64,000 nt of DNA from Variovorax paradoxus (GTDB lineage: Bacteria; Pseudomonadota; Gammaproteobacteria; Burkholderiales; Burkholderiaceae_C): NCBI GenBank assembly GCA_016806145.1, contig CP063167.1:1794501-1858500 (forward strand), in the 5' to 3' direction. A program made the translations under genes and the position numbers. Below are positions 1 to 64,000 of the stretch, piece after piece; the first letter of the stretch is position 1, and the number at the start of each line of letters is the position of its first letter. The notes below the pieces were generated by a model that saw nothing but the letters and a program-made list of their open reading frames with translations, did no database searches and was not told where the DNA came from.

Positions 1-1860
1 TTCCGCATCCGCGTAGTCCTTGGCATAGGCCGCCTGCTGCGCGCTGCCGTCGCCGCCGGCGTCGCCCAGGCACGAGAAGAAGGCGCTGCTCAGCAGGCCG
101 CGGTTGCCGGTGTTGCCCAGTTGCTTGAGCGTGACCTTGGTCTGCAGCTGCGACAGCACCAGCAGGTCGGAGCCGTAGATCGGGCTCTTCACCAGCTCGC
201 GCATCTCGCAGCGCCAGTCGTCGTTGAGCAGCCGCAGGCGCACCAGTTCCGACATGTAGCGCGTGCTGAACTCGCCGTAGCTCTTCGCGTCGAGCACCGT
301 CTTGTCCCACAGCACGCCGTTGCTGCCGCCCGGCAGCCGGCCCGGGAAGTCGGTGAAGAAGCGGTGTTCCTCGCGGTAGAGGTCGAACAGCTCGTCGAAG
401 CGCGCCACGTTGTCCAGGCGCACGGTCTGCACGTCGATGTGCGTCGCGTCCTTGAAGGTCAGGAGCTTGTAGGCCGGCACGTAGGCCGCCATCGACGGCG
501 CCTGGATGTTCACCAGGCCATGGCCGTCGTCGTAGTTGCGCACGGCGGTGTCGTTGAAGTGCATGTGGCCGCCCACGTGCACCTGCAGGCCGGTGTCGGC
601 CAGTGCCTTGGTCACGTCCTCGGCGGGACGGCGCACCATCTGCATCTTGCCCGCGCCGAGCAGCGCGATGATGTCGTCGGAGGCGCCGTTGAAGAACTCG
701 CTCATCGGGAAATGGCTGAAGGCCACGACCTGCTTGCCCTGCTTCTTGCCGCGTGCCACCACGTCCTTGAGCCACGCGATCACGTGCGGCTTGTGCGTCA
801 ACATCTTGTTGTAGCCGGCGTCGCCCGAGCCGTTGAAGTCGTTGGGGCCGGTGCCGGTGGGCACGTAGACGTTGGCATCGATGCCCACGAGCCACAGGCC
901 TTCGACCGGCTCGACCAGGTAGCTGGTGTCGGGCACGTCATGGCAGAAGGTGTAGCCGTCCTTCTTGTAGGTGCCGCCCGCGCCCTGCGCGCAGATCTCG
1001 AAGCTGCGCTTGCTCCAGGCCGCCTGTTCCTTCGCCTTCGCGAAGTCGTAGTTCTGGTAGCTGTAGCTGCTGTAGGGCGTCTCGAAATAGCGGTAGCCGG
1101 CCTTGGGCATCAGGCCGTGCTGGTCGAGCGCCTCGGTGATGCCCGCGTAGCCCTGTTCCTTGACTTCCTCGGTGCAGTAGCTGCCGTTGACCTTGGCCCA
1201 TTCGCCGCTGTAGTTGGACGCCGCGCAGTCGCCGTTGCCACCGCGGCTGTAGATCGGTTGGGGTGCGCCGACGCGGTTGGTCGCGGGGTCGATGCCCAGG
1301 TAGTCGGCCTTGCCGCCCGCGCGCTCGCGCGGCTTGTTCGGGTCGTGGTTGCCCGGGGCCGCGAAGAACTGGATGCCATGCTTGTTCGCATAGTCGTCCA
1401 GCACCTTCTTCAGGCCACGCATGTGCACCGGTTGTCCGTCGTCCGAGAAGTCGCCGGGCAGCGCGATCAGCTTCACGCCGCGCGCCACCGCGTCGTCGAG
1501 CGCGGTGATGAAGGCGAAGTAGTTCTCGTTGAACAGGCGCGTCGAGGTCATCTGCGCATGCATCAGCCGGATCGTCGCGTTGCGGCCCGACTTCTGGTTG
1601 AACACGCCGGGGAACGAACCGTCCTTGAAGTTGGCGTAGACGTCGTGGAAGTGGATGTCGGGCATGAACGCGACCTGCACCGGCGGCGCGGACTCGGCCG
1701 GCGGGGGCGTGGTCTGGCCGGGGTTGGAGCCCGCGGGCGGCAGCGGGAAGAAGCCGGCGTTCTGGTTGTCGCTGCCGCCGCAGGCGGACAGCAGCAGCAC
1801 GGCCGCGGCGACGGCGATCGTCGAGGTCGCGCGCGCAGTGCGAGGAAGGGAAAAAATCAT
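1..1860 (-). CDS. Metallophosphoesterase lipoprotein (3' end outside window)
   Basis: The reading frame stays open from the ATG at 1860 to the window edge, so at least 620 residues are present and the C-terminus is missing. The N-terminus has a short hydrophobic segment ending in LLLSACGG, a lipobox, so the protein should be exported and lipidated at the Cys. After a Pro-rich linker come the metal-binding motifs of calcineurin-like phosphoesterases in order: DIHFHD, GDFSDDG, GNHDP and GHMHFND. The substrate cannot be told from sequence. A GC-rich hairpin lies just upstream in the 5' leader. The family call is solid; the exact role is open. Confidence 0.9.
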   Translation of the reverse strand, partial: MIFSLPRTARATSTIAVAAAVLLLSACGGSDNQNAGFFPLPPAGSNPGQTTPPPAESAPPVQVAFMPDIHFHDVYANFKDGSFPGVFNQKSGRNATIRLMHAQMTSTRLFNENYFAFITALDDAVARGVKLIALPGDFSDDGQPVHMRGLKKVLDDYANKHGIQFFAAPGNHDPNKPRERAGGKADYLGIDPATNRVGAPQPIYSRGGNGDCAASNYSGEWAKVNGSYCTEEVKEQGYAGITEALDQHGLMPKAGYRYFETPYSSYSYQNYDFAKAKEQAAWSKRSFEICAQGAGGTYKKDGYTFCHDVPDTSYLVEPVEGLWLVGIDANVYVPTGTGPNDFNGSGDAGYNKMLTHKPHVIAWLKDVVARGKKQGKQVVAFSHFPMSEFFNGASDDIIALLGAGKMQMVRRPAEDVTKALADTGLQVHVGGHMHFNDTAVRNYDDGHGLVNIQAPSMAAYVPAYKLLTFKDATHIDVQTVRLDNVARFDELFDLYREEHRFFTDFPGRLPGGSNGVLWDKTVLDAKSYGEFSTRYMSELVRLRLLNDDWRCEMRELVKSPIYGSDLLVLSQLQTKVTLKQLGNTGNRGLLSSAFFSCLGDAGGDGSAQQAAYAKDYADAE

Positions 1861-1890
1861 GAAAAGAGATCCGCGAAAAAGGTGACGAAA

Positions 1891-1923
1891 CGCCCGCCGC
1901 CCCTGCGAAGGGGCCGGCGGGCG
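1891..1923 (-). terminator. GC-rich hairpin with GCGA loop in the leader of the phosphoesterase
   Basis: The left arm at 1891-1904 (CGCCCGCCGCCCCT) pairs with 1909-1923 around a GCGA tetraloop, with a single bulged base. On the minus strand it sits about 30 bases before the phosphoesterase start and is followed by T-rich sequence (TTTCGTCACCTTTTT). It could be an intrinsic terminator acting as an attenuator, or the end of an upstream transcript. Function is inferred from shape only. Confidence 0.5.
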
Positions 1924-2112
1924 CGCGGCGGATCATGCGGGGGTCGTATGACCTCCCGGTGGCAGATGCACGACATAGGACGACTGACCGCACACTGACG
2001 CTGAAGTGAAAAGTTCGCATCGAACGCGCAGCGCTTCATGGGCCGCCGCAGGACCCCGTCGGCCGCGCGCCAGGCGGAATCGCTCCCGCCGCGCCATGGC
2101 ACCATCGCCCCC

Positions 2113-2673
2113 ATGCACGAGCCCTCCCGCCGCATTCCCTACCGCACCTGGCCGGGCGCCCTCGCGGTCTTCCTCGCCATCGCCGCCTATGTGGGCGGCC
2201 TGATCTTCTGGGACCGCCACACGCCCGGCGCGCGCCCGCTGCCGGCCGGCGAGACCGTGTCGGTCGGCCATGCGCGCTTCGAGCCCGCGCGCGGCTGGCA
2301 GATGGACGTGGCGCGCTCCAAGGCCGGGCGCTCGCTGATGCTGTTCAAGGGCAACCACAAGTTCCTCGTGACCACGCTGTCCTGGGCCGGCGGGCCCGAC
2401 GGTCCGCTGGTGCGTCAGCAGCGGCTGATGGAGCGCGGCCAGGGCCTGAGCATCGAGGGTGACGTGTCCGACTTCGTCACCATGTGGGGCCTGCAGGGCA
2501 AGACCTTCGCCTACTACGGCAGCAAGATCGCCGGCCGCTTCTGGCAGGTGGTCGACCAGCGCCGCAAGTCGCTGGTGCAGATCGACGTCTACGGCGGCAG
2601 CGACGGCCTCGACGAAGCCATGGCCGACGCGCGCGGCATGCTCGAGTCGATGGACCTGGAGGCGCCGTTGTGA
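2113..2673 (+). CDS. Hypothetical protein with one N-terminal membrane segment
   Basis: About 186 residues. The chosen ATG gives MHEPSRRIPYRTWPG followed by a single hydrophobic segment (roughly residues 15-32), then a soluble domain of about 150 residues with no motif I recognise. It is probably anchored in the inner membrane facing the periplasm. The stop TGA lies inside the GTGA that starts the PrsW-like gene, so the two are translationally coupled and probably work together. An in-frame upstream start at 2038 exists but gives an Arg-rich tail typical of non-coding GC-rich sequence. No function is assigned. Confidence 0.75.
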   Translation: MHEPSRRIPYRTWPGALAVFLAIAAYVGGLIFWDRHTPGARPLPAGETVSVGHARFEPARGWQMDVARSKAGRSLMLFKGNHKFLVTTLSWAGGPDGPLVRQQRLMERGQGLSIEGDVSDFVTMWGLQGKTFAYYGSKIAGRFWQVVDQRRKSLVQIDVYGGSDGLDEAMADARGMLESMDLEAPL

Positions 2674-3893
2674 GCCACGACACCACCATCGCCACCACCG
2701 CCTTCGACAGCGACGAGTCGCCGTGGCCGGTCGGCACCGACTCCTTCTTCCAGCCGCGGCGCGCCGCCTTCTGGCTGCTGAGCGCGCTGATCGTCAACGG
2801 CCTGTTCTACCCCGTGCAGATGTTCTCGATGGGCTTTCGCGTGGTGCCCATCACGGCCTTCCTGGGGCTCGTGGTCTGGGGCCTCTACACGCTGGCCTTC
2901 CTGCTGGTGTTCCGCACGCTCGACCTGCTCGAGCAGCATCCGCCCGAGGCCTTCGTGCTGGCCTTCGCCTGGGGCGGCATGGGCGCGGTGTATTTCGCGG
3001 CGCCGGCCAACATCGCGATCCAGAGCCTGTGCGCCAAGCTGATCTCGCCCGAGTTCGTGGCGGCCTGGGGGGCCGCGGTCGCGGGGCCGATCACCGAGGA
3101 ATTCCTCAAGCTCGCGGGCGTGGTGCTGCTGGTGCTGGTGGCGCGCAACCAGTTCCAGACCTACCTGTCGGTGCTCATCGTCGGCGCCATGGCGGGACTC
3201 GGTTTCCAGGTGGTCGAGAACCTGACCTATACCGTCAACGCCTCGATGCGCTTCCCGCTCGAGAACCAGGTCTATCCGGTGCTGCTGAACCTGCTCACGC
3301 GCGGACTCATGAGCGGGCTGTGGAGCCACGCGGCCTACACCGCCATCGCCTCCTTCGGCGTCGCGTGGTTCCTGCTGCATCCCGAGCGGCGGCTGGTCAC
3401 GCGCATCGGCGCCGCCGTGCTGTGCTTCGTGCTGGCCTGGGCCATGCACTTCGTCTGGAACTCGCCGCTGCTCGAGGATTACTTCGACGGCGGCTATGGC
3501 CAGATGGCGCTGCTGCTGCTGGTCAAGGGCATCCCGGTGCTGATCGCGGCCTGGCTGTTCTGGCGCGAGGCCGCGCGCGAGAACGGCGCCTACCTGCACG
3601 CGCTCGCGGCCTACTTCGTGCCCGAGCGCGAGCTGATCCGCGACGACGAATGGGTGCGCCTGGGCCAGCCGCTGGCGCGCTGGCGCGTGCGCCGCGAAAT
3701 GGGCCGGGCCTTCGGCGCCAGGGCGCGGCGCCTCAAGACGCGGCTGCAGCGCGAGCAGCTGCGCCTGATCCGGCTCGCGGGCACCTATGGGCGCGGGCCG
3801 CAGACGCTGGCGAGCGAGCTGGCGGTGCGGCGGATTAGGGCGGCGCTCGATCCATTGATCCAGGCGCCGCGCGACGCTACTCGCGCAGGGTGA
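2670..3893 (+). CDS. PrsW-family intramembrane metalloprotease
   Basis: A 407-residue polytopic membrane protein starting at GTG, overlapping the preceding stop by four bases. The family signature is intact: an EE-x-x-K motif (E143, E144, K147), a conserved Glu-Asn pair (E183-N184), and two histidines in later membrane helices (H220, and H260 in AMHFVWN). In Bacillus PrsW performs site-1 cleavage of an anti-sigma factor. Here no sigma/anti-sigma pair is adjacent, so the substrate is unknown; the coupled membrane-anchored protein just upstream is the nearest candidate partner. The last 17 bases overlap the convergent XRE gene. Family assignment is confident. Confidence 0.92.
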   Translation: MSHDTTIATTAFDSDESPWPVGTDSFFQPRRAAFWLLSALIVNGLFYPVQMFSMGFRVVPITAFLGLVVWGLYTLAFLLVFRTLDLLEQHPPEAFVLAFAWGGMGAVYFAAPANIAIQSLCAKLISPEFVAAWGAAVAGPITEEFLKLAGVVLLVLVARNQFQTYLSVLIVGAMAGLGFQVVENLTYTVNASMRFPLENQVYPVLLNLLTRGLMSGLWSHAAYTAIASFGVAWFLLHPERRLVTRIGAAVLCFVLAWAMHFVWNSPLLEDYFDGGYGQMALLLLVKGIPVLIAAWLFWREAARENGAYLHALAAYFVPERELIRDDEWVRLGQPLARWRVRREMGRAFGARARRLKTRLQREQLRLIRLAGTYGRGPQTLASELAVRRIRAALDPLIQAPRDATRAG

Positions 3894-4539
3894 ACACGAT
3901 CGAGAGATAGGAGACGGGCCGCTCGCGCAGTATCTCGGCCCCGTGCAGCGCGCGGGCATCGAAAAGCAGCGAGTCGCCGGCCTTGACCTCGAGCGTCCGG
4001 CTGCCGTAGCGGTACTTGACGCGTCCCGAGAGCATGTAGATGAACTTCACGCCGGGATGCTGGAACGCCGGGTAGGGCGTGGCCTCGTCGGAGAGTTCGA
4101 TCAGGTAGGGTTCGACGAACAGGTTCCCCGACAACAGGTGGCCGAGCAGCGCATAGTGGTAGCCCTTGACGGCATCCACGCGCTCGATCTTCAGGCCCTT
4201 GCCCGCCGGCACGTGCGACATGTCGAGCCGGCGCACCTGGTCGGCGAAGAAGCGCGACATCGGCACGTCGAGCACCGTCGCGATCTTGTCCAGCACCTCG
4301 ATCGAGGGCGACACCAGGCCTCTTTCGATGCGCGACATCATCGATCGCGACACGCCCGCCTGGGTGGCGAGCGCGCCCGCCGACAAGTCGGCGGCCAGGC
4401 GCTGGGCGCGGATCTGGACGCCCACCTTGATCGAGGTCGTGCTGCGCTTCGGCTCGGCCGAATCCTTCTTGCGCGCGCTTCGCGGCGGGCTCTGCTTCTG
4501 CAGCGTCGGAAACGGCGAAGCAATCTGCTTCCTGGGCAT
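3877..4539 (-). CDS. XRE-family regulator with C-terminal cupin domain
   Basis: 220 residues. A basic tail is followed by a helix-turn-helix (about residues 40-95, including GVSRSMMSRIERG) and a small cupin sensor domain at the C-terminus (HPGVKFIYMLSGR to the end). The start at 4539 is preferred over the GTG at 4548 because AAAGGTG is a good ribosome-binding site for it. It lies directly downstream of the amino-acid ABC operon and is read in the same direction, so it is the likely regulator of that transporter. The ligand is unknown. Confidence 0.9.
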   Translation of the reverse strand: MPRKQIASPFPTLQKQSPPRSARKKDSAEPKRSTTSIKVGVQIRAQRLAADLSAGALATQAGVSRSMMSRIERGLVSPSIEVLDKIATVLDVPMSRFFADQVRRLDMSHVPAGKGLKIERVDAVKGYHYALLGHLLSGNLFVEPYLIELSDEATPYPAFQHPGVKFIYMLSGRVKYRYGSRTLEVKAGDSLLFDARALHGAEILRERPVSYLSIVFTLRE

Positions 4540-4581
4540 CGGCCGCACCTTTCTTTCAGGTTCGCATCGCCGGTTCCCGGG

Positions 4582-5337
4582 TCAGAACACCTGCCTCAGG
4601 AACTTCCGGACCCGCGCATCCGCGCTTTCGCCGAAGAAGACATCGGGCCGCGCGGTCGCGACGATGGTACCCGCCTCCATGAAGACCACCTTGTCGGCGA
4701 CGGCCTTGGCGAACCCCATCTCGTGGGTGATGCAGACCATCGTCATGCCGTCGCGCGCGAGCAGGATCATCGTCTCGAGCACTTCCTTGACCATCTCCGG
4801 ATCCAGCGCCGAGGTCGCTTCGTCGAAGAGCATGACCGAAGGTTCGAGGCACAGCGCCCGCGCGATGGCCACGCGCTGCTGCTGCCCGCCCGACAGCTGC
4901 GAAGGAAAGGACGAGGCCTTGGCCGCCATGCGCACCTTGTCGAGATGGGCCATGGCGATCTCCCTGGCCTCGCGTTTCGAACGCTGTCGCACCCAGGTCT
5001 GCGCGAGCGTGCAGTTCTCGAGCACGCTCAGGTGCGGGAACAGGTTGAACTGCTGGAACACCATGCCCACGTTCGCACGCACGCGATCGGCGTGGCTGGC
5101 ATCGGGCGAGATGGCGATGCCGTTGACCTCGACTTCGCCCTGCTGATAGGGCTCCAGGCCGTTGATGCAGCGTGCCAGGGTGGACTTGCCCGACCCCGAG
5201 GGACCGCAGATCACGACCCGCTCGCAGGCGTGGACCTCGAGGTTCACGCCGTCGAGCACGAGGTGTTCGCCGAAGCGCTTGGAGAGTCCGCGAACCGCCA
5301 CGATGGCCGATGCCGCGGAGGAGGATGCCGAGCTCAT
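4582..5337 (-). CDS. Amino-acid ABC transporter ATP-binding protein
   Basis: 251 residues of the polar amino-acid uptake (HisP/GlnQ) type. Walker A is GPSGSGKST, the Q-loop is VFQQFNLFPH, the signature is LSGGQQQR, Walker B is VMLFDEATSALD, and the switch His is in CITHEMGFA. The start gives MSSASSSAASA. It is the last transporter gene of the operon (binding protein, two permeases, BacA-like enzyme, ATPase) and energises import through the two permeases. The amino-acid specificity cannot be read from this subunit. Confidence 0.96.
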   Translation of the reverse strand: MSSASSSAASAIVAVRGLSKRFGEHLVLDGVNLEVHACERVVICGPSGSGKSTLARCINGLEPYQQGEVEVNGIAISPDASHADRVRANVGMVFQQFNLFPHLSVLENCTLAQTWVRQRSKREAREIAMAHLDKVRMAAKASSFPSQLSGGQQQRVAIARALCLEPSVMLFDEATSALDPEMVKEVLETMILLARDGMTMVCITHEMGFAKAVADKVVFMEAGTIVATARPDVFFGESADARVRKFLRQVF

Positions 5338-5344
5338 CGCCGCC

Positions 5345-5932
5345 TCAGGCCATCTCGTGGAAGATCGCCGCGGCCGGGCTGTCGGGCCAGGCGAGCAACT
5401 GGCCGCCGCTGATCTTGGTGCGGCCGTAGACGATCCAGGCGTCGTCGACCGTGCCGATGAATTCCTCGACGACCAGTTGATCGGCGTGCGCGTTGGCGAC
5501 GGACACGAAGCCCAGGCCGGCGTCGTACTTGCCCTCGACCAGTCCCCTGCTGACTTCCGCCACCGTGGCGACGTACTCGATCCTGTCCCAGCGCGAGGCG
5601 TCGGTGTAGTCGAGGGTCGGCGCCATGACCGCCAGCGTGCCCGATCGTGCCGCCGCCTTGCGCCGGATGATGGCCAGGTCCTGGCTGGGCGAGATGAAGG
5701 TATCGACCACGTAGAGGCCCTCGAGGTACTTCGCGACCGTGGCCATCGTGGCGGGGTGGACCGCGCACTGCACGAGGAAATCGGCTTCGCCAGCGAGCAC
5801 GGCCCGGGCGCCTTGCTCGAAGTCGACGGCGAGTTCGACGCCGGCCTTCCGGTCGATGCCATGGAACGCGAGGTAGTTGCGCGTGACGTATTCGTGGTTG
5901 CTGCCCGAAGGGCCGAGGGTGACGAATTTCAT
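5345..5932 (-). CDS. Prephenate-dehydratase/BacA-like protein in an amino-acid transporter operon
   Basis: 195 residues beginning MKFVTLGPSGSNHEYVTRNY, which resembles the Gly-Pro-x-Gly-(T/S) opening of prephenate dehydratase domains and of BacA, the non-aromatising prephenate decarboxylase of bacilysin synthesis. No signal peptide is visible, so it should be cytoplasmic, and no ACT domain follows. It sits between permease and ATPase genes with gaps of 7 to 14 bases, clearly in the operon. The active-site Thr-Arg-Asp/Phe element of true dehydratases is not obvious, so a binding or isomerase-like role is possible. Homology is moderate and the function is uncertain. Confidence 0.65.
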   Translation of the reverse strand: MKFVTLGPSGSNHEYVTRNYLAFHGIDRKAGVELAVDFEQGARAVLAGEADFLVQCAVHPATMATVAKYLEGLYVVDTFISPSQDLAIIRRKAAARSGTLAVMAPTLDYTDASRWDRIEYVATVAEVSRGLVEGKYDAGLGFVSVANAHADQLVVEEFIGTVDDAWIVYGRTKISGGQLLAWPDSPAAAIFHEMA

Positions 5933-5946
5933 GAGGGGCTTTCGTG

Positions 5947-6627
5947 TCAGTTCGATGGCTTGAAGGCGCGTTCCAGCCGACGCATCAGGAGCATCAGGCC
6001 GTAGTTGATGGCGAGATAGACCAGGCCCGCGCCGAGGAACACCTCGTACGGCGCATAGGTTTCCGCGCTGAGCAGGCGCGCGGTTCCCGTGAGGTCCAGC
6101 AAGGTGACGGTGCTGGCCAGCGAGGTGGCCTTGCAGGTGAGGATGACCTCGTTGCCGAAGGCCGGCAGCGCGGTGCGCGCGGCCAGCGGGAACTCCACGC
6201 TCAGGAAGGCCTGGTAGCGCGCCAGGCCGAGCGAGAACGCGGCTTCCCTGGCGCCCCTGGGCATGGCGGCCAGGGCGGCGGCCAGTGTCTTGCCCGTGTA
6301 GGAGGCGGAGTTCAGCGCCAGCGCGATCACCACGCACCAGAAGGGATCGCCCAGCACGGGCCAGAGGAAGGTGGCCTGCAGCGACTGGAACTGTCCGGCG
6401 CCGTAGTAGAGCAGGAAGACCTGGACCAGCGAGGGCGTGCCGCGGAAGAACACGATGTAGGCGTGCGCGAACGACCGGGCCGCCACGTGGCGCGCGTTCT
6501 TGGCCAGGGCCAGCGGCAACGCGAGCAGCGTGCCGAAGAGGATGACCAGCGCGGTCAGTTCCAGGGTCAGCAAGGCGCCCTTGCCCAACGCGGGCAGAAC
6601 CGACCAGACGATGGCAATGTCGAACAC
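5947..6627 (-). CDS. Amino-acid ABC transporter permease (HisM type)
   Basis: 226 residues, GTG start, with several membrane helices and the HisMQ/GlnP N-terminal signature (LTLELTALVILFGTLLALPLALAK, then YIVFFRGTPSLVQVFLLYYG). The EAA loop is near AREAAFSLGLARYQAFLSVEFPLAAR and contacts the ATPase. Only three bases separate it from the upstream permease, so the two are co-translated and form the heterodimeric membrane channel. Confidence 0.95.
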   Translation of the reverse strand: MFDIAIVWSVLPALGKGALLTLELTALVILFGTLLALPLALAKNARHVAARSFAHAYIVFFRGTPSLVQVFLLYYGAGQFQSLQATFLWPVLGDPFWCVVIALALNSASYTGKTLAAALAAMPRGAREAAFSLGLARYQAFLSVEFPLAARTALPAFGNEVILTCKATSLASTVTLLDLTGTARLLSAETYAPYEVFLGAGLVYLAINYGLMLLMRRLERAFKPSN

Positions 6628-6630
6628 GCT

Positions 6631-7302
6631 TCAGGCTCCGAGATAGCGCGAGGCGCGCCGTTCCGCGCGCTCGAGCAGCAGGGTGGCGGCGCCCGTCAGC
6701 ACCAGGTAGATCAGCGCGACCGCGAGGTACATCGTGAAGGGCTGGCGGGTCGCGCCCGATGCCTCGGCCGCCTTGCGCATGAGTTCGTCGCAGCCGACGA
6801 TCGACACGATCGAGGTCTGCTTGAGCAGCACGATGGACTGGTTGCCGAAGGGCGCGAGCGCCGTGCGCGCCGCCTGGGGCAGGATCACGGTCCACAGCGC
6901 CTGCGCCTTCGACAGGCCCAGCGTCCATGCGGCCTCGCGCTGGCCGGCATTCACCGAGAGCAGCGCGCCGCGGGCGATCTCCGCCGCGTAGGCGCCGAAG
7001 GACAGCGAGAGCGCGAACACGCCGGCCGCGAAGGCATCGATCTCCACGTACCGGCCCGTGAGCTTCGCGAGCGTCAGCGATCCGCCGAAGTAGACCGCGA
7101 ACACTACCAGCAGATCGGGAATGCCGCGGATCAGCGCGGCATAGAGATAGCCCGCGCCGCGCAGCAGGCGGTTCTGGCGCAGCTGCAGCCAGCAGCCGAT
7201 GACGCCGAACAGCGATCCGACGGCCAGCGAGGCGAGGGCGAGTTGCACCGTGGCCAGCGCGCCCAGCAGCAGCTGCGATCCGAAGCCGTGAAGAATGTTC
7301 AC
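6631..7302 (-). CDS. Amino-acid ABC transporter permease (HisQ type)
   Basis: 223 residues, GTG start, the second permease of the transporter. It has the same fold signatures: ATVQLALASLAVGSLFGVIG, then AALIRGIPDLLVVFAVYFGG and an EAA loop (QREAAWTLGLSKAQALWTVILPQAAR). It starts 13 bases after the binding-protein stop. It pairs with the HisM-type permease. Confidence 0.95.
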   Translation of the reverse strand: MNILHGFGSQLLLGALATVQLALASLAVGSLFGVIGCWLQLRQNRLLRGAGYLYAALIRGIPDLLVVFAVYFGGSLTLAKLTGRYVEIDAFAAGVFALSLSFGAYAAEIARGALLSVNAGQREAAWTLGLSKAQALWTVILPQAARTALAPFGNQSIVLLKQTSIVSIVGCDELMRKAAEASGATRQPFTMYLAVALIYLVLTGAATLLLERAERRASRYLGA

Positions 7303-7315
7303 CGCGTGCCGCCTC

Positions 7316-8104
7316 CTACATCAGCTTGAAGGGAAAGTACTTGGCCGTGATGCGGTCGTAGGTCCCGTCGGCGCGGATGGCGGCCAGCGCGGCATTGACC
7401 TTCTCGAGCAGGGCGGTGTCGCCCTTGCGCACGGCGATGCCGTTGCCGTCGCCGAGCAGGCCGCCCTTCAGCTCGGGCCCGACGAAGGCGAAGCTCGCGG
7501 CCTCCGGTGTCTTCATGAAGCCGATGAAGTAGGTCACCATGTTGCCGAAGATGTAGTCGACGCGGCCCGCCACGAGGTCCAGCTCTGCCGCCTGCGGCGT
7601 GTCGTAGAACTTGAGGTCCGAGGCCTTGTAGTTCTGGCTCAGGTAGGCGGCCTGGATCGAGCCGCGTTGCACGCCGATGCGTTTGCCCTTGAGCGCATCG
7701 GGGCCGGTGTCATCGGGCGCGCCTTTTTTGGCGACGAAGCGCGAGATCGTTTCCTTGTACTTGTCCGAGAAGTCCACCCGCTGGCGGCGCTGCTCGGTGA
7801 TCGCCATGCTCGCCACGATCAGGTCGAACTTCCTCGCCATGAGGCCGGGGATGATCCCGTCCCAGTCCTGCGCCACGATCTCGCACCGGGTCTTCATCTT
7901 CTCGCACAGGGCATGGGCGATGTCCACGTCCCAGCCCTGCAGGCCGCCCTGCGCATCCTTGAAGCTCCAGGGTGGGTAGGTGCCTTCGGTCGCAATTCGG
8001 TAGCTCACGGACTGCGCCTGGGCGGACAGCGCGAGTCCCGCGCCGAGCAGGAGGGTGAGGGCGAAGCGGCGATCGAGCCGCGACTTCGACATCGAGACGG
8101 TCAT
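7316..8104 (-). CDS. Amino-acid ABC transporter periplasmic binding protein
   Basis: 262 residues of the family 3 (HisJ/ArgT) solute-binding proteins. A signal peptide (MTVSMSKSRLDRRFAL, hydrophobic core, cleavage after AQA) precedes the lobe-I signature RIATEGTYPPWSF, then GWDVDIAHALCEKM and the DGIIPGLMARKFDLIVASM segment. The start at 8104 has GAGGT about six bases upstream. It is the first gene of the operon and is divergent from the RidA gene across 313 bases. Ligand probably a polar or basic amino acid by family; not determined. Confidence 0.95.
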   Translation of the reverse strand: MTVSMSKSRLDRRFALTLLLGAGLALSAQAQSVSYRIATEGTYPPWSFKDAQGGLQGWDVDIAHALCEKMKTRCEIVAQDWDGIIPGLMARKFDLIVASMAITEQRRQRVDFSDKYKETISRFVAKKGAPDDTGPDALKGKRIGVQRGSIQAAYLSQNYKASDLKFYDTPQAAELDLVAGRVDYIFGNMVTYFIGFMKTPEAASFAFVGPELKGGLLGDGNGIAVRKGDTALLEKVNAALAAIRADGTYDRITAKYFPFKLM

Positions 8105-8238
8105 GGAGATACCTCGTCGTGGGGTGCTGGAATGCGCCGATGATTCGCGCGTTTCAGGGGGCGTACAAGTCTTGCGCCACGCGCAAAAGCGCCAAGGAAG
8201 AGGGGGCATGCGGTCTCATCGGTCGCCGATGGACGCTG

Positions 8239-8253
8239 TTGCATGGCATGCAA
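8239..8253. promoter_or_regulatory. 15-bp palindrome in the divergent transporter/RidA region
   Basis: TTGCATG, a central G, then CATGCAA form a perfect 7+1+7 inverted repeat. It lies in the 313-base gap (8105-8417) between the divergent binding-protein and RidA genes, 135 bases before one start and 165 before the other. No gene is visible in that gap. It is a good operator candidate, perhaps for the XRE-cupin regulator at 3877-4539; that link is inferred. Confidence 0.5.
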
Positions 8254-8417
8254 TTCCTGTCAGGGATGAAACGCTGCGGCCGCCCTTGGACCAATGTCGG
8301 CGGGCGATCCTCGCGGGCTCGTATCTCCGCGTGAAGCGCTCAGGGCGCCATCGAAGACAGAATCTCCGGATGCCCCGTCGAGGGCATCCGTCCATCTCCC
8401 GCACCGAGGGTTTCCTG

Positions 8418-8834
8418 ATGAGTGAAGTACAACGCCTGCGCCTGCCCGACAACGATCCCGTGTTCGGCGGCAACAAGGTCTTCGACCTGTTCCAGTATTC
8501 ACCCGCCGTGAAAGCCGGCGGGCTGGTCTTCATCGCGGGCCAGGTCGGCATCCACGCCGACGGCACCGTGCCGCAGAGCGCGGAGGAGCAGATCGAACTC
8601 GCGTTCAAGCGCCTCGGTGCGATCCTCGCGCATGAAGGACTGGGCTTCGAAGACCTGGTCGAACTCGTGTCGTATCACGTGCGCATCGACGAGCAGCTGA
8701 GCGCTTTCCGCGCGATCAAGGAACGCCACATCACGAGCGACTTCCCGGCCTGGACCATCCTCGGCGTGGCCGCGCTGGCACGGCCGAACCTGCTCGTCGA
8801 GATCAAGGCCGTGGCGGCCGCCAGGCCGGCGTAG
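8418..8834 (+). CDS. RidA-family (YjgF) reactive-intermediate deaminase
   Basis: 138 residues starting MSEVQRLRL, with GAGGG seven bases upstream. It has the RidA fold markers: FIAGQVGIHADGT, the helix RLGAILAHEGLGFEDLV and the C-terminal LARPNLLVEIKAVA, in which the Arg and Glu bind the carboxylate of the substrate. RidA proteins hydrolyse reactive enamine/imine intermediates made by PLP enzymes. Being divergent from an amino-acid uptake operon fits a role in detoxifying intermediates of the imported amino acid. Substrate unknown. Confidence 0.92.
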   Translation: MSEVQRLRLPDNDPVFGGNKVFDLFQYSPAVKAGGLVFIAGQVGIHADGTVPQSAEEQIELAFKRLGAILAHEGLGFEDLVELVSYHVRIDEQLSAFRAIKERHITSDFPAWTILGVAALARPNLLVEIKAVAAARPA

Positions 8835-8857
8835 CAGCGCGCGGCCTCGAGGCCGCT

Positions 8858-9766
8858 TCAGAGCCCCATCAACGCCTGCAACAGCATCCGGCTCGCCGGT
8901 GCCGGCTCGGCCAGCGCGTGCACGGCCAGATAGCTGATCCGATGCGCCCAGGGCTCGTCGAGCGGCACGAAGGCCAGGTTCGGAAACTTCGCCTGCTGCT
9001 CGAGGCTGGCCTGGGGCAGCAGCCCGATGCCGAGGCCGCACTGCACCATGCGGCTGGCCGAATCCATGCCTTTGACCTGGATGCGCGTGCGCAGCCGAAC
9101 GCCGTGCCGCAGCGCTTCCTTGGCGACGCGGCTCGCGAGCGCGGTGCCGGGCGGCAGCTCCACCCACTCCTCCTTCAGCAATTGCTCGAAGCGCAGGCGC
9201 TTGCGCTTCGCGAGCCGGTGGTGCACGGGCAGGATCACGACCAGTTGCTCGGTGCGGTAGGGCTGCAGCTTGAGGCCGGGGATGTCGCCCTCGGCGACGA
9301 ACACGCCGACGTCGGCCTTGCGCTGCAGCAGCAGCTCGACGATCTCCGCGCTCGTGTGTTCGGCCAGCTCGATCTTGATGCCCGGGTGCTGCTGCAGGAA
9401 CACCGCGAGGTCCTGCGGCAGGTGCTGCACGATGGCCGAGATCGAGGCGACGAGCTGGATGCGGCCCGACACGCCGGCCTGCAGGTTCTGCAGCTCGGCA
9501 TCGAGGGTGTCGACGTCCTCCATCATCGCGCGCGCATAGCGCGCGATCGACAGGCCCGCCGCGGTCAGGCCGGCACCGCGCGCGGTGCGGTGCAGCAGCT
9601 CGACGCCCATGGCGGTCTCGAGTTGCGTGATGCGGCGGCTCGCGGCCGAGGGCACGATGTGCAGGGTGGCGGCCGCGCGCGACAGGCTGCCTTCGTGCTC
9701 GATCGCCGCGACGAGCTTCAGGGTGGCGAGGTTCAGGTGATCGAGCAGGGGGCGTCGGGGTTTCAT
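8858..9766 (-). CDS. LysR-family transcriptional regulator
   Basis: 302 residues. The N-terminal winged helix (about residues 10-70: LKLVAAIEHEGSLSRAAATLHIVPSAASRRITQLE) is followed by a LysR substrate-binding domain with HPGIKIELAEHTSAEIVELL. It is divergent from the cupin gene, and a perfect 12-bp-arm palindrome begins 10 bases upstream of its start. It is therefore expected to regulate itself and the cupin/Bug genes. The inducer is unknown. Confidence 0.95.
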   Translation of the reverse strand: MKPRRPLLDHLNLATLKLVAAIEHEGSLSRAAATLHIVPSAASRRITQLETAMGVELLHRTARGAGLTAAGLSIARYARAMMEDVDTLDAELQNLQAGVSGRIQLVASISAIVQHLPQDLAVFLQQHPGIKIELAEHTSAEIVELLLQRKADVGVFVAEGDIPGLKLQPYRTEQLVVILPVHHRLAKRKRLRFEQLLKEEWVELPPGTALASRVAKEALRHGVRLRTRIQVKGMDSASRMVQCGLGIGLLPQASLEQQAKFPNLAFVPLDEPWAHRISYLAVHALAEPAPASRMLLQALMGL

Positions 9767-9775
9767 GGTGCGCGG

Positions 9776-9804
9776 GGCAGCGTTGCCGCAATGGCAACGC
9801 TGCC
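9776..9804. promoter_or_regulatory. Perfect LysR-type operator between divergent LysR and cupin genes
   Basis: The arms GGCAGCGTTGCC (9776-9787) and GGCAACGCTGCC (9793-9804) are exact inverted copies around GCAAT. The centre contains the T-N11-A pattern of LysR-type binding sites (T at 9784, A at 9796). It lies 10 bases from the LysR start and about 80 bases from the cupin start, where an autoregulatory LysR box is expected. The site assignment is inference from symmetry and position. Confidence 0.75.
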
Positions 9805-9881
9805 GTGAATTAATGTCGCTGGGCTTGTGGCGGGGACTGCGTCAGCATGCGGGCCATTCCAACACGCAGACGAGTTCTTCC

Positions 9882-10715
9882 ATGCAGCAGATTCTGAACC
9901 TGCGCGATCTCACGATGATCGAGCGCACCCATGCCCGCGGCGGCAAGTTCCGCTACCACCCGCTGCTGTCCGGCCGCGACGGCAGCGCGGGCAACTTCTT
10001 CCTCCAGCTCTCGAACACCTTCAACGACTTCGACTCGCCGCGCCATCGCCACAACTTCGACCAGGTGCGCGTGCAGCTCGAGGGCGACGCCGACTTCGCG
10101 CGCGACGGCGTCATGAAGCCGGGAATGATCGGCTACTTTCCCGAGGGCGTGTTCTACGGTCCGCAGAGCATCGCGGGCGAATCGCTCACGCTGGTGCTGC
10201 AGTTCGGCGGCGCGAGCCGCAGCGGCTACGTGTCGGAGGCGGCGTTCCAGCGCGGCATCGCCGAGCTCAAGAAGAACGGCCGCTTCGAGGCCGGCGTCTA
10301 CAAGGTCGACAAGCCCGAGGGCGGCACGCGCAACCAGGATGCCTACGAAGCCGTCTGGGAGCACATCAACGGCCGCGAGCTGCGCTACCCCGAGAGCCGC
10401 TACGACAAGCCGATCTTCATCCGCCCCTCGGCCGCGCAATGGCTGAGCGATGCGCAGCGGCCCGGCGTGGCGCGCAAGCACCTGGGCAGCTTCTCCGAGG
10501 CGCGAACCGTGCTGTCGCTGATCGCGCTCGAGGCGGGCCGGGGCATCGAGGTGCCGCCGAACAGCATCGTGTTCGTGCTGGCCGGCAGGGGCCACGCGGG
10601 TGACGGCCGGCGCGATTGGGAGGCGCGGTCTTCGCTGTACAGCGGCGAGGCGGCCAGCGCGATGACGGCCGATGCCGCGAGCGAACTGCTACAGATCGAG
10701 CTGCCGAGGCTGTGA
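9882..10715 (+). CDS. Cupin-fold protein of unknown function
   Basis: 277 residues. Two cupin-like regions can be seen, the first around FDSPRHRHNFDQVRVQLEGD (a His-x-His-type metal site) and the second in the C-terminal half with EVPPNSIVFVLAGRGHAGDG. No signal peptide. It is followed two bases later by a Bug receptor gene, and is divergent from the LysR gene that probably controls it. It may be a bicupin isomerase or dioxygenase-like enzyme acting on the imported carboxylate; the reaction is not known. Confidence 0.8.
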   Translation: MQQILNLRDLTMIERTHARGGKFRYHPLLSGRDGSAGNFFLQLSNTFNDFDSPRHRHNFDQVRVQLEGDADFARDGVMKPGMIGYFPEGVFYGPQSIAGESLTLVLQFGGASRSGYVSEAAFQRGIAELKKNGRFEAGVYKVDKPEGGTRNQDAYEAVWEHINGRELRYPESRYDKPIFIRPSAAQWLSDAQRPGVARKHLGSFSEARTVLSLIALEAGRGIEVPPNSIVFVLAGRGHAGDGRRDWEARSSLYSGEAASAMTADAASELLQIELPRL

Positions 10716-10717
10716 GC

Positions 10718-11704
10718 ATGCGCGACCTTCAGTCCGGCGGCCGGCGCCGTCGCATCGTGCTGGGACTCGGTGCGGCCCTGGTCGGGTCGCCGCTGCCGCG
10801 CGCCTGGGCCGTGGAGGAATTTCCCTCGCGCCCGATCTCGATGGTGGTTCCGTTTCCGCCGGGCGGCGGCTTCGACACCATCGCGCGGCCGTTCGCGGAG
10901 CGGCTCGGCCAGTTGCTCGGACGTGCGGTCGTCGTGGACAACCGCGCGGGCAGCGGCGGCAACATGGGCACCGATTTCGTCGCGCGCGCGCCGGCCGACG
11001 GCCACACGCTGCTGTTCGCCAACGACTACCTCGCGACCAACCCGAGCGTGAACCGCAACACGCGCTTCGACCCGCTCAAGGACTTCGCGCCCGTGAGCAT
11101 GGTCGGCAGCACGCAGGTGGTGATGGCGGTACGGCCCGACTTCCCCGCGAAGAATTTCGAGGAGCTGGTCGCGCTGTCGAAAAAGCGCTCGCTGAGCTAC
11201 GGCACGCCGGGCGCGGGCACCTCGCCGCACCTGGTGGGCGAGTACCTCTCGACCATCTCGCCGCTGCAATCGCTGCACGTGCCCTACAAGGGCACGGCGC
11301 CGGCGGTCAACGATGCGATGGGCGGGCAGATCGACATGGTCTATGCCACCTCGCCCTCGGTCGCGAGCCAGATCGCGGCCGGGCGGCTGCGCGGCATCGC
11401 GGTGTTCGGCGCGCAGCGCAGCACGCAGTTGCCCGAGGTGCCCACGCTCAAGGAGATCGGCGGGCCCTCGGTCGACTACGAGGTCTGGTACTGCCTGCTG
11501 GCGCCGGCCGGCGTGCCGGCCTCCGTGCTCGCGACGATCCGCGCCGCCACGCGCAAGGCCCTCGATGCCGACCTGGCCGCGCGGCTGGCGCGCCTGGGCT
11601 ATGCGGTGAGATCGAGCGAGCCCGAGGCGGTCACGCAGGCGATCCGGCAGGGGCTGGAGCGCTGGAAGGACGTGGTTGCGCGCGCGAAGATCGCGATCGA
11701 TTAA
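10718..11704 (+). CDS. Bug-family tripartite tricarboxylate receptor
   Basis: 328 residues with a Tat-like N-terminus (RRRRIVLGLGAALVG) cleaved near PRAWA, then the family signatures FPSRPISMVVPFPPGGGFDTIAR, VVVDNRAGSGGNMGTDFVA and YKGTAPAVNDAMGGQIDM. Bug proteins are periplasmic receptors for carboxylates, abundant in Burkholderiales and often without an adjacent TctA/TctB membrane pair, as here. Co-transcribed with the cupin gene. The ligand is unknown. Confidence 0.94.
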   Translation: MRDLQSGGRRRRIVLGLGAALVGSPLPRAWAVEEFPSRPISMVVPFPPGGGFDTIARPFAERLGQLLGRAVVVDNRAGSGGNMGTDFVARAPADGHTLLFANDYLATNPSVNRNTRFDPLKDFAPVSMVGSTQVVMAVRPDFPAKNFEELVALSKKRSLSYGTPGAGTSPHLVGEYLSTISPLQSLHVPYKGTAPAVNDAMGGQIDMVYATSPSVASQIAAGRLRGIAVFGAQRSTQLPEVPTLKEIGGPSVDYEVWYCLLAPAGVPASVLATIRAATRKALDADLAARLARLGYAVRSSEPEAVTQAIRQGLERWKDVVARAKIAID

Positions 11705-11713
11705 GGCGCGGCG

Positions 11714-12115
11714 TTATCGTCGCTCGACGCCCTCGTACTCCCAGAAGAACTTGGTGCGCAGGCAGTCGAGCGACTCGGCCCAGGTGGATCGTTCGCAGGC
11801 CGCCACGCGCTGGCGCAGCGCCTCGCGCAACGTGTCCCAGTCGTAAGGGTCGACGATCAGCAGCGCGTCGATGTCGAAGCCCTTGGCGCGCCGGCGCATC
11901 GAGGTGTAGGCCTGCAGCGCCCGGCCGTCGTGGTGGGCTCTCACGCCCTCGGGCGTTGCCGCGAGCAGCTGGAACACGTGCGCGCCGGACACGCCCGCCT
12001 CGCCGATCTCGAGCTCGAGGGTGAGGTAGACATCCTCGGGGGCCTCCGGACGCCATGCGCTCAGCCTGTCGACATCGAGGGAACGCAGGTCGACGATTTC
12101 GAGACGGATTGTCAT
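11714..12115 (-). CDS. Imm8-like immunity protein for the Rhs toxin
   Basis: 133 residues starting MTIRLEIVDLRSLD. It matches the layout of the Imm8 family as I know it: a W-x-P stretch near residue 20 (WRPEAPEDVYLTLELEIGEAG), then GAHVFQLLAATPEGV, and an acidic overall composition. It starts two bases after the stop of the Rhs gene (TGA-A-ATG), the fixed place of an immunity gene in polymorphic toxin loci. It should bind and block the toxin domain at the Rhs C-terminus in the cytoplasm. The family call is from pattern memory and is moderately sure; the role is well supported by context. Confidence 0.8.
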   Translation of the reverse strand: MTIRLEIVDLRSLDVDRLSAWRPEAPEDVYLTLELEIGEAGVSGAHVFQLLAATPEGVRAHHDGRALQAYTSMRRRAKGFDIDALLIVDPYDWDTLREALRQRVAACERSTWAESLDCLRTKFFWEYEGVERR

Positions 12116-12116
12116 T

Positions 12117-15100
12117 TCAGGGCTCCACATCCACGTGAACGTTGGAATCGTAAGGGCCCTTGGGCACGGCACGCTGCTGGAAGTTCATCTGCGTGCCGGT
12201 CATGGAGAAGGGTTGGCCCGACACCGGGTGGACGTTGCGCCCCGCGTCGGTCGGCTTCTTGCTGGGCCCGCGCACCGTGCGCAGTCCATCCTCGGACCTC
12301 AGCATCCATCCGCCCTTGTCCGTGAGTTCCTGCGTGAAGCCGGGACCGACGAACTCCTCGGCCAGTTCCCGCGCCTCGGCCTGCGTCAGGCGCGCGGTGA
12401 TCTGCGTGTTGCCGGGCTTGTTCGACAGGCCCAGGATGCGGCGCAGCCGCGTGCGCTGCCGCTTCGTCTTGCAGCGCAGCCCCAGGGGATCGATCCAGCC
12501 CAGCGCATTCGGCGCGAAGCCGTAGGGGTTCTCGCCACCGTCGAGGCCGATCGGGTCCTGGCTCACGAAGGCGCCGATGTGCGGATCGAAGTAGCGGTTC
12601 CGGTTGTAGTGCAGGCCCGATTCCTCGTCGAAGTACTGCCCCTGCAAGCGCAGGGGGTTGTCGATCGCCGCGGCGCGCGAGGCGAGCGCGCTGCCCCAGG
12701 CGGTGGAGGTCGCGGACCAGAGGATCTCGCCGGCGCCGTCGGTCAGCCGCGAGGGCATCCCGTTCGGCTCGACATGGAAGTGGGCGACCCTTTTCGTGCC
12801 CGGCGACGACGCATCCGGCAGCGGGTCGACCAGCGCCAGCGGAATGCAGGTCTGCGGGTAGTACACGTACTCGCGCGCGCGTTCCCAGGCCACCACCGGC
12901 TGCTGGCGGCCGCGTATCGCGCGCCGCTGCGCGAGCGCGGCGGGGTTGAGCGACGCGGGCGCGACCTGTTCGTCGTGGGCCTGGCGCACCTCGCCCAGCA
13001 GCGCATCGCCGTCCCAGAAGAACCAGGTGGTATGGGTGGCGCCGCGCTTGAAGACGCGCCGGCCCACGGCGTCGTAGCCGTAGCGCGTGCGCGCCGTGCC
13101 GCGCCGGCTCTCGATCAAGCGGTGGTGGGCGTCCCAGGCCAGCTCGAGCTCGTCGCCCGTGTCGGTCGCGCCGTGCGCCGCGGGTCCTCTGCGCACCAGA
13201 TCGCCCGCGCGGTCGAACACGTAGTGCACGCCGTCGCAGCTGCCTTCGCGCGTCCAGTGCACCGGTGCGTCGTCGTCGCCGCCGGCCACCTTCTGCATCC
13301 GTGTCTGCTCGATGGTGGTGCGAAGGCGGTCGCCCGCCGGATCGTGCAGCAGCCGCGTGACCTTGCCTTCGGGATCGATGTGCTGCAGGACGCGTCCCAT
13401 CAGGTCGTAGCCGTACTGGTCGCTGCCATGGAGGCTGTCGTGCCGGTGCACCAGCTGGCCCTTGCGGTCGTAGTCGTAGCGGGTGCTGAACAGCGGCGAG
13501 GCGTCCCGCAGCACGGCCTGGGCCGTGAGCTGGTGGTTCGCGTCGTAGCGGGCGTGGCGCACGACGCTCGCGCTCAGCTGTTCGCGCACGATCCGGCCGA
13601 GGGCATCGCGCTCGATGCCGATCGGTGCCTCGTCGTCGATGCCCAGGCTCGCGAGCTGGTCGCAGGCGTCGAATTCCATCCGCACGCGATGGCCGGCCGA
13701 GCTCTCGCGCAGCGTGCGGTTGCCCACCGCGTCGTACTGCGACGCGACGCGAAACCCGTTCTGCCATTCCTCGAGCACGCGGCCGGCCGCGTCGAAGCGG
13801 CGCTTCACGTGGGCCGCGCCGTTGCGCATCTCCACCAGCTGGCCGCGCCGGTCGTAGACCAGCAGCTCGTCCTGCGGGTGCCCGGGCCGCAGCGGATCGG
13901 CCGCCGTCTTGCGCGTGATGCGGCCGAGCTTGTCGCAGGCGAAGGCGACGTGCTGGCCCAGCGGGTCGGTCATCTGCTTCAGGTGGCCGGCCTCGTCGTA
14001 GGCGTAGTGCCGCGACTGGCCCCAGAAATCGATCTCCTCGACGATGCGGCCCAGGGCATCGCGCCGCAGCACGAGCCGCTCGCCGCGCTGGTTCGTCACG
14101 CCGACGAGCTGCTCCTCGGTGTCGTAGTGGTACTGAAGGACCTGGCCGTCGGGCTGGATGCGCCGGCCGATCTCGCCGAGGCCCACGTAGGCCAGCCGCG
14201 TCTCGGCGCGCGCTGCGTCCACGTGCCGCACCAGCCGGTCCTCGGCGTCGTAGCCGCAGAGGATCTGCGCGCCATCGGGATGGTCGATGCGCACCAGCCG
14301 GCCCTTCCGGTCGCAGTGGTAGCGCGTCGTCTCGCCCAGGGCGTTGGTGCGGCCGAGCAGGCGCCCCAGCGCGTCGTGCGTGAAGCGGTCGACGCGCCCG
14401 AGCGGATCGACCAGCGCTTCCAGCTGCCCGTGCCGGTCGTAGTGCAACTGCGTGGCCGCGCCGCGCGCGTTGACGTGGCGCACCAGCTGCCCATGCGCGT
14501 CGTGCTCGAAGCGGGCGGAAGCGCCCAGCGGGTCGGTCTGGCGCGTCGGCAGGCCGCGCGCGTCGCTTTCGAGCTGCCAGCGATGGCCCAGCGGATCGAC
14601 GATCGCGCACAGCCGGTCTTCCGTGTCGTAGTCGCAGCCGACGCTGCTGCCGTCGGGGCGCTGCACGGCCAGCAGGTTGCCCCGCGCGTCGTAGACGAAG
14701 CCGGTGCGCAGCCCGCCCGGTGCGGTCACGGCCACGGTGCGGCCGGCATCGTCGTAGGCGAAGGTGGTCACGCCGTCGTGCGGATCGATCTCCGCCAGCG
14801 GCAGGCCGGACTCGTCGAAGCGCACCACCGTCAGGTGTCCCAGCGAGTTGCTGATCTCGGTCCGGCCCAGCGCCTCGTCGTAGGCGAAGAGGTAGTCGTG
14901 CAGCCCGCCGTCGCCCCAGGCATGCACCACGCGCCAGCGGTCGTCGTAGGCGTAGTGGAACGACAGGCCCGTGCGGTCGGTGTGGCGCGCCATGCGATGC
15001 TGCAGATAGGCGAACTCGTACGCGGCGCCCAGCGCATCGATGGCCGCGAGCAGGTCGCCGTCGGCCTGGCGGTAACGCACCAGCGGATGCTCCTGCTGCG

Positions 15101-16409
15101 TGGCCGGATCGCGCAGCGCCATGGCCTCGATGCATCCCTGCCGGGATTGCACCTCGATGCTGCGCCCGGGCAGTCCGTTCACGCCGTTCTCGACGATGCG
15201 CGCCAGTTCGCCGCGCTGCCGCACGAAGTCCCAGCGGTTGCCGCAGGCATCCTCCAGGCGCGTCACGAAGGGGGACGGTGCGCGCAGCGCTCCCTCGGGC
15301 GAGAGCGCTTCCTCGAAGCGATAGCGCAGGCCGCTCTTGAGGCGCACCACCAGCGCGTCGCCCTGGCGCGTGAGCCGGGCGCCGTCCACCACGTCGAGCA
15401 TCTGCTGCGCCTCGGTGCGCGGCAGTTCGGTGAACAGCGCGAACTCGTCCGGTCCGCGCAGGCTCACGATGCCGTCCTCCTCGGCCACCAGGCGCACATC
15501 GGCCGGCGTCTGCCAGCCCAGGCCGCAGTGGCCGGCGAAGTCGTGGTCGCGCGATGCGTAGACGCGGCTCCACGTGAGCGGCAGGCGTCCGGGAACGTGG
15601 AAGTCCTCGTGCGCCACCGAGACGCTGCCGTCGCGGATGTCGACCGGTTCGGCGCGCAGCACCTGGCACTTGAGGAAGCCGGGCGGCATGTCCTTGAGCG
15701 CGCGCCGCGCGATGCGCGTGTAGGCGCGGCCCAGCGCCTTGAACAGGCCGCGCTGGATCATCGCGCCCCAGGAGATGGTGGGCGGTCCGCCGACGAACAC
15801 CTGCGGCGGGATCGCCACGTTGAAGGTGGTCGGCAGCATCAGGCTCAGGCGCACGGGCTTGGCCAGCTTGCGCGGGCGAAACGGCGGCACCAGGCCGACG
15901 ATGTTGCAGCCGAGCACCGGCATCGCGATGCGCGAGAACGGATCGCCATCGGCCAGCACGGTGCGGCTGCCCATGAACAGCTCGTCGTCGAACTGCGGGC
16001 CGCCCGGCCCCTTGACGATCGGCATCGGCGCGCCGACCAGGATGTGGAAGTCGACGCCGCCGGTGCCGGCGTTGGCGCGTCGCACGCCGGCCACCTCGAC
16101 GGTGGCGCCGAGCGGCAGCGGGATGCTCTCGGGCATCGCGCCATCGCCCGGTGGCGCGCCGGGCGGCGCCGGTATCTGCGGCGATGCCGTGCCTTCGCCG
16201 ATGGCGTTCTTGGCGGCCTCGGTCGCGGTGCCAAGCGCGCCCAGTCCCTTGACGATCGGGTTGTCGGGCGACACCTCGATGGTCGGCAGGTAGTCGAACG
16301 GGTCCATCACGATGCCGATGTGCACCGTGGGCCATACGCCGGGCGGTGCCAGGTAGGTGTGGGCATCGATGCCCAGCTGCGGGTCGAAATGCTTGGCCGC
16401 GAAGAACAA
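12117..16409 (-). CDS. Type VI secretion Rhs effector with PAAR-like N-terminus and C-terminal toxin
   Basis: 1430 residues from a TTG start preceded by AAGGA at six bases; no ATG or GTG is available near the conserved FFAAKHFDPQLG opening. Residues 1 to about 260 form a PAAR-like N-terminal region (VGAPMPIVKGPGGPQ, ADGDPFSR). Next comes the Rhs/YD-repeat shell with dozens of YDxxGR units, ending in the core motif QDPIGLDGGENPYGFAPNALGWIDPLGL. The last about 119 residues after DPLGL are the variable toxin tip, Lys/Arg-rich and ending SNVHVDVEP; I do not recognise its activity. It follows VgrG and a partner gene and precedes an immunity gene. Confidence 0.93.
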   Translation of the reverse strand: MFFAAKHFDPQLGIDAHTYLAPPGVWPTVHIGIVMDPFDYLPTIEVSPDNPIVKGLGALGTATEAAKNAIGEGTASPQIPAPPGAPPGDGAMPESIPLPLGATVEVAGVRRANAGTGGVDFHILVGAPMPIVKGPGGPQFDDELFMGSRTVLADGDPFSRIAMPVLGCNIVGLVPPFRPRKLAKPVRLSLMLPTTFNVAIPPQVFVGGPPTISWGAMIQRGLFKALGRAYTRIARRALKDMPPGFLKCQVLRAEPVDIRDGSVSVAHEDFHVPGRLPLTWSRVYASRDHDFAGHCGLGWQTPADVRLVAEEDGIVSLRGPDEFALFTELPRTEAQQMLDVVDGARLTRQGDALVVRLKSGLRYRFEEALSPEGALRAPSPFVTRLEDACGNRWDFVRQRGELARIVENGVNGLPGRSIEVQSRQGCIEAMALRDPATQQEHPLVRYRQADGDLLAAIDALGAAYEFAYLQHRMARHTDRTGLSFHYAYDDRWRVVHAWGDGGLHDYLFAYDEALGRTEISNSLGHLTVVRFDESGLPLAEIDPHDGVTTFAYDDAGRTVAVTAPGGLRTGFVYDARGNLLAVQRPDGSSVGCDYDTEDRLCAIVDPLGHRWQLESDARGLPTRQTDPLGASARFEHDAHGQLVRHVNARGAATQLHYDRHGQLEALVDPLGRVDRFTHDALGRLLGRTNALGETTRYHCDRKGRLVRIDHPDGAQILCGYDAEDRLVRHVDAARAETRLAYVGLGEIGRRIQPDGQVLQYHYDTEEQLVGVTNQRGERLVLRRDALGRIVEEIDFWGQSRHYAYDEAGHLKQMTDPLGQHVAFACDKLGRITRKTAADPLRPGHPQDELLVYDRRGQLVEMRNGAAHVKRRFDAAGRVLEEWQNGFRVASQYDAVGNRTLRESSAGHRVRMEFDACDQLASLGIDDEAPIGIERDALGRIVREQLSASVVRHARYDANHQLTAQAVLRDASPLFSTRYDYDRKGQLVHRHDSLHGSDQYGYDLMGRVLQHIDPEGKVTRLLHDPAGDRLRTTIEQTRMQKVAGGDDDAPVHWTREGSCDGVHYVFDRAGDLVRRGPAAHGATDTGDELELAWDAHHRLIESRRGTARTRYGYDAVGRRVFKRGATHTTWFFWDGDALLGEVRQAHDEQVAPASLNPAALAQRRAIRGRQQPVVAWERAREYVYYPQTCIPLALVDPLPDASSPGTKRVAHFHVEPNGMPSRLTDGAGEILWSATSTAWGSALASRAAAIDNPLRLQGQYFDEESGLHYNRNRYFDPHIGAFVSQDPIGLDGGENPYGFAPNALGWIDPLGLRCKTKRQRTRLRRILGLSNKPGNTQITARLTQAEARELAEEFVGPGFTQELTDKGGWMLRSEDGLRTVRGPSKKPTDAGRNVHPVSGQPFSMTGTQMNFQQRAVPKGPYDSNVHVDVEP

Positions 16410-16444
16410 GTGCTTTCCTTGTGGCGTGTAGGAACCGGCGCGCC

Positions 16445-18040
16445 TCAGGCGGCCTCGACGAAGGGCTGCGGATCGGGCAGGCGCGCGAACGCGGGCGGCT
16501 CGCGCCATTCGCCGGGCGCGAGGTCCAGCGGATGCTTCACGTGCGGCAACCCGCTCCAGGCCGGGTCGAGCCACTGGCGCCCCATGGCGACGACGGTGCG
16601 GAACACCTCCTCGCCGCCTTGCACCAGCTGCTCGCGCTCGCGCAGCTGGCCCTGGAACAGCTGCTCGTAGCGCTGCACCAATTGCGTCTCGATCGCGGCG
16701 ATGGCGCTAGTCGGTGGATGAGTGCCGAGCCGATGGCCCGCGAGATCCGCCTCGACCAGGGCCGCGCGCGCCTCGCGCTCGTAGGCCGTGGCGGATTGCG
16801 CGATGCGCTCGCAGCGCCGGGGATCCTGCATCGCGAGCATGTCCTGCAGCAGTTGCGGCACCGTGCTGTTCGGCCGGTCGGCGTCGGCCATGGCGCGCGC
16901 CTCGCGCACGCCGGCCAGCGCCGCGGCCCAGGCCCGGTCGCGTTCGCCGGCACCGAGCCAGGCCTGGGCCGCGGCGCGCTGGCCCTCGACCGCGAACAGG
17001 CTGTTGGGCACGCGGCGGGCCGCCTCGGCCGCCTGCTCGAAGGCATGGGCCGACTGCTTCATGTCGCCGGCCGCGGCCCATGCCCCGCCCTCGGCCATCC
17101 AGCCCTGCATCAGCAGCATCGGCCCCATCGGGTTGCCGGCCTGCGTGGCCTCCACCGCCGCGGCACGGGCCTGGCGGTAGCGCGCGACCGCGCGCGCGAC
17201 GTCGCGCGCCTGCAGCCAGGCGCCGCCCACCATCACGTCGAGCACCGCGCGCTGGTCGGACCAGCCGTTGCGCGTGGCCAGTCGCGCGGCGCGTTCGGCC
17301 GTTGCCTCCACGGCGGGCGCGTCGCCGCGGCGCAGCAGCACCAGCATGTCGGCATAGAGCTGGCGAAACAGCGCAGCCCCGCCACTGCCGCCGCCCGCCT
17401 GGGCCGCGATCTCGCGCGCGGCCTCCAGGATGTCGAGCGGCGCATCGACCACGCGCACGACGCCCGCATGCCGCTCCACGAGCGGCTGCCAGGCGCGCGA
17501 GTCGCTGTCGTCGACCAGCACCAGCCGCAGCAGCCCGGCATCCTCTGGCGGCACGGGCGCCTGCAGCGCCGCGTCGAGCCAGCGCTCGAAGCACGCCGCG
17601 TCGCTCACGCCGCCCGGTTGCAGCACGACCGACAGCCGCTGGCGGCGCAGGTGGCGCGCCAGCGACAGGCCGGTGTCGACGAAGCCGGCGGCGCTGTCGC
17701 GGCCGCTCTCGTGTTCCTCTGCCCAGGGATCGCTCACGCCCTGCTTCGCGAGCTGCGGCCGGTTGTGGAGGTAGGTCTCGATCAGGGCCTGTCGCAGTTC
17801 GCGGCTGTAGCGGTAGCCGGTCTCGTAGGCCGCGTCCAGCCGCACGAAGAGGTCGGGCGTGGCGTAGTCGCTGTCCACCATCTGCAAGGTGAAGAAGGCA
17901 TCGAGCATGCGCTGCGAGTCGGGCGGCAGCCGCAGCACGACCGCGCGCAGCGACGCATCGTCGGTGCGCTCCCACCACAGGTCGTGGAGCCGCGCCATGC
18001 GTTTTTCGACCGGGTTGCGCACCGGTGCCGCGGAGGACAT
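16445..18040 (-). CDS. Conserved VgrG-Rhs partner protein of unknown fold (T6SS effector island)
   Basis: 531 residues starting MSSAAPVRNPVEKRMARLHD, 11 bases after VgrG and 35 bases before the Rhs start, in the same operon. No signal peptide or membrane segment. The N-terminal half has LYxxW-type helices; the C-terminal half is Ala-rich helical and looks TPR-like (repeats around AVARYRQARAAAVEA and AAQAWLGAGERDRAWAAALAGV). The position suggests an adaptor or chaperone loading the Rhs effector on VgrG, but it is not a recognisable DUF4123, DUF1795 or DUF2169 adaptor. Function inferred from context only. Confidence 0.85.
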   Translation of the reverse strand: MSSAAPVRNPVEKRMARLHDLWWERTDDASLRAVVLRLPPDSQRMLDAFFTLQMVDSDYATPDLFVRLDAAYETGYRYSRELRQALIETYLHNRPQLAKQGVSDPWAEEHESGRDSAAGFVDTGLSLARHLRRQRLSVVLQPGGVSDAACFERWLDAALQAPVPPEDAGLLRLVLVDDSDSRAWQPLVERHAGVVRVVDAPLDILEAAREIAAQAGGGSGGAALFRQLYADMLVLLRRGDAPAVEATAERAARLATRNGWSDQRAVLDVMVGGAWLQARDVARAVARYRQARAAAVEATQAGNPMGPMLLMQGWMAEGGAWAAAGDMKQSAHAFEQAAEAARRVPNSLFAVEGQRAAAQAWLGAGERDRAWAAALAGVREARAMADADRPNSTVPQLLQDMLAMQDPRRCERIAQSATAYEREARAALVEADLAGHRLGTHPPTSAIAAIETQLVQRYEQLFQGQLREREQLVQGGEEVFRTVVAMGRQWLDPAWSGLPHVKHPLDLAPGEWREPPAFARLPDPQPFVEAA

Positions 18041-18051
18041 CGATGCGGCCC

Positions 18052-20442
18052 TCAGCAGTTCAGGAAGATCTTGGTGCCGTTGACCGTGACGCCCGAGGCA
18101 TCGAGCATCAGCGTCGCGCTGCCCGCGCGCAGCACGATGCGCCCCGGCGTGACCTCCACCGCCGTGCCGTCGACATCGAGCACCACGCTGGTCGGGCTCG
18201 CATGCCTCATGGCGCCCGAGGCGAAAGTGTCGAGCGTGCCGCTCTCGGCGCTCACGCCCACGCTGCCCGAGGCCACGGCCGAGAAATCGCCGCCCTGCGC
18301 CAGCAGGCCCATGTTGAGGGCGGCCGTTCCGTACAGGTTGGCGGCCGAGCTGGTCAACGAAACGTCGCCCTGCGCGGTGGCCGAGGCCGGGCCGGCCGGC
18401 ACGTTGAGCGACATCGCGTCGTTGTAGGTCGCGGCATGCGAACGCGCCGAGACCTGGTAGGCCTGCCCGATGGTGGTGGTCTGGCCCAGCGTGACGTTCC
18501 ACAGGTCGTTGTCCTGCGCCGTGACGGTGCGGGCCTTCGTGACCGTCAGCGAATCCGTTCCCGTGACCGAGGTGGTCTGGTTGCCCGTGACGCTGGCGGT
18601 GCGGTGCGCCTTGGCGATGTGCGTCTGGTCGCCCGTGACCGTCAGCGTCTCGGTGCCGGTGACGGCATGGCTGCGGTTCGACTTGACGCTGACCGCCTCG
18701 TCGCCGTCCACGGTCTCGGCGCGCTGGCCGTGGATCGTGATCGTCTCGTTGCGGTCGACGGTCCGGGTGCGGTCGTTCTTGACGTGGTGGGTCTCGTCGC
18801 GCTCGATGGTCTTGTTGCGGTCGCGGCCCACGGTGTGGACCTCGTCGTTCTCGACCTCGAGCAACTGGTCGCGCTCCGCGTGCAGCCACAGCTGCTCCTC
18901 GCCGAGCTTGTCCTCGAAGCGCAGCGCGTTCGCGTTCGCGGCATTGCCGCCTTCGGAGCTGCGCGAGAGCAGGCCGCTCTGGGTCGCGTTGGCGGGCAGG
19001 TCCCAGGGCGGCATGTTGTCCGCGTTGTAGACCCGGCCCGTGATCAGCGGGCGGTCGGGGTCGCCGTATTCGAAGTCGACCACCACCTCCTGGCCCACGC
19101 GCGGGATCTGCATGCCGCCGAAGTTGCTGCCGGCCCAGGGCGAGGACACCCGCACCCAGCACGAGCTGCTCTCGTCCTTGCTGCAGTAGCGGTTCCAGTG
19201 AAAGCCGAGCTTCACGCGCCCGTACTGGTCGGTCCAGATCTCGCGGCCCGCGGGGCCGGTGACCACCGCCGTCTGCGGGCCCGTGGTGCGCGGTTTGATC
19301 GCGTCGGGCGTGGGGCGGAAGATGTTGTTCGCCGGCAGTACCTCGAACTCGACCCGGCAGCGGAACTCCTCCAGCCCCGTCGCGTCGCCCGCTTCCTGCA
19401 GCGACAGGCGCGCGGCGGTCACGAGGTAGTCGGCATTCGCGCTGTCCTGCGGATGGTCGGTCAGCGTGAAGCGGTAGCCGGCCGCCAGGCCGCGCAGGTT
19501 GCCCGCGCCGCTGGCGACCTGGCCGGGCGCGCCAGCCTCTTCCATCCGAGCGCGCGCGATCTGCTCGCCGTCGGCCTCGGCCGCGTAGTTGCCGGGCCAG
19601 GCGAACACCTCGCGCGTTGCATGCCGGGTGCGCCGCGGCATCGCCTTGGTGCGCAGCAGGTCGGCCTTGGGGCGCGTGAAGTCGAAGTCGCCCGTCGCCC
19701 ACTGGCCGCTTTGCAGCGCCTCGGCCAGTTGGAAGTGATGGCAGTGCTCCTCGTTGGACGAGGCCTCGGCGGCGCTGAACGGAATGCGCTCGTAGCCCCC
19801 GGCGGGGAAGGGGCCGTGCGCCTGCATGTCGTCGACGATCACCAGCGTGTGGCTGTTGGCCGCGTGCTCGAAGTAGTAGTAGAGGCCCCACTCGTGCAGC
19901 AGGCGGCTCGCGAAGTCGTAGTCGGTCTCGCCGTACTGCACCACGAACTCGCGCGGCGGATAGCTGCCCGTGGCGCGGATAGAGAGCGCGAAGCCGTAGG
20001 CCCCGAGCACCTCGTCGACGATGTCGAGCACGTTCCTGTTCTGGAAGATCCGGAAGTCCTGCGAGCGCTGGGCCAGGCTCAGCCACGACTCGATGACCAC
20101 CTCGTAGAGCGCGCGCCGCTGCTCCAGGCGCAGGAAGCGCGCCCGCGTCACCAGCCCCGAGAGATGGCGCTGCTGCTGCGCGCCGCCGGGCCGGCCGTCG
20201 AGCAGGATGTGCACGCCGAACTCCTCGCCGATCAGCGGCTTGAGCTTGATGTTCGCGGCCGAGTGCGCATCGACGGCGCCCGACGCCGGCGTGGTCAGCG
20301 TGAGGGTGTAGCGATAGGGGCGGCTCAATGCTTCCTCGCCCTCGATCAGGACGGGTTCGAGGGCGGCCACCCCATCGAGCATGGGCATGGCATCGGAGGT
20401 CGCGGTGATCTTGCGGCCCCGGCTGGAGGCGGGCGTGGGCAT
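18052..20442 (-). CDS. vgrG: Type VI secretion tip protein VgrG (TssI)
   Basis: 796 residues. The gp27-like N-terminal region (about 25-390, with YDFASRLLHEWGLYYYFEH) is followed by the gp5-like OB fold (TDQYGRVKLGFHWNR, WVRVSSPWAG, PRVGQEVVVDFEYGDPDRPLITG) and a beta-helical spike with repeated T-V-T-G/D units (about 560-680). The C-terminus ends VTVNGTKIFLNC, an extension without a clear enzymatic domain. Start at 20442 has AGGGAG five bases upstream. It forms the trimeric puncturing tip delivering the downstream Rhs effector. No T6SS core genes are in the window, so this is an orphan VgrG island. Confidence 0.95.
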   Translation of the reverse strand: MPTPASSRGRKITATSDAMPMLDGVAALEPVLIEGEEALSRPYRYTLTLTTPASGAVDAHSAANIKLKPLIGEEFGVHILLDGRPGGAQQQRHLSGLVTRARFLRLEQRRALYEVVIESWLSLAQRSQDFRIFQNRNVLDIVDEVLGAYGFALSIRATGSYPPREFVVQYGETDYDFASRLLHEWGLYYYFEHAANSHTLVIVDDMQAHGPFPAGGYERIPFSAAEASSNEEHCHHFQLAEALQSGQWATGDFDFTRPKADLLRTKAMPRRTRHATREVFAWPGNYAAEADGEQIARARMEEAGAPGQVASGAGNLRGLAAGYRFTLTDHPQDSANADYLVTAARLSLQEAGDATGLEEFRCRVEFEVLPANNIFRPTPDAIKPRTTGPQTAVVTGPAGREIWTDQYGRVKLGFHWNRYCSKDESSSCWVRVSSPWAGSNFGGMQIPRVGQEVVVDFEYGDPDRPLITGRVYNADNMPPWDLPANATQSGLLSRSSEGGNAANANALRFEDKLGEEQLWLHAERDQLLEVENDEVHTVGRDRNKTIERDETHHVKNDRTRTVDRNETITIHGQRAETVDGDEAVSVKSNRSHAVTGTETLTVTGDQTHIAKAHRTASVTGNQTTSVTGTDSLTVTKARTVTAQDNDLWNVTLGQTTTIGQAYQVSARSHAATYNDAMSLNVPAGPASATAQGDVSLTSSAANLYGTAALNMGLLAQGGDFSAVASGSVGVSAESGTLDTFASGAMRHASPTSVVLDVDGTAVEVTPGRIVLRAGSATLMLDASGVTVNGTKIFLNC

Positions 20443-20765
20443 GAAACTCCCTGAAGCGAAACTTGGAAAGGCGACGACCGGAGCGGACCGCCTCCCACGA
20501 GCAAACCGAGCACTGTAGGGAAGCTCGTGCCGCTAGACCGTAAGAAGCTGCAACCAAATTGCAATGGCGACGCATCCATTCCACTACCTTCGGTGACGGA
20601 TATCAGTCGAAGGTATGAAGAATGGCCTTCGTCGGCCACACGGCGTCGAATCCGTGGTGCAAACGTTTCCGTTCTCGGCGGCACTCTACTGCCGTTTTGG
20701 CTGGCCGAGGGCGTGACTACTAGGATTCGTAGTCGCGCGCCGATGCGCCATCGGCGCCGCGAAAT
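20443..20765. other. Intergenic region upstream of vgrG
   Basis: 323 bases without a supportable gene; its base composition is lower in GC than the neighbours. It should contain the vgrG promoter and the end of the GlxA-like transcript. An inverted repeat GACTAC (20715-20720) / GTAGTC (20729-20734) lies 31 bases past the regulator stop, without a T tract, so it is at best a weak terminator. I could not place a convincing -35/-10 pair. Confidence 0.5.
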
Positions 20766-21740
20766 TCAGGCCCTCGGCCTCGCGCCGAAGCTCTGCCGGT
20801 ACACGCTCGGACTCACGCCCGCCACGCGCTGGAACTGCGCCCTGAAGTTCGCCGCCGAGCCCAGCCCGACCTTGACGACGATCTGCTCGATGCCCAGGCG
20901 CGTGCGTTCCAGCAGCTCCTGCGCGCGGCGCACGCGCGCGCGGATCAGCCATTGCGCGGGCGAGACGCCGAACTGGTGCTGGAAGCGCCGGTTCAGCGTG
21001 CGCTGGCTGCTGCAGGCCTGGCGCGCGAGGTCGTCGAGCGACAGCGGCCGGTGCAGGTTGCGCTCCACCCATGCGAGCAGCGGCTGCAGGTCGCGGTCGG
21101 CGGGCAGGTCGAGCGGCTGGATGAACTGGGCCTGGCCGCCCTCGCGGTGCAGCGGCACCACCGACAGCCGCGCCACCCGCGCCGCGACGGCCGCGCCGAA
21201 GTCCTTGCGCACCATGTGCAGGCACAGGTCCAGCCCCGCCGCCGCGCCCGCGGAGCTCAGGATGTTGCCGTGGTCGATGTAGAGCACCTTGGCATCGACC
21301 TCCACACGCGGATGAAGCTCGGCCAGCAGCGGCGCCGCGACCCAGTGCGTGGTGGTGCTCAGGCCATCGAGCAGCCCGGCCTGCGCCAGCACGAAGGCGC
21401 CCGAGCAGATGGAGGCGATGCGCGCACCGCGCGCCGAGGCCGCGCGCAGCGCCTGCAGCACGGCGCGGCCGATCGGTGCGTCGGGACGGGCGACGCCGGG
21501 CACGACGATGGTCTGCGCCTCATCGAGCACCGAGAGTCCGTGCCGGACCGTGAGCGTGAAGCTGCCGTTGTCGAAGGACTTCTGTTCGCCGCAGACCGCG
21601 ACGCGGTAGCAGGGCTGGCCGGGCGCGAGCTCCGCATGACCGAAAACCTCGCAGGCGCACGCGAGATCGAAGGCGATGAGGCCGGGGAGGGCGAGCACCG
21701 CGAGCCGGTGCGGCGGGGTGTTCGGGTCACGGGGTGTCAT
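20766..21740 (-). CDS. GlxA-family AraC-type transcriptional regulator
   Basis: 324 residues from the ATG at 21740. An N-terminal DJ-1/PfpI-like amidotransferase domain (LAVLALPGLIAFDLACACEVFG, and the nucleophile-elbow-like SICSGAFVLAQAGLLDG) is followed by an AraC double helix-turn-helix (LSLDDLARQACSSQRTLNRRFQHQFGVSPAQWL, and VKVGLGSAANFRAQFQRVAGVSPSVYR). In-frame ATGs at 21758 and 21812 exist but lack better ribosome-binding sites. It is divergent from the DUF3817 gene. The target is unknown; adjacent genes are the natural candidates. Confidence 0.93.
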   Translation of the reverse strand: MTPRDPNTPPHRLAVLALPGLIAFDLACACEVFGHAELAPGQPCYRVAVCGEQKSFDNGSFTLTVRHGLSVLDEAQTIVVPGVARPDAPIGRAVLQALRAASARGARIASICSGAFVLAQAGLLDGLSTTTHWVAAPLLAELHPRVEVDAKVLYIDHGNILSSAGAAAGLDLCLHMVRKDFGAAVAARVARLSVVPLHREGGQAQFIQPLDLPADRDLQPLLAWVERNLHRPLSLDDLARQACSSQRTLNRRFQHQFGVSPAQWLIRARVRRAQELLERTRLGIEQIVVKVGLGSAANFRAQFQRVAGVSPSVYRQSFGARPRA

Positions 21741-21841
21741 GAAAGCGGATTCTTCCATGGTTGGCGAGAAACAGTCGAAGCTTGTCAATCCGGCCACTTT
21801 CGCTTCAGGCATTGCATGGGGAGACTACGGAGGTTCCCGTC

Positions 21842-22159
21842 ATGGAGTTGCTCTTGCCGTCCCGAGCCCCGCGCCTTTCCCGCCTCAAACGCTTCTGCGT
21901 GCTCGAAGCCGCCACGCTGCTGATCCTGCTGCTGATCGCGGTGCCGATGAAACACCTCGCCGGCCTGCCCTGGGCCGTGAGCCTCATGGGGCCGCTGCAC
22001 GGCCTCGTCTTCCTGGGCTTCTGCTGGAAGGTCGCGAACGCGGCGGCGCTCGAGGACGTCTCCGCGCGCATGGGCTTCAAGCTCGTGCTCTTCGCCTGCC
22101 TGCCGGGCGGTGGCTTCTACAGCTGGAAGATGCTCGATAGCGAGCCGGCCTCCTCATGA
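21842..22159 (+). CDS. DUF3817-family small membrane protein
   Basis: 105 residues, starting MELLLPSRAPRLSRLKRF with GGAGG eight bases upstream. It shows the DUF3817 pattern: a first helix with VLEAATLLILLLIAVPMKHLAG, then MGPLHGLVFLGFCW and a third helix before SWKMLDSE. Three membrane segments. It overlaps the next gene by ATGA, so the two are coupled. No function is known for the family. Confidence 0.85.
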   Translation: MELLLPSRAPRLSRLKRFCVLEAATLLILLLIAVPMKHLAGLPWAVSLMGPLHGLVFLGFCWKVANAAALEDVSARMGFKLVLFACLPGGGFYSWKMLDSEPASS

Positions 22160-22581
22160 CCTACCTGTGGCTCAAGGCGTTGCACCTGGCCGCGGTGCTC
22201 GCCTGGACCGGCGGCCTGCTGCTGCTCGGCGTGGCGGCCACCGCGTTCGGCCGTTCGGGCGGCGTGCTGCTGCCGCACGAGAAGCGCATGGGGCAGGCCT
22301 TCCTGCGCTGGGACCGCCGCGTCACCGTGCCGGCGATGGTGGCGGTATGGGGCCTGGGCATCGCGCTCGCGAGCCTGGGCGGCTGGTTCGGCGCGGGCTG
22401 GCTCCACGCGAAGCTGGTGCTGGTGTTCGCGCTGTCGGGGCTGCACGGCGTGCTGTCGGCCTTCCTCCGAAGGCAGCTCGAGGGCATGAGCGTCCGCGAG
22501 CGCGCATGGGTCCGGATCGCGCCGGCGCTGTGCGTCGCGGCGTTCGGCGCCATCGCGCTGCTCGTCGTGCTCAAGCCCTGA
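22156..22581 (+). CDS. Small CopD/HemJ-like integral membrane protein
   Basis: 141 residues with four predicted membrane helices. The opening LWLKALHLAAVLAWTGGLLLLG resembles the His-containing first helix of CopD- and HemJ-like proteins, and RMGQAFLRWDRRVTVPAMVAVW follows the same plan. The Tyr/Trp signature of true HemJ is incomplete, so I keep the broad family name. It is coupled to the DUF3817 gene by a four-base overlap. Role unknown. Confidence 0.78.
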   Translation: MTYLWLKALHLAAVLAWTGGLLLLGVAATAFGRSGGVLLPHEKRMGQAFLRWDRRVTVPAMVAVWGLGIALASLGGWFGAGWLHAKLVLVFALSGLHGVLSAFLRRQLEGMSVRERAWVRIAPALCVAAFGAIALLVVLKP

Positions 22582-22612
22582 AGCCCAACCTGTTGCGCCG
22601 GCTCACACCTTG

Positions 22613-23248
22613 TCAGCGGGCGATTCGCCCGACGAACTCCTCGCTCGTCATCACGTGCGCGGTCGAGAAGGCCAGGATGGTCAGCGTGGCCTGGTGCACC
22701 GCCTCGGCCGGCATCGCGCCCTGGCCCACGTCGGGGTAGTCGAAGGTGCCGGTCGCATCCGACAGGAAGGCCACCTTGTAGTTGCGGAACATCGCGTCGC
22801 GCGCCGTCGCATGGCAGCAGTTCTCGGTCGTGGTGCCGGTGATCGCCACGGTGTCGATGCCCCATTCGCGCAGGATCAGGTCGAGGTCGGTCGCGAAGAA
22901 GCCGCTGTAGCGGTGCTTCTTGACCACGTGCTCGCCCGCGGCCGGCGCGAGCGCCGCGAAGATCTCGCTGCCGGGCGTCTCGTCGACCAGCGCGGTGCGA
23001 TCGGCGATCGGGCCGTAGAGGTCGTCGTACAGGCCCATGTCGCAGCCGTCGCGCCGATGCACGTGGGCGGTGTAGATCACGCGGATGCCGCGCTCGCGGC
23101 AGGTGGCCAGCGTGCGCGCCAGCGTCGGCACCATGGCCGCGGCCTGGGCCGAGCGCAGCTGGGCGCCCTCGGCGACGAAGTCGTTCTGCATGTCGACGAC
23201 GATGACGGCGGTGGTCGCCGGATTGATGCGATCGATCTGATAAGGCAT
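22613..23248 (-). CDS. Isochorismatase-like cysteine hydrolase
   Basis: 211 residues. The cysteine-hydrolase triad is visible: Asp19 in AVIVVDMQNDF, Lys111 in VVKKHRYSGF and Cys144 in TENCCHATARDA. The cis-peptide region GTTTEN precedes the Cys. The start MPYQIDR has GAGGGG about six bases upstream. Such enzymes cleave amides or ureido groups (nicotinamidase, ureidoacrylate and N-carbamoyl amidase types); the substrate is not readable. It is divergent from an AraC regulator 115 bases away, which probably controls it. Confidence 0.93.
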   Translation of the reverse strand: MPYQIDRINPATTAVIVVDMQNDFVAEGAQLRSAQAAAMVPTLARTLATCRERGIRVIYTAHVHRRDGCDMGLYDDLYGPIADRTALVDETPGSEIFAALAPAAGEHVVKKHRYSGFFATDLDLILREWGIDTVAITGTTTENCCHATARDAMFRNYKVAFLSDATGTFDYPDVGQGAMPAEAVHQATLTILAFSTAHVMTSEEFVGRIAR

Positions 23249-23363
23249 ATTGGCCCCTCGGTGGGTGAGTCGGATGGTGGCGGGTGCGGCGATCTTGGGT
23301 CGCGCCGCGCGTCGGCGCTGGCCCCGGCTTGCCAAGCTCTGTTCTCCACCTGCCATCTGTTCC

Positions 23364-24296
23364 ATGAAAACCCTGGTCGAACCCGGCGACAGCTTCGAGA
23401 AGTGGCACCAGGTCACGTGCCGCAGCTACTCGGTCACGCAGTGCGCGAATGCGCCGGGTGGCGCGGCGTTCCGCGCCAGGGTGTCGCAGCGCGGGCTCGG
23501 TGCGCTGGCGTTCAACGAGATCGAATCGAAGCTGCCCGGCGCGGCGACCCTCCGCGTCACGCGCGGCGCCACCGACATCCGGCGCGATCCGCGCGACGAC
23601 TTCTTCCTCTGGTTCGCGCTCGGCGGCAACACGCGCTTCAGCCAGGACGAGCGGCGCGTGAGCATGCGCCCCGGCGACATGGTGCTGCACGACCAAGCGC
23701 GGCCCTTCAGCCTCGAATTCGGCGAGTGGTCGCATGCGGTCATGGTCGCGATCCCGCGCGCCTTGCTGACCAGCCGCATCGGCACGGCCGACGAACTCGT
23801 GGCCCGGCCCGTCGGGCGCGATGCGAAGCTTTCCGCGCTCGCGGGATCGGTGCTGCAGCAGCTGATGGCGCTGCACGACGATGCGCCGCCGGCGCTCGCG
23901 CAGGCCGCGATGGACATCTGGTCGACGGCGCTCGAAACGGAGCTCGCGCCCTCGCGGACCGAGGCCGGCGCGCGCGACGCGCGGCTGGTCGCGGTGAAGC
24001 GCTACCTCCGCGCCCGGCTCGGCGACCCGGCGCTCGACGGCGAGACCATCGCGCGCGACTGCCACCTGTCGCTGCGCACGCTGATGCGGCTGTTCGCCGC
24101 CGAGGGCACCACGCCCGCGCGCTGGCTCTGGCAGCAGCGGCTCGAGGCCAGCTACCGGGCGCTGGCTGAAGGGCGCGTGCGGCAGGTGTCGCAGGCCGCG
24201 CTCGAGTTCGGTTTCACCGACCTCAGCCATTTCAGCCGCGCCTTCAAGGCGAGGTTCGGCCGGTCGCCGAAGGACGTGCAAGGCAAGGGCGGTTGA
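23364..24296 (+). CDS. AraC-family transcriptional regulator
   Basis: 310 residues. An N-terminal AraC-binding-like domain (FFLWFALGGNTRFSQDERRVSMRPGDMVLHD) is followed by the C-terminal helix-turn-helix pair (about 205-305: LDGETIARDCHLSLRTLMRLF, then QAALEFGFTDLSHFSRAFKARFGRSPKDV). It is divergent from the cysteine hydrolase, its most likely target, and is followed 20 bases later by the DUF1801 gene. Confidence 0.93.
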   Translation: MKTLVEPGDSFEKWHQVTCRSYSVTQCANAPGGAAFRARVSQRGLGALAFNEIESKLPGAATLRVTRGATDIRRDPRDDFFLWFALGGNTRFSQDERRVSMRPGDMVLHDQARPFSLEFGEWSHAVMVAIPRALLTSRIGTADELVARPVGRDAKLSALAGSVLQQLMALHDDAPPALAQAAMDIWSTALETELAPSRTEAGARDARLVAVKRYLRARLGDPALDGETIARDCHLSLRTLMRLFAAEGTTPARWLWQQRLEASYRALAEGRVRQVSQAALEFGFTDLSHFSRAFKARFGRSPKDVQGKGG

Positions 24297-24316
24297 GTCC
24301 GCGGCAGGGGAACCCA

Positions 24317-24691
24317 ATGGCCAGCAAGGCGCCCGCCACGATCGACGACTACATCGCCGCGGCCCCGCCCGAGGCCCATGCGCACCTGCGGCGCCTGCGC
24401 GCGCTGCTGCGGCGCGTGGCACCCGAGGCCCGGGAGGCCATCAAGTGGGGCACGCCTTTCTTCATCGAGCCGCGCTTCCTGTTCGCCTTCTCGGCGCACA
24501 AGGCGCACCTGGGCTTCGCGCCCTCGGCCGAGGCGCTCGAGGCGTTCCGCAATGAACTGGCGGGACATCAGACCACCAAGGAACTGCTCAAGGTCCGCTA
24601 CGACGAACCGCTGCCCGAGGACCTGATCCGCCGCATCGCCGAGCACCGTCTGCGCGTGGTGAAGGCACGCGAGGACGATTCGTTCTGGTGA
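24317..24691 (+). CDS. DUF1801 (YdhG-like) protein
   Basis: 124 residues with AGGGG eight bases upstream. It has the DUF1801/YdhG layout: TIDDYIAAAPPEAHAHLRRLRALLRRVAPEA, then the core IKWGTPFF and HKAHLGFAPSAEALEAF, and LKVRYDEPLPEDLIRRI near the end. Cytoplasmic, of unknown biochemical role. A second DUF1801 gene is at 59728-60144. Confidence 0.9.
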   Translation: MASKAPATIDDYIAAAPPEAHAHLRRLRALLRRVAPEAREAIKWGTPFFIEPRFLFAFSAHKAHLGFAPSAEALEAFRNELAGHQTTKELLKVRYDEPLPEDLIRRIAEHRLRVVKAREDDSFW

Positions 24692-24751
24692 ACCGCAAGC
24701 CGGCAGGCCGGCGGCGAGAATGAAGCGCAGAGCCCCAGCCAGGACACCAGA

Positions 24752-27679
24752 TTGCACGACATCGATCGCCCGGACCCTTCGCCTCGCTTCGCCAACCTTG
24801 CCACCGCCGCATCGGCCCTCGCGGAGGCCGAAGCGCTCGTCGCGCGGCTGCTGCCGCTGAGCACGCCCGCCGACAGCGCGTCGACCGACCTGCAGGAGCA
24901 TCTGGCCTCGGCCTGGTTCCGGCAGATCGAGGCGCTGGACTCGCTCGGGCGCACGCCCGAGGTCGTGGCGGTGGCCGACGCCCTGTGCGCGCATTTCGAG
25001 CCCGGTGCGCGCGATGTGCTGGCGCCGGTGTTCGCACCGGTCGCGGCCTGGCCGTGGATCGCGCGCGCGCAGTGCGAGAAGGCCCGCGCGCTGACGGCAA
25101 CCGGCCGGCCCGAGCCCGCGCTGGCGCTGCTGCAGGAGGTGCAGCGGCGCTTCGAACAGGCGCAGTCGCCGGCGCTGCGCGAATGGATCGTCGCCGCGGG
25201 GCTCGAGGAGGCGAAGCTGCGCGCCGCCGGTGGCGCGACCTTCGCGCGGGTCGACATGGTGCGGCATTGCGAGGACCTGGCGCGGCGCTTCGGCGGCGAC
25301 GACTGGCCAGCGACCCGCGTGCTCGTGGCCCGTGTGCGCGCCACCCAGGCCCGGATGCTGGCGGAACTCGACTACCACGACGAGGCGCTGAAGAAATACG
25401 CGGCCCTGCATGAGGACCTGCAAGCCGCCATCGAACCCGCGCTGCAGGCACAGGCCGCCGCCGCGCAGCATGCCCATGCCCGCCTGCTCGAGACGTTGGG
25501 CCGCAACGAGCAAGCCCGTGCGCTGCTGCGCACCCTGATCGCCACGCACGCCGATGCCGTCGAGCCCGAGCGGCGCCTGACGCTCGCGCTGGCGCGCAGC
25601 GACCTCGCGCTCGCCTTGCAGCGCGATCTGCTGCGCGGCGCGCAGGACGAGGATCTGGAGGAACACCTGCTCGCGGCCTGCGACGCCGTGCTCGACCCGC
25701 ATGCGGACAGCGAAGACGCCACCGTGTTGCGCGGCGTGAACCGCATCCTGCGCGTCAAGGCGCAGCTGCTGCGCGACCGCGATGCCGAGCCCGACGACGA
25801 GGACCGCGCCGACGAACTGGCCGAATGGCAGTGGTCGCGCTATGCCGGGCATGCCGATGGGCAGGTCCGCCAGGAGCTGCTGCTCGCGATGCTCGACCAG
25901 CTGGTGCCGCTCGACGACCCGGCACGCGAGCTGGCCGGCTACCGCCGCCTGCTCGATCGTTTCGGCGACGACCGCAGCGCGTTGCTGCAGCCGCAGCTGG
26001 CGCGTACGCGGCTGCTCGAGGCCTGGGCGCTGCGTGCGCTCGACCGGGGCGACGAGGCGCTGGCGGCGCTCTCGGAGCTCGATGCGTTGCATGCCGAGTC
26101 CGCCGATGCCTACACGCGCCTGCAGTGCGTGCACGGCCGCATCGAGCGCGCGAGGATTCTCTGGGCCCGCGGCGACGTCGAGGCCGCGCTGCGCGCGCTC
26201 GAAGGCTGGACCGAAGCCCGCGGCGCCGAGGACACCGCGCTGCGCCGCGCCATCGCACGCGCCATGGACCTGCGCTGCGACATCCTCCAGGCGCAGGCCC
26301 CCGCCGCGCATCCGCGTCCCGACGGCAAGGACGAGGAGGGCCGGGCGATCGAGGTCGCCGTGACCGAGGTCGAGGAGCGCTATGCCACGGCGGTCGATGC
26401 GCTCGTCGCGCGCTTCGCGAAGGACCCGGTCGACGACCTGCGCACGATCGCGGTGAAGGCGCAGTACGCGCTCGCGGCCCATTGGCGCGGGCGCCTGCAG
26501 TTCCAGCGCGCGGTCGATGCCTATGCGGCGCTGGTGCAGGCCTTCGCGGCCGACACCTGCGCCGAGGTCGAGGGTGTGGTCGCCAGCGCCTACCTCAACC
26601 AGGCCTATGCACTGATGATGCTGCTGGGCCGCGAGGCCGACGCCCTGCCGGTCTACGACGCGCTGCTCGCGCGCTTCCCGAATGCCACCAGCGCATCGAT
26701 GCGCGACACGCTGGCCAAGGCCGCGGCCAGCCGGCTGACCTGCCTCAACCGGCTGCAGCGCCAGGGCGCGGCGGTGAGCTATGGCGACCAGTACGAGGAC
26801 CTGACGCTGGCGCAGCGCGATGCGATCGACGCCACCATCGAGCGCGGCCGCGTGCTGGCGGTGGAGGGCAAGCACCGCGAGGCCATCGCCTGCTACGACG
26901 AGGTGCTGCAGGCGCATGTCGAATCGCTGCATCCCGAGTTGCGGCGCCATTGCCTCGACGCGATGGTGCGCAAGGGCTACAGCCTCGGCTGCCTGTCGCA
27001 GCGCGAGGCCGCGCTGGCGGTCAACGACGAGGTCATCGCGCGTTACGGCAACGAGCTCTCGACCTCGGCCGAGAAGGACGTCGCGCTCGCGATGTCGAAC
27101 CGCGCCGTGCAGCTCGACAAGCTCGGCCGCCGCGCCGAGGAGCTGCAGACCTACGACGCGATCATCGTGCGCTGGGCCCGCTCCGACGTCGCCTACCTGC
27201 GCGAGCGCGTCGCCAATGCGCGCTTCTGCAAGGCCATCACCATCGCCGACACCGATCTGGATGCCGCGCTCGCGCTCTACGGCCATGTGATCGACACCTG
27301 CCTGCACGCGCCCGAGGTCGCGCTGCGTACCTATGCCGCGAAGTCCAGCGTCAACCGCGCCGTGCGGCTGCGCAAGGCCGGCCGCTACGAGGAGGCTGTG
27401 GCCTGCTGCGAGGCGCTGGTCAAGGCCTGCGGCGCGGAGACCGACAAGGACATCGCGGCGCAGGTCGTGAAGGCGCGCATCGGGCTCGCGCGCAGCTATG
27501 GCCACGTGGGGCAGGTGGCGCGGCAGGTCGAGACGCTGGAACTGCTGCTGGCCTTGCCCGCCGGGAAGATCGACGAGGGCTTGCGCACCGAGCTGCGCGC
27601 GGAGTACCAGCAGCTGCGGCCGTCGCCGCTGGTCAAGGCGGCACGGGCGCTCGGCGCATTGTTCGCCCCGAAGAAATGA
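24752..27679 (+). CDS. Large tetratricopeptide-repeat protein
   Basis: 975 residues, almost wholly alpha-helical with degenerate TPR units throughout (for example REAIACYDEVLQAH, ALDRGDEALAALSELDALHAE, YEEAVACCEALVKACG). The start is a TTG at 24752 with a CCAGGA motif nine bases upstream; a nearby ATG at 24720 is out of frame. No signal peptide or membrane segment, so probably a cytoplasmic scaffold. Acidic stretches around residues 345-355. It stands alone on the plus strand and ends at a strong inverted repeat. No specific family recognised. Confidence 0.85.
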   Translation: MHDIDRPDPSPRFANLATAASALAEAEALVARLLPLSTPADSASTDLQEHLASAWFRQIEALDSLGRTPEVVAVADALCAHFEPGARDVLAPVFAPVAAWPWIARAQCEKARALTATGRPEPALALLQEVQRRFEQAQSPALREWIVAAGLEEAKLRAAGGATFARVDMVRHCEDLARRFGGDDWPATRVLVARVRATQARMLAELDYHDEALKKYAALHEDLQAAIEPALQAQAAAAQHAHARLLETLGRNEQARALLRTLIATHADAVEPERRLTLALARSDLALALQRDLLRGAQDEDLEEHLLAACDAVLDPHADSEDATVLRGVNRILRVKAQLLRDRDAEPDDEDRADELAEWQWSRYAGHADGQVRQELLLAMLDQLVPLDDPARELAGYRRLLDRFGDDRSALLQPQLARTRLLEAWALRALDRGDEALAALSELDALHAESADAYTRLQCVHGRIERARILWARGDVEAALRALEGWTEARGAEDTALRRAIARAMDLRCDILQAQAPAAHPRPDGKDEEGRAIEVAVTEVEERYATAVDALVARFAKDPVDDLRTIAVKAQYALAAHWRGRLQFQRAVDAYAALVQAFAADTCAEVEGVVASAYLNQAYALMMLLGREADALPVYDALLARFPNATSASMRDTLAKAAASRLTCLNRLQRQGAAVSYGDQYEDLTLAQRDAIDATIERGRVLAVEGKHREAIACYDEVLQAHVESLHPELRRHCLDAMVRKGYSLGCLSQREAALAVNDEVIARYGNELSTSAEKDVALAMSNRAVQLDKLGRRAEELQTYDAIIVRWARSDVAYLRERVANARFCKAITIADTDLDAALALYGHVIDTCLHAPEVALRTYAAKSSVNRAVRLRKAGRYEEAVACCEALVKACGAETDKDIAAQVVKARIGLARSYGHVGQVARQVETLELLLALPAGKIDEGLRTELRAEYQQLRPSPLVKAARALGALFAPKK

Positions 27680-27718
27680 ACCCCCACCGTTCGGGCGTCT
27701 GAGATGAAACACGAACAG

Positions 27719-27828
27719 CCGGACGCAGAGGACGCGAAGGTTTCGCGAAGAGCGCGAAAAAGCAATTCAAAATTTTTCTTGCATTCCTTTTGCGTCCTTC
27801 GCGAAACCTTCGCGTCCTCTGCGTCCGG
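27719..27828. repeat. Perfect 32-bp inverted repeat between convergent genes
   Basis: The left arm 27719-27750 begins CCGGACGCAGAGGACGCG; the right arm 27797-27828 is its exact reverse complement over 32 bases, with 46 AT-richer bases between (including AAAATTTTTCTT). It separates the convergent TPR and binding-protein genes, so it may act as a bidirectional terminator. Inside each arm a shorter repeat (GGTTTCGCGAAG) is itself partly symmetric. From memory, sequences of this type recur as dispersed intergenic repeats in many proteobacteria; that is not checked here. Confidence 0.9.
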
Positions 27829-27863
27829 AAGTCCGCTCCCGTCTTCGGAGGCTCCCCGTCTCG

Positions 27864-28997
27864 CTACTGCCGGATCTTGCCGGCGTTGCTGAGGATCGTG
27901 AGTTCGACGAAGCGCGTGCCGTTGCCGCCGGCGTTGGGGCCGAGGTCGACCACGTAGCCGCCGAAGTCGAAGTTCACCAGCGAGGCCAGCGCCGCGGCCA
28001 TGCCCTCGCGCGTGGGCGTGCGTCCCTGCCGGCGCACGGCCTCGGCGATCACGCGGCCCGTGATGTAGCCCTCGAACATCGAGTAGCTGACCGGCACCTC
28101 CAGCGTCTGCCCGGCCGTGGATTCGATGAACTCGCGCGTCAGCTTGCTCGAGATGCGGAACGGGCTCGGCGTGACCTGCGCGATCACGATGCCCTGCATG
28201 TGCTGCTCCGACAGCCGCTGCGAGAGCTGCTCCACGTCGACGCCCGAATGCGCGACCAGTTGCGCCGTGCCCTTGGGCGCCATGCGGTAGCGCTCGATGA
28301 AGGCCGCGGCGGCGCCGGTGCTGGTCAGCATCACGATGGCCTGCGGCGGTTCCTTGAGGAAGGCCTCGGCGGCGTCGCCCACCTTGGTGGTGCCCGCCGG
28401 GTACGAGGCCCGCACCACGATGCGCGACGACGATGCCGCCGCGAGCTCGTCCATCAGCTTGAGCAGTTCGCCGGAGGCGGGCACGTCCTCGTAGAAGACA
28501 CCGAGCCGGTGGATGCCGATGGTGGCGAGGTGGCGCGTGATCTTGGTCAGCTCCTCGCGCAGGTCGGCATGCATGTTGAACAGCAGCGGCGGCGGCGCGC
28601 GCAGCTCCGATGATCGGTAGCCCACCAGCGCGAGCTTCTCCTTCTCGAGCGTGCCCGAGGCCACGAGTGCCGCGATGTTGCGCGTGCCGAAGTAGCCCGC
28701 GAGCACCATCGGCCGGTTCTCCGCGACCAGGGCCTTGGTCAGCGCCACGGTCTGCTCGGGCTGGCCGAGATCGTCCTTGCGCACCAGGCTCAGCGTGTGG
28801 CCGTTGATGCCGCCGGCCTTGTTGACCGCATCGAAGCTCAGCTTGAGCCCGACCCCGAAGGCCCGTCCCTGCCGCGCCTCGAGCCCGGACATCGGGGCCA
28901 CCTGCCCGACCACCACCTGCACCGCAGCGGCGGGCAGGGCTGCAACCGCCATCGTGGCGGCCGCGAGCAGCGGACGCCAGAACGCCATCGATTTCAT
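27864..28997 (-). CDS. Liv-type ABC transporter substrate-binding protein
   Basis: 377 residues of the periplasmic binding-protein family 6 (LivJ/amide-binding type). A signal peptide (hydrophobic core LLAAATMAVAALPAAA) precedes VVVGQVAPMSGLEARQGRAFGVGLKLSFDAVNKAGGING, the usual lobe-I start. Typical later elements are MVLAGYFGTRNIAALV and VPVSYSMFEGYITGRVIAEAVRR. No permease or ATPase genes are adjacent, so it may feed a transporter encoded elsewhere. Ligand unknown. Confidence 0.93.
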   Translation of the reverse strand: MKSMAFWRPLLAAATMAVAALPAAAVQVVVGQVAPMSGLEARQGRAFGVGLKLSFDAVNKAGGINGHTLSLVRKDDLGQPEQTVALTKALVAENRPMVLAGYFGTRNIAALVASGTLEKEKLALVGYRSSELRAPPPLLFNMHADLREELTKITRHLATIGIHRLGVFYEDVPASGELLKLMDELAAASSSRIVVRASYPAGTTKVGDAAEAFLKEPPQAIVMLTSTGAAAAFIERYRMAPKGTAQLVAHSGVDVEQLSQRLSEQHMQGIVIAQVTPSPFRISSKLTREFIESTAGQTLEVPVSYSMFEGYITGRVIAEAVRRQGRTPTREGMAAALASLVNFDFGGYVVDLGPNAGGNGTRFVELTILSNAGKIRQ

Positions 28998-29111
28998 TCG
29001 TCTCTCTCCGTCTCCGGGCGGTCAACGCCCCTTCTTGCAAGGGCCGGATCTTGGGTGTCCGGGCGGGGCGGAGGATAACGGAAAACTGTGTGCTTGCGCG
29101 CGGGCGCGCCG

Positions 29112-29576
29112 TCAGTCCTCGCGCGCCGCCATCCGACCCGCTTCGCGGTCGAGGGCCTCGTACTGCGCGTCGCAGAACAGTTCGCACAGCCGGTCGAGCT
29201 AGCCGCGGTCGCGGGTCTCGAACACCGCGACGTCCTGTTCGAGCTTGCCCTTGCCGAAGAAACTCTTGCGCGGGCGCATCGCCACCGACTGCAATTGGTA
29301 TTCACCGCGCCGGTCGGTGCCGTCGCCCAGCAGCGTGACCCACAGCTCGCGCTGGTCGGCCTCGTTGCGCAGCACCAGCGCGGGCAGCGGGCCGTCCTGC
29401 TGCTCGTTCCATTCGCGGTGCTGCTGCTCCCAAGGATGGGCATCGATCGCGGCCATGAAGCCGAGGAGGGTGGTCTCGCCCTGTGGGTGGGTCTGCTGGA
29501 AGTCGTCGCCGACCTTCTGGATTGCGTAGCTCAGCATGCGGTGGAGCGTGCGGTGCGCCCTTGTGATGACGATCAC
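29112..29576 (-). pseudogene. Small hypothetical gene interrupted by an in-frame amber codon
   Basis: From the GTG at 29576 (or ATG at 29537) the frame runs 125 codons to a TAG at 29199-29201. Without that stop it continues in the same frame for 29 more codons, LDRLCELFCDAQYEALDREA and on, to a TGA at 29112-29114. The extension has gene-like amphipathic helix composition. A C-to-T change of a CAG codon would explain the stop. The family is not recognised; the body contains HPWEQQHREWNEQ and LRNEADQRELWVTLLGDG. Either a truncated functional protein or a young pseudogene. Confidence 0.6.
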
Positions 29577-29628
29577 CGAGTGTGCCCAGATGCGCGGTGC
29601 GGGCGTGTCGGTCGCCGCCCCGTTTTCC

Positions 29629-30840
29629 TCAAGTCGCGGCGGGGCGGGACAGCGGCCTTGGTGCGCGCGTCGCGCGGTGCTCCTGCAGCAGGGTCAGCAT
29701 CACGGTCAGCACCATGAAGACCACCGCGGCCCAGAAGATGCCGCTGAAATGCCCGCGGTCGAGCAGCCAGCCGAACAGCATCGGGCCGACCGCGCCGCCG
29801 ATGTTGAAGCCCGTGGAGACGATGCCGAAGGCACGGCCCTCGGCGCCGGGCGGTGCGGCGGCGCGCACGAGCATGTCGCGCGAGGGCGTGATCACGCCGG
29901 TCAGGAAACCGGTGGCGCCCAGGCACAGCACGAGCGCGAGATCGGGCAGCCGGCCCCAGGCGGCGAGTGCCGCGAGCACGGCCGCGCCCGCGAACGCGAC
30001 CGCCGCCACCAGGCCGTGGCGGCGCGTGCGGTCGGCCAACGCGCCGCCGGCCAGCACGCCGAAGGCGCTGGCGAACAGGAAGGCCGTGACGGCCGCATTG
30101 GCCCAGGTGAGGTTCACGCCGTAGCCGCCGACCAGCGCCGACACCGAGAAGCTGCCGATCGAGTTCGTGCTGAGGCTCAGCAGCACGTAGAGCAACGTGA
30201 GCGTGAGGATCGCGGGCGTGAGGATGCGCACGCCAGCCCCGCTGCCGCCAGCGGTCTTCGGCTTGCCCGCGGGCCGTGCCGCAAGCGCCGGCTTCTCGCC
30301 CGCGAACAGGAAGGCCCAGGCCAGCAGTCCGGCGAGGCCGGTGGCGGCGAAGGCCCAGCGCACGCCCAGCGTGCTGGCGATGCCCATCAGCAGGGCCGGC
30401 GCGATGGCGCCGCCGACGAAGCCCGCGAAGGTGTGGACCGAGAAGGCCTTGCCCATGCGCGCGCTGTCGATGCCGGCCGAGAGCATCGCGTAGTCGGCCG
30501 GGTGGTAGACGCCGTTGGCGATGCCCGCCAGCGCCATCGCGGCGAGCAGCCAGGCGTAGTGGCCCGAGAACGCGAGCGAGCCGAAGGCCGCGCCGCCCAG
30601 CAGCAGGCCGGCCATCAGCAGGCGCCGCGCGCCGAAGCGGTCGACCGCGAAGCCCAGCGGCGCCTGCACCAGCGCCGAGACCACGTTGAACACGCTGAGC
30701 GCGAGGCCGAGCTCGACGAAGCTCAGGCCCCACGCGCCGGGCAACACCGGCAGCAGCGCGGGCAGCGCCATGATGTGCAGGTGGCTGACGAGGTGGGCGG
30801 CGGAGACCTGCGCGAGCAGGCCGGTCTTGGGAAGGGGCAT
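29629..30840 (-). CDS. MFS transporter
   Basis: 403 residues with 12 predicted membrane helices and the motif-A-like loop DRFGARRLLM between helices 2 and 3; the second half has a matching loop ADRTRRHGLVA. The opening HLVSHLHIMALPALLPVL resembles fosmidomycin-resistance-like and related efflux/uptake carriers. It stands between the interrupted small gene and the Liv-type binding protein, both on the same strand. Substrate unknown. Confidence 0.92.
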   Translation of the reverse strand: MPLPKTGLLAQVSAAHLVSHLHIMALPALLPVLPGAWGLSFVELGLALSVFNVVSALVQAPLGFAVDRFGARRLLMAGLLLGGAAFGSLAFSGHYAWLLAAMALAGIANGVYHPADYAMLSAGIDSARMGKAFSVHTFAGFVGGAIAPALLMGIASTLGVRWAFAATGLAGLLAWAFLFAGEKPALAARPAGKPKTAGGSGAGVRILTPAILTLTLLYVLLSLSTNSIGSFSVSALVGGYGVNLTWANAAVTAFLFASAFGVLAGGALADRTRRHGLVAAVAFAGAAVLAALAAWGRLPDLALVLCLGATGFLTGVITPSRDMLVRAAAPPGAEGRAFGIVSTGFNIGGAVGPMLFGWLLDRGHFSGIFWAAVVFMVLTVMLTLLQEHRATRAPRPLSRPAAT

Positions 30841-30915
30841 GGCCGGGGGCGTCGAAAGGACCGCGCATTGTGCGGCAAGCCCGCCATCCGCGCTCGCGGC
30901 GCCCCGCCCAGGCGA

Positions 30916-32046
30916 TCACTGCACCGCCACGAACTCCCCGCCCTTCACCTGCAGCAGCACGCCGCCGTAGCTCGGGTTGCGTCCCGCGTCCACGCTCCAG
31001 GTGCCGTTGCCCAGCACCATCGGCACCTTGTTGAGCTTCGCGAGCTCGTCGCGAATCTTGGTGCGGTCGGGGTTCGGGCCGGCGTTCTTCACCGCCTGCA
31101 CCGCGACCTGGCCCAGCGCATAGCCCATGCCGGCCCAGTTGTCGGGCGCGGCCTTGTACTTGGCCTGGTAGGCCTTCACGAAGGCCTGGTTCATCGGCGA
31201 GGGATTGTTGGGCGAATAGTCCGACACGAAGTAGGTGCCCTCGACCGCCTTGCCGCCGGCCTTGATGAAGCCGGCCGAGCCCAGCGTCGAGGGGCCGATG
31301 AACTTGACCTTCGACTCGAGCCCGGCCTGGCGGATCTGCAGGATCAGGTTGGCCGAGACCTCGGCCGGCGCGGCGATGAAGATGGCGTCGGTGGGGGTGG
31401 TCGCGATCTTGGTCGCGAGCGCGAGGAAGTTCGAGTCGGAGGAGATGAACTTCTCGTCGGCCGCGATGGTGACGCCGGCCTTGGTGAAGTAGTCGGCCAG
31501 CGCATTCTTCTGGCCGATGTAGCCGTCGCTGCTCTGGTCGTGCAGCAGCACCACGCGCTTCACGCCGAGCTTCTCCGAAGCCAGCTTGCCGAGGAAGCCC
31601 ATGATGTCGGTCGGCGTGGCCTGGATCTTGAAGGCCCAGGGGCCGGTGGCGAGGATGCCGGGCGAGCTGCCGATGGCGAGGATCGGCAGCTTGAGATCGT
31701 TGGCCACCGGCGCGCCGGCCAGGGCCTCGGCGCTGACCGTGGGGCCGAGGATCAGCATCACGTTGTCGCGCTTGCCGAACTGGTTGACGAGGTTGATGAC
31801 CTGGCCCTTGTCGCCCGCGGTGTCGCCCTCGACGATCCTGAACTTGTTGCCGCCGGGCAGCCCCTGCGCGTTGGCTTCCTCCAGCGCGAGCTTCATGGCG
31901 TTCTGGATCGGCACGCCGCCGAAGGCGTAGGTGCCGGTCATTGCGTTGAACACGCCGACGGGGATCTCCTTGCCCTGCCCGAAGGCGAGGCCGCTGAAGG
32001 CGAGAAGCAGCGCGCCGGCGACGGCGGCTCTGCGATGCATGGTCAT
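30916..32046 (-). CDS. Liv-type ABC transporter substrate-binding protein (regulon member)
   Basis: 376 residues, periplasmic binding protein family 6. The start gives MTMHRRAAVAGALLLAFSGLAFGQG, a signal peptide; TTGGAG is the ribosome-binding site. Lobe I begins IPVGVFNAMTGTYAFGGVPIQNAMKLALEEAN. It lies in the same direction as P450 and NTF2-like genes but has its own promoter with a GTCCCC/GGGGAC activator-type site at 32101-32146. It most likely supplies substrate to the LivHMGF-type system at 33979-37294. Confidence 0.94.
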   Translation of the reverse strand: MTMHRRAAVAGALLLAFSGLAFGQGKEIPVGVFNAMTGTYAFGGVPIQNAMKLALEEANAQGLPGGNKFRIVEGDTAGDKGQVINLVNQFGKRDNVMLILGPTVSAEALAGAPVANDLKLPILAIGSSPGILATGPWAFKIQATPTDIMGFLGKLASEKLGVKRVVLLHDQSSDGYIGQKNALADYFTKAGVTIAADEKFISSDSNFLALATKIATTPTDAIFIAAPAEVSANLILQIRQAGLESKVKFIGPSTLGSAGFIKAGGKAVEGTYFVSDYSPNNPSPMNQAFVKAYQAKYKAAPDNWAGMGYALGQVAVQAVKNAGPNPDRTKIRDELAKLNKVPMVLGNGTWSVDAGRNPSYGGVLLQVKGGEFVAVQ

Positions 32047-32100
32047 GGTGTGTCTCCAAGGGCGCGCGAAGGTGCGCGGTTTTTCTCAGGGGGCCATGGC

Positions 32101-32146
32101 AGTGTCTTCATGCATCCGGGTTGCGTCAGTCCCCATCACAGGGGAC
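32101..32146 (-). promoter_or_regulatory. Regulon site 1: inverted repeat plus promoter of the binding-protein gene
   Basis: On the minus strand GTCCCC and GGGGAC (32129-32146, spacer 6) end in the -35 element CTGACG (32124-32129). After exactly 17 bases comes the -10 element GACACT (32101-32106). The predicted transcript start is near 32094, leaving a leader of about 48 bases with a ribosome-binding site. The operator overlaps -35 by one base. Confidence 0.75.
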
Positions 32147-32160
32147 GGACCGACCCGATG

Positions 32161-33372
32161 CTATTCGGCCACCAACTCCAGCGGCAGTACGTCGAGCGTG
32201 CGCAGCGTGTTCACCGGCCGCCAGCGCGATGCGCCCGCGGGCTCGATGCGCTGCACGCGGCGCACCAGCGCGCCGAGGATGCTCTCGGCCTCGAGCCGCG
32301 AGATCATCTGGCCGATGCACACGTGCGCGCCCACGCCGAAGGCGCGGTGCACGCCCGCGGTCTGGCGCGTGACGTCGAAGCGCGCCGGATCGGGCCACTG
32401 GCGCGGGTCGCGGTTGGCCGCACCCATGTGGTAGCCGACCTTGGTGTCGGCGCGCAGTCGCACGCCGCCGAGCTCGACCTCGCCCGTGGTGGTGCGGAAC
32501 ATCACCTGCGCCGGCGACTCCAGCCGCAGCGCCTCCTCGAACGCACCCTTGATGAGCGCCGGGTTGGCCTTCACGAGCGCGAACTGGTCGGGGTGCTCGG
32601 CCAGCAGCTTGAGCGTCGATCCGATGCCGGCGATGGTGGTGTCGACGCCGGCGCGGAAGAAGGAGCGCACATGCAGCGGCGCCGTCCCCTTGTCGAAATG
32701 GCCCGCGTCCTCGGCCTCGTAGATCTTCTCGGCGAAGCCGCCGGGCAGCGTGTGCTCGCGTTGCAGCACCTGCTGGTACCAGTCCATGATCGGCGCGGCG
32801 CGCTCGAGCGCCTGCGCCACGCGCTCGTTGTTCGGCCCGAGCTGGTTGAAGTTGAGCTCGCCCGTGAGCTTGATGCGCTCGGGCGGCACCGCGATGCCGA
32901 GCACGGCCGGGAACACCTCGAGCACGTAGGCCTCGGTGATGTCGGCCACGCCGTCGACGCGGCCGCGCGCCACCGCGGCCTCGGCGATCTCCTCGGCGCG
33001 CTGCGCGAACTTCTCCTTCCAGCTCTTGACCACCAGCGGCGACAGGATGCGCTGCAGCGCGGCGCGAACGCGCGTGTGCTCGGGCGGGTCGATCTCCGAG
33101 ATCGGGCTGCGCGTGCGCCAGGCGCCGGGCTTGCGGATGTCGCTCATGCCCACGCCGCCCTCGACGGTGAAGCGCTCGAAGTCGCTCGCGACGATGCCGG
33201 CCTCGGCATGGCGCGTGACGGCGTAGTAGCCGTGCGGCGCGACGTAGACCGCGGGGGCCATCTCGCGCATGCGGTCGAACAGCGGGTAGGGATCGGCGAT
33301 GTTCGCGTCGGAGAACGGATCCTCGTCGAGGACCGGTGCGTCGGGGATCGACAGGGTGGCGGTGGCGTTCAT
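32161..33372 (-). CDS. Cytochrome P450
   Basis: 403 residues, a soluble class-I-type bacterial P450. The I-helix oxygen-binding motif is AGVDTT, the K-helix ExxR is in EEALRLESP, and the heme-binding loop is FGVGAHVCIG with the ligand Cys352. It follows the NTF2-like gene 13 bases downstream in one operon and should take electrons from a [2Fe-2S] ferredoxin. The only ferredoxin in the window (62269-62592) has the same type of promoter site. Substrate unknown; a hydroxylated hydrophobic or aromatic compound is likely. Confidence 0.96.
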   Translation of the reverse strand: MNATATLSIPDAPVLDEDPFSDANIADPYPLFDRMREMAPAVYVAPHGYYAVTRHAEAGIVASDFERFTVEGGVGMSDIRKPGAWRTRSPISEIDPPEHTRVRAALQRILSPLVVKSWKEKFAQRAEEIAEAAVARGRVDGVADITEAYVLEVFPAVLGIAVPPERIKLTGELNFNQLGPNNERVAQALERAAPIMDWYQQVLQREHTLPGGFAEKIYEAEDAGHFDKGTAPLHVRSFFRAGVDTTIAGIGSTLKLLAEHPDQFALVKANPALIKGAFEEALRLESPAQVMFRTTTGEVELGGVRLRADTKVGYHMGAANRDPRQWPDPARFDVTRQTAGVHRAFGVGAHVCIGQMISRLEAESILGALVRRVQRIEPAGASRWRPVNTLRTLDVLPLELVAE

Positions 33373-33385
33373 GGTTCGGTCCTTT

Positions 33386-33841
33386 TCAATCCGCGCTCGG
33401 CAGCACGCGCACGGTCATGTCGGCGATGCGCCAGCCCTCGCCGGTGCGCCGGAAGCGCAGGTCGTAGGTGCCGAACATCGCGATCTTGCCGGGGCCGTCG
33501 CGCCAGTCGGTGATGAGCGCGCGCGCATGGCCGTGGGCCTCGTCGGCGCCTGCGCCGGGCACGGCGTAGAAGTCGGTCATCTGGTGGTGCATGCGCTGCC
33601 TGAACTTCTTCTTCATCACCTCTTCCATCAGCGCGAGCAGATGGTCGCGGCCATGGATGGTTTCGGGCGGAAGGCCGCTGCCGCCCTGCGAGGCGGGTGG
33701 CGAGTTGGCGCGGGTCCAGCTGGCGTCCTCGGTGAACAGCTGGGCGAAGTCGGGGTCGCCGGCATCGGCCAGGTGGCCGTAGCGGGCGAACAGGGAACGG
33801 ATCTCGAGCTCGTCCTCGACGGGCAGTTGCGGAAAGCGCAT
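33386..33841 (-). CDS. NTF2-like (SnoaL-type) protein
   Basis: 151 residues. The cone-shaped NTF2 fold is suggested by EDELEIRSLFARYGHLADAGDPDFAQLFTEDASWT, which is the helical opening of SnoaL-like and ring-hydroxylating small-subunit-like proteins, and by FGTYDLRFRRTGEGWRIADMTV at the end. GGAGA is five bases from the start. It is the first gene of the P450 operon. Members are isomerases, hydratases or binding proteins; here it probably handles the P450 substrate or product. Confidence 0.88.
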   Translation of the reverse strand: MRFPQLPVEDELEIRSLFARYGHLADAGDPDFAQLFTEDASWTRANSPPASQGGSGLPPETIHGRDHLLALMEEVMKKKFRQRMHHQMTDFYAVPGAGADEAHGHARALITDWRDGPGKIAMFGTYDLRFRRTGEGWRIADMTVRVLPSAD

Positions 33842-33873
33842 GGGGTCTCCAGGGTCGGCACAGTGCTTCGCCC

Positions 33874-33918
33874 AGTGTCCGCAGGCCCGCCGCGCGCGTC
33901 TGTCCCCATGCGGGGGAC
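33874..33918 (-). promoter_or_regulatory. Regulon site 2: inverted repeat plus promoter of the NTF2-P450 operon
   Basis: On the minus strand GTCCCC and GGGGAC (33902-33918, spacer 5) run into -35 CAGACG (33897-33902); 17 bases later is -10 GACACT (33874-33879), identical to site 1. The leader would be about 26 bases with a CTGGAGA ribosome-binding site. On the plus side the same operator is 60 bases from the LivH-like start, but a good plus-strand promoter is not evident. Confidence 0.75.
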
Positions 33919-33978
33919 GGCGGCCCCGGGCGCACCCGTACCGTCGCAAGGGGACATACAACCAAGGGCCGCATTCCG

Positions 33979-34884
33979 ATGATCGCCGCCATGCTGATGC
34001 AACAACTACTCAATGGCGTGGTCGTGGGCAGCGTCTATGCGCTGTTCGCGCTCGGGTTTACCCTTCTGTTCGGGGTCAACCACATCATGAACATGGCCCA
34101 TGGCTCGGTGTTCATGTGGGGCGCGTTCGCGGGCCTGTACGCGGTCACGGTGCTCGACGCGCCGATCTATGTCGCCCTGCTGATCGGCATGCTCGCGGGC
34201 GGGCTGGTCTCGGTGGCGCTGGACCTGTTCGCGTTCCGCCCGCTGCGCCGCCGCGGCGCGCCGGAGTTCTCGGCCATCGTGTCATCGATCGGCGCCGACC
34301 TGGTGCTGCTCGCGCTGGCGCAGAAGCTGTCGAACACGGCCGTGATGCGCTTTCCCTTCGATGCCTTCCCGGTGGTCATCTACACCATCGGCGGGGTGCG
34401 CGTGCAGCTGCTGCAGCTGGTGATCGTGGCGCTGGTGGTGGCGATGGTGTTCGGCCTGGTCTGGTACCTCTACCGCACCGGTTTCGGCCAGCGCATCCGC
34501 TGCGTGGCCTATTCGGAGCAGACCTCGCGATTGCTGGGCATCAACCCCGGGCCGGTGAACATGCAGGTGTTCCTGATCTCGGGCGCGCTCGCGGGCATGG
34601 CCGGCGTGCTGATCGGGCTGGTCTTCAACTCGGTGCACTTCGCGATGGGCGAGCCGCTGCTGCTGCGCGCCTTCGTGATCATCATCCTCGGCGGGCTCGG
34701 CAGCATTCCGGGCGCGCTGATCGCGGGGCTCGCGATCGGCATCGTGCAGACGCTCGCGGTGGCCTATGTCTCCTCGGGCGTGGCGGAGGCGATCGTCTTC
34801 ACCGCGCTGTTCGTCGTCATCCTGGTCCGGCCCACCGGCCTGTTCGGTCAATCGTCCGCCGCCATGCGGGTGCAACGCGCATGA
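33979..34884 (+). CDS. Branched-chain-type ABC transporter permease (LivH type)
   Basis: 301 residues, polytopic, with the LivH signatures LLNGVVVGSVYALFALGFTLLFGVNHIMNMAHG near the start and GGLGSIPGALIAGLAIGIVQ near the end. It overlaps the next permease by ATGA. In these catabolic settings the LivHMGF family often imports aromatic or other carboxylates rather than amino acids; the neighbouring P450 and dehydrogenase genes support that as inference. Confidence 0.96.
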   Translation: MIAAMLMQQLLNGVVVGSVYALFALGFTLLFGVNHIMNMAHGSVFMWGAFAGLYAVTVLDAPIYVALLIGMLAGGLVSVALDLFAFRPLRRRGAPEFSAIVSSIGADLVLLALAQKLSNTAVMRFPFDAFPVVIYTIGGVRVQLLQLVIVALVVAMVFGLVWYLYRTGFGQRIRCVAYSEQTSRLLGINPGPVNMQVFLISGALAGMAGVLIGLVFNSVHFAMGEPLLLRAFVIIILGGLGSIPGALIAGLAIGIVQTLAVAYVSSGVAEAIVFTALFVVILVRPTGLFGQSSAAMRVQRA

Positions 34885-35819
34885 TGAACTTCTTCTACAC
34901 CTACCAGTCGTTGTTCGACCACATCCTGGTCTACGCGATGCTCGCGATGAGCCAGTACGTGGTGCTGCGCGCGGGCGTGTTCTCGCTCGGCAGCGCGGGT
35001 TTCGCCGCCATCGGCGCCTATGGCTGCGCGCTGCTGGTGGTCAAGGCCGGCTGGCCGCCGCTGGCGGCGATCGCCGCGGGCACCGCGCTCGGCGGCGCGG
35101 CGAGCGCCGTGCTAGCCTTTCCGCTGTCGCGGCTGCGCGGCGTGTTCCAGGCGGTCGCCACCCTGGCCATGGTGCAGATCGTGCTGTCGGCCACGCAGAA
35201 CTGGACCAGCGTGACCAACGGCGCGATCGGCATCAGCGGCATTCCGAAGGTGGCCGGCACCGGCGAGCTGCTGCTGATCGTGGTCGCGGTGGTGGTGCTG
35301 CTGGCCGCGATGGGCCGCCACAGCATCGGCCGCGCGATGGACGTGATCCGCGAGGACGAGACCGTGGCCGTGTCGCTCGGCATCTCGGTGCCCTACCACC
35401 AGCGCATCGCCTTCATCCTCTCGGGCCTGCTCGCGGGCCTGGGCGGCGCGCTGCAGGCCTCGAGCAGCTATGCCATCACGCCCGGCGAGTTCGGCTTCGG
35501 CATGCTGGTGGCGGTGCTCGCGATGGTGGTGCTCGGCGGGCGAACTTCTGTGTGGGGCGCGCTCGTGGGCGCGGCGATTCTCACCACCTTGCCCGAGCTG
35601 TTCCGCGTGTTCGCCGACTACCGCAACGTGGTGCAGGGCATCCTGCTGATGCTGGTGATCGTCTACCTGCCGCGCGGCGTGGCCGACACCGCGATCGCGC
35701 TGCTGCACGACCGCCGTTTGCGGCGCCAGGCGGGCCATGCGCCGCGCGCGCCCGCGGCACCGGCGGTGCCCAAGGCACCCATCGTCAAGACATCGATCGA
35801 AGGAGGCCTGCGCCCATGA
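34881..35819 (+). CDS. Branched-chain-type ABC transporter permease (LivM type)
   Basis: 312 residues, the second membrane subunit. Typical motifs are MSQYVVLRAGVFSLGSAGFAAIGAYGCALL and LSGLLAGLGGALQASSSYAITPGEFGF, with GGRTSVWGALVGAAIL in the last helices. A basic, Ala/Pro-rich cytoplasmic tail of about 40 residues follows. It overlaps both neighbours by four bases, so the four transporter genes are translated as a block. Confidence 0.96.
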   Translation: MMNFFYTYQSLFDHILVYAMLAMSQYVVLRAGVFSLGSAGFAAIGAYGCALLVVKAGWPPLAAIAAGTALGGAASAVLAFPLSRLRGVFQAVATLAMVQIVLSATQNWTSVTNGAIGISGIPKVAGTGELLLIVVAVVVLLAAMGRHSIGRAMDVIREDETVAVSLGISVPYHQRIAFILSGLLAGLGGALQASSSYAITPGEFGFGMLVAVLAMVVLGGRTSVWGALVGAAILTTLPELFRVFADYRNVVQGILLMLVIVYLPRGVADTAIALLHDRRLRRQAGHAPRAPAAPAVPKAPIVKTSIEGGLRP

Positions 35820-36574
35820 CCGCGACCCTGGTTCTCGAAGGCGTGGCCCGCCATTTCGGCGGCGTGCCGGCCGTCGACGGCCTGAGCCTGCAGGTGCCGG
35901 CCGGGCAGATCACCGGCCTGATCGGCCCTAACGGCGCGGGCAAGACCACGGTGGTCAACCTGATCACCGGGCTGCTGCACCTGACGGCGGGCCGGGTGCT
36001 TCTCGAGGGCCGCGACGTCTCGCGCGACGAGGCGCCCGCGCTCGCGCGTGCCGGCGTGGCGCGCACCTTCCAGAACATCCGCCTGGTGCCCGACGCGAGC
36101 GTGCGCGAGAACGTGGTGGCGGGCTTCCATCGGCACGAGAAGTCCGGCCTGTGGGCCAACCTGCTGGGCCTGCCGTCGGCGCGCGCCGAGGCGCGCGAGC
36201 TCGATGCGCGCGCGATGGAACTGCTCGAGCGCTTCGGCATGACCGCGCTGGCCGAGCACCGCGCGGGCAGCCTCTCGTACGGCCACCAGCGGCGCATCGA
36301 GATGATGCGCGCGCTGGCCACCAGCCCGAAGCTGCTGCTGCTCGACGAGCCCGTGGCCGGCATGAACGACGCCGAGGCCGAGAGCCTCGCCGGCATCTTC
36401 CGCAACGTGGCCGCCAGTGGCGTGGCGGTGCTGCTGATCGAGCACAACATGCGCTTCGTCATGTCGCTGTGCTCGCACCTGTACGTGCTGGCCTCGGGCC
36501 GGCTGATCGCCGACGGCCTGCCCGAGGCGGTGGGTCGCGACCCGAAGGTCGTCGAAGCCTATCTGGGAGCCTGA
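35816..36574 (+). CDS. Branched-chain-type ABC transporter ATP-binding protein (LivG type)
   Basis: 252 residues. Walker A GPNGAGKTT, Q-loop TFQNIRLV, signature LSYGHQRRIEMMRALA, Walker B LLLLDEPVAGMND and switch His in LIEHNMRFVM. LSYGH in place of LSGGQ is normal for LivG proteins. It begins inside the stop of the LivM-type gene. Confidence 0.96.
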   Translation: MTATLVLEGVARHFGGVPAVDGLSLQVPAGQITGLIGPNGAGKTTVVNLITGLLHLTAGRVLLEGRDVSRDEAPALARAGVARTFQNIRLVPDASVRENVVAGFHRHEKSGLWANLLGLPSARAEARELDARAMELLERFGMTALAEHRAGSLSYGHQRRIEMMRALATSPKLLLLDEPVAGMNDAEAESLAGIFRNVAASGVAVLLIEHNMRFVMSLCSHLYVLASGRLIADGLPEAVGRDPKVVEAYLGA

Positions 36575-36577
36575 ACC

Positions 36578-37294
36578 ATGCTCGAGATCCGAAACCTCGA
36601 CGTCCACTACCGCGGCATCCAGGCGTTGCGCGGCGTGAGCCTCCATGTGAAGCAGGGCGAGATCTTCGCGCTGATCGGCCCCAACGGCGCCGGCAAGTCG
36701 AGCCTGGTGAACGCGCTCTCGGGCCTCGTGCCCACGGGCGGCGAAATCCGTTTCGAAGGCCAGCCGCTGGGGCGCATGCCCGCGCACCTGCGTTCGCGCG
36801 CCGGCATCATCCAAGTGCCCGAGGGCCGGCGCGTGATCGCGCCCTTGTCGGTGGCGGAGAACCTCGAGCTCGGCCGTCAGGCGGCGGGCGTGCGCGGCAG
36901 CGATGCGAAGGACCTGGAGCGCGTGCATGCGCTGTTCCCAGTGCTCAAGGACCGGCGCCATCAGCTCTCGGGTTCGCTGTCGGGCGGCCAGCAGCAGATG
37001 CTTGCGATCGGTCGCGCGCTGATGGCGCGCCCGCGCGTGCTGATGCTCGACGAGCCCAGCCTCGGGCTCGCGCCCGTGATCATCAAGGAGGTGTTCCGCG
37101 CGCTGGTGCAGCTCAATCGCGAGGGCATGACCATCCTGCTGGTGGAGCAGAACGCGCGCCTCGCGCTGCAGACCGCGCACCGCGCCGCGGTGCTCGAGCA
37201 GGGGCGCATCGTGCACGAGGGCAAGGCGAGCGAACTGGCGAACGATCCGGTTATTGCGGACCACTACTTCGGGCGGGCCGGCCTGATCGCGTGA
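36578..37294 (+). CDS. Branched-chain-type ABC transporter ATP-binding protein (LivF type)
   Basis: 238 residues. Walker A GPNGAGKSS, signature LSGGQQQMLAIGRALM, Walker B VLMLDEPSLGLAP and switch region LLVEQNARLAL, the LivF form. The N-terminus MLEIRNLDVHYRGIQALRGVSL is also typical. It closes the transporter operon three bases after the LivG-type gene and is followed by the convergent aldehyde dehydrogenase gene. Confidence 0.96.
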   Translation: MLEIRNLDVHYRGIQALRGVSLHVKQGEIFALIGPNGAGKSSLVNALSGLVPTGGEIRFEGQPLGRMPAHLRSRAGIIQVPEGRRVIAPLSVAENLELGRQAAGVRGSDAKDLERVHALFPVLKDRRHQLSGSLSGGQQQMLAIGRALMARPRVLMLDEPSLGLAPVIIKEVFRALVQLNREGMTILLVEQNARLALQTAHRAAVLEQGRIVHEGKASELANDPVIADHYFGRAGLIA

Positions 37295-37309
37295 TCGGCA
37301 CGGGCACGC

Positions 37310-38728
37310 TCAGGCGGTGGTGATCGTCTTCGGCTCGAGGAACGCCTCGAGCCCGAACATCCCGAACTCCCGCCCGATCCCTGACTGCTTGACCCCGCCA
37401 AAGGGCGCGAGCAGGTCGGGCGCGATGCGGTTGACGAGCACCGTGCCGGCCTCGAGGCGCGCGGCGACGCGGCCGGCGTGTTGCGCATCCGACGAGAACA
37501 CGTAGGCCTGCAGTCCGTAGGGCGTGTCGTTCGCGATCGCGACGGCCTCATCCTTGCCTTCGTAGCCGAGCACCGACAGCACCGGCCCGAAGATCTCTTC
37601 GCGCGCGATGTCCATGTCGTTGCGCACGTCGGCAAACACCGTGGGCCTGACATACCAGCCGCGCGACAGTCCCTCGGGCCGGCCCTCGCCGCCGGCCACG
37701 AGCGTCGCGCCCTGTTCCTTGCCGCGCCGGATGAAGCGCTGGATGCGCTCGAACTGGGCCGCGTTCAACAGCGGCCCGATGGCCGTGGCCGGATCGCGCG
37801 GATCGCCCACTCGCAGCGCGGTTGCGATGGCGGCGATGCGCTCGATCGCTTCGGGCATGCGCGCACGCGGGATCAGGAGCCGTGTGCCCGCGACGCAGGC
37901 CTGGCCGTTGTTCATGAACGCCGCGTTGAGTGCCAGCGGCAGCGCGCGCGCGAAGTCGGCGTCGTCGAGCACGATCGAGGCCGACTTGCCGGTGAGCGCG
38001 AGGCTCACGCGCTTCATGGTGTCGAGCGCGGCGCGTGCGATCAGCTTGCCGGTGGGCGTCGAGCCCGTGAACGACAGCTTCGCGATGCCGGGATGGGTGG
38101 CGATCTCGTCGCCCACGTCGGCGCCGCGGCCGAGCAGCACATTGAACGCGCCCGCGGGCAGGCCCGCGTCGTGCAATGCCTCGGTCACCACCTGGGCCTG
38201 GATCGGTCCCAGCTCGCTGGGCTTGATGACCGACGCGCAGCCGGCCGCGATCGCCGAGGCGAGCTTGCTGCAGACCGAGCCGGCGACGCTGTTCCAGGGC
38301 GCGATCAGCCCGGCCACGCCGACCGGCGCCAGCGTCACCGTCGAATCGCCGACGCGGCGTGTGAACTCGAAGGCCTCGAGCGTGCGTGCCGCATTGGCGA
38401 AGCATTGCGAGGCGTAGTCGCTGACCCACTGCGCGCGCGCGAGCGGGCCGCCGTACTCCTCGATGGTCGCGTCGCGGATCGCGTCGGTGCGCGCGAGCAC
38501 GGCGGTGCGCAGCCGCTCGAGCATCTCGATGCGCTCGGCCTTGCCGGTGGCGGCCAGCGCGGGCTGGGCGCGCTGCGCGGCCGCGATCGCGCGCTTCGCG
38601 TCGTCGCGGTTGGCGAGCGTCGCGGTGCCGATGCGCTGTTCGGTCGCGGGGTTGGCGATCTCCACGACCTCGGTGCCCTGCACGGCCACGAAGGCGCCGT
38701 CGATGTAGGCCTTGTCGATGTTCCACAT
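37310..38728 (-). CDS. Aldehyde dehydrogenase-family protein lacking the catalytic Glu
   Basis: 472 residues, usual ALDH length. The Rossmann region (APWNSVAG with Asn146, VIKPSE with Lys169, [11 protein letters not shown]) and the nucleophile motif NNGQACVAG with Cys278 are intact. The LELGGKS element, whose Glu is the general base, reads LALTGKS, so Ala244 replaces Glu. [10 protein letters not shown] is present. AGGAG is eight bases from the ATG. It is divergent from a LysR gene. It may oxidise an aldehyde to a CoA ester or acid by a Glu-independent route, or be impaired; this is undecided. Confidence 0.93.
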
Positions 38729-38794
38729 GGTGCTGACTCCTGGCTTGTTGCCGCCGGTTGGCGGGGTTGAAGGCAGTCTAGGAAGCCGACATCG

Positions 38795-38814
38795 TTTTGA
38801 GAATCCGATCAAAA
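38795..38814. promoter_or_regulatory. Inverted repeat between divergent aldehyde dehydrogenase and LysR genes
   Basis: TTTTGA (38795-38800) and TCAAAA (38809-38814) are separated by GAATCCGA, followed by a second short palindrome ATGAG/CTCAT (38814-38818 and 38823-38827). They stand between two starts 115 bases apart, a natural LysR binding region. AT-rich compared with surroundings. Binding is inferred. Confidence 0.5.
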
Positions 38815-38843
38815 TGAGATGACTCATCCAGAAAATCGGAACA

Positions 38844-39815
38844 ATGCACAAGAGCGGCCTGATCGAACTCGAGGTGGTGCTGGCCGTCGCGCGGCGGCAG
38901 GGCTTTCGCGCCGCGGCGGTGGAGCTGGAGATGTCGACCACCGCCGTCAGCAACGCCGTGTCGAGCCTCGAGGCCCGGCTCGGCGCGCGGCTGTTCCATC
39001 GCACCACGCGCAGCGTCTCGCTGACCGAGGCCGGTCGTCAGTTCGTCGAGCAGATCGGCCCGGCCGTCACGAGCATCCGCGATGCGATGGACAGCGTCGG
39101 TGAGCGCCGGGCCACCTTGGGCGGCACCCTGCGCATCAACAGCGCGCTGGGCGCGGCGCTCATGGTGTTCCGGCCGCTCGTGGTGGAGTTCCTGCGCCGT
39201 CACCCGGGCGTGACCGTCGACATCGTCACCGAGGGCCGCATGGTCGACATCGTCGCCGAGGGCTTCGACGCCGGCCTGCGCCTCGCGCCATTGGTGCCGC
39301 GCGACATGGTGCGCGTGCCGCTCGGCGGCAGCCTGCGCATGGCCGTGGTGGCGTCGGCCGACTACTTCACGAACCGTCCCCGGCCCGAGGTGCCCACCGA
39401 CCTGATGCAACACGCCTGCATCCGCGCGCGCCTGCCGAGCGGCGTGCCTTCGCCGTGGGAGTTCGCGCAAGGCGGCGAGCCGTTCACTGTGGATGTGCCG
39501 GGGCCGCTGGTGCTCGATGCGCCGATGCTGATGCTCGAGGCGGTGCGGCAAGGCGTGGGGGTGGCGCAGCTGGCCGAGTGGTATGTGGCGGAGGATTTAG
39601 CAGGCGGGCGGCTGGTGCGAGTGCTCGACGAGTGGACGGTGCCTGTGCCTGGGTTGTGCCTCTACTACGCGGGGCATCGGCATCTGCCTGCGGCGTTGCG
39701 GGCGTTGGTGGATTTGGTGCATGAGCTGCGGGTGGGTGAGGAGAAACGAAGTGGCGGGGCCGGCGTTGCGAAAGGAAAGCGCGGGAGCGGCAAGGCGAGA
39801 TCGAAACACGGTTGA
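38844..39815 (+). CDS. LysR-family transcriptional regulator
   Basis: 323 residues. Winged helix at about 5-65 ([41 protein letters not shown]), then a LysR effector domain with [32 protein letters not shown]. The C-terminus has a basic extension ([23 protein letters not shown] region) beyond the usual end. It is divergent from the aldehyde dehydrogenase gene, its probable target. Confidence 0.94.
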
Positions 39816-40020
39816 TTCTTTCGGCTGGCCGGTGTGCGACTGCGCGCCCGCACCTTGCTTGCACTTCTGCCAAGTTTCTGCCGCGCCGAGGTTCCATCTG
39901 AGCGTGGCGCGCCTTCAGACGGAGGTCCGTCGGGGTAGTCTTCACCTCACAGAAGCAAGCGTGAGGGAGTAGGCGAAAGATGGCGAGTCGATGCGGCCCT
40001 GCATCGACGGGTTGACATTA

Positions 40021-40036
40021 TTCGTCGATAAACGAA
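40021..40036. promoter_or_regulatory. Palindrome at the toxin-antitoxin promoter
   Basis: TTCGT (40021-40025) and ACGAA (40032-40036) flank CGATAA and end two bases before the toxin start. A TTGACA hexamer lies just upstream at 40012-40017. Type II antitoxins usually bind such a palindrome to autoregulate. The exact -10 element is unclear. Confidence 0.45.
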
Positions 40037-40037
40037 A

Positions 40038-40388
40038 ATGAATGCCTACAGCGTCGAACACTATCTGACGGCGGGCGAGCACCGCGATCCCTACCTGGAC
40101 TGGTTGCAGCGTCTTCGTGACAACCAGGCGAAGGTGTCGGTGATTCGTCGTGTAGCCCGGATCGAGCTGGGCAATTTCGGCGATCACAAGTTTTGCCGCG
40201 ATGGTGTCTGGGAATTGCGTATCGACCTGGGGCCGGGCTACCGGGTGTACTACGCCCTGTCCGGCCATCGCGTGGTGCTGCTGCTGTGCGGTGGCGACAA
40301 GCGGACTCAGGAGACGGACATCGCCAAAGCGGTGATTCACTGGCAGGACTGGCAACGGAGAGCGGACGATGAGAAGCAAGCCCCATGA
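40038..40388 (+). CDS. HigB/RelE-type toxin (addiction-module killer protein)
   Basis: 116 residues of the RelE/ParE superfamily, the subtype often listed as addiction-module killer protein. It has the basic core VIRRVARIELGNFGDHK and the C-terminal YRVYYALSGHRVVLLLCGGDKRTQETDIAKA, the usual end of the fold, where K/R residues act in mRNA cleavage. It precedes and overlaps its antitoxin by 20 bases, the higBA-like gene order. Probably a ribosome-dependent mRNA interferase. Confidence 0.88.
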   Translation: MNAYSVEHYLTAGEHRDPYLDWLQRLRDNQAKVSVIRRVARIELGNFGDHKFCRDGVWELRIDLGPGYRVYYALSGHRVVLLLCGGDKRTQETDIAKAVIHWQDWQRRADDEKQAP

Positions 40389-40680
40389 CGAAGCGATGGC
40401 CGAGCTGTATCGCAGCGATCCGGCCCTCGCGCTCGAGGTCATCAACACCATCCTGGCCGACGGCGACCAGGCCGAGCTGCTGATCGTGCTGCGCCAGATG
40501 ACGCAGGCATTCGGCGGGGTGCAGGCCGTGGCCGAGCAGGCGCAGCTGAATCCGACCCAGCTCTATCGCACGTTGTCGCCGAAGGGCAACCCTGCGCTCA
40601 GCAGCCTGTCTGCCATTCTCAGGGCCATGGGGCTGCGATTGGCGGTGCAGCCGCTGGTGGTATCTACGCAGGCCAGCTGA
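40369..40680 (+). CDS. HigA-like helix-turn-helix antitoxin
   Basis: 103 residues. A Cro/C1-like helix-turn-helix is seen at about 45-95 (FGGVQAVAEQAQLNPTQLYRTLSPKGNPALSSLSAILRAMGLRL), as in addiction-module antidotes of this subtype. The N-terminal acidic segment (MRSKPHDEAMAELYRSDPALALEVINTIL) should embrace the toxin. It overlaps the toxin gene and probably represses both from the palindrome at 40021-40036. Confidence 0.88.
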   Translation: MRSKPHDEAMAELYRSDPALALEVINTILADGDQAELLIVLRQMTQAFGGVQAVAEQAQLNPTQLYRTLSPKGNPALSSLSAILRAMGLRLAVQPLVVSTQAS

Positions 40681-40743
40681 ACCCGCACGGTCGGAGCGTC
40701 GTGGACGGCCCCATGGACGGGAAGTCGATGACCGGCCGAATGT

Positions 40744-41553
40744 TCAGTGCGGCCCATCCCCTTTCGACGCCAACGCCCGCTCGACAGCAGGTTTGGCATG
40801 CGCCACGAACGCCGCCACCTCACCCTGCCGCGCCGCCAGATCGTCCACCGCCTGCCCCAGATAGGCCTCCCTAGCCCGCGCCATCAACGGCCGCAACTCG
40901 TCGGGCAGCCGTTCGATCACCCAAGCCGCAGCCGCATCCTTCGAAGCAATGCCACCGGTCGCGGCACTGAACCAGATGCGTGCCAGCGCGAGCACCACGT
41001 TGCGCTCGTCGCCATCCCAGTCCGCGGGTTCGTTCCAGATGCCGATGGTGTCGTGCAGCGCCTGTGCGAAGTCGCTCGCGGGCACCGGATCGAACAGGGT
41101 CTCGGCGGCGGGGCCGATCAGCGCGACGCTGTGCTGCCTGGCCTTGGTCAGCAGGATCGCGAGGTCGCGGTCGAGCTCGGGCGCGTCGAAGACGCCGGCC
41201 TTCAACTCGTCGCGCAGCCATTCGCCGAACTGCAGTTCGCGCCGCGCCGGGTAGCGCCAGGGAAGCACCTCGTCGTGCACGACGATCGTCACCTCGAGCG
41301 GGCGCAGCGCCGCGTCGGTACCTGGCGGGGCCGACACCGAGAGCAGGTCGGTCATCAGCGCCTGCCGGGTCGCGGGCGTCAGCGGCGTGGTCACGCAGAC
41401 CAGCAGGTCGATGTCGCTTTCGGGCTGGAGGCCGCCGTCGACGGCCGAGCCGAACAGGTGGAGGGATTCGAGGGTACTGGCCAGGTGGCGTTCGAGCACG
41501 ACGCGGGCGAGCGAGAGTTGCGGAGCGATATCGATGGGAAGCCATGCGGTCAT
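40744..41553 (-). CDS. AadA-like aminoglycoside nucleotidyltransferase
   Basis: 269 residues, close in layout to ANT(3'')(9) AadA. The nucleotidyltransferase motif GSAVDGGLQPESDID gives Gly35-Ser36 and Asp47/Asp49; Glu87 (LEVTIVVHD), Trp112 (FGEWLRDE) and Asp182 (GDERNVVLALARIW) fall at the numbers reported as functional in Salmonella AadA. The C-terminal helical domain (KDAAAAWVIERLP, AREAYLGQ) is complete. No integron features such as attC or an integrase are nearby, so it looks like a resident chromosomal gene. Activity on streptomycin or spectinomycin is plausible but not shown. Confidence 0.9.
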   Translation of the reverse strand: MTAWLPIDIAPQLSLARVVLERHLASTLESLHLFGSAVDGGLQPESDIDLLVCVTTPLTPATRQALMTDLLSVSAPPGTDAALRPLEVTIVVHDEVLPWRYPARRELQFGEWLRDELKAGVFDAPELDRDLAILLTKARQHSVALIGPAAETLFDPVPASDFAQALHDTIGIWNEPADWDGDERNVVLALARIWFSAATGGIASKDAAAAWVIERLPDELRPLMARAREAYLGQAVDDLAARQGEVAAFVAHAKPAVERALASKGDGPH

Positions 41554-41622
41554 CGGGCTATTCGAACGTCGACGCATCTCGGTTGCAATCGTGCACCTGT
41601 TGGCCCAAGGGGTTTTCGCCCC

Positions 41623-42244
41623 TCAGCGCAGCGCGATCATCAGCAAGCCTGTAGCCGCCAGCGCCGCGGTCCACCCGCGCTTCAGCGCCTGCCCTTCGAG
41701 CCACCGCGGGTGCCGCGCGATGCCGCGGCACACGCCGGTCGCGATCAGCCCCGTGGCCAGCAGCATCGCCGCCGTGTGCACCGCAACCGGCGAGCGCCAG
41801 CGCCATCGAGCCCGATGCGGTGATGGCCCGCGCGGGATCGCCGGTGAGGCACAGCGGCACGAGCGCGGGCACCAGCATGAGCCCGGCGCCGTGCGCGGTC
41901 GCCATCACGAAGGACCAGCCCGCGAGGCCCGCATGGCTCGCTCGCGATCCAATGGTGAAACGGCCACCACGCAGCAGCCGGTAGACCGCCGCGAAGAGAA
42001 GCAGCGCGCCAGCCAGCACCTGCACCAGCGCACGTTCCAGCCACAGCCCCTGCGCGACGACGAAGGCCACGATTGCGACCGATGCGAAATGCCCGACGGC
42101 GATCGGCAGCAGCGCGCGCCGTGCCCTTCCAGCGTCACGCGCCCGCACGCCCCAGGCCGCGGCGAACATCCAGCCATTGGCCGGACTCAGCCCATGGAAG
42201 GCGCCGAGCCCCGCGACAGCCAGCCAGGGCCAGAACGCGGTCAT
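41623..42244 (-). pseudogene. Frameshifted HupE/UreJ-like membrane protein
   Basis: From the ATG at 42244 one frame reads a membrane protein (LAVAGLGAFHGLSPANGWMFA, then GHFASVAIVAFVVAQGLWLERALVQVLAGALLL) until about 41790. There the expected ALALAVAVHTAAMLLATG is split: the second part continues in another frame to a TGA at 41623-41625 (ATGLLMIALR end). Dropping one G in the CCGG at about 41787-41790 restores one 206-residue protein. FHGLxPANGW is typical of HupE/UreJ-type metal transporters. It is either a pseudogene or a sequencing slip. Confidence 0.72.
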
Positions 42245-42252
42245 GGAAGGTC

Positions 42253-43023
42253 TCAGCCGCGCGATCCGCAGCACGCATGCGCCGCGGGCCGCGATTCGTA
42301 GCGGTCGTGATGCCGCACCCATGCCATCGTGTGCTCGAGCCCTTCCTCGTCGCGCCCCTTGGGCACGAGGTCGATCAGCGGATAGGCACCCATCATCACC
42401 TCCACGCCGCGGCCATAGCGCGAGTAGGTGTGGAACACCTGGCCCGCCGCGTCCTTGAAGAACACGCTGATGCCCGGCGCCTCGGCCTGCGGAAAGGGCT
42501 GCATGCCGAAGTTGTAGTAGACCGAGCCGCTCGCGAATTCCTCGGGCGTGAAGCTGACGTGGAAGTCGTGGTTGAAGTCGCTGCGTGCCGACGACACCCA
42601 CTTGAACTTCCAGCCCATGCGTTCGCGAAAGCGCTCGATCTCGGGCAGCGCATTGCGCGAGACCACGAGCAGCGTGACATCGCGCGCAGCCAGGTGCGGG
42701 GCGGCGCCGTCGTTGTGGTCGGCCATGTACGAGCAGCTCGGGCAGCCTTGCTCCCAGCCGGGCGCGAACATGAAGTGCTGCACCAGCAGCTGGCTGCGGC
42801 CCTCGAACAGATCGGCCAGCGCGCGCGGGCCGTCGGGCGTGTCGAAGACGTAATCCTTCTCGACGCGCACCCAGGGCAGCGCGCGGCGTTCGCGCGCGAT
42901 CTGGTCGCCCAGTCGCGTGAGTTCCTTCTCGCGTTCCAGCAGGATGCGGCGCGCCTCGGTCCATTGGTCCCTGGAGACGACGGCGTGGTGCGCCGTGCCT
43001 GCTTCGGTGGTCGTTGCATTCAT
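42253..43023 (-). CDS. DUF899-family thioredoxin-like protein
   Basis: 256 residues with AAGGAG seven bases before the ATG. The DUF899 layout is clear: helices with REKELTRLGDQIARERRALPWVRVEKDYVFDTPDG, then LVQHFMFAPGWEQGCPSCSYMADH (the Cys pair GCPSC) and SARSDFNHDFHVSFTPEE, VYYNFGMQPF. The fold is thioredoxin-like; the family is often annotated as a dithiol-disulfide isomerase, without firm biochemistry. It ends near CACCGSRG, adding a further Cys pair. It is co-oriented with the propeller protein 30 bases upstream. Confidence 0.9.
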   Translation of the reverse strand: MNATTTEAGTAHHAVVSRDQWTEARRILLEREKELTRLGDQIARERRALPWVRVEKDYVFDTPDGPRALADLFEGRSQLLVQHFMFAPGWEQGCPSCSYMADHNDGAAPHLAARDVTLLVVSRNALPEIERFRERMGWKFKWVSSARSDFNHDFHVSFTPEEFASGSVYYNFGMQPFPQAEAPGISVFFKDAAGQVFHTYSRYGRGVEVMMGAYPLIDLVPKGRDEEGLEHTMAWVRHHDRYESRPAAHACCGSRG

Positions 43024-43052
43024 CGGATGCTCCTTGCGTGAGGCTCGGTGGA

Positions 43053-43715
43053 TCAGTGCGCGGGCCGGCGCACCGCGCGGACCTTGCCGCTCGGGCCGCC
43101 GCCGCAGTAGAAGAGGCCGGCGCCGTCGGACTCGAGCCCGCTGACGCCGGTGCCGCGCGGCATCGCGAGCCGCTCGAGCACCTCGCCGCTGCGCGGGTCG
43201 ATGCGGCGGATGTCGCTCTCCTCGGCCTCCCAGGTGCCGTGCCACAGCTCGCCGTCGACCCAGGTCACGCCGGTCACGAAGCGGTTGCACTCGATGGTGC
43301 GGCGCACGGCGCCGGTCGCGGGATCGATCTCGTGGATCTTGCGGTCGCGGTACTGGCCCACCCACAGGCTGCCCTCGGCCCAGGTCAGGCCCGAGTCGCT
43401 GCCCTGGCCGGGCGCGGGGATCGAGGCCAGCACCTGGCCGGTGGCGGGGTCGATCTTGTCGATGCGGGCTTCGGCGATCTGGTAGAGATGGGTGCCGTCG
43501 AAGGCCGTGCCGGCATCGCAGGCGCGGTCCAGCGCCTTCGTGGTCTCGCCGCTGTCGGGGTCGAAGGCCACCAGCTTCTCGCCGGTGGCGGCCCAGACGC
43601 GCTGGCCGTCGTGGGTCACGCCGTGCACCTGGGTGGCGCCCGCGAAGGGCCCGTACTCGCGCACGATCTCGGCCGCCCGGGCGCTGGAACTGTCGTGGAT
43701 GGTCTTGGCTGTCAT
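43053..43715 (-). CDS. Beta-propeller protein (glutamine cyclotransferase-like)
   Basis: 220 residues built of about five similar blades (VWAATGEKLVAFDPDSGETTKAL, LYQIAEARIDKIDPATGQVLASI, LWVGQYRDRKIHEIDPATGAVRRTI, LWHGTWEAEESDIRRIDPRSGEVL). No signal peptide. This matches glutaminyl-peptide cyclotransferase-like and SMP-30/Vgb-like propellers; the catalytic residues cannot be judged. It lies between the HTH regulator and the DUF899 gene on one strand. Confidence 0.82.
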   Translation of the reverse strand: MTAKTIHDSSSARAAEIVREYGPFAGATQVHGVTHDGQRVWAATGEKLVAFDPDSGETTKALDRACDAGTAFDGTHLYQIAEARIDKIDPATGQVLASIPAPGQGSDSGLTWAEGSLWVGQYRDRKIHEIDPATGAVRRTIECNRFVTGVTWVDGELWHGTWEAEESDIRRIDPRSGEVLERLAMPRGTGVSGLESDGAGLFYCGGGPSGKVRAVRRPAH

Positions 43716-43763
43716 GGTTGGCTCCTTGGGAGGGCACCGGACATCGGCGCCTTGGAGACAACT

Positions 43764-44984
43764 CTATGCAATCGCGAGCGTGGAGGGGAGTAACAAGATC
43801 GTCGTGAAACCGGCCAGCGGCGGCGCCAGCCAGCGGCGCGCGCGGGTCTGGCCGATGGCGCGCACGCGGCCCTCGGCCTCGAGATCGGCCAGCGCGCGCT
43901 GCACGGTGCGCTGGCTGGCGTCGAGCGCGAGCGCCAGCGCCGAGGTCGACCAGGCGGCGCCGTCGGACAGCAGCGCGAGCAGCGCGGCCTGCTCGCCGGC
44001 GATCGGCGGCGCCAGCACCGAGACGGGCCGCTCGTCGTGCGGACGCAGCACGAAGCCGCGCGCGCTGGCCTCGATGCGCGCCAGCGGCTTGACCAGCGCG
44101 CGCAGCCGGCCGATCTCGACGCGCAGGCGCGCGCGGTGCGTTTCGTCGGGGTCGCGCGTGCGGAACACCTGCGCGATCAGCGCCTCGCGTTCCACGTCGC
44201 CGGGCCAGGCCTCGGCCAGCGCGAGGGCGAGCGCGAACAGCACCGGGCGGCGTGCCAGCGCGCGCCATGTCGTGCCCGCGCCCACGGCGCGGCGGCAGGC
44301 ATCGACCACCAGCGTGCCCGAATCGAGCAGCGCCTCGACCTCGTCGAGCCGCAGCATCCGTTCGCCGCCGGGAAAGCGTTGCCGCGCGGCGGGACGGTCG
44401 AGCGCGGCGCGCGTGTCGACCACCTCGGCCAGCAGGGCCGGCACGCCCGCGTGTTCGGCGGCGATGCGCGCACGGGCCAGGGCTTCGCGCGCCAGTGCGG
44501 TGCGCAGGGAACGCAGCGCCAGTTCGGCGGTGGCGAGTTCGGCCACGGCCGCGAGCGAGGCCGGCAGGCCCTGGCCATCGAGATGGGCCAGCGCGTCGCG
44601 CGCCTCGTCGAGCCGCCCGAGCAGCAGCGATCGCCGCGCCGCGATCAGCCAGGCCTGCAGCGCATTGGCGGGATCGGCATGCGCCTCGAGCGTGGCGGCC
44701 GCCGCCAGCAGCGCGCGCGGCGAGCCGCCGAGGTCGCGCATCGCCAGCGCCACCTCGGCCTCGGCGACCACGCAGCGCGCGCGTGCCAGCGCTTCGTGCG
44801 CGCTGAAGCCGCGCGCGGCGCGGCGCAGCAGTTCGCGGGCGCGTGCATGGTCGCCGAGCTGGGCCATGGCGATGCCGCGCAGCGCCAGCGCCGGCGGATC
44901 GTCGCGCAGCGCGACCCGCTTGAGCGCGCCGAGCGCATCGCCCGCGGCCAGCGCGCGTGCGGCGGCGGCGATCAGGGAGTCCAT
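43764..44984 (-). CDS. Transcriptional regulator with helical repeats and a C-terminal winged helix
   Basis: 406 residues. Residues 1 to about 200 are Ala/Leu-rich helical repeats resembling TPRs. A DNA-binding segment occurs around ALALALAEAWPGDVEREALIAQVFRTRDPDETHRARLRVEIGRLRALV, like an OmpR/BTAD-type winged helix, and a second HTH near the C-terminus (STSALALALDASQRTVQRALADLEAEGRVRAIG). It is 48 bases upstream of the propeller gene and 13 bases downstream of the AraC gene, all on one strand. It probably controls the propeller/DUF899 genes. Confidence 0.8.
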   Translation of the reverse strand: MDSLIAAAARALAAGDALGALKRVALRDDPPALALRGIAMAQLGDHARARELLRRAARGFSAHEALARARCVVAEAEVALAMRDLGGSPRALLAAAATLEAHADPANALQAWLIAARRSLLLGRLDEARDALAHLDGQGLPASLAAVAELATAELALRSLRTALAREALARARIAAEHAGVPALLAEVVDTRAALDRPAARQRFPGGERMLRLDEVEALLDSGTLVVDACRRAVGAGTTWRALARRPVLFALALALAEAWPGDVEREALIAQVFRTRDPDETHRARLRVEIGRLRALVKPLARIEASARGFVLRPHDERPVSVLAPPIAGEQAALLALLSDGAAWSTSALALALDASQRTVQRALADLEAEGRVRAIGQTRARRWLAPPLAGFTTILLLPSTLAIA

Positions 44985-44997
44985 CGACGCGGCGCCG

Positions 44998-45984
44998 CTA
45001 TTCGATCCAGGTCCGCGCGCCCACGCCCTGGTACTGGCGCCGGTAGGCCGAGGGCGTGGTGCCCACCACCTGCCGGAACCGGCGCGCGAAATGGGCCGGC
45101 TCGGCGAAGCCCGTGCTCTCGCCGATCTCGGCCGCCGAGGCCGAGGTGAAGACCAGCAGCGTCTTGGCGCGATCGATGCGCCGCTCGGTCACGATCTCGA
45201 GGAAGGTCTTGCCGGTCTCGCTCTTGAGCAGGTGCGCCAGGTGGGTGGCCGACACGTGGCTGGCCTGCGCCGCGTCGCCCAGAGTCAGTTCCTGCGCCAG
45301 GTTCTGCGTGATGTAGCGGATGCAGCGCAGCACCGCCTGCTTGTACGACTGCAGCACCATGCCCTGCGCCTCGCAGTGGCGGAAGTCCTCGCCGTAGCGC
45401 CGCCACACCATGCCGATCAGGTTCAACAGGTGGCCGCGGATCAGCAGGTGGCTGGCCGTGTCCTCGCCCGAGGGCCGCTGCGCCTCCTGCGTCATGCGCT
45501 CGCACAGCGCCTGCAGCGCTTCGGTCTCGGCCGCGTCGAAGCGGAAGTCCAGGCAGTGCTGGAAGCGGAACGGCGCGAGCTCGGGCGCGCGCGCCAGCGG
45601 CACCTCCGACAGCTCGAACACGTCGAGGTCGAGCGAGGGCAGCAGGTAGTCCTTGCTGATGTTGATGATGTGGAACACGCCGTCGGCCGCGTTCGGGATG
45701 TAGTGGACCAGGAAGGGCAGCACGAAGCTCACCGTGCCCGGCCCGATCGGGCGCTGGCCGCCGCCGATGAAGTGCGTGGTCTCGCCGCGCGTGTTGACGT
45801 AGATCTGGAAGTACTCGTGCCGGTGCGGCACCGGGTTCGGCAGGATGTTGGTCTGGTCGTGGATGCCGAAGTAGGCGCGCTGCGCCCGCGTGGCCATGGT
45901 GTAGTTGCCGATGGCGGGGCGCGCGGCGCGGGCGGGGCCAGGGTGCGGCGGAAGCGGGTCGATGAGGGAGGGCGCTGGTTGCAT
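44998..45984 (-). CDS. AraC-family transcriptional regulator
   Basis: 328 residues. An N-terminal cupin sensor (NPVPHRHEYFQIYVNTRGETTHFIGG, then LPFLVHYIPNAADGVFHIINISKDYLLP) is followed by AraC helix-turn-helix elements (LGDAAQASHVSATHLAHLLKSETGKTFLEIVTERRI, and IGESTGFAEPAHFARRFRQVVGTTPSAYRRQY). It is divergent from the fumarylpyruvate-hydrolase-like operon across 126 bases and is the obvious regulator of it. Confidence 0.94.
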   Translation of the reverse strand: MQPAPSLIDPLPPHPGPARAARPAIGNYTMATRAQRAYFGIHDQTNILPNPVPHRHEYFQIYVNTRGETTHFIGGGQRPIGPGTVSFVLPFLVHYIPNAADGVFHIINISKDYLLPSLDLDVFELSEVPLARAPELAPFRFQHCLDFRFDAAETEALQALCERMTQEAQRPSGEDTASHLLIRGHLLNLIGMVWRRYGEDFRHCEAQGMVLQSYKQAVLRCIRYITQNLAQELTLGDAAQASHVSATHLAHLLKSETGKTFLEIVTERRIDRAKTLLVFTSASAAEIGESTGFAEPAHFARRFRQVVGTTPSAYRRQYQGVGARTWIE

Positions 45985-46040
45985 GGCGGGCCTGGCACGA
46001 GGAATCGCAAGGATTGCATATCTTTGCGCAAGCCTGTGCG

Positions 46041-46069
46041 TTGAGGCCGAAGGGCCTCGTTCCTAGACT
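46041..46069 (+). promoter_or_regulatory. Promoter with internal palindrome for the FAA-hydrolase operon
   Basis: TTGAGG (46041-46046) and TAGACT (46064-46069) are 17 bases apart, a reasonable sigma-70 pair placing the transcript start near 46076. The spacer holds GAGGCC/GGCCTC around GAAG (46043-46058), so a repressor could sit between the two elements. A further 8-bp palindrome TTGCGCAA is at 46024-46031. Assignment is by pattern. Confidence 0.5.
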
Positions 46070-46110
46070 CTAGCCACTCCTTCCACAACCTTCCAGAGAG
46101 ACAACACGCA

Positions 46111-46815
46111 ATGTCCCCCAGCCCCGCGCCCGGCGCCGCCGACGCCCTCCAGGTCGCCCCCATCTCCATCGACATCGTCGGCAGCGACCGACAGTTCCCC
46201 GTGCGCCGCGTCTACTGCGTGGGCCGCAACTACCTGGCCCACATCCGCGAGATGAAGGAGGGCGACGAGCGCGATCCGCCGTTCTTCTTCCAGAAGCCGG
46301 CCGATGCGGTGGTGACCGACGGGCGCGTGCCCTATCCGGCGCTGACCGAGGACTTCCAGTTCGAGTTCGAGCTGGTGGTGGCGATCGGCAGCGAGGCCTC
46401 CAATGTCTCGCCCGACACCGCGCTCGACCATGTGTTCGGCTACGCGGCCGGCCTCGACATGACGCGCCGCGATCGCCAGCGCGAGTGCAACAAGCGCGGC
46501 CTGCCATGGGAGCAGGGCAAGTCCTTCGACCATTCGGCGCCCTGCGGTCCGATCCACCCGGTGGCGCGCGTCGGCCATATCCGCTCGGGCGTGCTGAACC
46601 TCGCGGTCAACGGCAGCGTGCGGCAGGATTCGGTGCTCGAGAAGATGATCTGGAACGTGCACGAGATCGTCAGCGAGCTGTCGAAGCAGTACCGCCTGCT
46701 GCCCGGCGACCTGATCTTCACCGGCACGCCCGAGGGCGTGGGCCCGGTGCAGCGCGGCGACCGGCTCACGGGCCGCATCGAGGGGCTCGCGCCGCTGCAG
46801 GTCGAGATCGTCTGA
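46111..46815 (+). CDS. Fumarylacetoacetate-hydrolase-family protein (fumarylpyruvate hydrolase-like)
   Basis: 234 residues. The family opening CVGRNYLAHIREMKEGDERDPPFFFQKPADAV, the metal-binding Glu pair in FQFEFELVVAIG and the GLDMTRRDRQRECNKRGLPWEQGKSFD segment are all present, matching fumarylpyruvate hydrolases such as NagK. These cleave the ring-fission product of gentisate. No gentisate dioxygenase is present, so another beta-diketo acid may be the true substrate. First gene of a five-gene plus-strand operon. Confidence 0.9.
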   Translation: MSPSPAPGAADALQVAPISIDIVGSDRQFPVRRVYCVGRNYLAHIREMKEGDERDPPFFFQKPADAVVTDGRVPYPALTEDFQFEFELVVAIGSEASNVSPDTALDHVFGYAAGLDMTRRDRQRECNKRGLPWEQGKSFDHSAPCGPIHPVARVGHIRSGVLNLAVNGSVRQDSVLEKMIWNVHEIVSELSKQYRLLPGDLIFTGTPEGVGPVQRGDRLTGRIEGLAPLQVEIV

Positions 46816-46840
46816 ACGCACAAGGCCAAGGAGACACCGC

Positions 46841-47719
46841 ATGAAACCGCTCGAACGCATCGCCTATTCGGCCATCGCCGACCGTCCCGCCCGCCGGCTG
46901 CCCGGCGGCAAGCGGCTCGCCGTCTGGGTCATCGTCAACGTCGAGGAATGGAACATCGACGAGACCATGCCGCGTACCGTGCTCACGCCGCCGGCCGGCG
47001 GCTCGCCCATGCCCGACATCCCGAACTGGGCCTGGCACGAATACGGCAACCGTGTCGGCTTCTGGCGCATGCTCGAGGCGATCGACGCGCTCGGCATTCC
47101 CGCCACGCTCGCCATCAACGGCTCGGCCATCGGGGCTTACGAGCCGATCGCCAAGGCGGCGAAGGCGCGCGATTGGGAATTCATCGGCCACGGCTTCGGC
47201 CAGCGCAACATGCAGAAGGTGCCCGACGAGGCCGAGGACATCGCCAGGACCACCGAGGCGATCCGCGCCTACACCGGCAAGCGGCCGCGCGGCTGGCTCG
47301 GCCCGGGCCTCACCGAGACCTGGCACACGCCCGACATCCTGGCCGAGCAGGGCTACGAGTACGTCTGCGACTGGGTGCTCGACGACCAGCCGGTGGAACT
47401 GAAGACGCGCAACGGCGGCCACATCGTCAACGTGCCCTACACGCAGGAATGCAACGACGTGGCGATGATGCTGATCCAGCACCACAAGGCCAGCGAGTAC
47501 CGCGACCGTGCCATCGACCAGTTCGAGCAGCTGTACGCCGACGCCAGGGATTCGGCGCGCGTGATGGCGCTGGTGGTGCATCCGTACATCATGGGCGCAC
47601 CGCACCGGCTGCGCTATTTCCGCGAGGCGCTGGCGCACATCCGCGAGCACGAGGACGTCGGCTTCTTCACCGGCGAGCAGATCCTCGACTGGCATCTCGC
47701 GACGCGCGACGCCGCTTGA
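46841..47719 (+). CDS. Polysaccharide-deacetylase-family hydrolase (PuuE-like)
   Basis: 292 residues of the NodB-homology fold. Motif 1 is altered to VNVEEWN, as in PuuE-type allantoinases and related amidases instead of sugar deacetylases; motif 2 is IGHGFGQRN, and the Trp/Gly loop GWLGPGLTETWHTPDILAEQGYEYVCDW follows. No signal peptide, so it acts in the cytoplasm. It likely opens or hydrolyses a cyclic amide or C-N bond. The neighbouring amidohydrolase supports a nitrogen-ring substrate. Confidence 0.88.
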   Translation: MKPLERIAYSAIADRPARRLPGGKRLAVWVIVNVEEWNIDETMPRTVLTPPAGGSPMPDIPNWAWHEYGNRVGFWRMLEAIDALGIPATLAINGSAIGAYEPIAKAAKARDWEFIGHGFGQRNMQKVPDEAEDIARTTEAIRAYTGKRPRGWLGPGLTETWHTPDILAEQGYEYVCDWVLDDQPVELKTRNGGHIVNVPYTQECNDVAMMLIQHHKASEYRDRAIDQFEQLYADARDSARVMALVVHPYIMGAPHRLRYFREALAHIREHEDVGFFTGEQILDWHLATRDAA

Positions 47720-47796
47720 GACTTGCCCCCGGCGCGCGCCGCCGGGGCTCCCTTTCCCAGAACAAGAGTCTCGCCCCGGCGAGAAGGAGACAGATC

Positions 47797-49047
47797 GTGC
47801 ATTCCACCACCTCGGCCCTGCCGCTGGCCGGCGACGCGCGCCGCCAGGCGCCCATCAGCGGCCTCGAGATCGCCATGTTCCTGGTGCTGCTCGCGTCCTA
47901 CGCGCTCAATGCGATGGACCGGCAGATCTTTCCGCTGATCGCGGCCGACGTGCGCCGCGAGTTCGGCTTCGGGCTGGCCGACACCGGCCTCTTGTCGACC
48001 ATCTTCACGCTCGGCATGGCGGTGGCCGGCGTGCCCACCGGCTACCTGCTGGCGCGGCTGTCGCGCAAGACCGTGCTGCAGATCGGCATCGCCATCTTCT
48101 CGCTGGGCACGCTGCTCACGGCCTACTCGCACGGCTTCGCCGACATGATCGCCTACCGCGCCGCCACCGGCATCGGCGAGGCGATGCAGCTCACGGTGGT
48201 GATCGCCATCGCGGCCAGCCACTTCGCGCGCTACCGTGCCACGGCCGTGGGCGCGATCAACTTCTCGTTCGGCATCGGCGCGATCGTGGGGCCGCTGCTC
48301 GGCGGCCACCTGATCGGTACAGAGCGCGACTGGCGGCTGCCGCTGGTGGTGTTCGGCGTGGCGGGCTTCGCGGCCATGGCGCTGATCGCGCTCACGGTGG
48401 GCCGGCGCATGACCGAGAACGTGGCCGCGGCCGACACGCGCGCCGACCAGCGCGGCGCCGAGCGCATGTGGAACCGCAACACCGTGCTGCGGACCGCGAT
48501 GAGCGTGATCGGCGGCCTGTGCATCTACGGCTACCTCGGCATGTACCCGACCTTCCTGCGCGAGCACCTGCACTACACGCCGGCCGACACCGGCCGCGTC
48601 ATGAGCATCTTCGGCTTCGGCGTGTTCGCCTCCATCTTCGGCGGCTGGCTCGGCGACCGCTTCCATCCCAAGCTGGTGCTGTCGCTGAGCTTCGTCGGCA
48701 CCGGGCTGCTGGGCTTCCTGCTGTTCTCCGGGCCCACCGGCATCTGGGTGCAGTCCGCGCTGTCCTTCGCCTGGGGCCTGGTGGTCAGCGGCGTGCTCTA
48801 CGTGAACCTGGCCGGCTACCACATCAAGGCGGTGCGTGCCTCGCTCACCAACCGCGCCACCGGCGTGTTCGTCACCACGCTCTACGGCGCGGGCGCCTTC
48901 GCGGGCTACATCATCGGCGCCATCGCCGCGCGCCTGGGCTGGGGCTCGGCCGGGCTGCTGCAGATCACGCTGCTGGCGGCCGTGGGCGTGGCGCTGACGG
49001 CGCTGCTGCGCACCGACCGCATGTCGCTGCCGGCGCGCAAGCCGTGA
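47797..49047 (+). CDS. MFS transporter
   Basis: 416 residues from a GTG with AAGGAGA upstream. It has 12 membrane helices; ALNAMDRQIFPLIAADVRREFGFGLADTGLLSTIFTLGMAV resembles the first helices of anion:cation symporters and related carboxylate carriers, with GYLLARLSRKTVLQIG as motif A. It overlaps the next gene by GTGA. It probably imports the compound degraded by this operon. Confidence 0.93.
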   Translation: MHSTTSALPLAGDARRQAPISGLEIAMFLVLLASYALNAMDRQIFPLIAADVRREFGFGLADTGLLSTIFTLGMAVAGVPTGYLLARLSRKTVLQIGIAIFSLGTLLTAYSHGFADMIAYRAATGIGEAMQLTVVIAIAASHFARYRATAVGAINFSFGIGAIVGPLLGGHLIGTERDWRLPLVVFGVAGFAAMALIALTVGRRMTENVAAADTRADQRGAERMWNRNTVLRTAMSVIGGLCIYGYLGMYPTFLREHLHYTPADTGRVMSIFGFGVFASIFGGWLGDRFHPKLVLSLSFVGTGLLGFLLFSGPTGIWVQSALSFAWGLVVSGVLYVNLAGYHIKAVRASLTNRATGVFVTTLYGAGAFAGYIIGAIAARLGWGSAGLLQITLLAAVGVALTALLRTDRMSLPARKP

Positions 49048-49802
49048 CCGCGGCCTTCGAATGGGCGCTGCTCGGCGGCGCCGCGGCGCTGGCCGGCGCG
49101 CTCAACGCCGTGGCGGGCGGCGGCAGCTTCCTCACCCTGCCGGCGCTGGCGCTGGTCGGCGTGCCGCTGGTGTCGGCCAATGCCACCGGCACCGCCGCGT
49201 TGCTGCCGGGCTACCTGGCCGGGGCCTGGGCGCTGCGGCGCGAACTCGCGGGGCCGATGTCGCCCTCGCTGCTTCGGCTGGGCGTGCTCTCGGTACTCGG
49301 TGGCGCGGCCGGCGCGGCGCTGCTGCTGTCGACCTCGAACCAGGCCTTCGGCCGCATCGTGCCCTGGCTGCTGCTGGCCGCGACGCTGCTGTTCGCGATC
49401 GGGCCGGCGCTGGTGCGCCGCCGGGCCGAGGCCGCCGCATCGGAGCGCGCCTGGCTCGCCGACCTGGGCATCGTGGCGGTCGCGGTCTACGGCGGCTACT
49501 TCAACGGCGGCCTCGGCATCCTGCTGCTCGCGGTGCTCGGCGCGCTCGGGCATGCGGACATGGGCCGCATGAACGGCATCAAGAACTTCGTCTCGGCCAT
49601 CCTCACGCTGATGGCGGTCGCGATCTACGCGGCCAGCGGCGCGATCGTCTGGAGCCATGCGCTGTGGATGGCGCTCGGCGCCACGGCCGGCGGCTACGCG
49701 GGCGGCACGGCCGCGCGGCGGCTGCGGCCGGAGCTGGTGCGCGGCTTCGTGGTGCTGACGGGGCTCGCGATGACGGGCGCTTTCTTTCTCAATGCGCGCT
49801 GA
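49044..49802 (+). CDS. TauE/SafE-family sulfite exporter-like membrane protein
   Basis: 252 residues, GTG start inside the stop of the MFS gene. The TauE/SafE pattern is seen twice: ALAGALNAVAGGGSFLTLPALALVGVPLVSANATGT in the first half and GGYFNGGLGILLLAVLGALGHADMGRMNGIKNF in the second. Eight or so membrane helices. Members export sulfite, sulfoacetate or small organic anions. Its place in a catabolic operon suggests export of a product or import of a substrate; not determined. Confidence 0.92.
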   Translation: MTAAFEWALLGGAAALAGALNAVAGGGSFLTLPALALVGVPLVSANATGTAALLPGYLAGAWALRRELAGPMSPSLLRLGVLSVLGGAAGAALLLSTSNQAFGRIVPWLLLAATLLFAIGPALVRRRAEAAASERAWLADLGIVAVAVYGGYFNGGLGILLLAVLGALGHADMGRMNGIKNFVSAILTLMAVAIYAASGAIVWSHALWMALGATAGGYAGGTAARRLRPELVRGFVVLTGLAMTGAFFLNAR

Positions 49803-49840
49803 GGCACGCAATTTTTTTCACTTCCTCACCGGGACAGCCC

Positions 49841-51262
49841 ATGCAGACCAGCAAGAGAAACTTCATCCGCCTGGCCGGTGCCCTGGCCGTGGCCGCCACC
49901 GGCGCGCCAGCGCTCGCCACTTCGGCCCGGACCAGCCGCGGCAGCTACCTGATCCGCAACGGCGCGGTGATCACGGTCGACCGCGCCACCGGCACCCTGC
50001 CGCGCGCCGACGTGCTGGTGCGCGACGGCACCATCGAGAAGGTGGGCCGCGGCCTGCGCGCGCCGGGCGTCGAGGTGATCGACGCCACCGACCGCATCGT
50101 GATGCCGGGCTTCGTCAATTCCCACTACCACCTGTGGAGCGCGATCGGCCGCAGCTTCACGGCGCGCGAGGGCTTCTCCTACTACCCGGCCAAGGGCGCG
50201 ACCTCGACCCTCTACACGCCCGAGGACTTCTACAACAGCGTGCTGCTGGGCTGCGCCGAGCTGGCCCAGGGCGGCACCACCACCGTGCACAACTGGTCGC
50301 ACAACACGCGCTCGCCGGCCCATGCCGACGCCGAGCTGCGCGCGCACCGGCAGTCGCTGCTGCGCGCGCGCTATTCCTACGGCCACGTCGACCAGATACC
50401 GGCCGACGAACTCAACCGCTACGAGGACCTGGCGCGCGTGCGGCGCGACTGGTTCGGCGAACGCTCGCCGCTGGCCGGCCTGGTGCACCTGGGGCTGAAC
50501 CTGCGCGGCCCGCAGCAGAGCACCGAGGCCGTCTTCCACGAGGAGATGAAGTTCGCCAGGGCCAGCGGGCTGCCGGTCGCGATCCATGCGCCGCAGGAGG
50601 CGCCCAACAACGTCGATGCGCTCGACTACGAGCGGCGCGGCTACCTCGGGCCCAATTTCATGATCGCCCACTACGTGCCCGCGAGCCCGGCCGACCTCGC
50701 GGCGCTCGCGCGCACGAGGACGCCGCTGAGCTTCGCCACCCATTCCGAGCTGCGCCTGAGCGGCACCGGCGACGCGCGCGCCGCGCTGTTCGCGATGCGC
50801 GCGGCGGGCCTCGCGGTCTCGCTGTCGAGCGACGCCACCTCGATCGCGCCGCCCGACATGTTCGAGGCAATGCGCTTCACCTGGAACCTCGGCGTGCCCT
50901 GGGCCGGCACGCCGAGCGCGGGCGCCAGGCCGGTGGGCGTGCACGAGGTGATCGAGATGGCGACGATCAACGGCGCCATGGCGCTGGGGCTCGGCGAGGT
51001 CACGGGCTCGATCGTCGAGGGCAAGCGCGCCGACATCATCCTGGTGCGCACCGATGACCTCAACATCGGCCCGGTAGGCAACGCCGAGACCGCGATCGTG
51101 CAGAGCGGCAGCGCCGCCAACGTCGAGACCGTGATGGTCGACGGCCGCATTCTCAAGCGCGGCGGCCGCCTGGTGGCCTACGACACCCCGGCCATCATGC
51201 GCCGCGCCCGCCAGTCGGCCGAGCGGATCCGCGCCGCGGCGGGGGCGGCCTTGCAGTCCTGA
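49841..51262 (+). CDS. Exported amidohydrolase (cytosine/guanine deaminase-like)
   Basis: 473 residues. The N-terminus SKRNFIRLAGALAVAATGAPALA resembles a twin-arginine signal with Lys-Arg in place of Arg-Arg, so a periplasmic site is likely. The metal site of subtype-III amidohydrolases follows: HxH in FVNSHYHLWSA, His in VAIHAPQEAPN, His in SFATHSELRL and Asp in LSSDATSIAPPD. The C-terminal composite domain has ADIILVRTDDLN. Related to chlorohydrolase/8-oxoguanine-deaminase-type enzymes. Last gene of the operon; its stop lies within repeat copy A. Confidence 0.93.
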   Translation: MQTSKRNFIRLAGALAVAATGAPALATSARTSRGSYLIRNGAVITVDRATGTLPRADVLVRDGTIEKVGRGLRAPGVEVIDATDRIVMPGFVNSHYHLWSAIGRSFTAREGFSYYPAKGATSTLYTPEDFYNSVLLGCAELAQGGTTTVHNWSHNTRSPAHADAELRAHRQSLLRARYSYGHVDQIPADELNRYEDLARVRRDWFGERSPLAGLVHLGLNLRGPQQSTEAVFHEEMKFARASGLPVAIHAPQEAPNNVDALDYERRGYLGPNFMIAHYVPASPADLAALARTRTPLSFATHSELRLSGTGDARAALFAMRAAGLAVSLSSDATSIAPPDMFEAMRFTWNLGVPWAGTPSAGARPVGVHEVIEMATINGAMALGLGEVTGSIVEGKRADIILVRTDDLNIGPVGNAETAIVQSGSAANVETVMVDGRILKRGGRLVAYDTPAIMRRARQSAERIRAAAGAALQS

Positions 51263-51301
51263 ATACAGCGCCCGCATACAAGCGCCGGGCTTCGGCGCTG
51301 A
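51253..51301 (+). repeat. 49-bp direct repeat, copy A, 5' of the ParD/ParE pair
   Basis: A 49-base segment (starting GCAGTCCTGAATACAGCG) recurs at 51963-52011 with five mismatches. Copy A includes the amidohydrolase stop codon and a hairpin GCGCCG/CGGCGC that can terminate the upstream operon. The two copies bracket the toxin-antitoxin genes exactly. Confidence 0.85.
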
Positions 51302-51318
51302 GGGTATGGGTCGTTTGC

Positions 51319-51337
51319 AGCACACTTGTGCTACATT
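51319..51337 (+). promoter_or_regulatory. Operator and extended -10 promoter of the ParD/ParE pair
   Basis: AGCACA (51319-51324) and TGTGCT (51327-51332) form a palindrome overlapping the -10 element TACATT (51332-51337), which has an upstream TG (51329-51330), an extended -10. The start codon is 33 bases further on. Ribbon-helix-helix antitoxins bind such sites to repress their own operon. No good -35 is visible, which fits an extended -10 promoter. Confidence 0.55.
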
Positions 51338-51370
51338 GGCTCGCGGCCGCTGGCCGAGAGAAGGACCTGA

Positions 51371-51655
51371 ATGTCTACCACCACCATCCGAATCGAAGAC
51401 GCTCTGAAGGCAAGGATTGCAGCGGCCGCGGAGCGTGCAGGGAAGACGTCTCATGGATTCATCCTCGACACGCTCGCGGAGACCGTCGAGCGCAGCGAGA
51501 TGGATGAGGAACTGCACCGCGTGGCGGAGGAGCGCTGGGCCTTGCTGCTGCAAACCCGGCAGACGGTCTCCTGGACGGATGCCAAGGCGTATCTCGAGGC
51601 CCGCGCCAAGGGAGAAAAGCCGCGCCGCCCGCGCGCCCGTGTAGGGGCGCGCTGA
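51371..51655 (+). CDS. ParD/CopG-like ribbon-helix-helix antitoxin
   Basis: 94 residues. The N-terminal STTTIRIEDALKARIAAAAERAGKTSHGFILDTLAETV is the beta-strand plus two helices of a ribbon-helix-helix DNA-binding domain. The C-terminus (TVSWTDAKAYLEARAKGEKP) is the toxin-binding tail. GAAGGA is the ribosome-binding site. It is four bases upstream of the toxin gene and bracketed by the 49-bp repeats. Confidence 0.9.
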   Translation: MSTTTIRIEDALKARIAAAAERAGKTSHGFILDTLAETVERSEMDEELHRVAEERWALLLQTRQTVSWTDAKAYLEARAKGEKPRRPRARVGAR

Positions 51656-51659
51656 ACCT

Positions 51660-51953
51660 GTGGCGCATATCGAGCTCGCCCTAGCCGTCCTCGAGGACAT
51701 CGATCGTTTCGTGGAGCACATGGCGCGTCACCAGGCGGCGGACATGCCCGAACGGGTCGACGAGATCATCCAGGCGATTCAAGTCCTGGCCCACAGTCCG
51801 CTGATCGGAAGGCCGGTGCGGCAAGGCAAACGAGAGCTGGTGATCGGCAAGGGCGTTCGTGGATACGTCGCGCTCTACCGCTACCTGGCCGAGATCGATA
51901 CCGTCTTCATCCTTGCGCTTCGCGCGCAACGCGAATCAGGGTTCAAACACTAG
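51660..51953 (+). CDS. ParE/RelE-type toxin
   Basis: 97 residues, GTG start, four bases after the antitoxin. It has the ParE/RelE profile: helical N-terminus with DIDRFVEHMARHQAADMPERVDEIIQAIQVLAHSPLIGRPV, then RELVIGKGVRGYVALYRYLAEIDTVFILALRAQRE, the typical terminal beta sheet. The target (gyrase or ribosome) is not readable. A hairpin follows downstream. Confidence 0.9.
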   Translation: MAHIELALAVLEDIDRFVEHMARHQAADMPERVDEIIQAIQVLAHSPLIGRPVRQGKRELVIGKGVRGYVALYRYLAEIDTVFILALRAQRESGFKH

Positions 51954-51962
51954 CGCGGCCCC

Positions 51963-52011
51963 GCAGCCCTGAATACAGCGCCCGCCTACAAGCGCCGTGC
52001 TCCGGCACTGA
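51963..52011 (+). repeat. 49-bp direct repeat, copy B, 3' of the ParD/ParE pair
   Basis: Second copy (44 of 49 bases identical to copy A) starting 10 bases after the toxin stop. Its internal hairpin is weakened by one mismatch. Together with copy A it suggests the pair entered or duplicated by recombination at this repeat, leaving one copy on each side. Confidence 0.85.
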
Positions 52012-52027
52012 CGGGTCCCCACCCGTC
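52010..52027 (+). terminator. Hairpin downstream of the ParE-like gene
   Basis: GACGGGT (52010-52016) pairs with ACCCGTC (52021-52027) around CCCC. It lies about 55 bases after the toxin stop. There is no T tract, so terminator function is only probable. Confidence 0.4.
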
Positions 52028-52089
52028 CGGCCCCCACCATCGGTCCCCATGCGTCGGGCCTGTTGCCCGGCAAGCACCAGGAGCCGCAC

Positions 52090-52284
52090 ATGACGAAAAA
52101 AATTGGATCGCTGGCAGCCGGTGCTGCCCTGTTGGGATCGTTCTTCCTCGCGATCCTCGCGCCCATGGCCTGGGCAGTGGAGAAGGACGATGCCGCCACC
52201 GCCACGGTCATCCAGACCGCCGCGCCGGCCTGCGAGGCCACGGCCGCGCACGACGGCGTCTTCACCAAGACCTGCCTCAAGTAG
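52090..52284 (+). CDS. Small exported hypothetical protein
   Basis: 64 residues with AGGAG seven bases before the ATG. A signal peptide MTKKIGSLAAGAALLGSFFLAILAPMAWA is followed by only about 35 residues (VEKDDAATATVIQTAAPACEATAAHDGVFTKTCLK) holding two Cys that could form a disulfide. It does not resemble a family I know. A degenerate GTCCCC half-site lies upstream (52043-52048). It converges with the Bug receptor gene three bases away. Confidence 0.7.
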   Translation: MTKKIGSLAAGAALLGSFFLAILAPMAWAVEKDDAATATVIQTAAPACEATAAHDGVFTKTCLK

Positions 52285-52287
52285 CCG

Positions 52288-53271
52288 TCATTCGGCCTTG
52301 ATGCCGCGCTCGCGCACCACGCGGCCCCACTTGACGGTCTCCGACTGGATGTACTGGGTGAACTGCTCGGGCGTGCCACCCACCGGGTCGATGCCCGCCT
52401 CGCCGAGCTTGCGCCGGATCTCGGCCGGCGCAATGGCCTTGAGATAGGCCGCCTGCAGCGCCTGCACCACGGCATCGGGCGTGCCGGTGCGCACGCTGAA
52501 GCCCTGCCATCCTTCGACCTCGAATCCCTTCACGCCCTGCTCGGCCACGGTCGGCACCTCGGGATAGGCCGCGATGCGTTTCGCGCCGGCCGCGGCGATC
52601 GGGCGCAGCCGGCCCGACTCGATGTGCGGCCGCGCGGTGGCGCGGTCGAGGAACATCAGGCCCACCTGGCCGCCCAGCAGGTCCTGCACCGCGGGGCCGC
52701 CGCCCTTGTAGGTGATGGCGACCAGCTTCATGCCGGTCTCGCGCGCGAGCAGCTCGGTGGCGAGGTGGTGCGTGGTGCCCACGCTCGGCGAGCCGTAGTT
52801 CAGGCCCTCGGGCGTGCGCGCGGCCAGCGCGATCAGCTCCTGCAGATTGCGCACCGGCAGGGTGTTCGGATTGACCACCAGCAGGAAGTCGAACTTCGCC
52901 GTCATGGTCACGGTGCGCAAGTCCTTGAGCGGGTCGTACGACAGCTTGTCGAACATGGCGGGGTTGACCGCGTAGGTGGTCATGTCGCCGAGCAGGAAGG
53001 TGTGGCCGTCGGGTGCGAGCTGCTTGGCCACGGCGGTCGCGCCGATGATGCCGGAGGCGCCGGGGCGGTTGTCCACGATCACCGGCTGGCCCAGCACCTC
53101 GCCCATGCCGGGCGCGACGAGGCGCGCGAAGAAGTCGGTGCCGCCGCCGGCCGGGTAGGGCACGATCAGGCGGATCGGCTGGCTGGGCCAGTTGCCTTGG
53201 GCCGCCGCGCCGAAGGCCGCGGGGGCCAGGGCGCCGGTGGCCAGGAGCGAAAGCAGGGTGCGTCGTTGCAT
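52288..53271 (-). CDS. Bug-family tripartite tricarboxylate receptor
   Basis: 327 residues. The signal MQRRTLLSLLATGALAPAAFGAAAQG precedes WPSQPIRLIVPYPAGGGTDFFARLV, VIVDNRPGASGIIGATAVA and YKGGGPAVQDLLGGQVGLMFLD, the Bug signatures. It is the third gene of the hemerythrin/monooxygenase operon, 28 bases after the monooxygenase stop. It probably captures the monooxygenase substrate or a related carboxylate in the periplasm. Confidence 0.94.
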   Translation of the reverse strand: MQRRTLLSLLATGALAPAAFGAAAQGNWPSQPIRLIVPYPAGGGTDFFARLVAPGMGEVLGQPVIVDNRPGASGIIGATAVAKQLAPDGHTFLLGDMTTYAVNPAMFDKLSYDPLKDLRTVTMTAKFDFLLVVNPNTLPVRNLQELIALAARTPEGLNYGSPSVGTTHHLATELLARETGMKLVAITYKGGGPAVQDLLGGQVGLMFLDRATARPHIESGRLRPIAAAGAKRIAAYPEVPTVAEQGVKGFEVEGWQGFSVRTGTPDAVVQALQAAYLKAIAPAEIRRKLGEAGIDPVGGTPEQFTQYIQSETVKWGRVVRERGIKAE

Positions 53272-53299
53272 GGTGGCTGTCTCCTCGTTCGTTGGAATG

Positions 53300-55081
53300 T
53301 CAGGCCGCGAGATCGCGCTGCAGGATCTTCGCAAAGGCCGCCGCGAGCTGCCCGCGCGCGCTGTCGCCGCGGCCCATCGCGCGCCAGGCCACGTGCTGGT
53401 CGGGCCGCACCAGGATCGCGCCATCCGACGACACACCGCGCAGGCAGCGCCAGGTTCCTTCGACGTCGCGCACCGTGGCCGTGTCGTGGATCTCGACGAT
53501 GTCCACCGGCAGGCCGGCGCCATGCGCCAGCGTGGCCGCGGCATCGGCCCAGGCCGAGCCCTGGCGGCCGGTCAGCAGCGTGAAGCGGCCCGGGCGCACC
53601 AGGTCGAGCGTGGAGATCTGCTTGCCGTCGCGCTCGAGCCAGGCATGCGGCAGCCGGTGGCCGGGCCGGGTGGTGGGCACGTAGGTCTGGCCCAGCGGAT
53701 CGCGCTCGGGCGTGGGCGTGCCGTCGGGCATGACGGCGCCAAGCTCGTAGTGGTAGCCCAGTTCGATGTCGTGCGCCTGCCATTCCATGCGCTGCACTTC
53801 CATGATCTGTGCCAGCCGCGCGCGCCGCGTGCGGCCCTCGGCGTCGTCGGCGAAGTAGCGGCGGAAGTTCGCCTGGCTCAGCTCGGCGTTGCCGCGCACC
53901 AGGCCGATGCCGGCATCGGTGAGCTGGTGGTTCTGGAAGGTCATCAGCGCCCACTGGATGTTGAACGCGGCCACCGGGCGGCGCTCGGCCTCGTAGCTGT
54001 CGAGCAGGCTGTCGTGCGCCTCGCCCTTCAGCACGGCCGCGAGCTTCCAGGCCAGGTTGTGCGCGTCCTGGATCGCCGAGTTCAGGCCCAGGCCGGTGGT
54101 CGGCGGATGGCGGTGCGCGGCATCGCCCGCGAGCAGCGCGCGGCCCCAGCGGTAGCGGTCGACCAGCACGCCCTCGACCGTCCAGTGGCCGATGCCGATG
54201 ATGTCGGGATGCAGGTCGGGGATCTTGAGCAGTTCGCGCATGCGCGGCAGCAGCGACGACTCCTCGAAGCGCGAAGGGTCGTCGGGCCGGAAGCTGAAGT
54301 GGAACATCCACTCCTCGGAATACCGGCCGAAGCGCGTGGGCCCGAGCTGGCCCAGCACGCCGCTGGCCCAGGAGCCGCCCTCGGGATTGACGAACCAGGT
54401 GGTCATCGAATGGTCGTCGTCCCAGTACTTCGAGAGGTCGGCGCGGAAGTAGACCGTGACCATGTGCGCGAGGTCGGTCGCGCCGCTCATCACCGCGCCC
54501 AGCGTCGGGCCCACGGTCTTGCCGCCGTCGGCGCCGATCAGGTACTTCGCGCGCACGCGGTATTCCTCGCCGCTGTCGCGGTCGAGCACGCGCGCGGTCA
54601 CGCCGTTTTCGTCCTGCTCGAAGGACTGCAGCTGGTGGTGGTAGCGCACCTGCGCGTTCGCCTCGGCCGAGGCCAGCTCGCGCAGCAGCGGCTCCATGCG
54701 CACCTGTGGGTAGAGCGTCGATTCGCAGGGGCTGTCCTTCGCATAGTGCTGCGCGAGCGAGCCGCCGCCGAAGGACTCGATGCGGTAGAAGGTGCGGCGG
54801 TCGAGTTCGCCGTCGCCGGCCAGCGTGGTGCACCAGCGGATGTGCGAGATGTGGGCCAGCGGCATCGAGCGTTCGTAGACCCGCTCGGCCACTTCGAACT
54901 GGCGCAGCAGCTCCATGGTGCGCTGGCTGATGTAGCGCGCCTTGGGCAGCCGGCCCGGTGCCGGATGGCGTTCGATCAGCAGGCTCGCGATGCCCTGGCG
55001 CGAGAGGAACAGCGAGGCCGCGAGGCCGCAGCCTCCGCCGCCGACGATGAGAACGGGAACGTCGATGTCTTGCATGGTCAT
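53300..55081 (-). CDS. FAD-dependent aromatic monooxygenase (group A, phenol hydroxylase-like)
   Basis: 593 residues. The FAD-binding GxGxxG is VLIVGGGGCGLAASLF, the middle motif is YLIGADGGKTVG, and the GD motif is RALLAGDAAHRHPPTTGLGLNSAIQDAHNLAWKL. A C-terminal thioredoxin-like extension (from about 480) is typical of TfdB/PheA-type hydroxylases. It starts in the stop of the hemerythrin gene (ATGA). It should hydroxylate an aromatic ring with NAD(P)H. It is under the regulon site at 55692-55736. Confidence 0.94.
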   Translation of the reverse strand: MTMQDIDVPVLIVGGGGCGLAASLFLSRQGIASLLIERHPAPGRLPKARYISQRTMELLRQFEVAERVYERSMPLAHISHIRWCTTLAGDGELDRRTFYRIESFGGGSLAQHYAKDSPCESTLYPQVRMEPLLRELASAEANAQVRYHHQLQSFEQDENGVTARVLDRDSGEEYRVRAKYLIGADGGKTVGPTLGAVMSGATDLAHMVTVYFRADLSKYWDDDHSMTTWFVNPEGGSWASGVLGQLGPTRFGRYSEEWMFHFSFRPDDPSRFEESSLLPRMRELLKIPDLHPDIIGIGHWTVEGVLVDRYRWGRALLAGDAAHRHPPTTGLGLNSAIQDAHNLAWKLAAVLKGEAHDSLLDSYEAERRPVAAFNIQWALMTFQNHQLTDAGIGLVRGNAELSQANFRRYFADDAEGRTRRARLAQIMEVQRMEWQAHDIELGYHYELGAVMPDGTPTPERDPLGQTYVPTTRPGHRLPHAWLERDGKQISTLDLVRPGRFTLLTGRQGSAWADAAATLAHGAGLPVDIVEIHDTATVRDVEGTWRCLRGVSSDGAILVRPDQHVAWRAMGRGDSARGQLAAAFAKILQRDLAA

Positions 55082-55668
55082 TTCTGGAGCGTGGGATCGG
55101 GGCAGGAGGTGCGGGCGGTGATGCGCGCGAACAGCGCGCGGTGGCCCTGCGTCATCGCGGCATCGGTGTCGCCGCGCTGGCGCGCCAGCGCCTCGGCGAG
55201 TTCGCGCCAGTCGGCGGGCGAGAGGTAGTCGGCGGCCACCGGCAGCACATAGCTTTCCTCGACCTCCATGTGGCCGAGGTAGACGGTCGAGTGCGTGTGC
55301 AGCAGCAGCTGGAAGGATTCGCGGTGCACCTCGCCCATCAGCTCCCAGGCGGTCAGCGCATGCTCGAGCTCGCGCACCGAGGATTCGCCGCGCTCGTGCT
55401 CGGCCTCGAGCCGGGCCAGCACCGGGCGCAGCGCCGGGCAACGCTCGCGGATCTTCGGGAACAGCAGCTCGCTCTCGCTCGCGTGGTGCATGCGCGCGGG
55501 CATCTCGTCGAGGTAGAACAGCATGGCGCGCAGCTCGTCGAAATCGGGCCGGCGGGCCGAGCGGCGCGCCTGCTCGACGCTGTCGCCCAGTGCCCGCAGC
55601 ACCGTCGCGAGGGCCTGGTGATCCTCGAGGATCAGCTGGACGGCGGAGGGTTGGAGCAGGGGCGGCAT
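55078..55668 (-). CDS. Hemerythrin-like (HHE) domain protein
   Basis: 196 residues of the HHE cation-binding type. Histidine/Glu-rich helices are seen: LILEDHQALATVLRALGDSV, MPARMHHASESELLFPKIRE, LEAEHERGESSVRELEHAL and VYLGHMEVEESYVLPVAADYL, which provide the diiron ligands. It is the first gene of the monooxygenase operon and is coupled to it. A role in oxygen or iron handling for the monooxygenase is inferred. Confidence 0.9.
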   Translation of the reverse strand: MPPLLQPSAVQLILEDHQALATVLRALGDSVEQARRSARRPDFDELRAMLFYLDEMPARMHHASESELLFPKIRERCPALRPVLARLEAEHERGESSVRELEHALTAWELMGEVHRESFQLLLHTHSTVYLGHMEVEESYVLPVAADYLSPADWRELAEALARQRGDTDAAMTQGHRALFARITARTSCPDPTLQK

Positions 55669-55691
55669 CGGTGCGACTCGGGCATGGCCTC

Positions 55692-55736
55692 ATTGGGGCA
55701 CAGCCGGGCGCCGGGGTCAGTCCCGCTGCAGGGGAC
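55692..55736 (-). promoter_or_regulatory. Regulon site 3: inverted repeat plus promoter of the hemerythrin-monooxygenase operon
   Basis: On the minus strand GTCCCC and CGGGAC (55720-55736, spacer 5) lead into -35 CTGACC (55715-55720); 17 bases later is CCCAAT (55692-55697). One operator arm has a single mismatch (C for G). It lies 11 bases from the LuxR-type gene stop, so that gene and the operon are adjacent and read in the same direction. Confidence 0.7.
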
Positions 55737-55747
55737 GCTCGATGGGG

Positions 55748-56596
55748 CTAGTGCAGCGCGCGCGAGGCCATCGTCTGGAAGCGCTCCGCGCTCCAGCGGC
55801 CCCAGCGCGCGAGGTACCAGGTCAGCAGCTCGCGTTCGCTGCCGATCACCAGCCGCTGGTAGGCGCGCTTGCGGTAGGTCTTCACGGTCTCCTCGCTCAC
55901 CGCGAGGTCGAGCGCGATGCCGACCGACGACAGCCCGTAGAGGATGCGCGCGCAGACCTCGGCCTCGCGGCGCGGCAGCGGGCTGGTCGCCACGATGCAG
56001 TTCTCGATCTCCTCGAGCGTGGTCAGCGCCTGCGACACGTCGGGCCGGCTCTGGCAGACGTCGGCGTGCTTCGAGAGCATCGCCAGCAGCAGTTCGGCCG
56101 CCTGCGCGAGGCGCTCGATGCCGTCGTGCGCGAACGGCGTGTGCGGGTCGGCGCGCAGCACGCTGAGGCCGAAGGCGCCGTTGGTGCCGCGGCCGCACAG
56201 CAGGATGCGGTCGCGCACGTGCGGGTAGACGCGCGGGCGCAGGTCGTCGTATTCGTGGTCGCTGAAGTCGACGTGGATGATGGTGGCGGCCGCGCCGTCG
56301 ACGCGGCGCTGCGCTTCCGTCATGGCCGGGTCGTGCTTCCACAGGCCCTGCTTGACGTAGCTCTCGACGCGGTCGCGCGCGGTGCGCTCGGGCTGCACGC
56401 AGCAGGCCGCCACTTCGCGCAGCTCGTCCTGGCCGAGGCGGAAGGCCGCGAAGTGATCGGCGCCGCACAGCGCATGCAGGTAGTTCGCGAGCGCGGGCGC
56501 GAAGCGTTCGCTGCCCATGCCGTCGACCAGGCGCGCGAGCTGCGCTTCCGAGGAGGAGGCGGCCGCGGGCCGGTCCTGGATCATCACCGTCATCAT
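55748..56596 (-). CDS. LuxR-family transcriptional regulator (candidate master of the regulon)
   Basis: 282 residues. The N-terminal ligand-sensing region (about 20-190: FAPALANYLHALCGADHFAAFRLG, YVKQGLWKHDPAMTEAQRRVDG) resembles autoinducer-binding/GAF-type sensors. The C-terminal LuxR helix-turn-helix is LPRREAEVCARILYGLSSVGIALDLAVSEETVKTYRKRAYQRL. No acyl-homoserine-lactone synthase gene is in the window, so it is a solo or metabolite-sensing LuxR. AGGAG is seven bases upstream. It probably binds the GTCCCC/GGGGAC sites; this is inference from adjacency and geometry. Confidence 0.92.
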   Translation of the reverse strand: MMTVMIQDRPAAASSSEAQLARLVDGMGSERFAPALANYLHALCGADHFAAFRLGQDELREVAACCVQPERTARDRVESYVKQGLWKHDPAMTEAQRRVDGAAATIIHVDFSDHEYDDLRPRVYPHVRDRILLCGRGTNGAFGLSVLRADPHTPFAHDGIERLAQAAELLLAMLSKHADVCQSRPDVSQALTTLEEIENCIVATSPLPRREAEVCARILYGLSSVGIALDLAVSEETVKTYRKRAYQRLVIGSERELLTWYLARWGRWSAERFQTMASRALH

Positions 56597-56619
56597 CGTT
56601 GTCTCCTGGGGTACCGCCA

Positions 56620-56636
56620 GGCGCCTTCGGGGCGCC
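56620..56636 (-). promoter_or_regulatory. Hairpin in the leader of the LuxR-type gene
   Basis: GGCGCC (56620-56625) pairs with GGCGCC (56631-56636) around TTCGG, about 25 bases before the start and directly before the ribosome-binding site. A second hairpin GCCCGGA/TCCGGGC spans 56641-56663. These may shape translation or transcription of the regulator. Evidence is structural only. Confidence 0.4.
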
Positions 56637-56676
56637 AACTGCCCGGACTTCTGTGTTCCGGGCAGGTTTCAAATTC

Positions 56677-56691
56677 CGTAATCAGATTACG
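56677..56691. promoter_or_regulatory. 15-bp palindrome upstream of the LuxR-type gene
   Basis: CGTAATC, A, GATTACG is a perfect 7+1+7 palindrome about 80 bases before the LuxR-type start, in an AT-richer stretch. It differs from the GTCCCC/GGGGAC sites, so another factor (for example the IclR-type regulator next door) may control the LuxR gene through it. Confidence 0.5.
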
Positions 56692-56749
56692 CTCATCGAA
56701 ATCCTGACTGTGTGAGGAGAAACCCTCCGCTGCGCTGCGGCAGGCGCTT

Positions 56750-57598
56750 TCAGCCCCAGCCCATGCGGCGCGAAACGTCCTCGGCGCGCGCCGACAGCAC
56801 GGTCGCCACGTGGCCGTCGAGGCGGGTGTCGATCAGGCCGGCCGAGCCCATCACGGTCATCACGCCGGCCACCGCGCCCGCGTGGTCGAAGATCGGTGCC
56901 GACACGCCGTGCAGCCCCGGATTGAGGTCGCCCTGGATGCGCGCGAGCTTGCGCTTGCGCACCGACTCGAACAGCGTCTCGACGTCGGCACGCGTCATCC
57001 TGCCGGCGGCCGGGTTGGGCGTCGCGCCCGGATGCGGCACGCCCGACAGCTCGCGGTCGATTAGCGGTGCCGTCACCGAGGCCGGCAGGTAGGCGCCGAA
57101 GATGCGGCCGGTGGAGGAGGTCAGCATCGGCATCACCGAGCCGGGGCGGCCGCTGATGATCAGCGCGTCGTTGGTCTCCTCGAAGCGCACGAAGGTCGGC
57201 CCGGCCGCGCCCCAGACCGCGAGGCCGACGGTGAAGCCGAGTTCGTCGCGCAGTTCGCCCAGCGTGGGCGAGGCCACCTGCACCACGTTGAGCCGGCGCA
57301 GCGCAGCGAGGCCCAGCCGCACCGCCAGCGGCCCGAGCCGGTAGCCGCCGCTGGCGGCATCGCGCTCGGCCAGCCCGCTGCGGCAGAAGCTCACGAGGTA
57401 GCGGTGCGCCTTCGGCGGCTGCATCTCGGCGCGCTCGGCCACGGTCTTGAGCATCAGCGGCGCGCCGGTGTCGATCAGCGCGGACAGCACGCGCACCGCG
57501 GTGTCGACCGCCTGCACGCCGCCCGCGTCCTCGTCGCCGGCACCGTGGCCCGTGCCGTTCGTCTCGTCGGCGCCATGGCCGGACTTCGCATCTTTCAT
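56750..57598 (-). CDS. IclR-family transcriptional regulator
   Basis: 282 residues. The winged helix at about 30-95 (VQAVDTAVRVLSALIDTGAPLMLKTVAERAEMQPPKAHRYLVSFCRSGLAERD) is followed by the IclR effector domain (SPTLGELRDELGFTVGLAVWGAAGPTFVRFEET to MTVMGSAGLID). An acidic Gly-rich tail starts the protein. It lies between the WrbA-like gene and the LuxR gene on the same strand. IclR proteins sense aromatic or carboxylate metabolites; its target is unknown. Confidence 0.94.
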   Translation of the reverse strand: MKDAKSGHGADETNGTGHGAGDEDAGGVQAVDTAVRVLSALIDTGAPLMLKTVAERAEMQPPKAHRYLVSFCRSGLAERDAASGGYRLGPLAVRLGLAALRRLNVVQVASPTLGELRDELGFTVGLAVWGAAGPTFVRFEETNDALIISGRPGSVMPMLTSSTGRIFGAYLPASVTAPLIDRELSGVPHPGATPNPAAGRMTRADVETLFESVRKRKLARIQGDLNPGLHGVSAPIFDHAGAVAGVMTVMGSAGLIDTRLDGHVATVLSARAEDVSRRMGWG

Positions 57599-57653
57599 GG
57601 GGGAGGGCGGGACCATCCGCACGAGACTAGCACGGGCATGGTCGCCGCCTGCC

Positions 57654-58271
57654 TCAGCCGGCGGCCTGTGCGCGGGCCGCCGCCAGCACGCCCGCGAAGC
57701 GCGCGAGCCGCTCGCCCTGGAAGCGCGCGGCATCGAGCTTCTCCGCGGGCAGGCCCTGGCCGCGGCCGTCGCTGAAGCTGCTGCCGTAGGGGTTGCCGCC
57801 GGCCGCCGAGATCCGCTTGTCGGTGTAGCCCACCGGCACGATGACCGAACCCCAGTGATAGAAGACGTTGTGCAGCGCGAGCAGCGTCGATTCCTGCCCG
57901 CCGTGTAGGTGCCCGGCACCCGTGAAGGCGCCCGCCACCTTGTCCTGCAGCCCGCCCGCGGCCCACAGCGGGCCCAGCGTGTCGATGAACTGCTTGAGCT
58001 GCGCGGCCGGCAGGCCGAAGCGCGTGGGCGTGCCGAACACGAAGCCGTCGGCCCAGGCGAGGTCGTCGGGCGTGGCCTCGGGCACCTCGCGCGTGGCCTG
58101 CAGGTGTTCCTTCCAGGCCGGCTTGGCATCGATGGTCTCGGGGCCCGCGAGTTCGCGCACCTTGCGCAGGCGCGTTTCGGCGCCCATGGCGCGCGCGCCT
58201 TCCTCGATGGCCTGGGCGATGCGCCAGGTGTGGCCGGTGCTGCTGTAGTAGACGATGGTGAGCTTGGCCAT
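57654..58271 (-). CDS. WrbA-like flavodoxin-type NAD(P)H:quinone oxidoreductase
   Basis: 205 residues. The FMN phosphate loop YYSSTGHTWRIAQAI opens the protein, and the WrbA-type motif region WADGFVFGTPTRFGLPAAQLKQFIDTLGPLW and GGGQ-like QESTLLALHNVFYHWGSVIVPVGYTD follow, with GNPYGSSF near residue 165. It is probably a tetrameric quinone reductase that keeps quinones reduced to hydroquinones during aromatic catabolism. Divergent from the NIPSNAP-like gene. Confidence 0.92.
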   Translation of the reverse strand: MAKLTIVYYSSTGHTWRIAQAIEEGARAMGAETRLRKVRELAGPETIDAKPAWKEHLQATREVPEATPDDLAWADGFVFGTPTRFGLPAAQLKQFIDTLGPLWAAGGLQDKVAGAFTGAGHLHGGQESTLLALHNVFYHWGSVIVPVGYTDKRISAAGGNPYGSSFSDGRGQGLPAEKLDAARFQGERLARFAGVLAAARAQAAG

Positions 58272-58350
58272 GGTGCGCGGGTCGGGTTGTTGTTGTCGCG
58301 GGTACGGTGCCCGCCGCCGGCCAGCATAGGCAGCGCCCCGCGCGCGGTAT

Positions 58351-58395
58351 GCCCCCCTGCGGCGGGACAGACAGCCGCCGCGCCATGGCTATGGT
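58351..58395 (+). promoter_or_regulatory. Regulon site 5: inverted repeat plus promoter of the NIPSNAP-like gene
   Basis: A variant of the shared operator, with arms GCCCCC and CGGGAC (58351-58368), runs into -35 CAGACA (58368-58373) and, 16 bases later, TATGGT (58390-58395). The ATG is seven bases beyond, so the transcript would begin at or one base before the start codon. The left arm is degenerate, so this site is weaker than the others. Confidence 0.55.
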
Positions 58396-58402
58396 GGCGG
58401 CC

Positions 58403-59110
58403 ATGATCCACGAACTGCGTCTCTACGCGGTGGCACCGGGCCGCATGGCCGACGTGCACGACCGCTTCAACCACCATTTCCCGGCCTTGTTCGAGAAGCA
58501 CGGCGTCGACTGCGTCGCGCGCTGGCAGGCCGTGGCCGGCCCCGACGCGCCGCGCTTCGTCTACCTGATGGCCTACCGCGACTACGCGCACCGCGAGGCC
58601 GTGTGGGCCAGCTTCTATGCCGACGCCGAGTGGTGGCGCGTGCGCGCCGAGACCAATGCGGGCCACGAGATGGTGGAACGCCACGACCTGTTCTTCCTGA
58701 AGCCGAACGCCGCCTGGCCGGCGCTCGCGGCGGCCGACGCGGCCGAGTCGGTGGGCGGCCTGCACGAGCTGGTGCAGCAGCAGATCGCGCCCGGGCAGAA
58801 CGCCAATGCCAATGCGTTCCTGCACGACACCTGGCTGCCGCGCGTGCGCGAGGCTGGCGCGCGCGTGCTCGCCGTGTGGGACATGGCGGCCGGCGCCGGC
58901 ATGCAGAAGGTCGTGCTGCTCTACGCCTGGCCCGATGCCGCGGCCTGGCGTGCCGGCCGCCAGCGACTGGACCGCGATGCCGCGCTGCAGGCCGAGTTCG
59001 CGGCGCAGCGCGCGCGCCATGGCACGGCGCTGTTCCAGCGCGCCGAGGTCAACCTGCTCGAGCCCGCGCCGGGCGCGACCATTCGCGCCGGGCTGGGCCG
59101 CATCGCCTGA
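58403..59110 (+). CDS. NIPSNAP-family protein
   Basis: 235 residues made of two ferredoxin-like alpha/beta repeats, the first MIHELRLYAVAPGRMADVHDRFNHHFPALFEKHG, typical of NIPSNAP domains, the second from about residue 117 (VGGLHELVQQQIAPGQNANANAFLHDTWLPRVREAG). Bacterial NIPSNAP genes often lie in catabolic clusters without a known reaction. It overlaps the next gene by one base (TGATG). The ATG lies seven bases after a -10 element, so the mRNA may be leaderless. Confidence 0.88.
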   Translation: MIHELRLYAVAPGRMADVHDRFNHHFPALFEKHGVDCVARWQAVAGPDAPRFVYLMAYRDYAHREAVWASFYADAEWWRVRAETNAGHEMVERHDLFFLKPNAAWPALAAADAAESVGGLHELVQQQIAPGQNANANAFLHDTWLPRVREAGARVLAVWDMAAGAGMQKVVLLYAWPDAAAWRAGRQRLDRDAALQAEFAAQRARHGTALFQRAEVNLLEPAPGATIRAGLGRIA

Positions 59111-59709
59111 TGCCGCCGCTGAAGATCGCGCTGGTCGGCGGCACCGGGCGCGTGGGACGCCACGTCGCGCTCGAGGCCGCGCGCCGCGGCCACCTGGTGC
59201 GGCCCTTGTCGCGCGCCGAGTTCGACGTGTTCGATGCGGAGGCGCTCGCGCGCGGGCTGCAGGGGCAGGACGTGCTGGTCAGCGCCTATGGCGCGCCGGC
59301 CGAGCTGGCGCCCTTGCTGGTGCGTGCCACGGCTTCGATGCTGCAGGCGGTGCGCACGGCGGGCGTCGCGCGCATCGTCACCGTCGGCGGTGCGGGCGGC
59401 CTCGCGGTGGCGCCGGGCCGGCGACTGGCCGACACGGCGGACTTTCCGGCCGAGCTGCTGCCCAAGGTCAGGGCGCACGAGGAAGCGGTGGCCCTGCTCG
59501 CCGCCTCGGGGCTCGACTGGACCTGCCTCGCGCCCGCCGCGCGCATCGCGCCGGGCGAGCGCAGCGGCCGCTACCGCTGCGCGGTCGGCGCGCTGGTCAG
59601 CGATGTGCAGGGCCGCAGCGGCATCTCGTATGCGGACTTCGCCTGCGCACTGGTCGACGAGCTCGAGGGCCGACGGTATCCGCGGCAGCTGGTGGGCATC
59701 GGCGACTGA
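59110..59709 (+). CDS. NAD(P)-binding SDR-like protein (atypical, YwnB-like)
   Basis: 199 residues, the compact NAD(P)-binding type. The Rossmann loop is KIALVGGTGRVGRHVALEAARRGH, followed by FDVFDAEALARGLQGQDVLVSAYG and ARIVTVGGAGGL; the late segment LLAASGLDWTCLAPAARIAPGERSGRYR is common to YwnB-type proteins. It is coupled to the NIPSNAP gene. Probably an NADPH-dependent reductase or a redox sensor; the substrate is unknown. Confidence 0.9.
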   Translation: MPPLKIALVGGTGRVGRHVALEAARRGHLVRPLSRAEFDVFDAEALARGLQGQDVLVSAYGAPAELAPLLVRATASMLQAVRTAGVARIVTVGGAGGLAVAPGRRLADTADFPAELLPKVRAHEEAVALLAASGLDWTCLAPAARIAPGERSGRYRCAVGALVSDVQGRSGISYADFACALVDELEGRRYPRQLVGIGD

Positions 59710-59727
59710 GCTTTCGTCCGCGGCGGG

Positions 59728-60144
59728 CTATGCCGGGCGCTTCGCCTTCGCCGCCTTCTTCGTCACGTTGAACGCCACCGCTTCCTGGATCAGCGCCTTG
59801 AAGGCCTGCGCATCGACCGTCTCGCCTTCGCCGATGTCGATCGCGCGCCGCGCATTGCCCTCGAGGCTCGCGTTGAACAGGCCGGCCGCATCCGCGAGCG
59901 AGGCGCCCTTGGCGAAGGTCAGCTTCACCTTCCCCTTGTACGACTCGCCGGTGCAGACGATGCCGTCGTGCGACCAGGTCGGCGTGCCCATCCACTTGAG
60001 TTCCTCGACGATCTCCGGATCGGCCTCCTTGATCAGCTGCCGCATGCGGCCCAGCGTCTGGGTGCGCCAGTCGCCGAGCTCGGCGATCTTCTGGTCGATC
60101 TGCGCGGAGATCGCGGGGTCGGTGCCCGACTCGGATTTCTTCAT
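59728..60144 (-). CDS. DUF1801-family protein
   Basis: 138 residues with AGGAG seven bases upstream of MKKSESGTDP. Core motifs are ISAQIDQKIAELGDWRTQTLGRMRQLIKEADPEIVEELKWMGTPTWSHDGIVC and KGKVKLTFAKGASLADAAGLFNASLEGNARRAIDIGEGE. It is convergent with the SDR-like gene and on the same strand as the MFS gene upstream. Function unknown. Confidence 0.9.
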   Translation of the reverse strand: MKKSESGTDPAISAQIDQKIAELGDWRTQTLGRMRQLIKEADPEIVEELKWMGTPTWSHDGIVCTGESYKGKVKLTFAKGASLADAAGLFNASLEGNARRAIDIGEGETVDAQAFKALIQEAVAFNVTKKAAKAKRPA

Positions 60145-60255
60145 GGGTGCTCCTGGCTTTTTCCATGAGGCCCGGCGGATCCGGTGCCCCTGCGTGGGAA
60201 CGCATTCTGCATACGCGCAGCGCATGCCGGAAAAAAGCGCCGCAGGCGCGCGACT

Positions 60256-61449
60256 TCAGCCGGCCGGACGCGGATTCGCCGCCGCCCGCTGCCGCAGGCT
60301 CAGCGCGAAGCCCGCGCCGATCGCCAGCAGCGCCGCCGCGCAGGCCAGGAACACCGGTCGCGTGCCGATGCGGTCCACCGCCGCCGAGGCCACGGCCACG
60401 CCGAGCGCGATGCCGAGGAACATGGTGGACGCGAACAGGCTCACCGCGGTGCCGCGCAGCGCCGGCACCATCTGCGTGGCATGGGTCTGCAAGGTGCCGT
60501 GCAGCGCGTAGAACCCCAGGCCCGCCACCAGGCAGGCCGGCAGCGCCAGCGCCCAGTGCTGGCCGAGCGCGAGCGCCAGCCAGCCCAGGCCCAGCGCGAT
60601 GCCGCCGCCCAGCACCAGCCCGCCTTCGCCGAACATGGCCAGCAGCCGGCGCGCCGCGAAGGCATAGAAGAAACCGCCCACGCCGTAGAGCGCCACCACG
60701 CCCGCCGCGCTCGAGAGCCCGAGACCGTATTCGCGCACCAGGAAGGCCGGCAGGAAGGCCAGGCCCGAGAAGGCGAAGGCGCCCTCGGCCATTACCACCA
60801 GCAGCATCCAGCGCGCCCAGGGTTCGGCCAGCACGCGCAGGATGTCGCGCAGATGCCCATGGCCGTGGCTCGAAGGCGCGCGCACCGGCTCGGCGCGCAC
60901 CTCGCGGTTCAGGCTGATCGCAAGCCCGCCGACGCAGAACACCACGGCCAGCAGCGCGAACACCGCGCGCCAGCCCAGCCATTCGGTGAGCACGCCCGAC
61001 ACCCACTGCCCGGCGATCATGCCGCCCAGCGACAGCATCAGGAAGCGCGCCAGCACCGGCTGCCGCTCGGCGTAGGGCACGGTGTCGCCGACCCAGGCCA
61101 GCACCAGCGCGATGATGCCGGCCGCCGCGGCGCCGGCGAGGAAGCGCGCCACCACCAGCATCTCGAGGCTCATCGCTGCCAGCGCGAGCAGGTTGCCGGC
61201 CACGCAGCCCAGCGCCGCGAAACCGATGGTGCGGCGCTTGCCGAAGCGGTCGCCGAGCGGGCCGAACAGCAGCTGCAGCAGCCCATAGGCCACCGCATAG
61301 ACCGACACCGTGAGCGCCGCGCGGCCGGTGGTGACACCGAAGTTCTGCGCCAGCGCGGGCAGCATCGGATCGCAGACGCGCATCATCGCGCTGCTGCAGC
61401 AATGCACCGTGGCCAGCGCCGCCAGGCCACCGGGCCGCACGCGGGTCAT
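60256..61449 (-). CDS. MFS transporter
   Basis: 397 residues with 12 membrane helices. The motif-A loop is GPLGDRFGKRRTIGFAALG, and MMRVCDPMLPALAQNFGVTTGRAALTVSVYAVAYGLLQL is like the opening of drug- and arabinose-efflux-type carriers. It overlaps the SDR gene by ATGA, so it belongs to the ferredoxin-SDR-MFS operon. It may export a product or import the substrate of that operon. Confidence 0.93.
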   Translation of the reverse strand: MTRVRPGGLAALATVHCCSSAMMRVCDPMLPALAQNFGVTTGRAALTVSVYAVAYGLLQLLFGPLGDRFGKRRTIGFAALGCVAGNLLALAAMSLEMLVVARFLAGAAAAGIIALVLAWVGDTVPYAERQPVLARFLMLSLGGMIAGQWVSGVLTEWLGWRAVFALLAVVFCVGGLAISLNREVRAEPVRAPSSHGHGHLRDILRVLAEPWARWMLLVVMAEGAFAFSGLAFLPAFLVREYGLGLSSAAGVVALYGVGGFFYAFAARRLLAMFGEGGLVLGGGIALGLGWLALALGQHWALALPACLVAGLGFYALHGTLQTHATQMVPALRGTAVSLFASTMFLGIALGVAVASAAVDRIGTRPVFLACAAALLAIGAGFALSLRQRAAANPRPAG

Positions 61450-62264
61450 CGGGCCTGCGCGTCCTGCTTCTCGAAACCGGGGCGCGGAATCAGCGACAGC
61501 CAGGCGGTGCTGAGGCCGCCGTCGACCAGCAGGTCCTGCCCGTTCACGTAGCCCGAGCGCGGGCTGGCCAGGAAGGCCACCACCTCGGCGATGTCCTTCG
61601 GCCCGCTGATGCGTCCGGCCGGCACGATGGCCTCGCGCTTCGCGAGCACCTCGGGCTGGGTGTAGATGCCTTCGGTGAGCGGCGTGCGCACCATCGCCGG
61701 GCTCACCACGTTGCTGCGGATGCGGTGCTCGCCGAGCTCCACCGCCAGCAGCTGCGACAGCATCTTCACGCCCGCCTTGCTGATGCTGTAGGGGCCGCTG
61801 TAGGGCTGCGGCACGCGGCCCGAGATCGAGGCCACGTGCACCATGCTGCCGCCGCCCGCGGCGATCATCTGGCGGCCGAAGGCCTGCGCGCACAGCAGGA
61901 AGCCGTCGAGGTTCACCGCCATCAGCCGGTGCCAGCGCTCGATGTCGATGTCCATCAGCGCCGCGGCGTAGATCGTGGCCGCGTTGTTCACCAGCACGTC
62001 GCAGCGACCGAGCTCGCGCTCGACCGCGGCCGCGGCGCGTTCCACGTCGGCCTTGTCGGTGATGTCGCAGCCCAGCGCGATCGCGCGCGCGCCGCTTTCC
62101 GCGATGTCGGCCGCGGCGCGGGCCGCGCCCGCTTCGTCGCGGTCGAGCAGCGCCACCCTGGCGCCCACCGACGCGAGCTCGCGCGCGATCTCGATGCCGA
62201 TGCCGCCGGCCGCGCCGGTGACCACGCAGACCTTGTCTTCCAGTTGCAGCCAGTTCGCGGTCAT
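61446..62264 (-). CDS. Short-chain dehydrogenase/reductase
   Basis: 272 residues of the classical SDR type. The cofactor motif is VTGAAGGIGIEIAREL, the NNAG-like motif is VLVNNAATIYA, and the active-site Ser-Tyr-Lys is seen as VHVASISGRVPQPYSGPYSISKAG. The acidic ALLDRDEAGAA after strand 2 suggests NAD(H). A C-terminal tail of about 20 residues follows. It is four bases downstream of the ferredoxin gene and probably oxidises an alcohol made by the P450 or monooxygenase. Confidence 0.94.
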   Translation of the reverse strand: MTANWLQLEDKVCVVTGAAGGIGIEIARELASVGARVALLDRDEAGAARAAADIAESGARAIALGCDITDKADVERAAAAVERELGRCDVLVNNAATIYAAALMDIDIERWHRLMAVNLDGFLLCAQAFGRQMIAAGGGSMVHVASISGRVPQPYSGPYSISKAGVKMLSQLLAVELGEHRIRSNVVSPAMVRTPLTEGIYTQPEVLAKREAIVPAGRISGPKDIAEVVAFLASPRSGYVNGQDLLVDGGLSTAWLSLIPRPGFEKQDAQAR

Positions 62265-62268
62265 GGCG

Positions 62269-62592
62269 TCAGACCTGCGGGTTGGCGATGCGCAGCACCA
62301 GGCCGTCGAGCGCCGCGCTCATCACGAGCTGGCACGAGAGCCGGCTCGTGGCCTGGCGCGGCGCGGCCGTGTAGTCGAGCATCTGGTCCTCGGTCGAGGC
62401 CATGGCGGGCAGTGCGTCCGCGGGGCCGTCTTCCACGAAGACATGGCAGGTGGCGCAACTGAGCGAGCCGCCGCAATCGCCGACGATCTCGTCGATGCCG
62501 TGGTCGCAGGCGGCGCGCATGAGGTTGGTGCCGACGGGAACGTCGACGTCGCGGCGGGCGCCGTCGGCGCAGATGAAGGTGGCCTTTGTCAT
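62269..62592 (-). CDS. [2Fe-2S] ferredoxin, adrenodoxin/putidaredoxin type
   Basis: 107 residues. Cys40, Cys46, Cys49 and Cys87 follow the C-x5-C-x2-C-xn-C pattern of adrenodoxin-like [2Fe-2S] ferredoxins, the usual electron donors of class-I bacterial P450s. The start ATG is six bases after a -10 element, so the mRNA may be leaderless; no ribosome-binding site is seen. First gene of the ferredoxin-SDR-MFS operon. It is the likely partner of the P450 at 32161-33372, with which it shares a promoter site; no ferredoxin reductase gene is in the window. Confidence 0.95.
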   Translation of the reverse strand: MTKATFICADGARRDVDVPVGTNLMRAACDHGIDEIVGDCGGSLSCATCHVFVEDGPADALPAMASTEDQMLDYTAAPRQATSRLSCQLVMSAALDGLVLRIANPQV

Positions 62593-62598
62593 GGCGCC

Positions 62599-62643
62599 AC
62601 TGTCGGGCGCGGGCGGCCCGGTGTCAGTCCCCTCGGAGGGGAC
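62599..62643 (-). promoter_or_regulatory. Regulon site 4: inverted repeat plus promoter of the ferredoxin operon
   Basis: On the minus strand GTCCCC and GGGGAC (62627-62643, spacer 5) run into -35 CTGACA (62622-62627). After 17 bases comes -10 GACAGT (62599-62604), with ATG six bases on. On the plus side CACACT (62667-62672), also six bases before the quinone oxidoreductase ATG, could be the -10 of a divergent promoter sharing the operator, though its -35 is poor. Confidence 0.75.
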
Positions 62644-62678
62644 GGGCGCGGCGCGGCACTCCTGCGCACACTCGCGGC

Positions 62679-63677
62679 ATGCAATCCATCGCCATCCATC
62701 GCCACGGCGGGCCCGAGGTCCTCGAAGCCCTGAACCTCGAACTGCCGCCGCCCGCGCCGCGCCAGGTGCGCGTGCGCCACACCGCCATCGGCCTCAACTT
62801 CTCCGACATCAACGTGCGCAACGGCGGCTTCTACCTCGGCCGCGGCCCGCGCTTCCCCGTCATCCTCGGCAACGAGGCCGCCGGCGTGGTAGAGGCCGTG
62901 GGCACCGAGGTCACCGAATGGCGCGCGGGCGACCGCGTCGCCTATGCCGGCACCGGCGGCCTGTTCTTCCAGGACACCGGCGCCTACGCCGAGGCGCGCA
63001 ACCTGCCGGCCGACTGCCTGGTGCGGCTGCCCGACGACATCGACGACCGCCAAGCCGCCGCCATGCTGCTCAAGGGGCTGACCGCTTCGGTGGTCATCCA
63101 CCGCTGTTACCGGCCGCAACCCGGCGACACCATCCTCGTGCACGCCGCCGCGAGCGGCGTCGGCAGCCTGCTCGCGCAATGGAGCCGGCACCTGGGCGCC
63201 ACCGTGATTGGCACCGTCGGCTCGCAGGCCAAGGCCGAGTTCGCGCGGGCACACGGCTGCGACCACACCATCCTCTACCGCCAGGAGGATTTCGTGGCCG
63301 CCACGAAGCAACTCGCGCCGCAGGGCCTGGCGGCCGTGTTCGACGGCGTCGGCAAGGACACCTTCATTCCTTCCTTCGACTGCATGCGGCCCTTCGGTGC
63401 CGTCGTGAACTACGGCAACGCCTCGGGCCCCGTGCCGCCCTTCGACCTGATGCTGCTGGCACAGAAGGGCTGCCTCGCGCTGCACCGGCCGGGCTTCGGC
63501 TTCCACGCCATCACGCCGGAGACGCGTGCCGAGGCTTGCGGAGAGCTGTTCGACCTGGTGCGCAGCGGCGCGCTGAAGGTCGAGGTGAGCCGGACCTATG
63601 CGCTGGCCGATGCGGCGCTGGCGCATGCGGATGTGGAGCAGGGGAGGACGGTGGGGTCGGTGTTGTTGATTCCGTGA
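62679..63677 (+). CDS. Quinone oxidoreductase (zinc-independent MDR family)
   Basis: 332 residues. The N-terminal GroES-like domain (HTAIGLNFSDINVRNGGFYLGRGPRFPVILGNEAAGVVEAVG) is followed by the NADPH-binding motif AAASGVGSLLAQWSRHLGA. The catalytic-zinc cysteine of alcohol dehydrogenases is absent, as is normal for quinone oxidoreductases. It is divergent from the ferredoxin operon over the shared GTCCCC/GGGGAC operator, and its ATG is six bases from a possible -10. It probably reduces quinones or enones formed in the pathway. Confidence 0.93.
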   Translation: MQSIAIHRHGGPEVLEALNLELPPPAPRQVRVRHTAIGLNFSDINVRNGGFYLGRGPRFPVILGNEAAGVVEAVGTEVTEWRAGDRVAYAGTGGLFFQDTGAYAEARNLPADCLVRLPDDIDDRQAAAMLLKGLTASVVIHRCYRPQPGDTILVHAAASGVGSLLAQWSRHLGATVIGTVGSQAKAEFARAHGCDHTILYRQEDFVAATKQLAPQGLAAVFDGVGKDTFIPSFDCMRPFGAVVNYGNASGPVPPFDLMLLAQKGCLALHRPGFGFHAITPETRAEACGELFDLVRSGALKVEVSRTYALADAALAHADVEQGRTVGSVLLIP

Positions 63678-63722
63678 AGGGAGCGGCGCGCGCCCGCTGC
63701 TGACGATGTTGCTTGCGCTCGG

Positions 63723-63748
63723 CCGTTCGGGCTGAGCTTGTCGAAGCC
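63723..63748. repeat. Dispersed intergenic repeat (26 bases)
   Basis: The reverse complement reads GGCTTCGACAAGCTCAG, then CCCGAACGG. I know this sequence type as a very common dispersed intergenic repeat in many beta- and gammaproteobacteria. Only one copy is visible in the window. It lies between the quinone oxidoreductase and GNAT genes; no gene is seen in that 115-base gap. Confidence 0.6.
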
Positions 63749-63792
63749 TCGCGCCGCGATTCGCGCCATCGACGCGTCGGTATTCTCCTTTC

Positions 63793-64000
63793 ATGAACTA
63801 CAAGGTTTCGACCGATCGAACGGTGACGTGGCAGGAGTTTGGTGCCCTGATGGAATCGGTGGGTTGGGGCTCGGGGTACGACGAAGCGGCCTTTGCCCGT
63901 ACGAGCCGGGCCTATCCGTTGATTGCCCATGCACGTTCCGACGAGGGGATGCTTCTCGGCTATGTCTCGGCGTTCAGCGATGGCGCATTCAGCACCATGC
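63793..64000 (+). CDS. GNAT-family N-acetyltransferase (3' end outside window)
   Basis: The first 69 codons are present, MNYKVSTDRTVTWQEFGALMESVG and on. The N-terminal part fits GNAT enzymes (LMESVGWGSGYDEAAFARTSRAYPLIAHARSDEGMLLGYVSAFSDG); the acetyl-CoA loop lies outside. The call rests on this partial pattern. Confidence 0.7.
   Translation, partial: MNYKVSTDRTVTWQEFGALMESVGWGSGYDEAAFARTSRAYPLIAHARSDEGMLLGYVSAFSDGAFSTM

Follow-up and report, generated by a model that had tools for sequence, protein, structure and literature searches.

A shared GTCCCC/GGGGAC palindrome as the predicted operator of an unpaired LuxR-type regulator in Variovorax paradoxus

Genes for oxidation and uptake are scattered along a 64-kb window of Variovorax paradoxus (the whole stretch of DNA that was analysed, to which the coordinates in Table 1 refer), and the question raised by this locus is whether they answer to one DNA signal and, if so, which protein reads it. 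A sequence-only reading had placed five GTCCCC/GGGGAC-type inverted repeats near 32.1, 33.9, 55.7, 58.35 and 62.6 kb, and all five were found. As had been proposed, each ends in an overlapping −35 of the form C(T/A)GAC, with a −10-like hexamer following at 17 bp in four cases and at 16 bp at site 4, and with the hexamer GACACT common to sites 1 and 2. The single changed base of site 3 was borne out; site 5 had been called degenerate in error, as its arms are perfect, and the degenerate one is site 4 (GCCCCC-N6-CGGGAC), where both arms are altered. The window has three perfect palindromes (sites 1, 2 and 5); the number expected, from 100 shuffles and with spacers of 4–8, is 0.04.

Table 1. Predicted operators, promoter elements and genes of the window
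Feature	Coordinates	Strand	Details
Liv-type periplasmic binding protein, operator 1 target	30916..32046	-	Pfam Peripla_BP_6
-10-like hexamer GACACT, operator 1	32101..32106	-	17 bp from -35
Operator 1	32125..32146	-	GTCCCC-N6-GGGGACTGAC; perfect arms; matrix score 33.9
Cytochrome P450, CYP199-like	32161..33372	-	Pfam p450; CYP199A4 chain 4dnz, 323 bits
SnoaL/NTF2-like protein, first gene after operator 2	33386..33841	-	Pfam SnoaL_4
-10-like hexamer GACACT, operator 2	33874..33879	-	17 bp from -35
Operator 2	33898..33918	-	GTCCCC-N5-GGGGACAGAC; perfect arms; matrix score 34.3
Additional weak operator ahead of Liv-type operon	33938..33959	+	GTACCG-N6-GGGGACATAC; matrix score 12.1
Four-gene Liv-type ABC transporter operon after additional operator	33979..37294	+	Named by eye and gene order
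Hemerythrin, FAD monooxygenase, Bug (TctC) operon	52288..55668	-	Pfam
-10-like hexamer CCCAAT, operator 3	55692..55697	-	17 bp
Operator 3, between luxR and hemerythrin gene	55716..55736	-	GTCCCC-N5-CGGGACTGAC; matrix score 26.9
LuxR-family regulator, 282 aa, proposed activator	55748..56596	-	C-terminal GerE HTH; N-terminal LuxR autoinducer-binding fold
Operator 4, degenerate yet kept in relatives	58351..58372	+	GCCCCC-N6-CGGGACAGAC; matrix score 17.5
-10-like hexamer TATGGT, operator 4	58390..58395	+	16 bp; ATG 7 nt further on
NIPSNAP-family protein, operator 4 target	58403..59110	+	Pfam NIPSNAP (translation from 58391)
Ferredoxin, SDR, MFS transporter operon	60256..62592	-	Pfam Fer2, adh_short_C2, MFS_1
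-10-like hexamer GACAGT, operator 5	62599..62604	-	17 bp; ATG 6 nt further on
Operator 5, perfect arms	62623..62643	-	GTCCCC-N5-GGGGACTGAC; matrix score 34.0

The class II lux box operators of LuxR-type proteins are palindromes centred near −43 that overlap the −35. The Variovorax operator has the same centre and the same overlap, with the −10 at 16–18 bp, a class II promoter geometry as read from the letters of the DNA, and departs from the lux box in its GTCCCC/GGGGAC arms and its two spacer lengths. A sixth window site, absent from the earlier list of five, is probable ahead of the Liv-type transporter operon: by score alone it lies at noise level (12.1, with three shuffles reaching up to 12.5), and better-scoring counterparts are found at loci L023, L027 and L029. 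That operon was called from the ATG at 33979, its true start may be the ATG at 33991 or 33997, and an orthologous block is present in the relatives G095, G030, G096 and G048.

The whole-genome scan that the earlier reading had asked for was run, and the strict pattern TCCCCN5-6GGGGACWGAC matched seven times in 9.44 Mb, never outside a stretch of 163 kb, and the reversed-pattern control had no match in the same genome. A matrix trained on 31 sites from four relatives, a set that included orthologues of most of the genome's own sites, returned 11 sites above the noise of three shuffles and two at noise level; the reverse reading of operator 1 scores 14.9, above noise, and was not counted as a site. 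Seven further sites fall outside the window, and clear and weak sites alike lie ahead of operons common to four relatives. The regulon is thus wider than had been claimed, with 11 clear and two weak sites across 163 kb. Chance palindromes in G+C-rich DNA were rejected as a source of these sites on the shuffles, the strict scan with its reversed control and the genus scan. Two palindromes lie outside the cluster, one of which (C2:1206180) has no explanation and is counted against the operator reading.

Conservation of the sites in relatives that keep these genes, on which the earlier reading had staked its claim, was seen: a site is present in 38 of 40 cells of orthologous promoters compared across five Variovorax. 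In those promoters identity is 0.97–1.00 in the arms, 0.93 in the WGAC extension and 0.87 in the −10, against 0.47–0.58 in the flanks; the figure for the arms is partly circular because the arms served to find the sites, and the −10 hexamer played no part in site selection. The −10 also ends 6–8 nt ahead of the start codon in 14 of the 15 ferredoxin, ferredoxin/SDR and NIPSNAP promoters, and LivK of G095 and of G048 has no site of its own. In G095 the target operons lie collinear in a single island of about 39 kb, and in the V. paradoxus genome the same operons are split by about 125 kb of DNA missing from that island (the six conserved blocks were delimited manually, with margins that include the sites upstream of blocks E and F).

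The protein encoded beside site 3 carries a GerE helix-turn-helix (PF00196, 38.1 bits against a cut-off of 23.5), and its N-terminal domain has the autoinducer-binding domain fold. A Pfam search matched no autoinducer-binding domain in it, only GerE and a sub-threshold Sigma70_r4_2 (E 0.001). When the residues W57, Y61, D70, P71, W85, G113, E178, L182 and G188 (TraR numbering) were compared by eye on spacing, Y80, D89, P90, E211 and G221 were found retained, R76, A104 and C215 stood for W57, W85 and L182, and no position was assigned to G113; in the paired LuxR of this genome (L147:2163-2966) the same spacings give W, Y, D, P, W and E, L, G. The genome has one Autoind_synth gene (C2:778883), 1.07 Mb off and with its own LuxR adjoining. 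The protein is a LuxR solo without a cognate luxI, as judged by location, and it may still answer that signal. Its gene has no operator ahead of it; operator 3 lies 11 bp 3' of it, and a site stands just 3' of luxR in five orthologues (L036–L040) as well.

That this LuxR is the reader of the sites, as first suggested from its position, is supported by genome comparison, which makes it the putative binder. Among 101 Variovorax genomes, 10 have motif and LuxR, one LuxR only, two the motif only and 88 neither, giving p=3.7e-11 with G015 and G033 (at most 32% identity) and G066 (a fragment) left out, and p=3.2e-9 with all 14 LuxR matches, both values ignoring shared ancestry; up to 24 LuxR candidates were scored per genome in this search, and up to six in the family search. 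In the two motif-only genomes, G027 and G061, a related LuxR ends 23 and 11 bp ahead of the motif. Paralogous C1-type luxR genes of at least 44% identity have a palindrome with 0–2 arm changes 6–71 bp past the stop at 23 of 23 loci, the WGAC extension being missing in eight of these and altered in one more, and all eight genomes with an FAD monooxygenase of at least 58% identity also carry a luxR of at least 44%. Relatives in Cupriavidus metallidurans and Burkholderia plantarii (34%) carry what looks by eye like a variant operator, its −10 at the same spacing. Also in favour of the pairing, four LuxR/NarL-type genes from outside this family have no site.

The pairing has its bounds. No site was found near the LuxR of G064 (44%), G228 (35%), Sphingobium (45%), Bradyrhizobium (45%) or B. 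arboris (36%), nor in the 250 bp that follow the main-type genes L041, L043, L044, L045 and L093; the repeated palindromes of the Sphingobium, Bradyrhizobium and G064 loci revealed no shared operator. In a family scan of 399 genomes the reversed control gave five matches, so that single matches reach chance level, and five of the 10 motif genomes had no convincing family LuxR in the stretch read, a number equal to that of the control. For G118 and G397 the match to LuxR is confined to the C-terminal domain and lies 7–9 kb from the site.

IclR proteins also bind palindromes, and one is encoded next to luxR (56750-57616), with orthologues in the clusters of G095, G030, G096, G048, G093 and G082 and at six named loci, so that the palindrome might belong to it and not to LuxR. 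This is improbable, given that a homologue was found in just two of 33 other loci searched (main-type G093 and G082); the 23 C1-type loci, at about 3.8 kb each, hold the palindrome and yielded no IclR homologue, the operator abuts luxR, and overlap with the −35 suits a LuxR-type activator. It is a somewhat stronger candidate, still an unlikely one, that LuxR binds and represses, or acts jointly with the IclR protein kept beside it in relatives, the regulon being derepressed by its substrate: a site overlapping the −35 could obstruct polymerase, but operator and −35 meet on the upstream side of the latter, as in LuxR activators, and PMC6895838 describes TeiR/TesR, a LuxR-type protein of Comamonas testosteroni, as an activator. 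G+C-rich inverted repeats at gene borders, such as operator 3 directly behind luxR, could in principle be terminators or RNA hairpins; this is the least credible of the three, as no T run follows the palindrome in nine sites examined, a −35/−10 of fixed spacing is directed at the next gene, and the divergent pair at 1742864/1742920 has a separate site for each direction.

The genes behind the operators indicate what an activating LuxR would control. The identities given to the downstream genes at all five sites agree with Pfam, and, as the operons of the regulon hold P450s, ferredoxins and a ferredoxin reductase, the single oxidative pathway proposed earlier is likely, its supposed extent of 30 kb having been too small for sites that span 163 kb. 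A P450 family is delimited at 40% amino-acid identity. Two regulon P450s match CYP199A4 chain 4dnz (323 and 303 bits), a likeness to CYP199 systems expressed in bit scores and not as identity; their top match is 2fr7, titled merely putative P450, and for the third P450 the closest chains are 5xjn and 5gwe. No substrate is named because the NCBIfam models for the KstD/ChcC-like, OYE/BaiCD-like and SDR proteins all score below their cut-offs. The Variovorax isoflavone (ifc) cluster, whose key enzymes are named as an FAD monooxygenase and a glyoxalase in passages of PMC11069340, was set aside as the same pathway, the word LuxR being absent from that paper's main text.

Comamonas testosteroni belongs to the same bacterial family as Variovorax. 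Its TeiR/TesR is presented, in excerpts of PMC6895838, PMC12239570 and PMC8399759, as a LuxR-type positive regulator inducing several separate ring-degradation operons, and the Variovorax LuxR is likened to it by that description, not by sequence or operator; unlike that system, the genes here centre on P450s. LuxR solos of the quorum-sensing fold, as portrayed in part of PMC4338825, share the autoinducer-binding-like fold, the GerE HTH and the lack of a paired luxI, whereas the Variovorax protein differs in matching no Pfam autoinducer domain and in the replacement, by spacing, of W57, W85 and L182. The GTCCCC/GGGGAC operator was not met in excerpts of the LuxR-solo literature among the matches listed, and among the matches listed from open-licence PMC papers no title dealt with the operator or regulon, while the string GTCCCC is absent from the 15 listed of 74 papers in one such set.

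Taken as a whole, GTCCCC-N5/6-GGGGAC is very likely the operator of the unpaired LuxR, predicted from genome comparison to activate a P450-centred catabolic regulon. We infer that the LuxR dimer would take up a small-molecule ligand, probably the pathway substrate or an intermediate, and that the liganded dimer would occupy the site centred near −43, overlapping the −35 (CWGAC), and recruit RNA polymerase to promoters with a −10 at 17 bp downstream. Uptake systems, three P450s with ferredoxins and a ferredoxin reductase, dehydrogenases and CoA-ester enzymes would thus be co-activated, and island operons separated by inserted DNA would remain linked through the common operator, which suggests that a pathway can stay united through such an operator once its gene island has been split.

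The work puts forward the sequence that a LuxR group of some other Comamonadaceae and a minority of Variovorax would recognise, with a variant of it proposed for Cupriavidus and Burkholderia. It also lists about 13 promoters from a single genome, and any of these, fused to a reporter, makes the sensor ligand and the pathway substrate directly testable. It is a tentative idea, given somewhat under even chances, that in one Burkholderiales branch the unpaired LuxR proteins have come to use the quorum-sensing fold for sensing a nutrient that is plant-, terpenoid- or steroid-like, carried as a portable module (luxR, the operator directly behind it and a first target operon), with the operator spreading to about a dozen operons and keeping an insertion-broken island one regulon. 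One DNA signpost appears to switch on scattered oxidation and uptake genes in this soil bacterium, and it is very probably read, to go by the genomes compared, by the neighbouring LuxR-type sensor; since the pairing of sensor and signpost recurs in many relatives, the nutrient molecule and its sensor can now be tested directly.

The window spans C2:1794501-1858500 of a genome of 9.44 Mb and three contigs. The sequence-only reading had described five palindromic operators, GTCCCC and GGGGAC set 5–6 bp apart and leading into a −35 part WGAC, and had proposed the LuxR protein encoded at window 55748-56596 (−) as their reader. All five were present in the window as described, save that the degenerate site is the one before NIPSNAP, not that before ferredoxin-SDR-MFS; perfect palindromes numbered three in the window, against 0.04 expected. 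Genome-wide, GTCCCCN5-6GGGGAC occurs at nine places, seven within C2:1742868-1905953 (reversed pattern, 0), and a scan including the −35 part (TCCCCN5-6GGGGACWGAC) gave seven matches, all in this 163-kb stretch, with none for the control. The outlying palindrome at C1:6032429 lies directly behind a paralogous luxR, and no explanation was found for that at C2:1206180. By eye, a third LuxR paralogue (C2:515749) has a half-degenerate operator before a divergent gene that looks like one for a Bug protein. The observation was right, that one slip aside, and the LuxR-operator interpretation appears well supported by genome comparison.

A weight matrix trained on 31 sites of four relatives was run over 215 kb of the genome, where 11 sites scored above the best of three shuffles (12.5); most have orthologues in the training set, those at C2:1742920 and C2:1873072 having none there. 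Two weaker sites, at noise level, were accepted mainly because relatives have counterparts. Gene starts are approximate, as gene calls rest on a codon-usage script written for this analysis. Members were named by domain scan, except most Liv genes and, in the 1780236 operon, the three SDRs, which were identified by eye. By their positions in the regulon, the P450s, ferredoxins and ferredoxin reductase stand behind separate operator copies. No operator was found at luxR or iclR themselves.

Proposed operator sites of the genome and the genes that follow them
Feature	Position	Remark
P450-CoA transferase	C2:1742864	above shuffles
Liv-type binding protein	C2:1742920	above shuffles
SDR-SDR-OYE	C2:1776722	above shuffles
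Liv-type operon	C2:1776754	weak, score 12.6
ferredoxin-VOC-DUF3237-SDR-SDR-P450-SDR	C2:1780236	above shuffles
Liv-type binding protein	C2:1826625	above shuffles
SnoaL-P450	C2:1828398	above shuffles
Liv-type operon	C2:1828438	weak, score 12.1
hemerythrin-monooxygenase-Bug	C2:1850216	above shuffles
NIPSNAP	C2:1852851	above shuffles
ferredoxin-SDR-MFS	C2:1857123	above shuffles
hydrolase-(one gene not domain-scanned)-thiolase-AMP ligase	C2:1873072	above shuffles
ferredoxin reductase	C2:1905932	above shuffles; short ORF between site and gene
short −10-to-ATG gap (three of the promoters above)	window 62592-62604, 58390-58403; C2:1780236	also in orthologues

Among 101 Variovorax genomes, this one included, the strict motif was found in 12 (41 matches; reversed control 0) and LuxR matches at E 1e-20 in 14. 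When the LuxR set was confined to the 11 genomes whose match reached 44% identity or more along most of the protein, ten genomes had both, one LuxR only, two the motif only and 88 neither (Fisher p 3.7e-11); with all 14 LuxR genomes, p was 3.2e-9. The sole LuxR-only genome, G064, is 69% complete, and its recognition helix reads RKLAY in place of R.RA(Y/F), with no site found. The LuxR of G228 retains RKRAY, yet a site was likewise not found, so the recognition helix alone is insufficient to explain absent sites. In the motif-only genomes G027 and G061, a LuxR of the C1 type, the group of the paralogue at C1:6032429, ends 23 and 11 bp ahead of the motif, respectively.

C1-type LuxR proteins were found at 29 loci in 25 of the 101 genomes. 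Wherever identity reached 44%, at 23 loci in all, the palindrome lies 6–71 bp past the luxR stop, with arms perfect in 11, changed once in six and twice in six, and WGAC full in 14, changed once in one and lacking in eight (200 shuffles per stretch, p ≤0.01). These loci (L099-L121) and C1:6032429 represent a further LuxR group, beside the main one, in which luxR is directly followed by the same palindrome. Among six weaker loci, the palindrome lies downstream in L126, with one change, and in L122, with three, and upstream of luxR, before a divergent gene, in L124; none was found in L123, L125 and L127. The gene after the palindrome at C1:6032429 and in G027 and G061, judged by eye on the opening residues of its product, resembles that of a Rieske oxygenase, and cross-talk between this group and the main regulon is possible.

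The sites are conserved in relatives that keep the genes. Across eight promoter groups and five genomes, 38 of 40 cells held a site, the exceptions being the 1826625-type binding-protein promoters of G095 and G048. Within groups, pairwise identity was 1.00 and 0.97 for the left and right arms, 0.93 for WGAC, 0.75 for the spacer and 0.87 for the −10 hexamer, which played no part in locating sites, these being found by their arms; arms, WGAC and −10 stand far above the flanks (0.47 in the 30 bp upstream, 0.58 in the 18 bp between and 0.57 past the −10). Promoter-specific quirks are also kept, for example GCCCCC...[CT]GGGAC in front of NIPSNAP and GTCCCT in front of the SDR/KstD group. In all 15 ferredoxin, ferredoxin/SDR and NIPSNAP promoters, orthologues included, an ATG follows the −10 by 6–8 nt, a gap that supports the −10 assignment; it opens the target protein in 14 and a 20-codon frame in G096, which suggests that these mRNAs may be leaderless. 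On the 1.3-Mb contig of G048 that holds its main cluster (WS11 plasmid type), another NIPSNAP homologue, carrying an operator of the NIPSNAP type, lies far from that cluster, as does one strict site (C1:1194948 and 1196709, L071).

The structure model of the main LuxR (pLDDT 84) best matched quorum-sensing LuxR proteins, the ligand-binding domains of VqsR and LasR leading, and no Pfam autoinducer domain was found in it. Of the TraR key residues listed in the part of PMC4338825 consulted, residue spacing, read by eye, suggests that Y61, D70, P71, E178 and G188 are retained and W57, W85 and L182 replaced. The genome's single LuxI-family gene (C2:778883-779407, L147) lies 1.07 Mb away and adjoins another LuxR with the usual autoinducer residues, counterparts of W57, W85 and L182 standing at those spacings. 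Because key residues appear replaced and the sole LuxI gene is paired elsewhere, the ligand of the main LuxR is probably not an acyl-homoserine lactone.

In 399 genomes of the family the motif was found in ten and LuxR matches in six, four being shared (p 3e-6); in two of these, G118 and G397, the match is to the C-terminal domain only, 7–9 kb from the site. G142, too, has a LuxR of the family, next to its site. The five remaining motif genomes, equal in number to the reversed-control matches (5), gave no convincing LuxR in the stretch examined, which in G367 reached only 2 kb on one side; G491 has two weak matches. In Cupriavidus metallidurans CH34 and Burkholderia plantarii, the genes of LuxR relatives of 34% identity are followed, judged by eye, by GTC(A/C)CC-N6-GGTGGCAGAC, with TAGAGT/TACAGT at unchanged spacing. 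A 45%-identical LuxR on Sphingobium pMI1 lies amid P450s, an NTF2 protein, SDRs, a thiolase, a hydrolase and a VOC protein, at a locus without the GTCCCC/GGGGAC motif, so the regulator accompanies such genes beyond the operator's range. An IclR-family regulator (window 56750-57616 (−)) has orthologues next to luxR in the clusters of six genomes and at six named loci; none was found in L031 or G064.

The shared operons occupy about 39 kb in G095, in the same order and orientation; G030 and G096 are arranged alike except for a KstD-like gene, which stands behind an SDR-type operator in G030, G096 and G048, and G048 is similar to G095 with some gaps. The second ferredoxin is absent from G095, G096 and G048, where the SDR therefore comes first. 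In this genome the island lies in six blocks with hand-set edges, about 44 kb in sum with about 125 kb between them, and all 13 sites fall inside them. As the relatives have the compact order in common, insertion would be a likelier cause of the split than repeated deletion; no transposase or integrase domain was found in 20 insert genes scanned at E 1e-8. Window 1-30840 and 37310-52284 are two of the splitting stretches. Window 12117-20442 (−) resembles a type VI secretion locus, encoding a 1430-aa protein with RHS repeats and a VgrG-like one (Phage_GPD, Gp5 C-terminal domain). The gene at 40744-41499 (−) codes for a protein in which an aminoglycoside adenylyltransferase C-terminal domain was recognised.

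Two regulon P450s match CYP199A4 (chain 4dnz; 323 and 303 bits), and a FAD enzyme matches 3-oxosteroid 1-dehydrogenase (319 bits), falling below the cut-off against cyclohexanecarboxylate-type dehydrogenases. An OYE-type reductase likewise stayed below its cut-off. Two of nine proteins scanned, the thiolase and the ligase, passed an NCBIfam cut-off. The substrate may plausibly be a ring-bearing acid. A LuxR-type activator of a catabolic regulon would be of a known kind, TeiR/TesR being the nearest described in the parts consulted of PMC6895838, PMC12239570 and PMC8399759. As far as literature searches show, what is new is the operator, the luxR-operator-operon module, and an island that is split yet linked by its operator.
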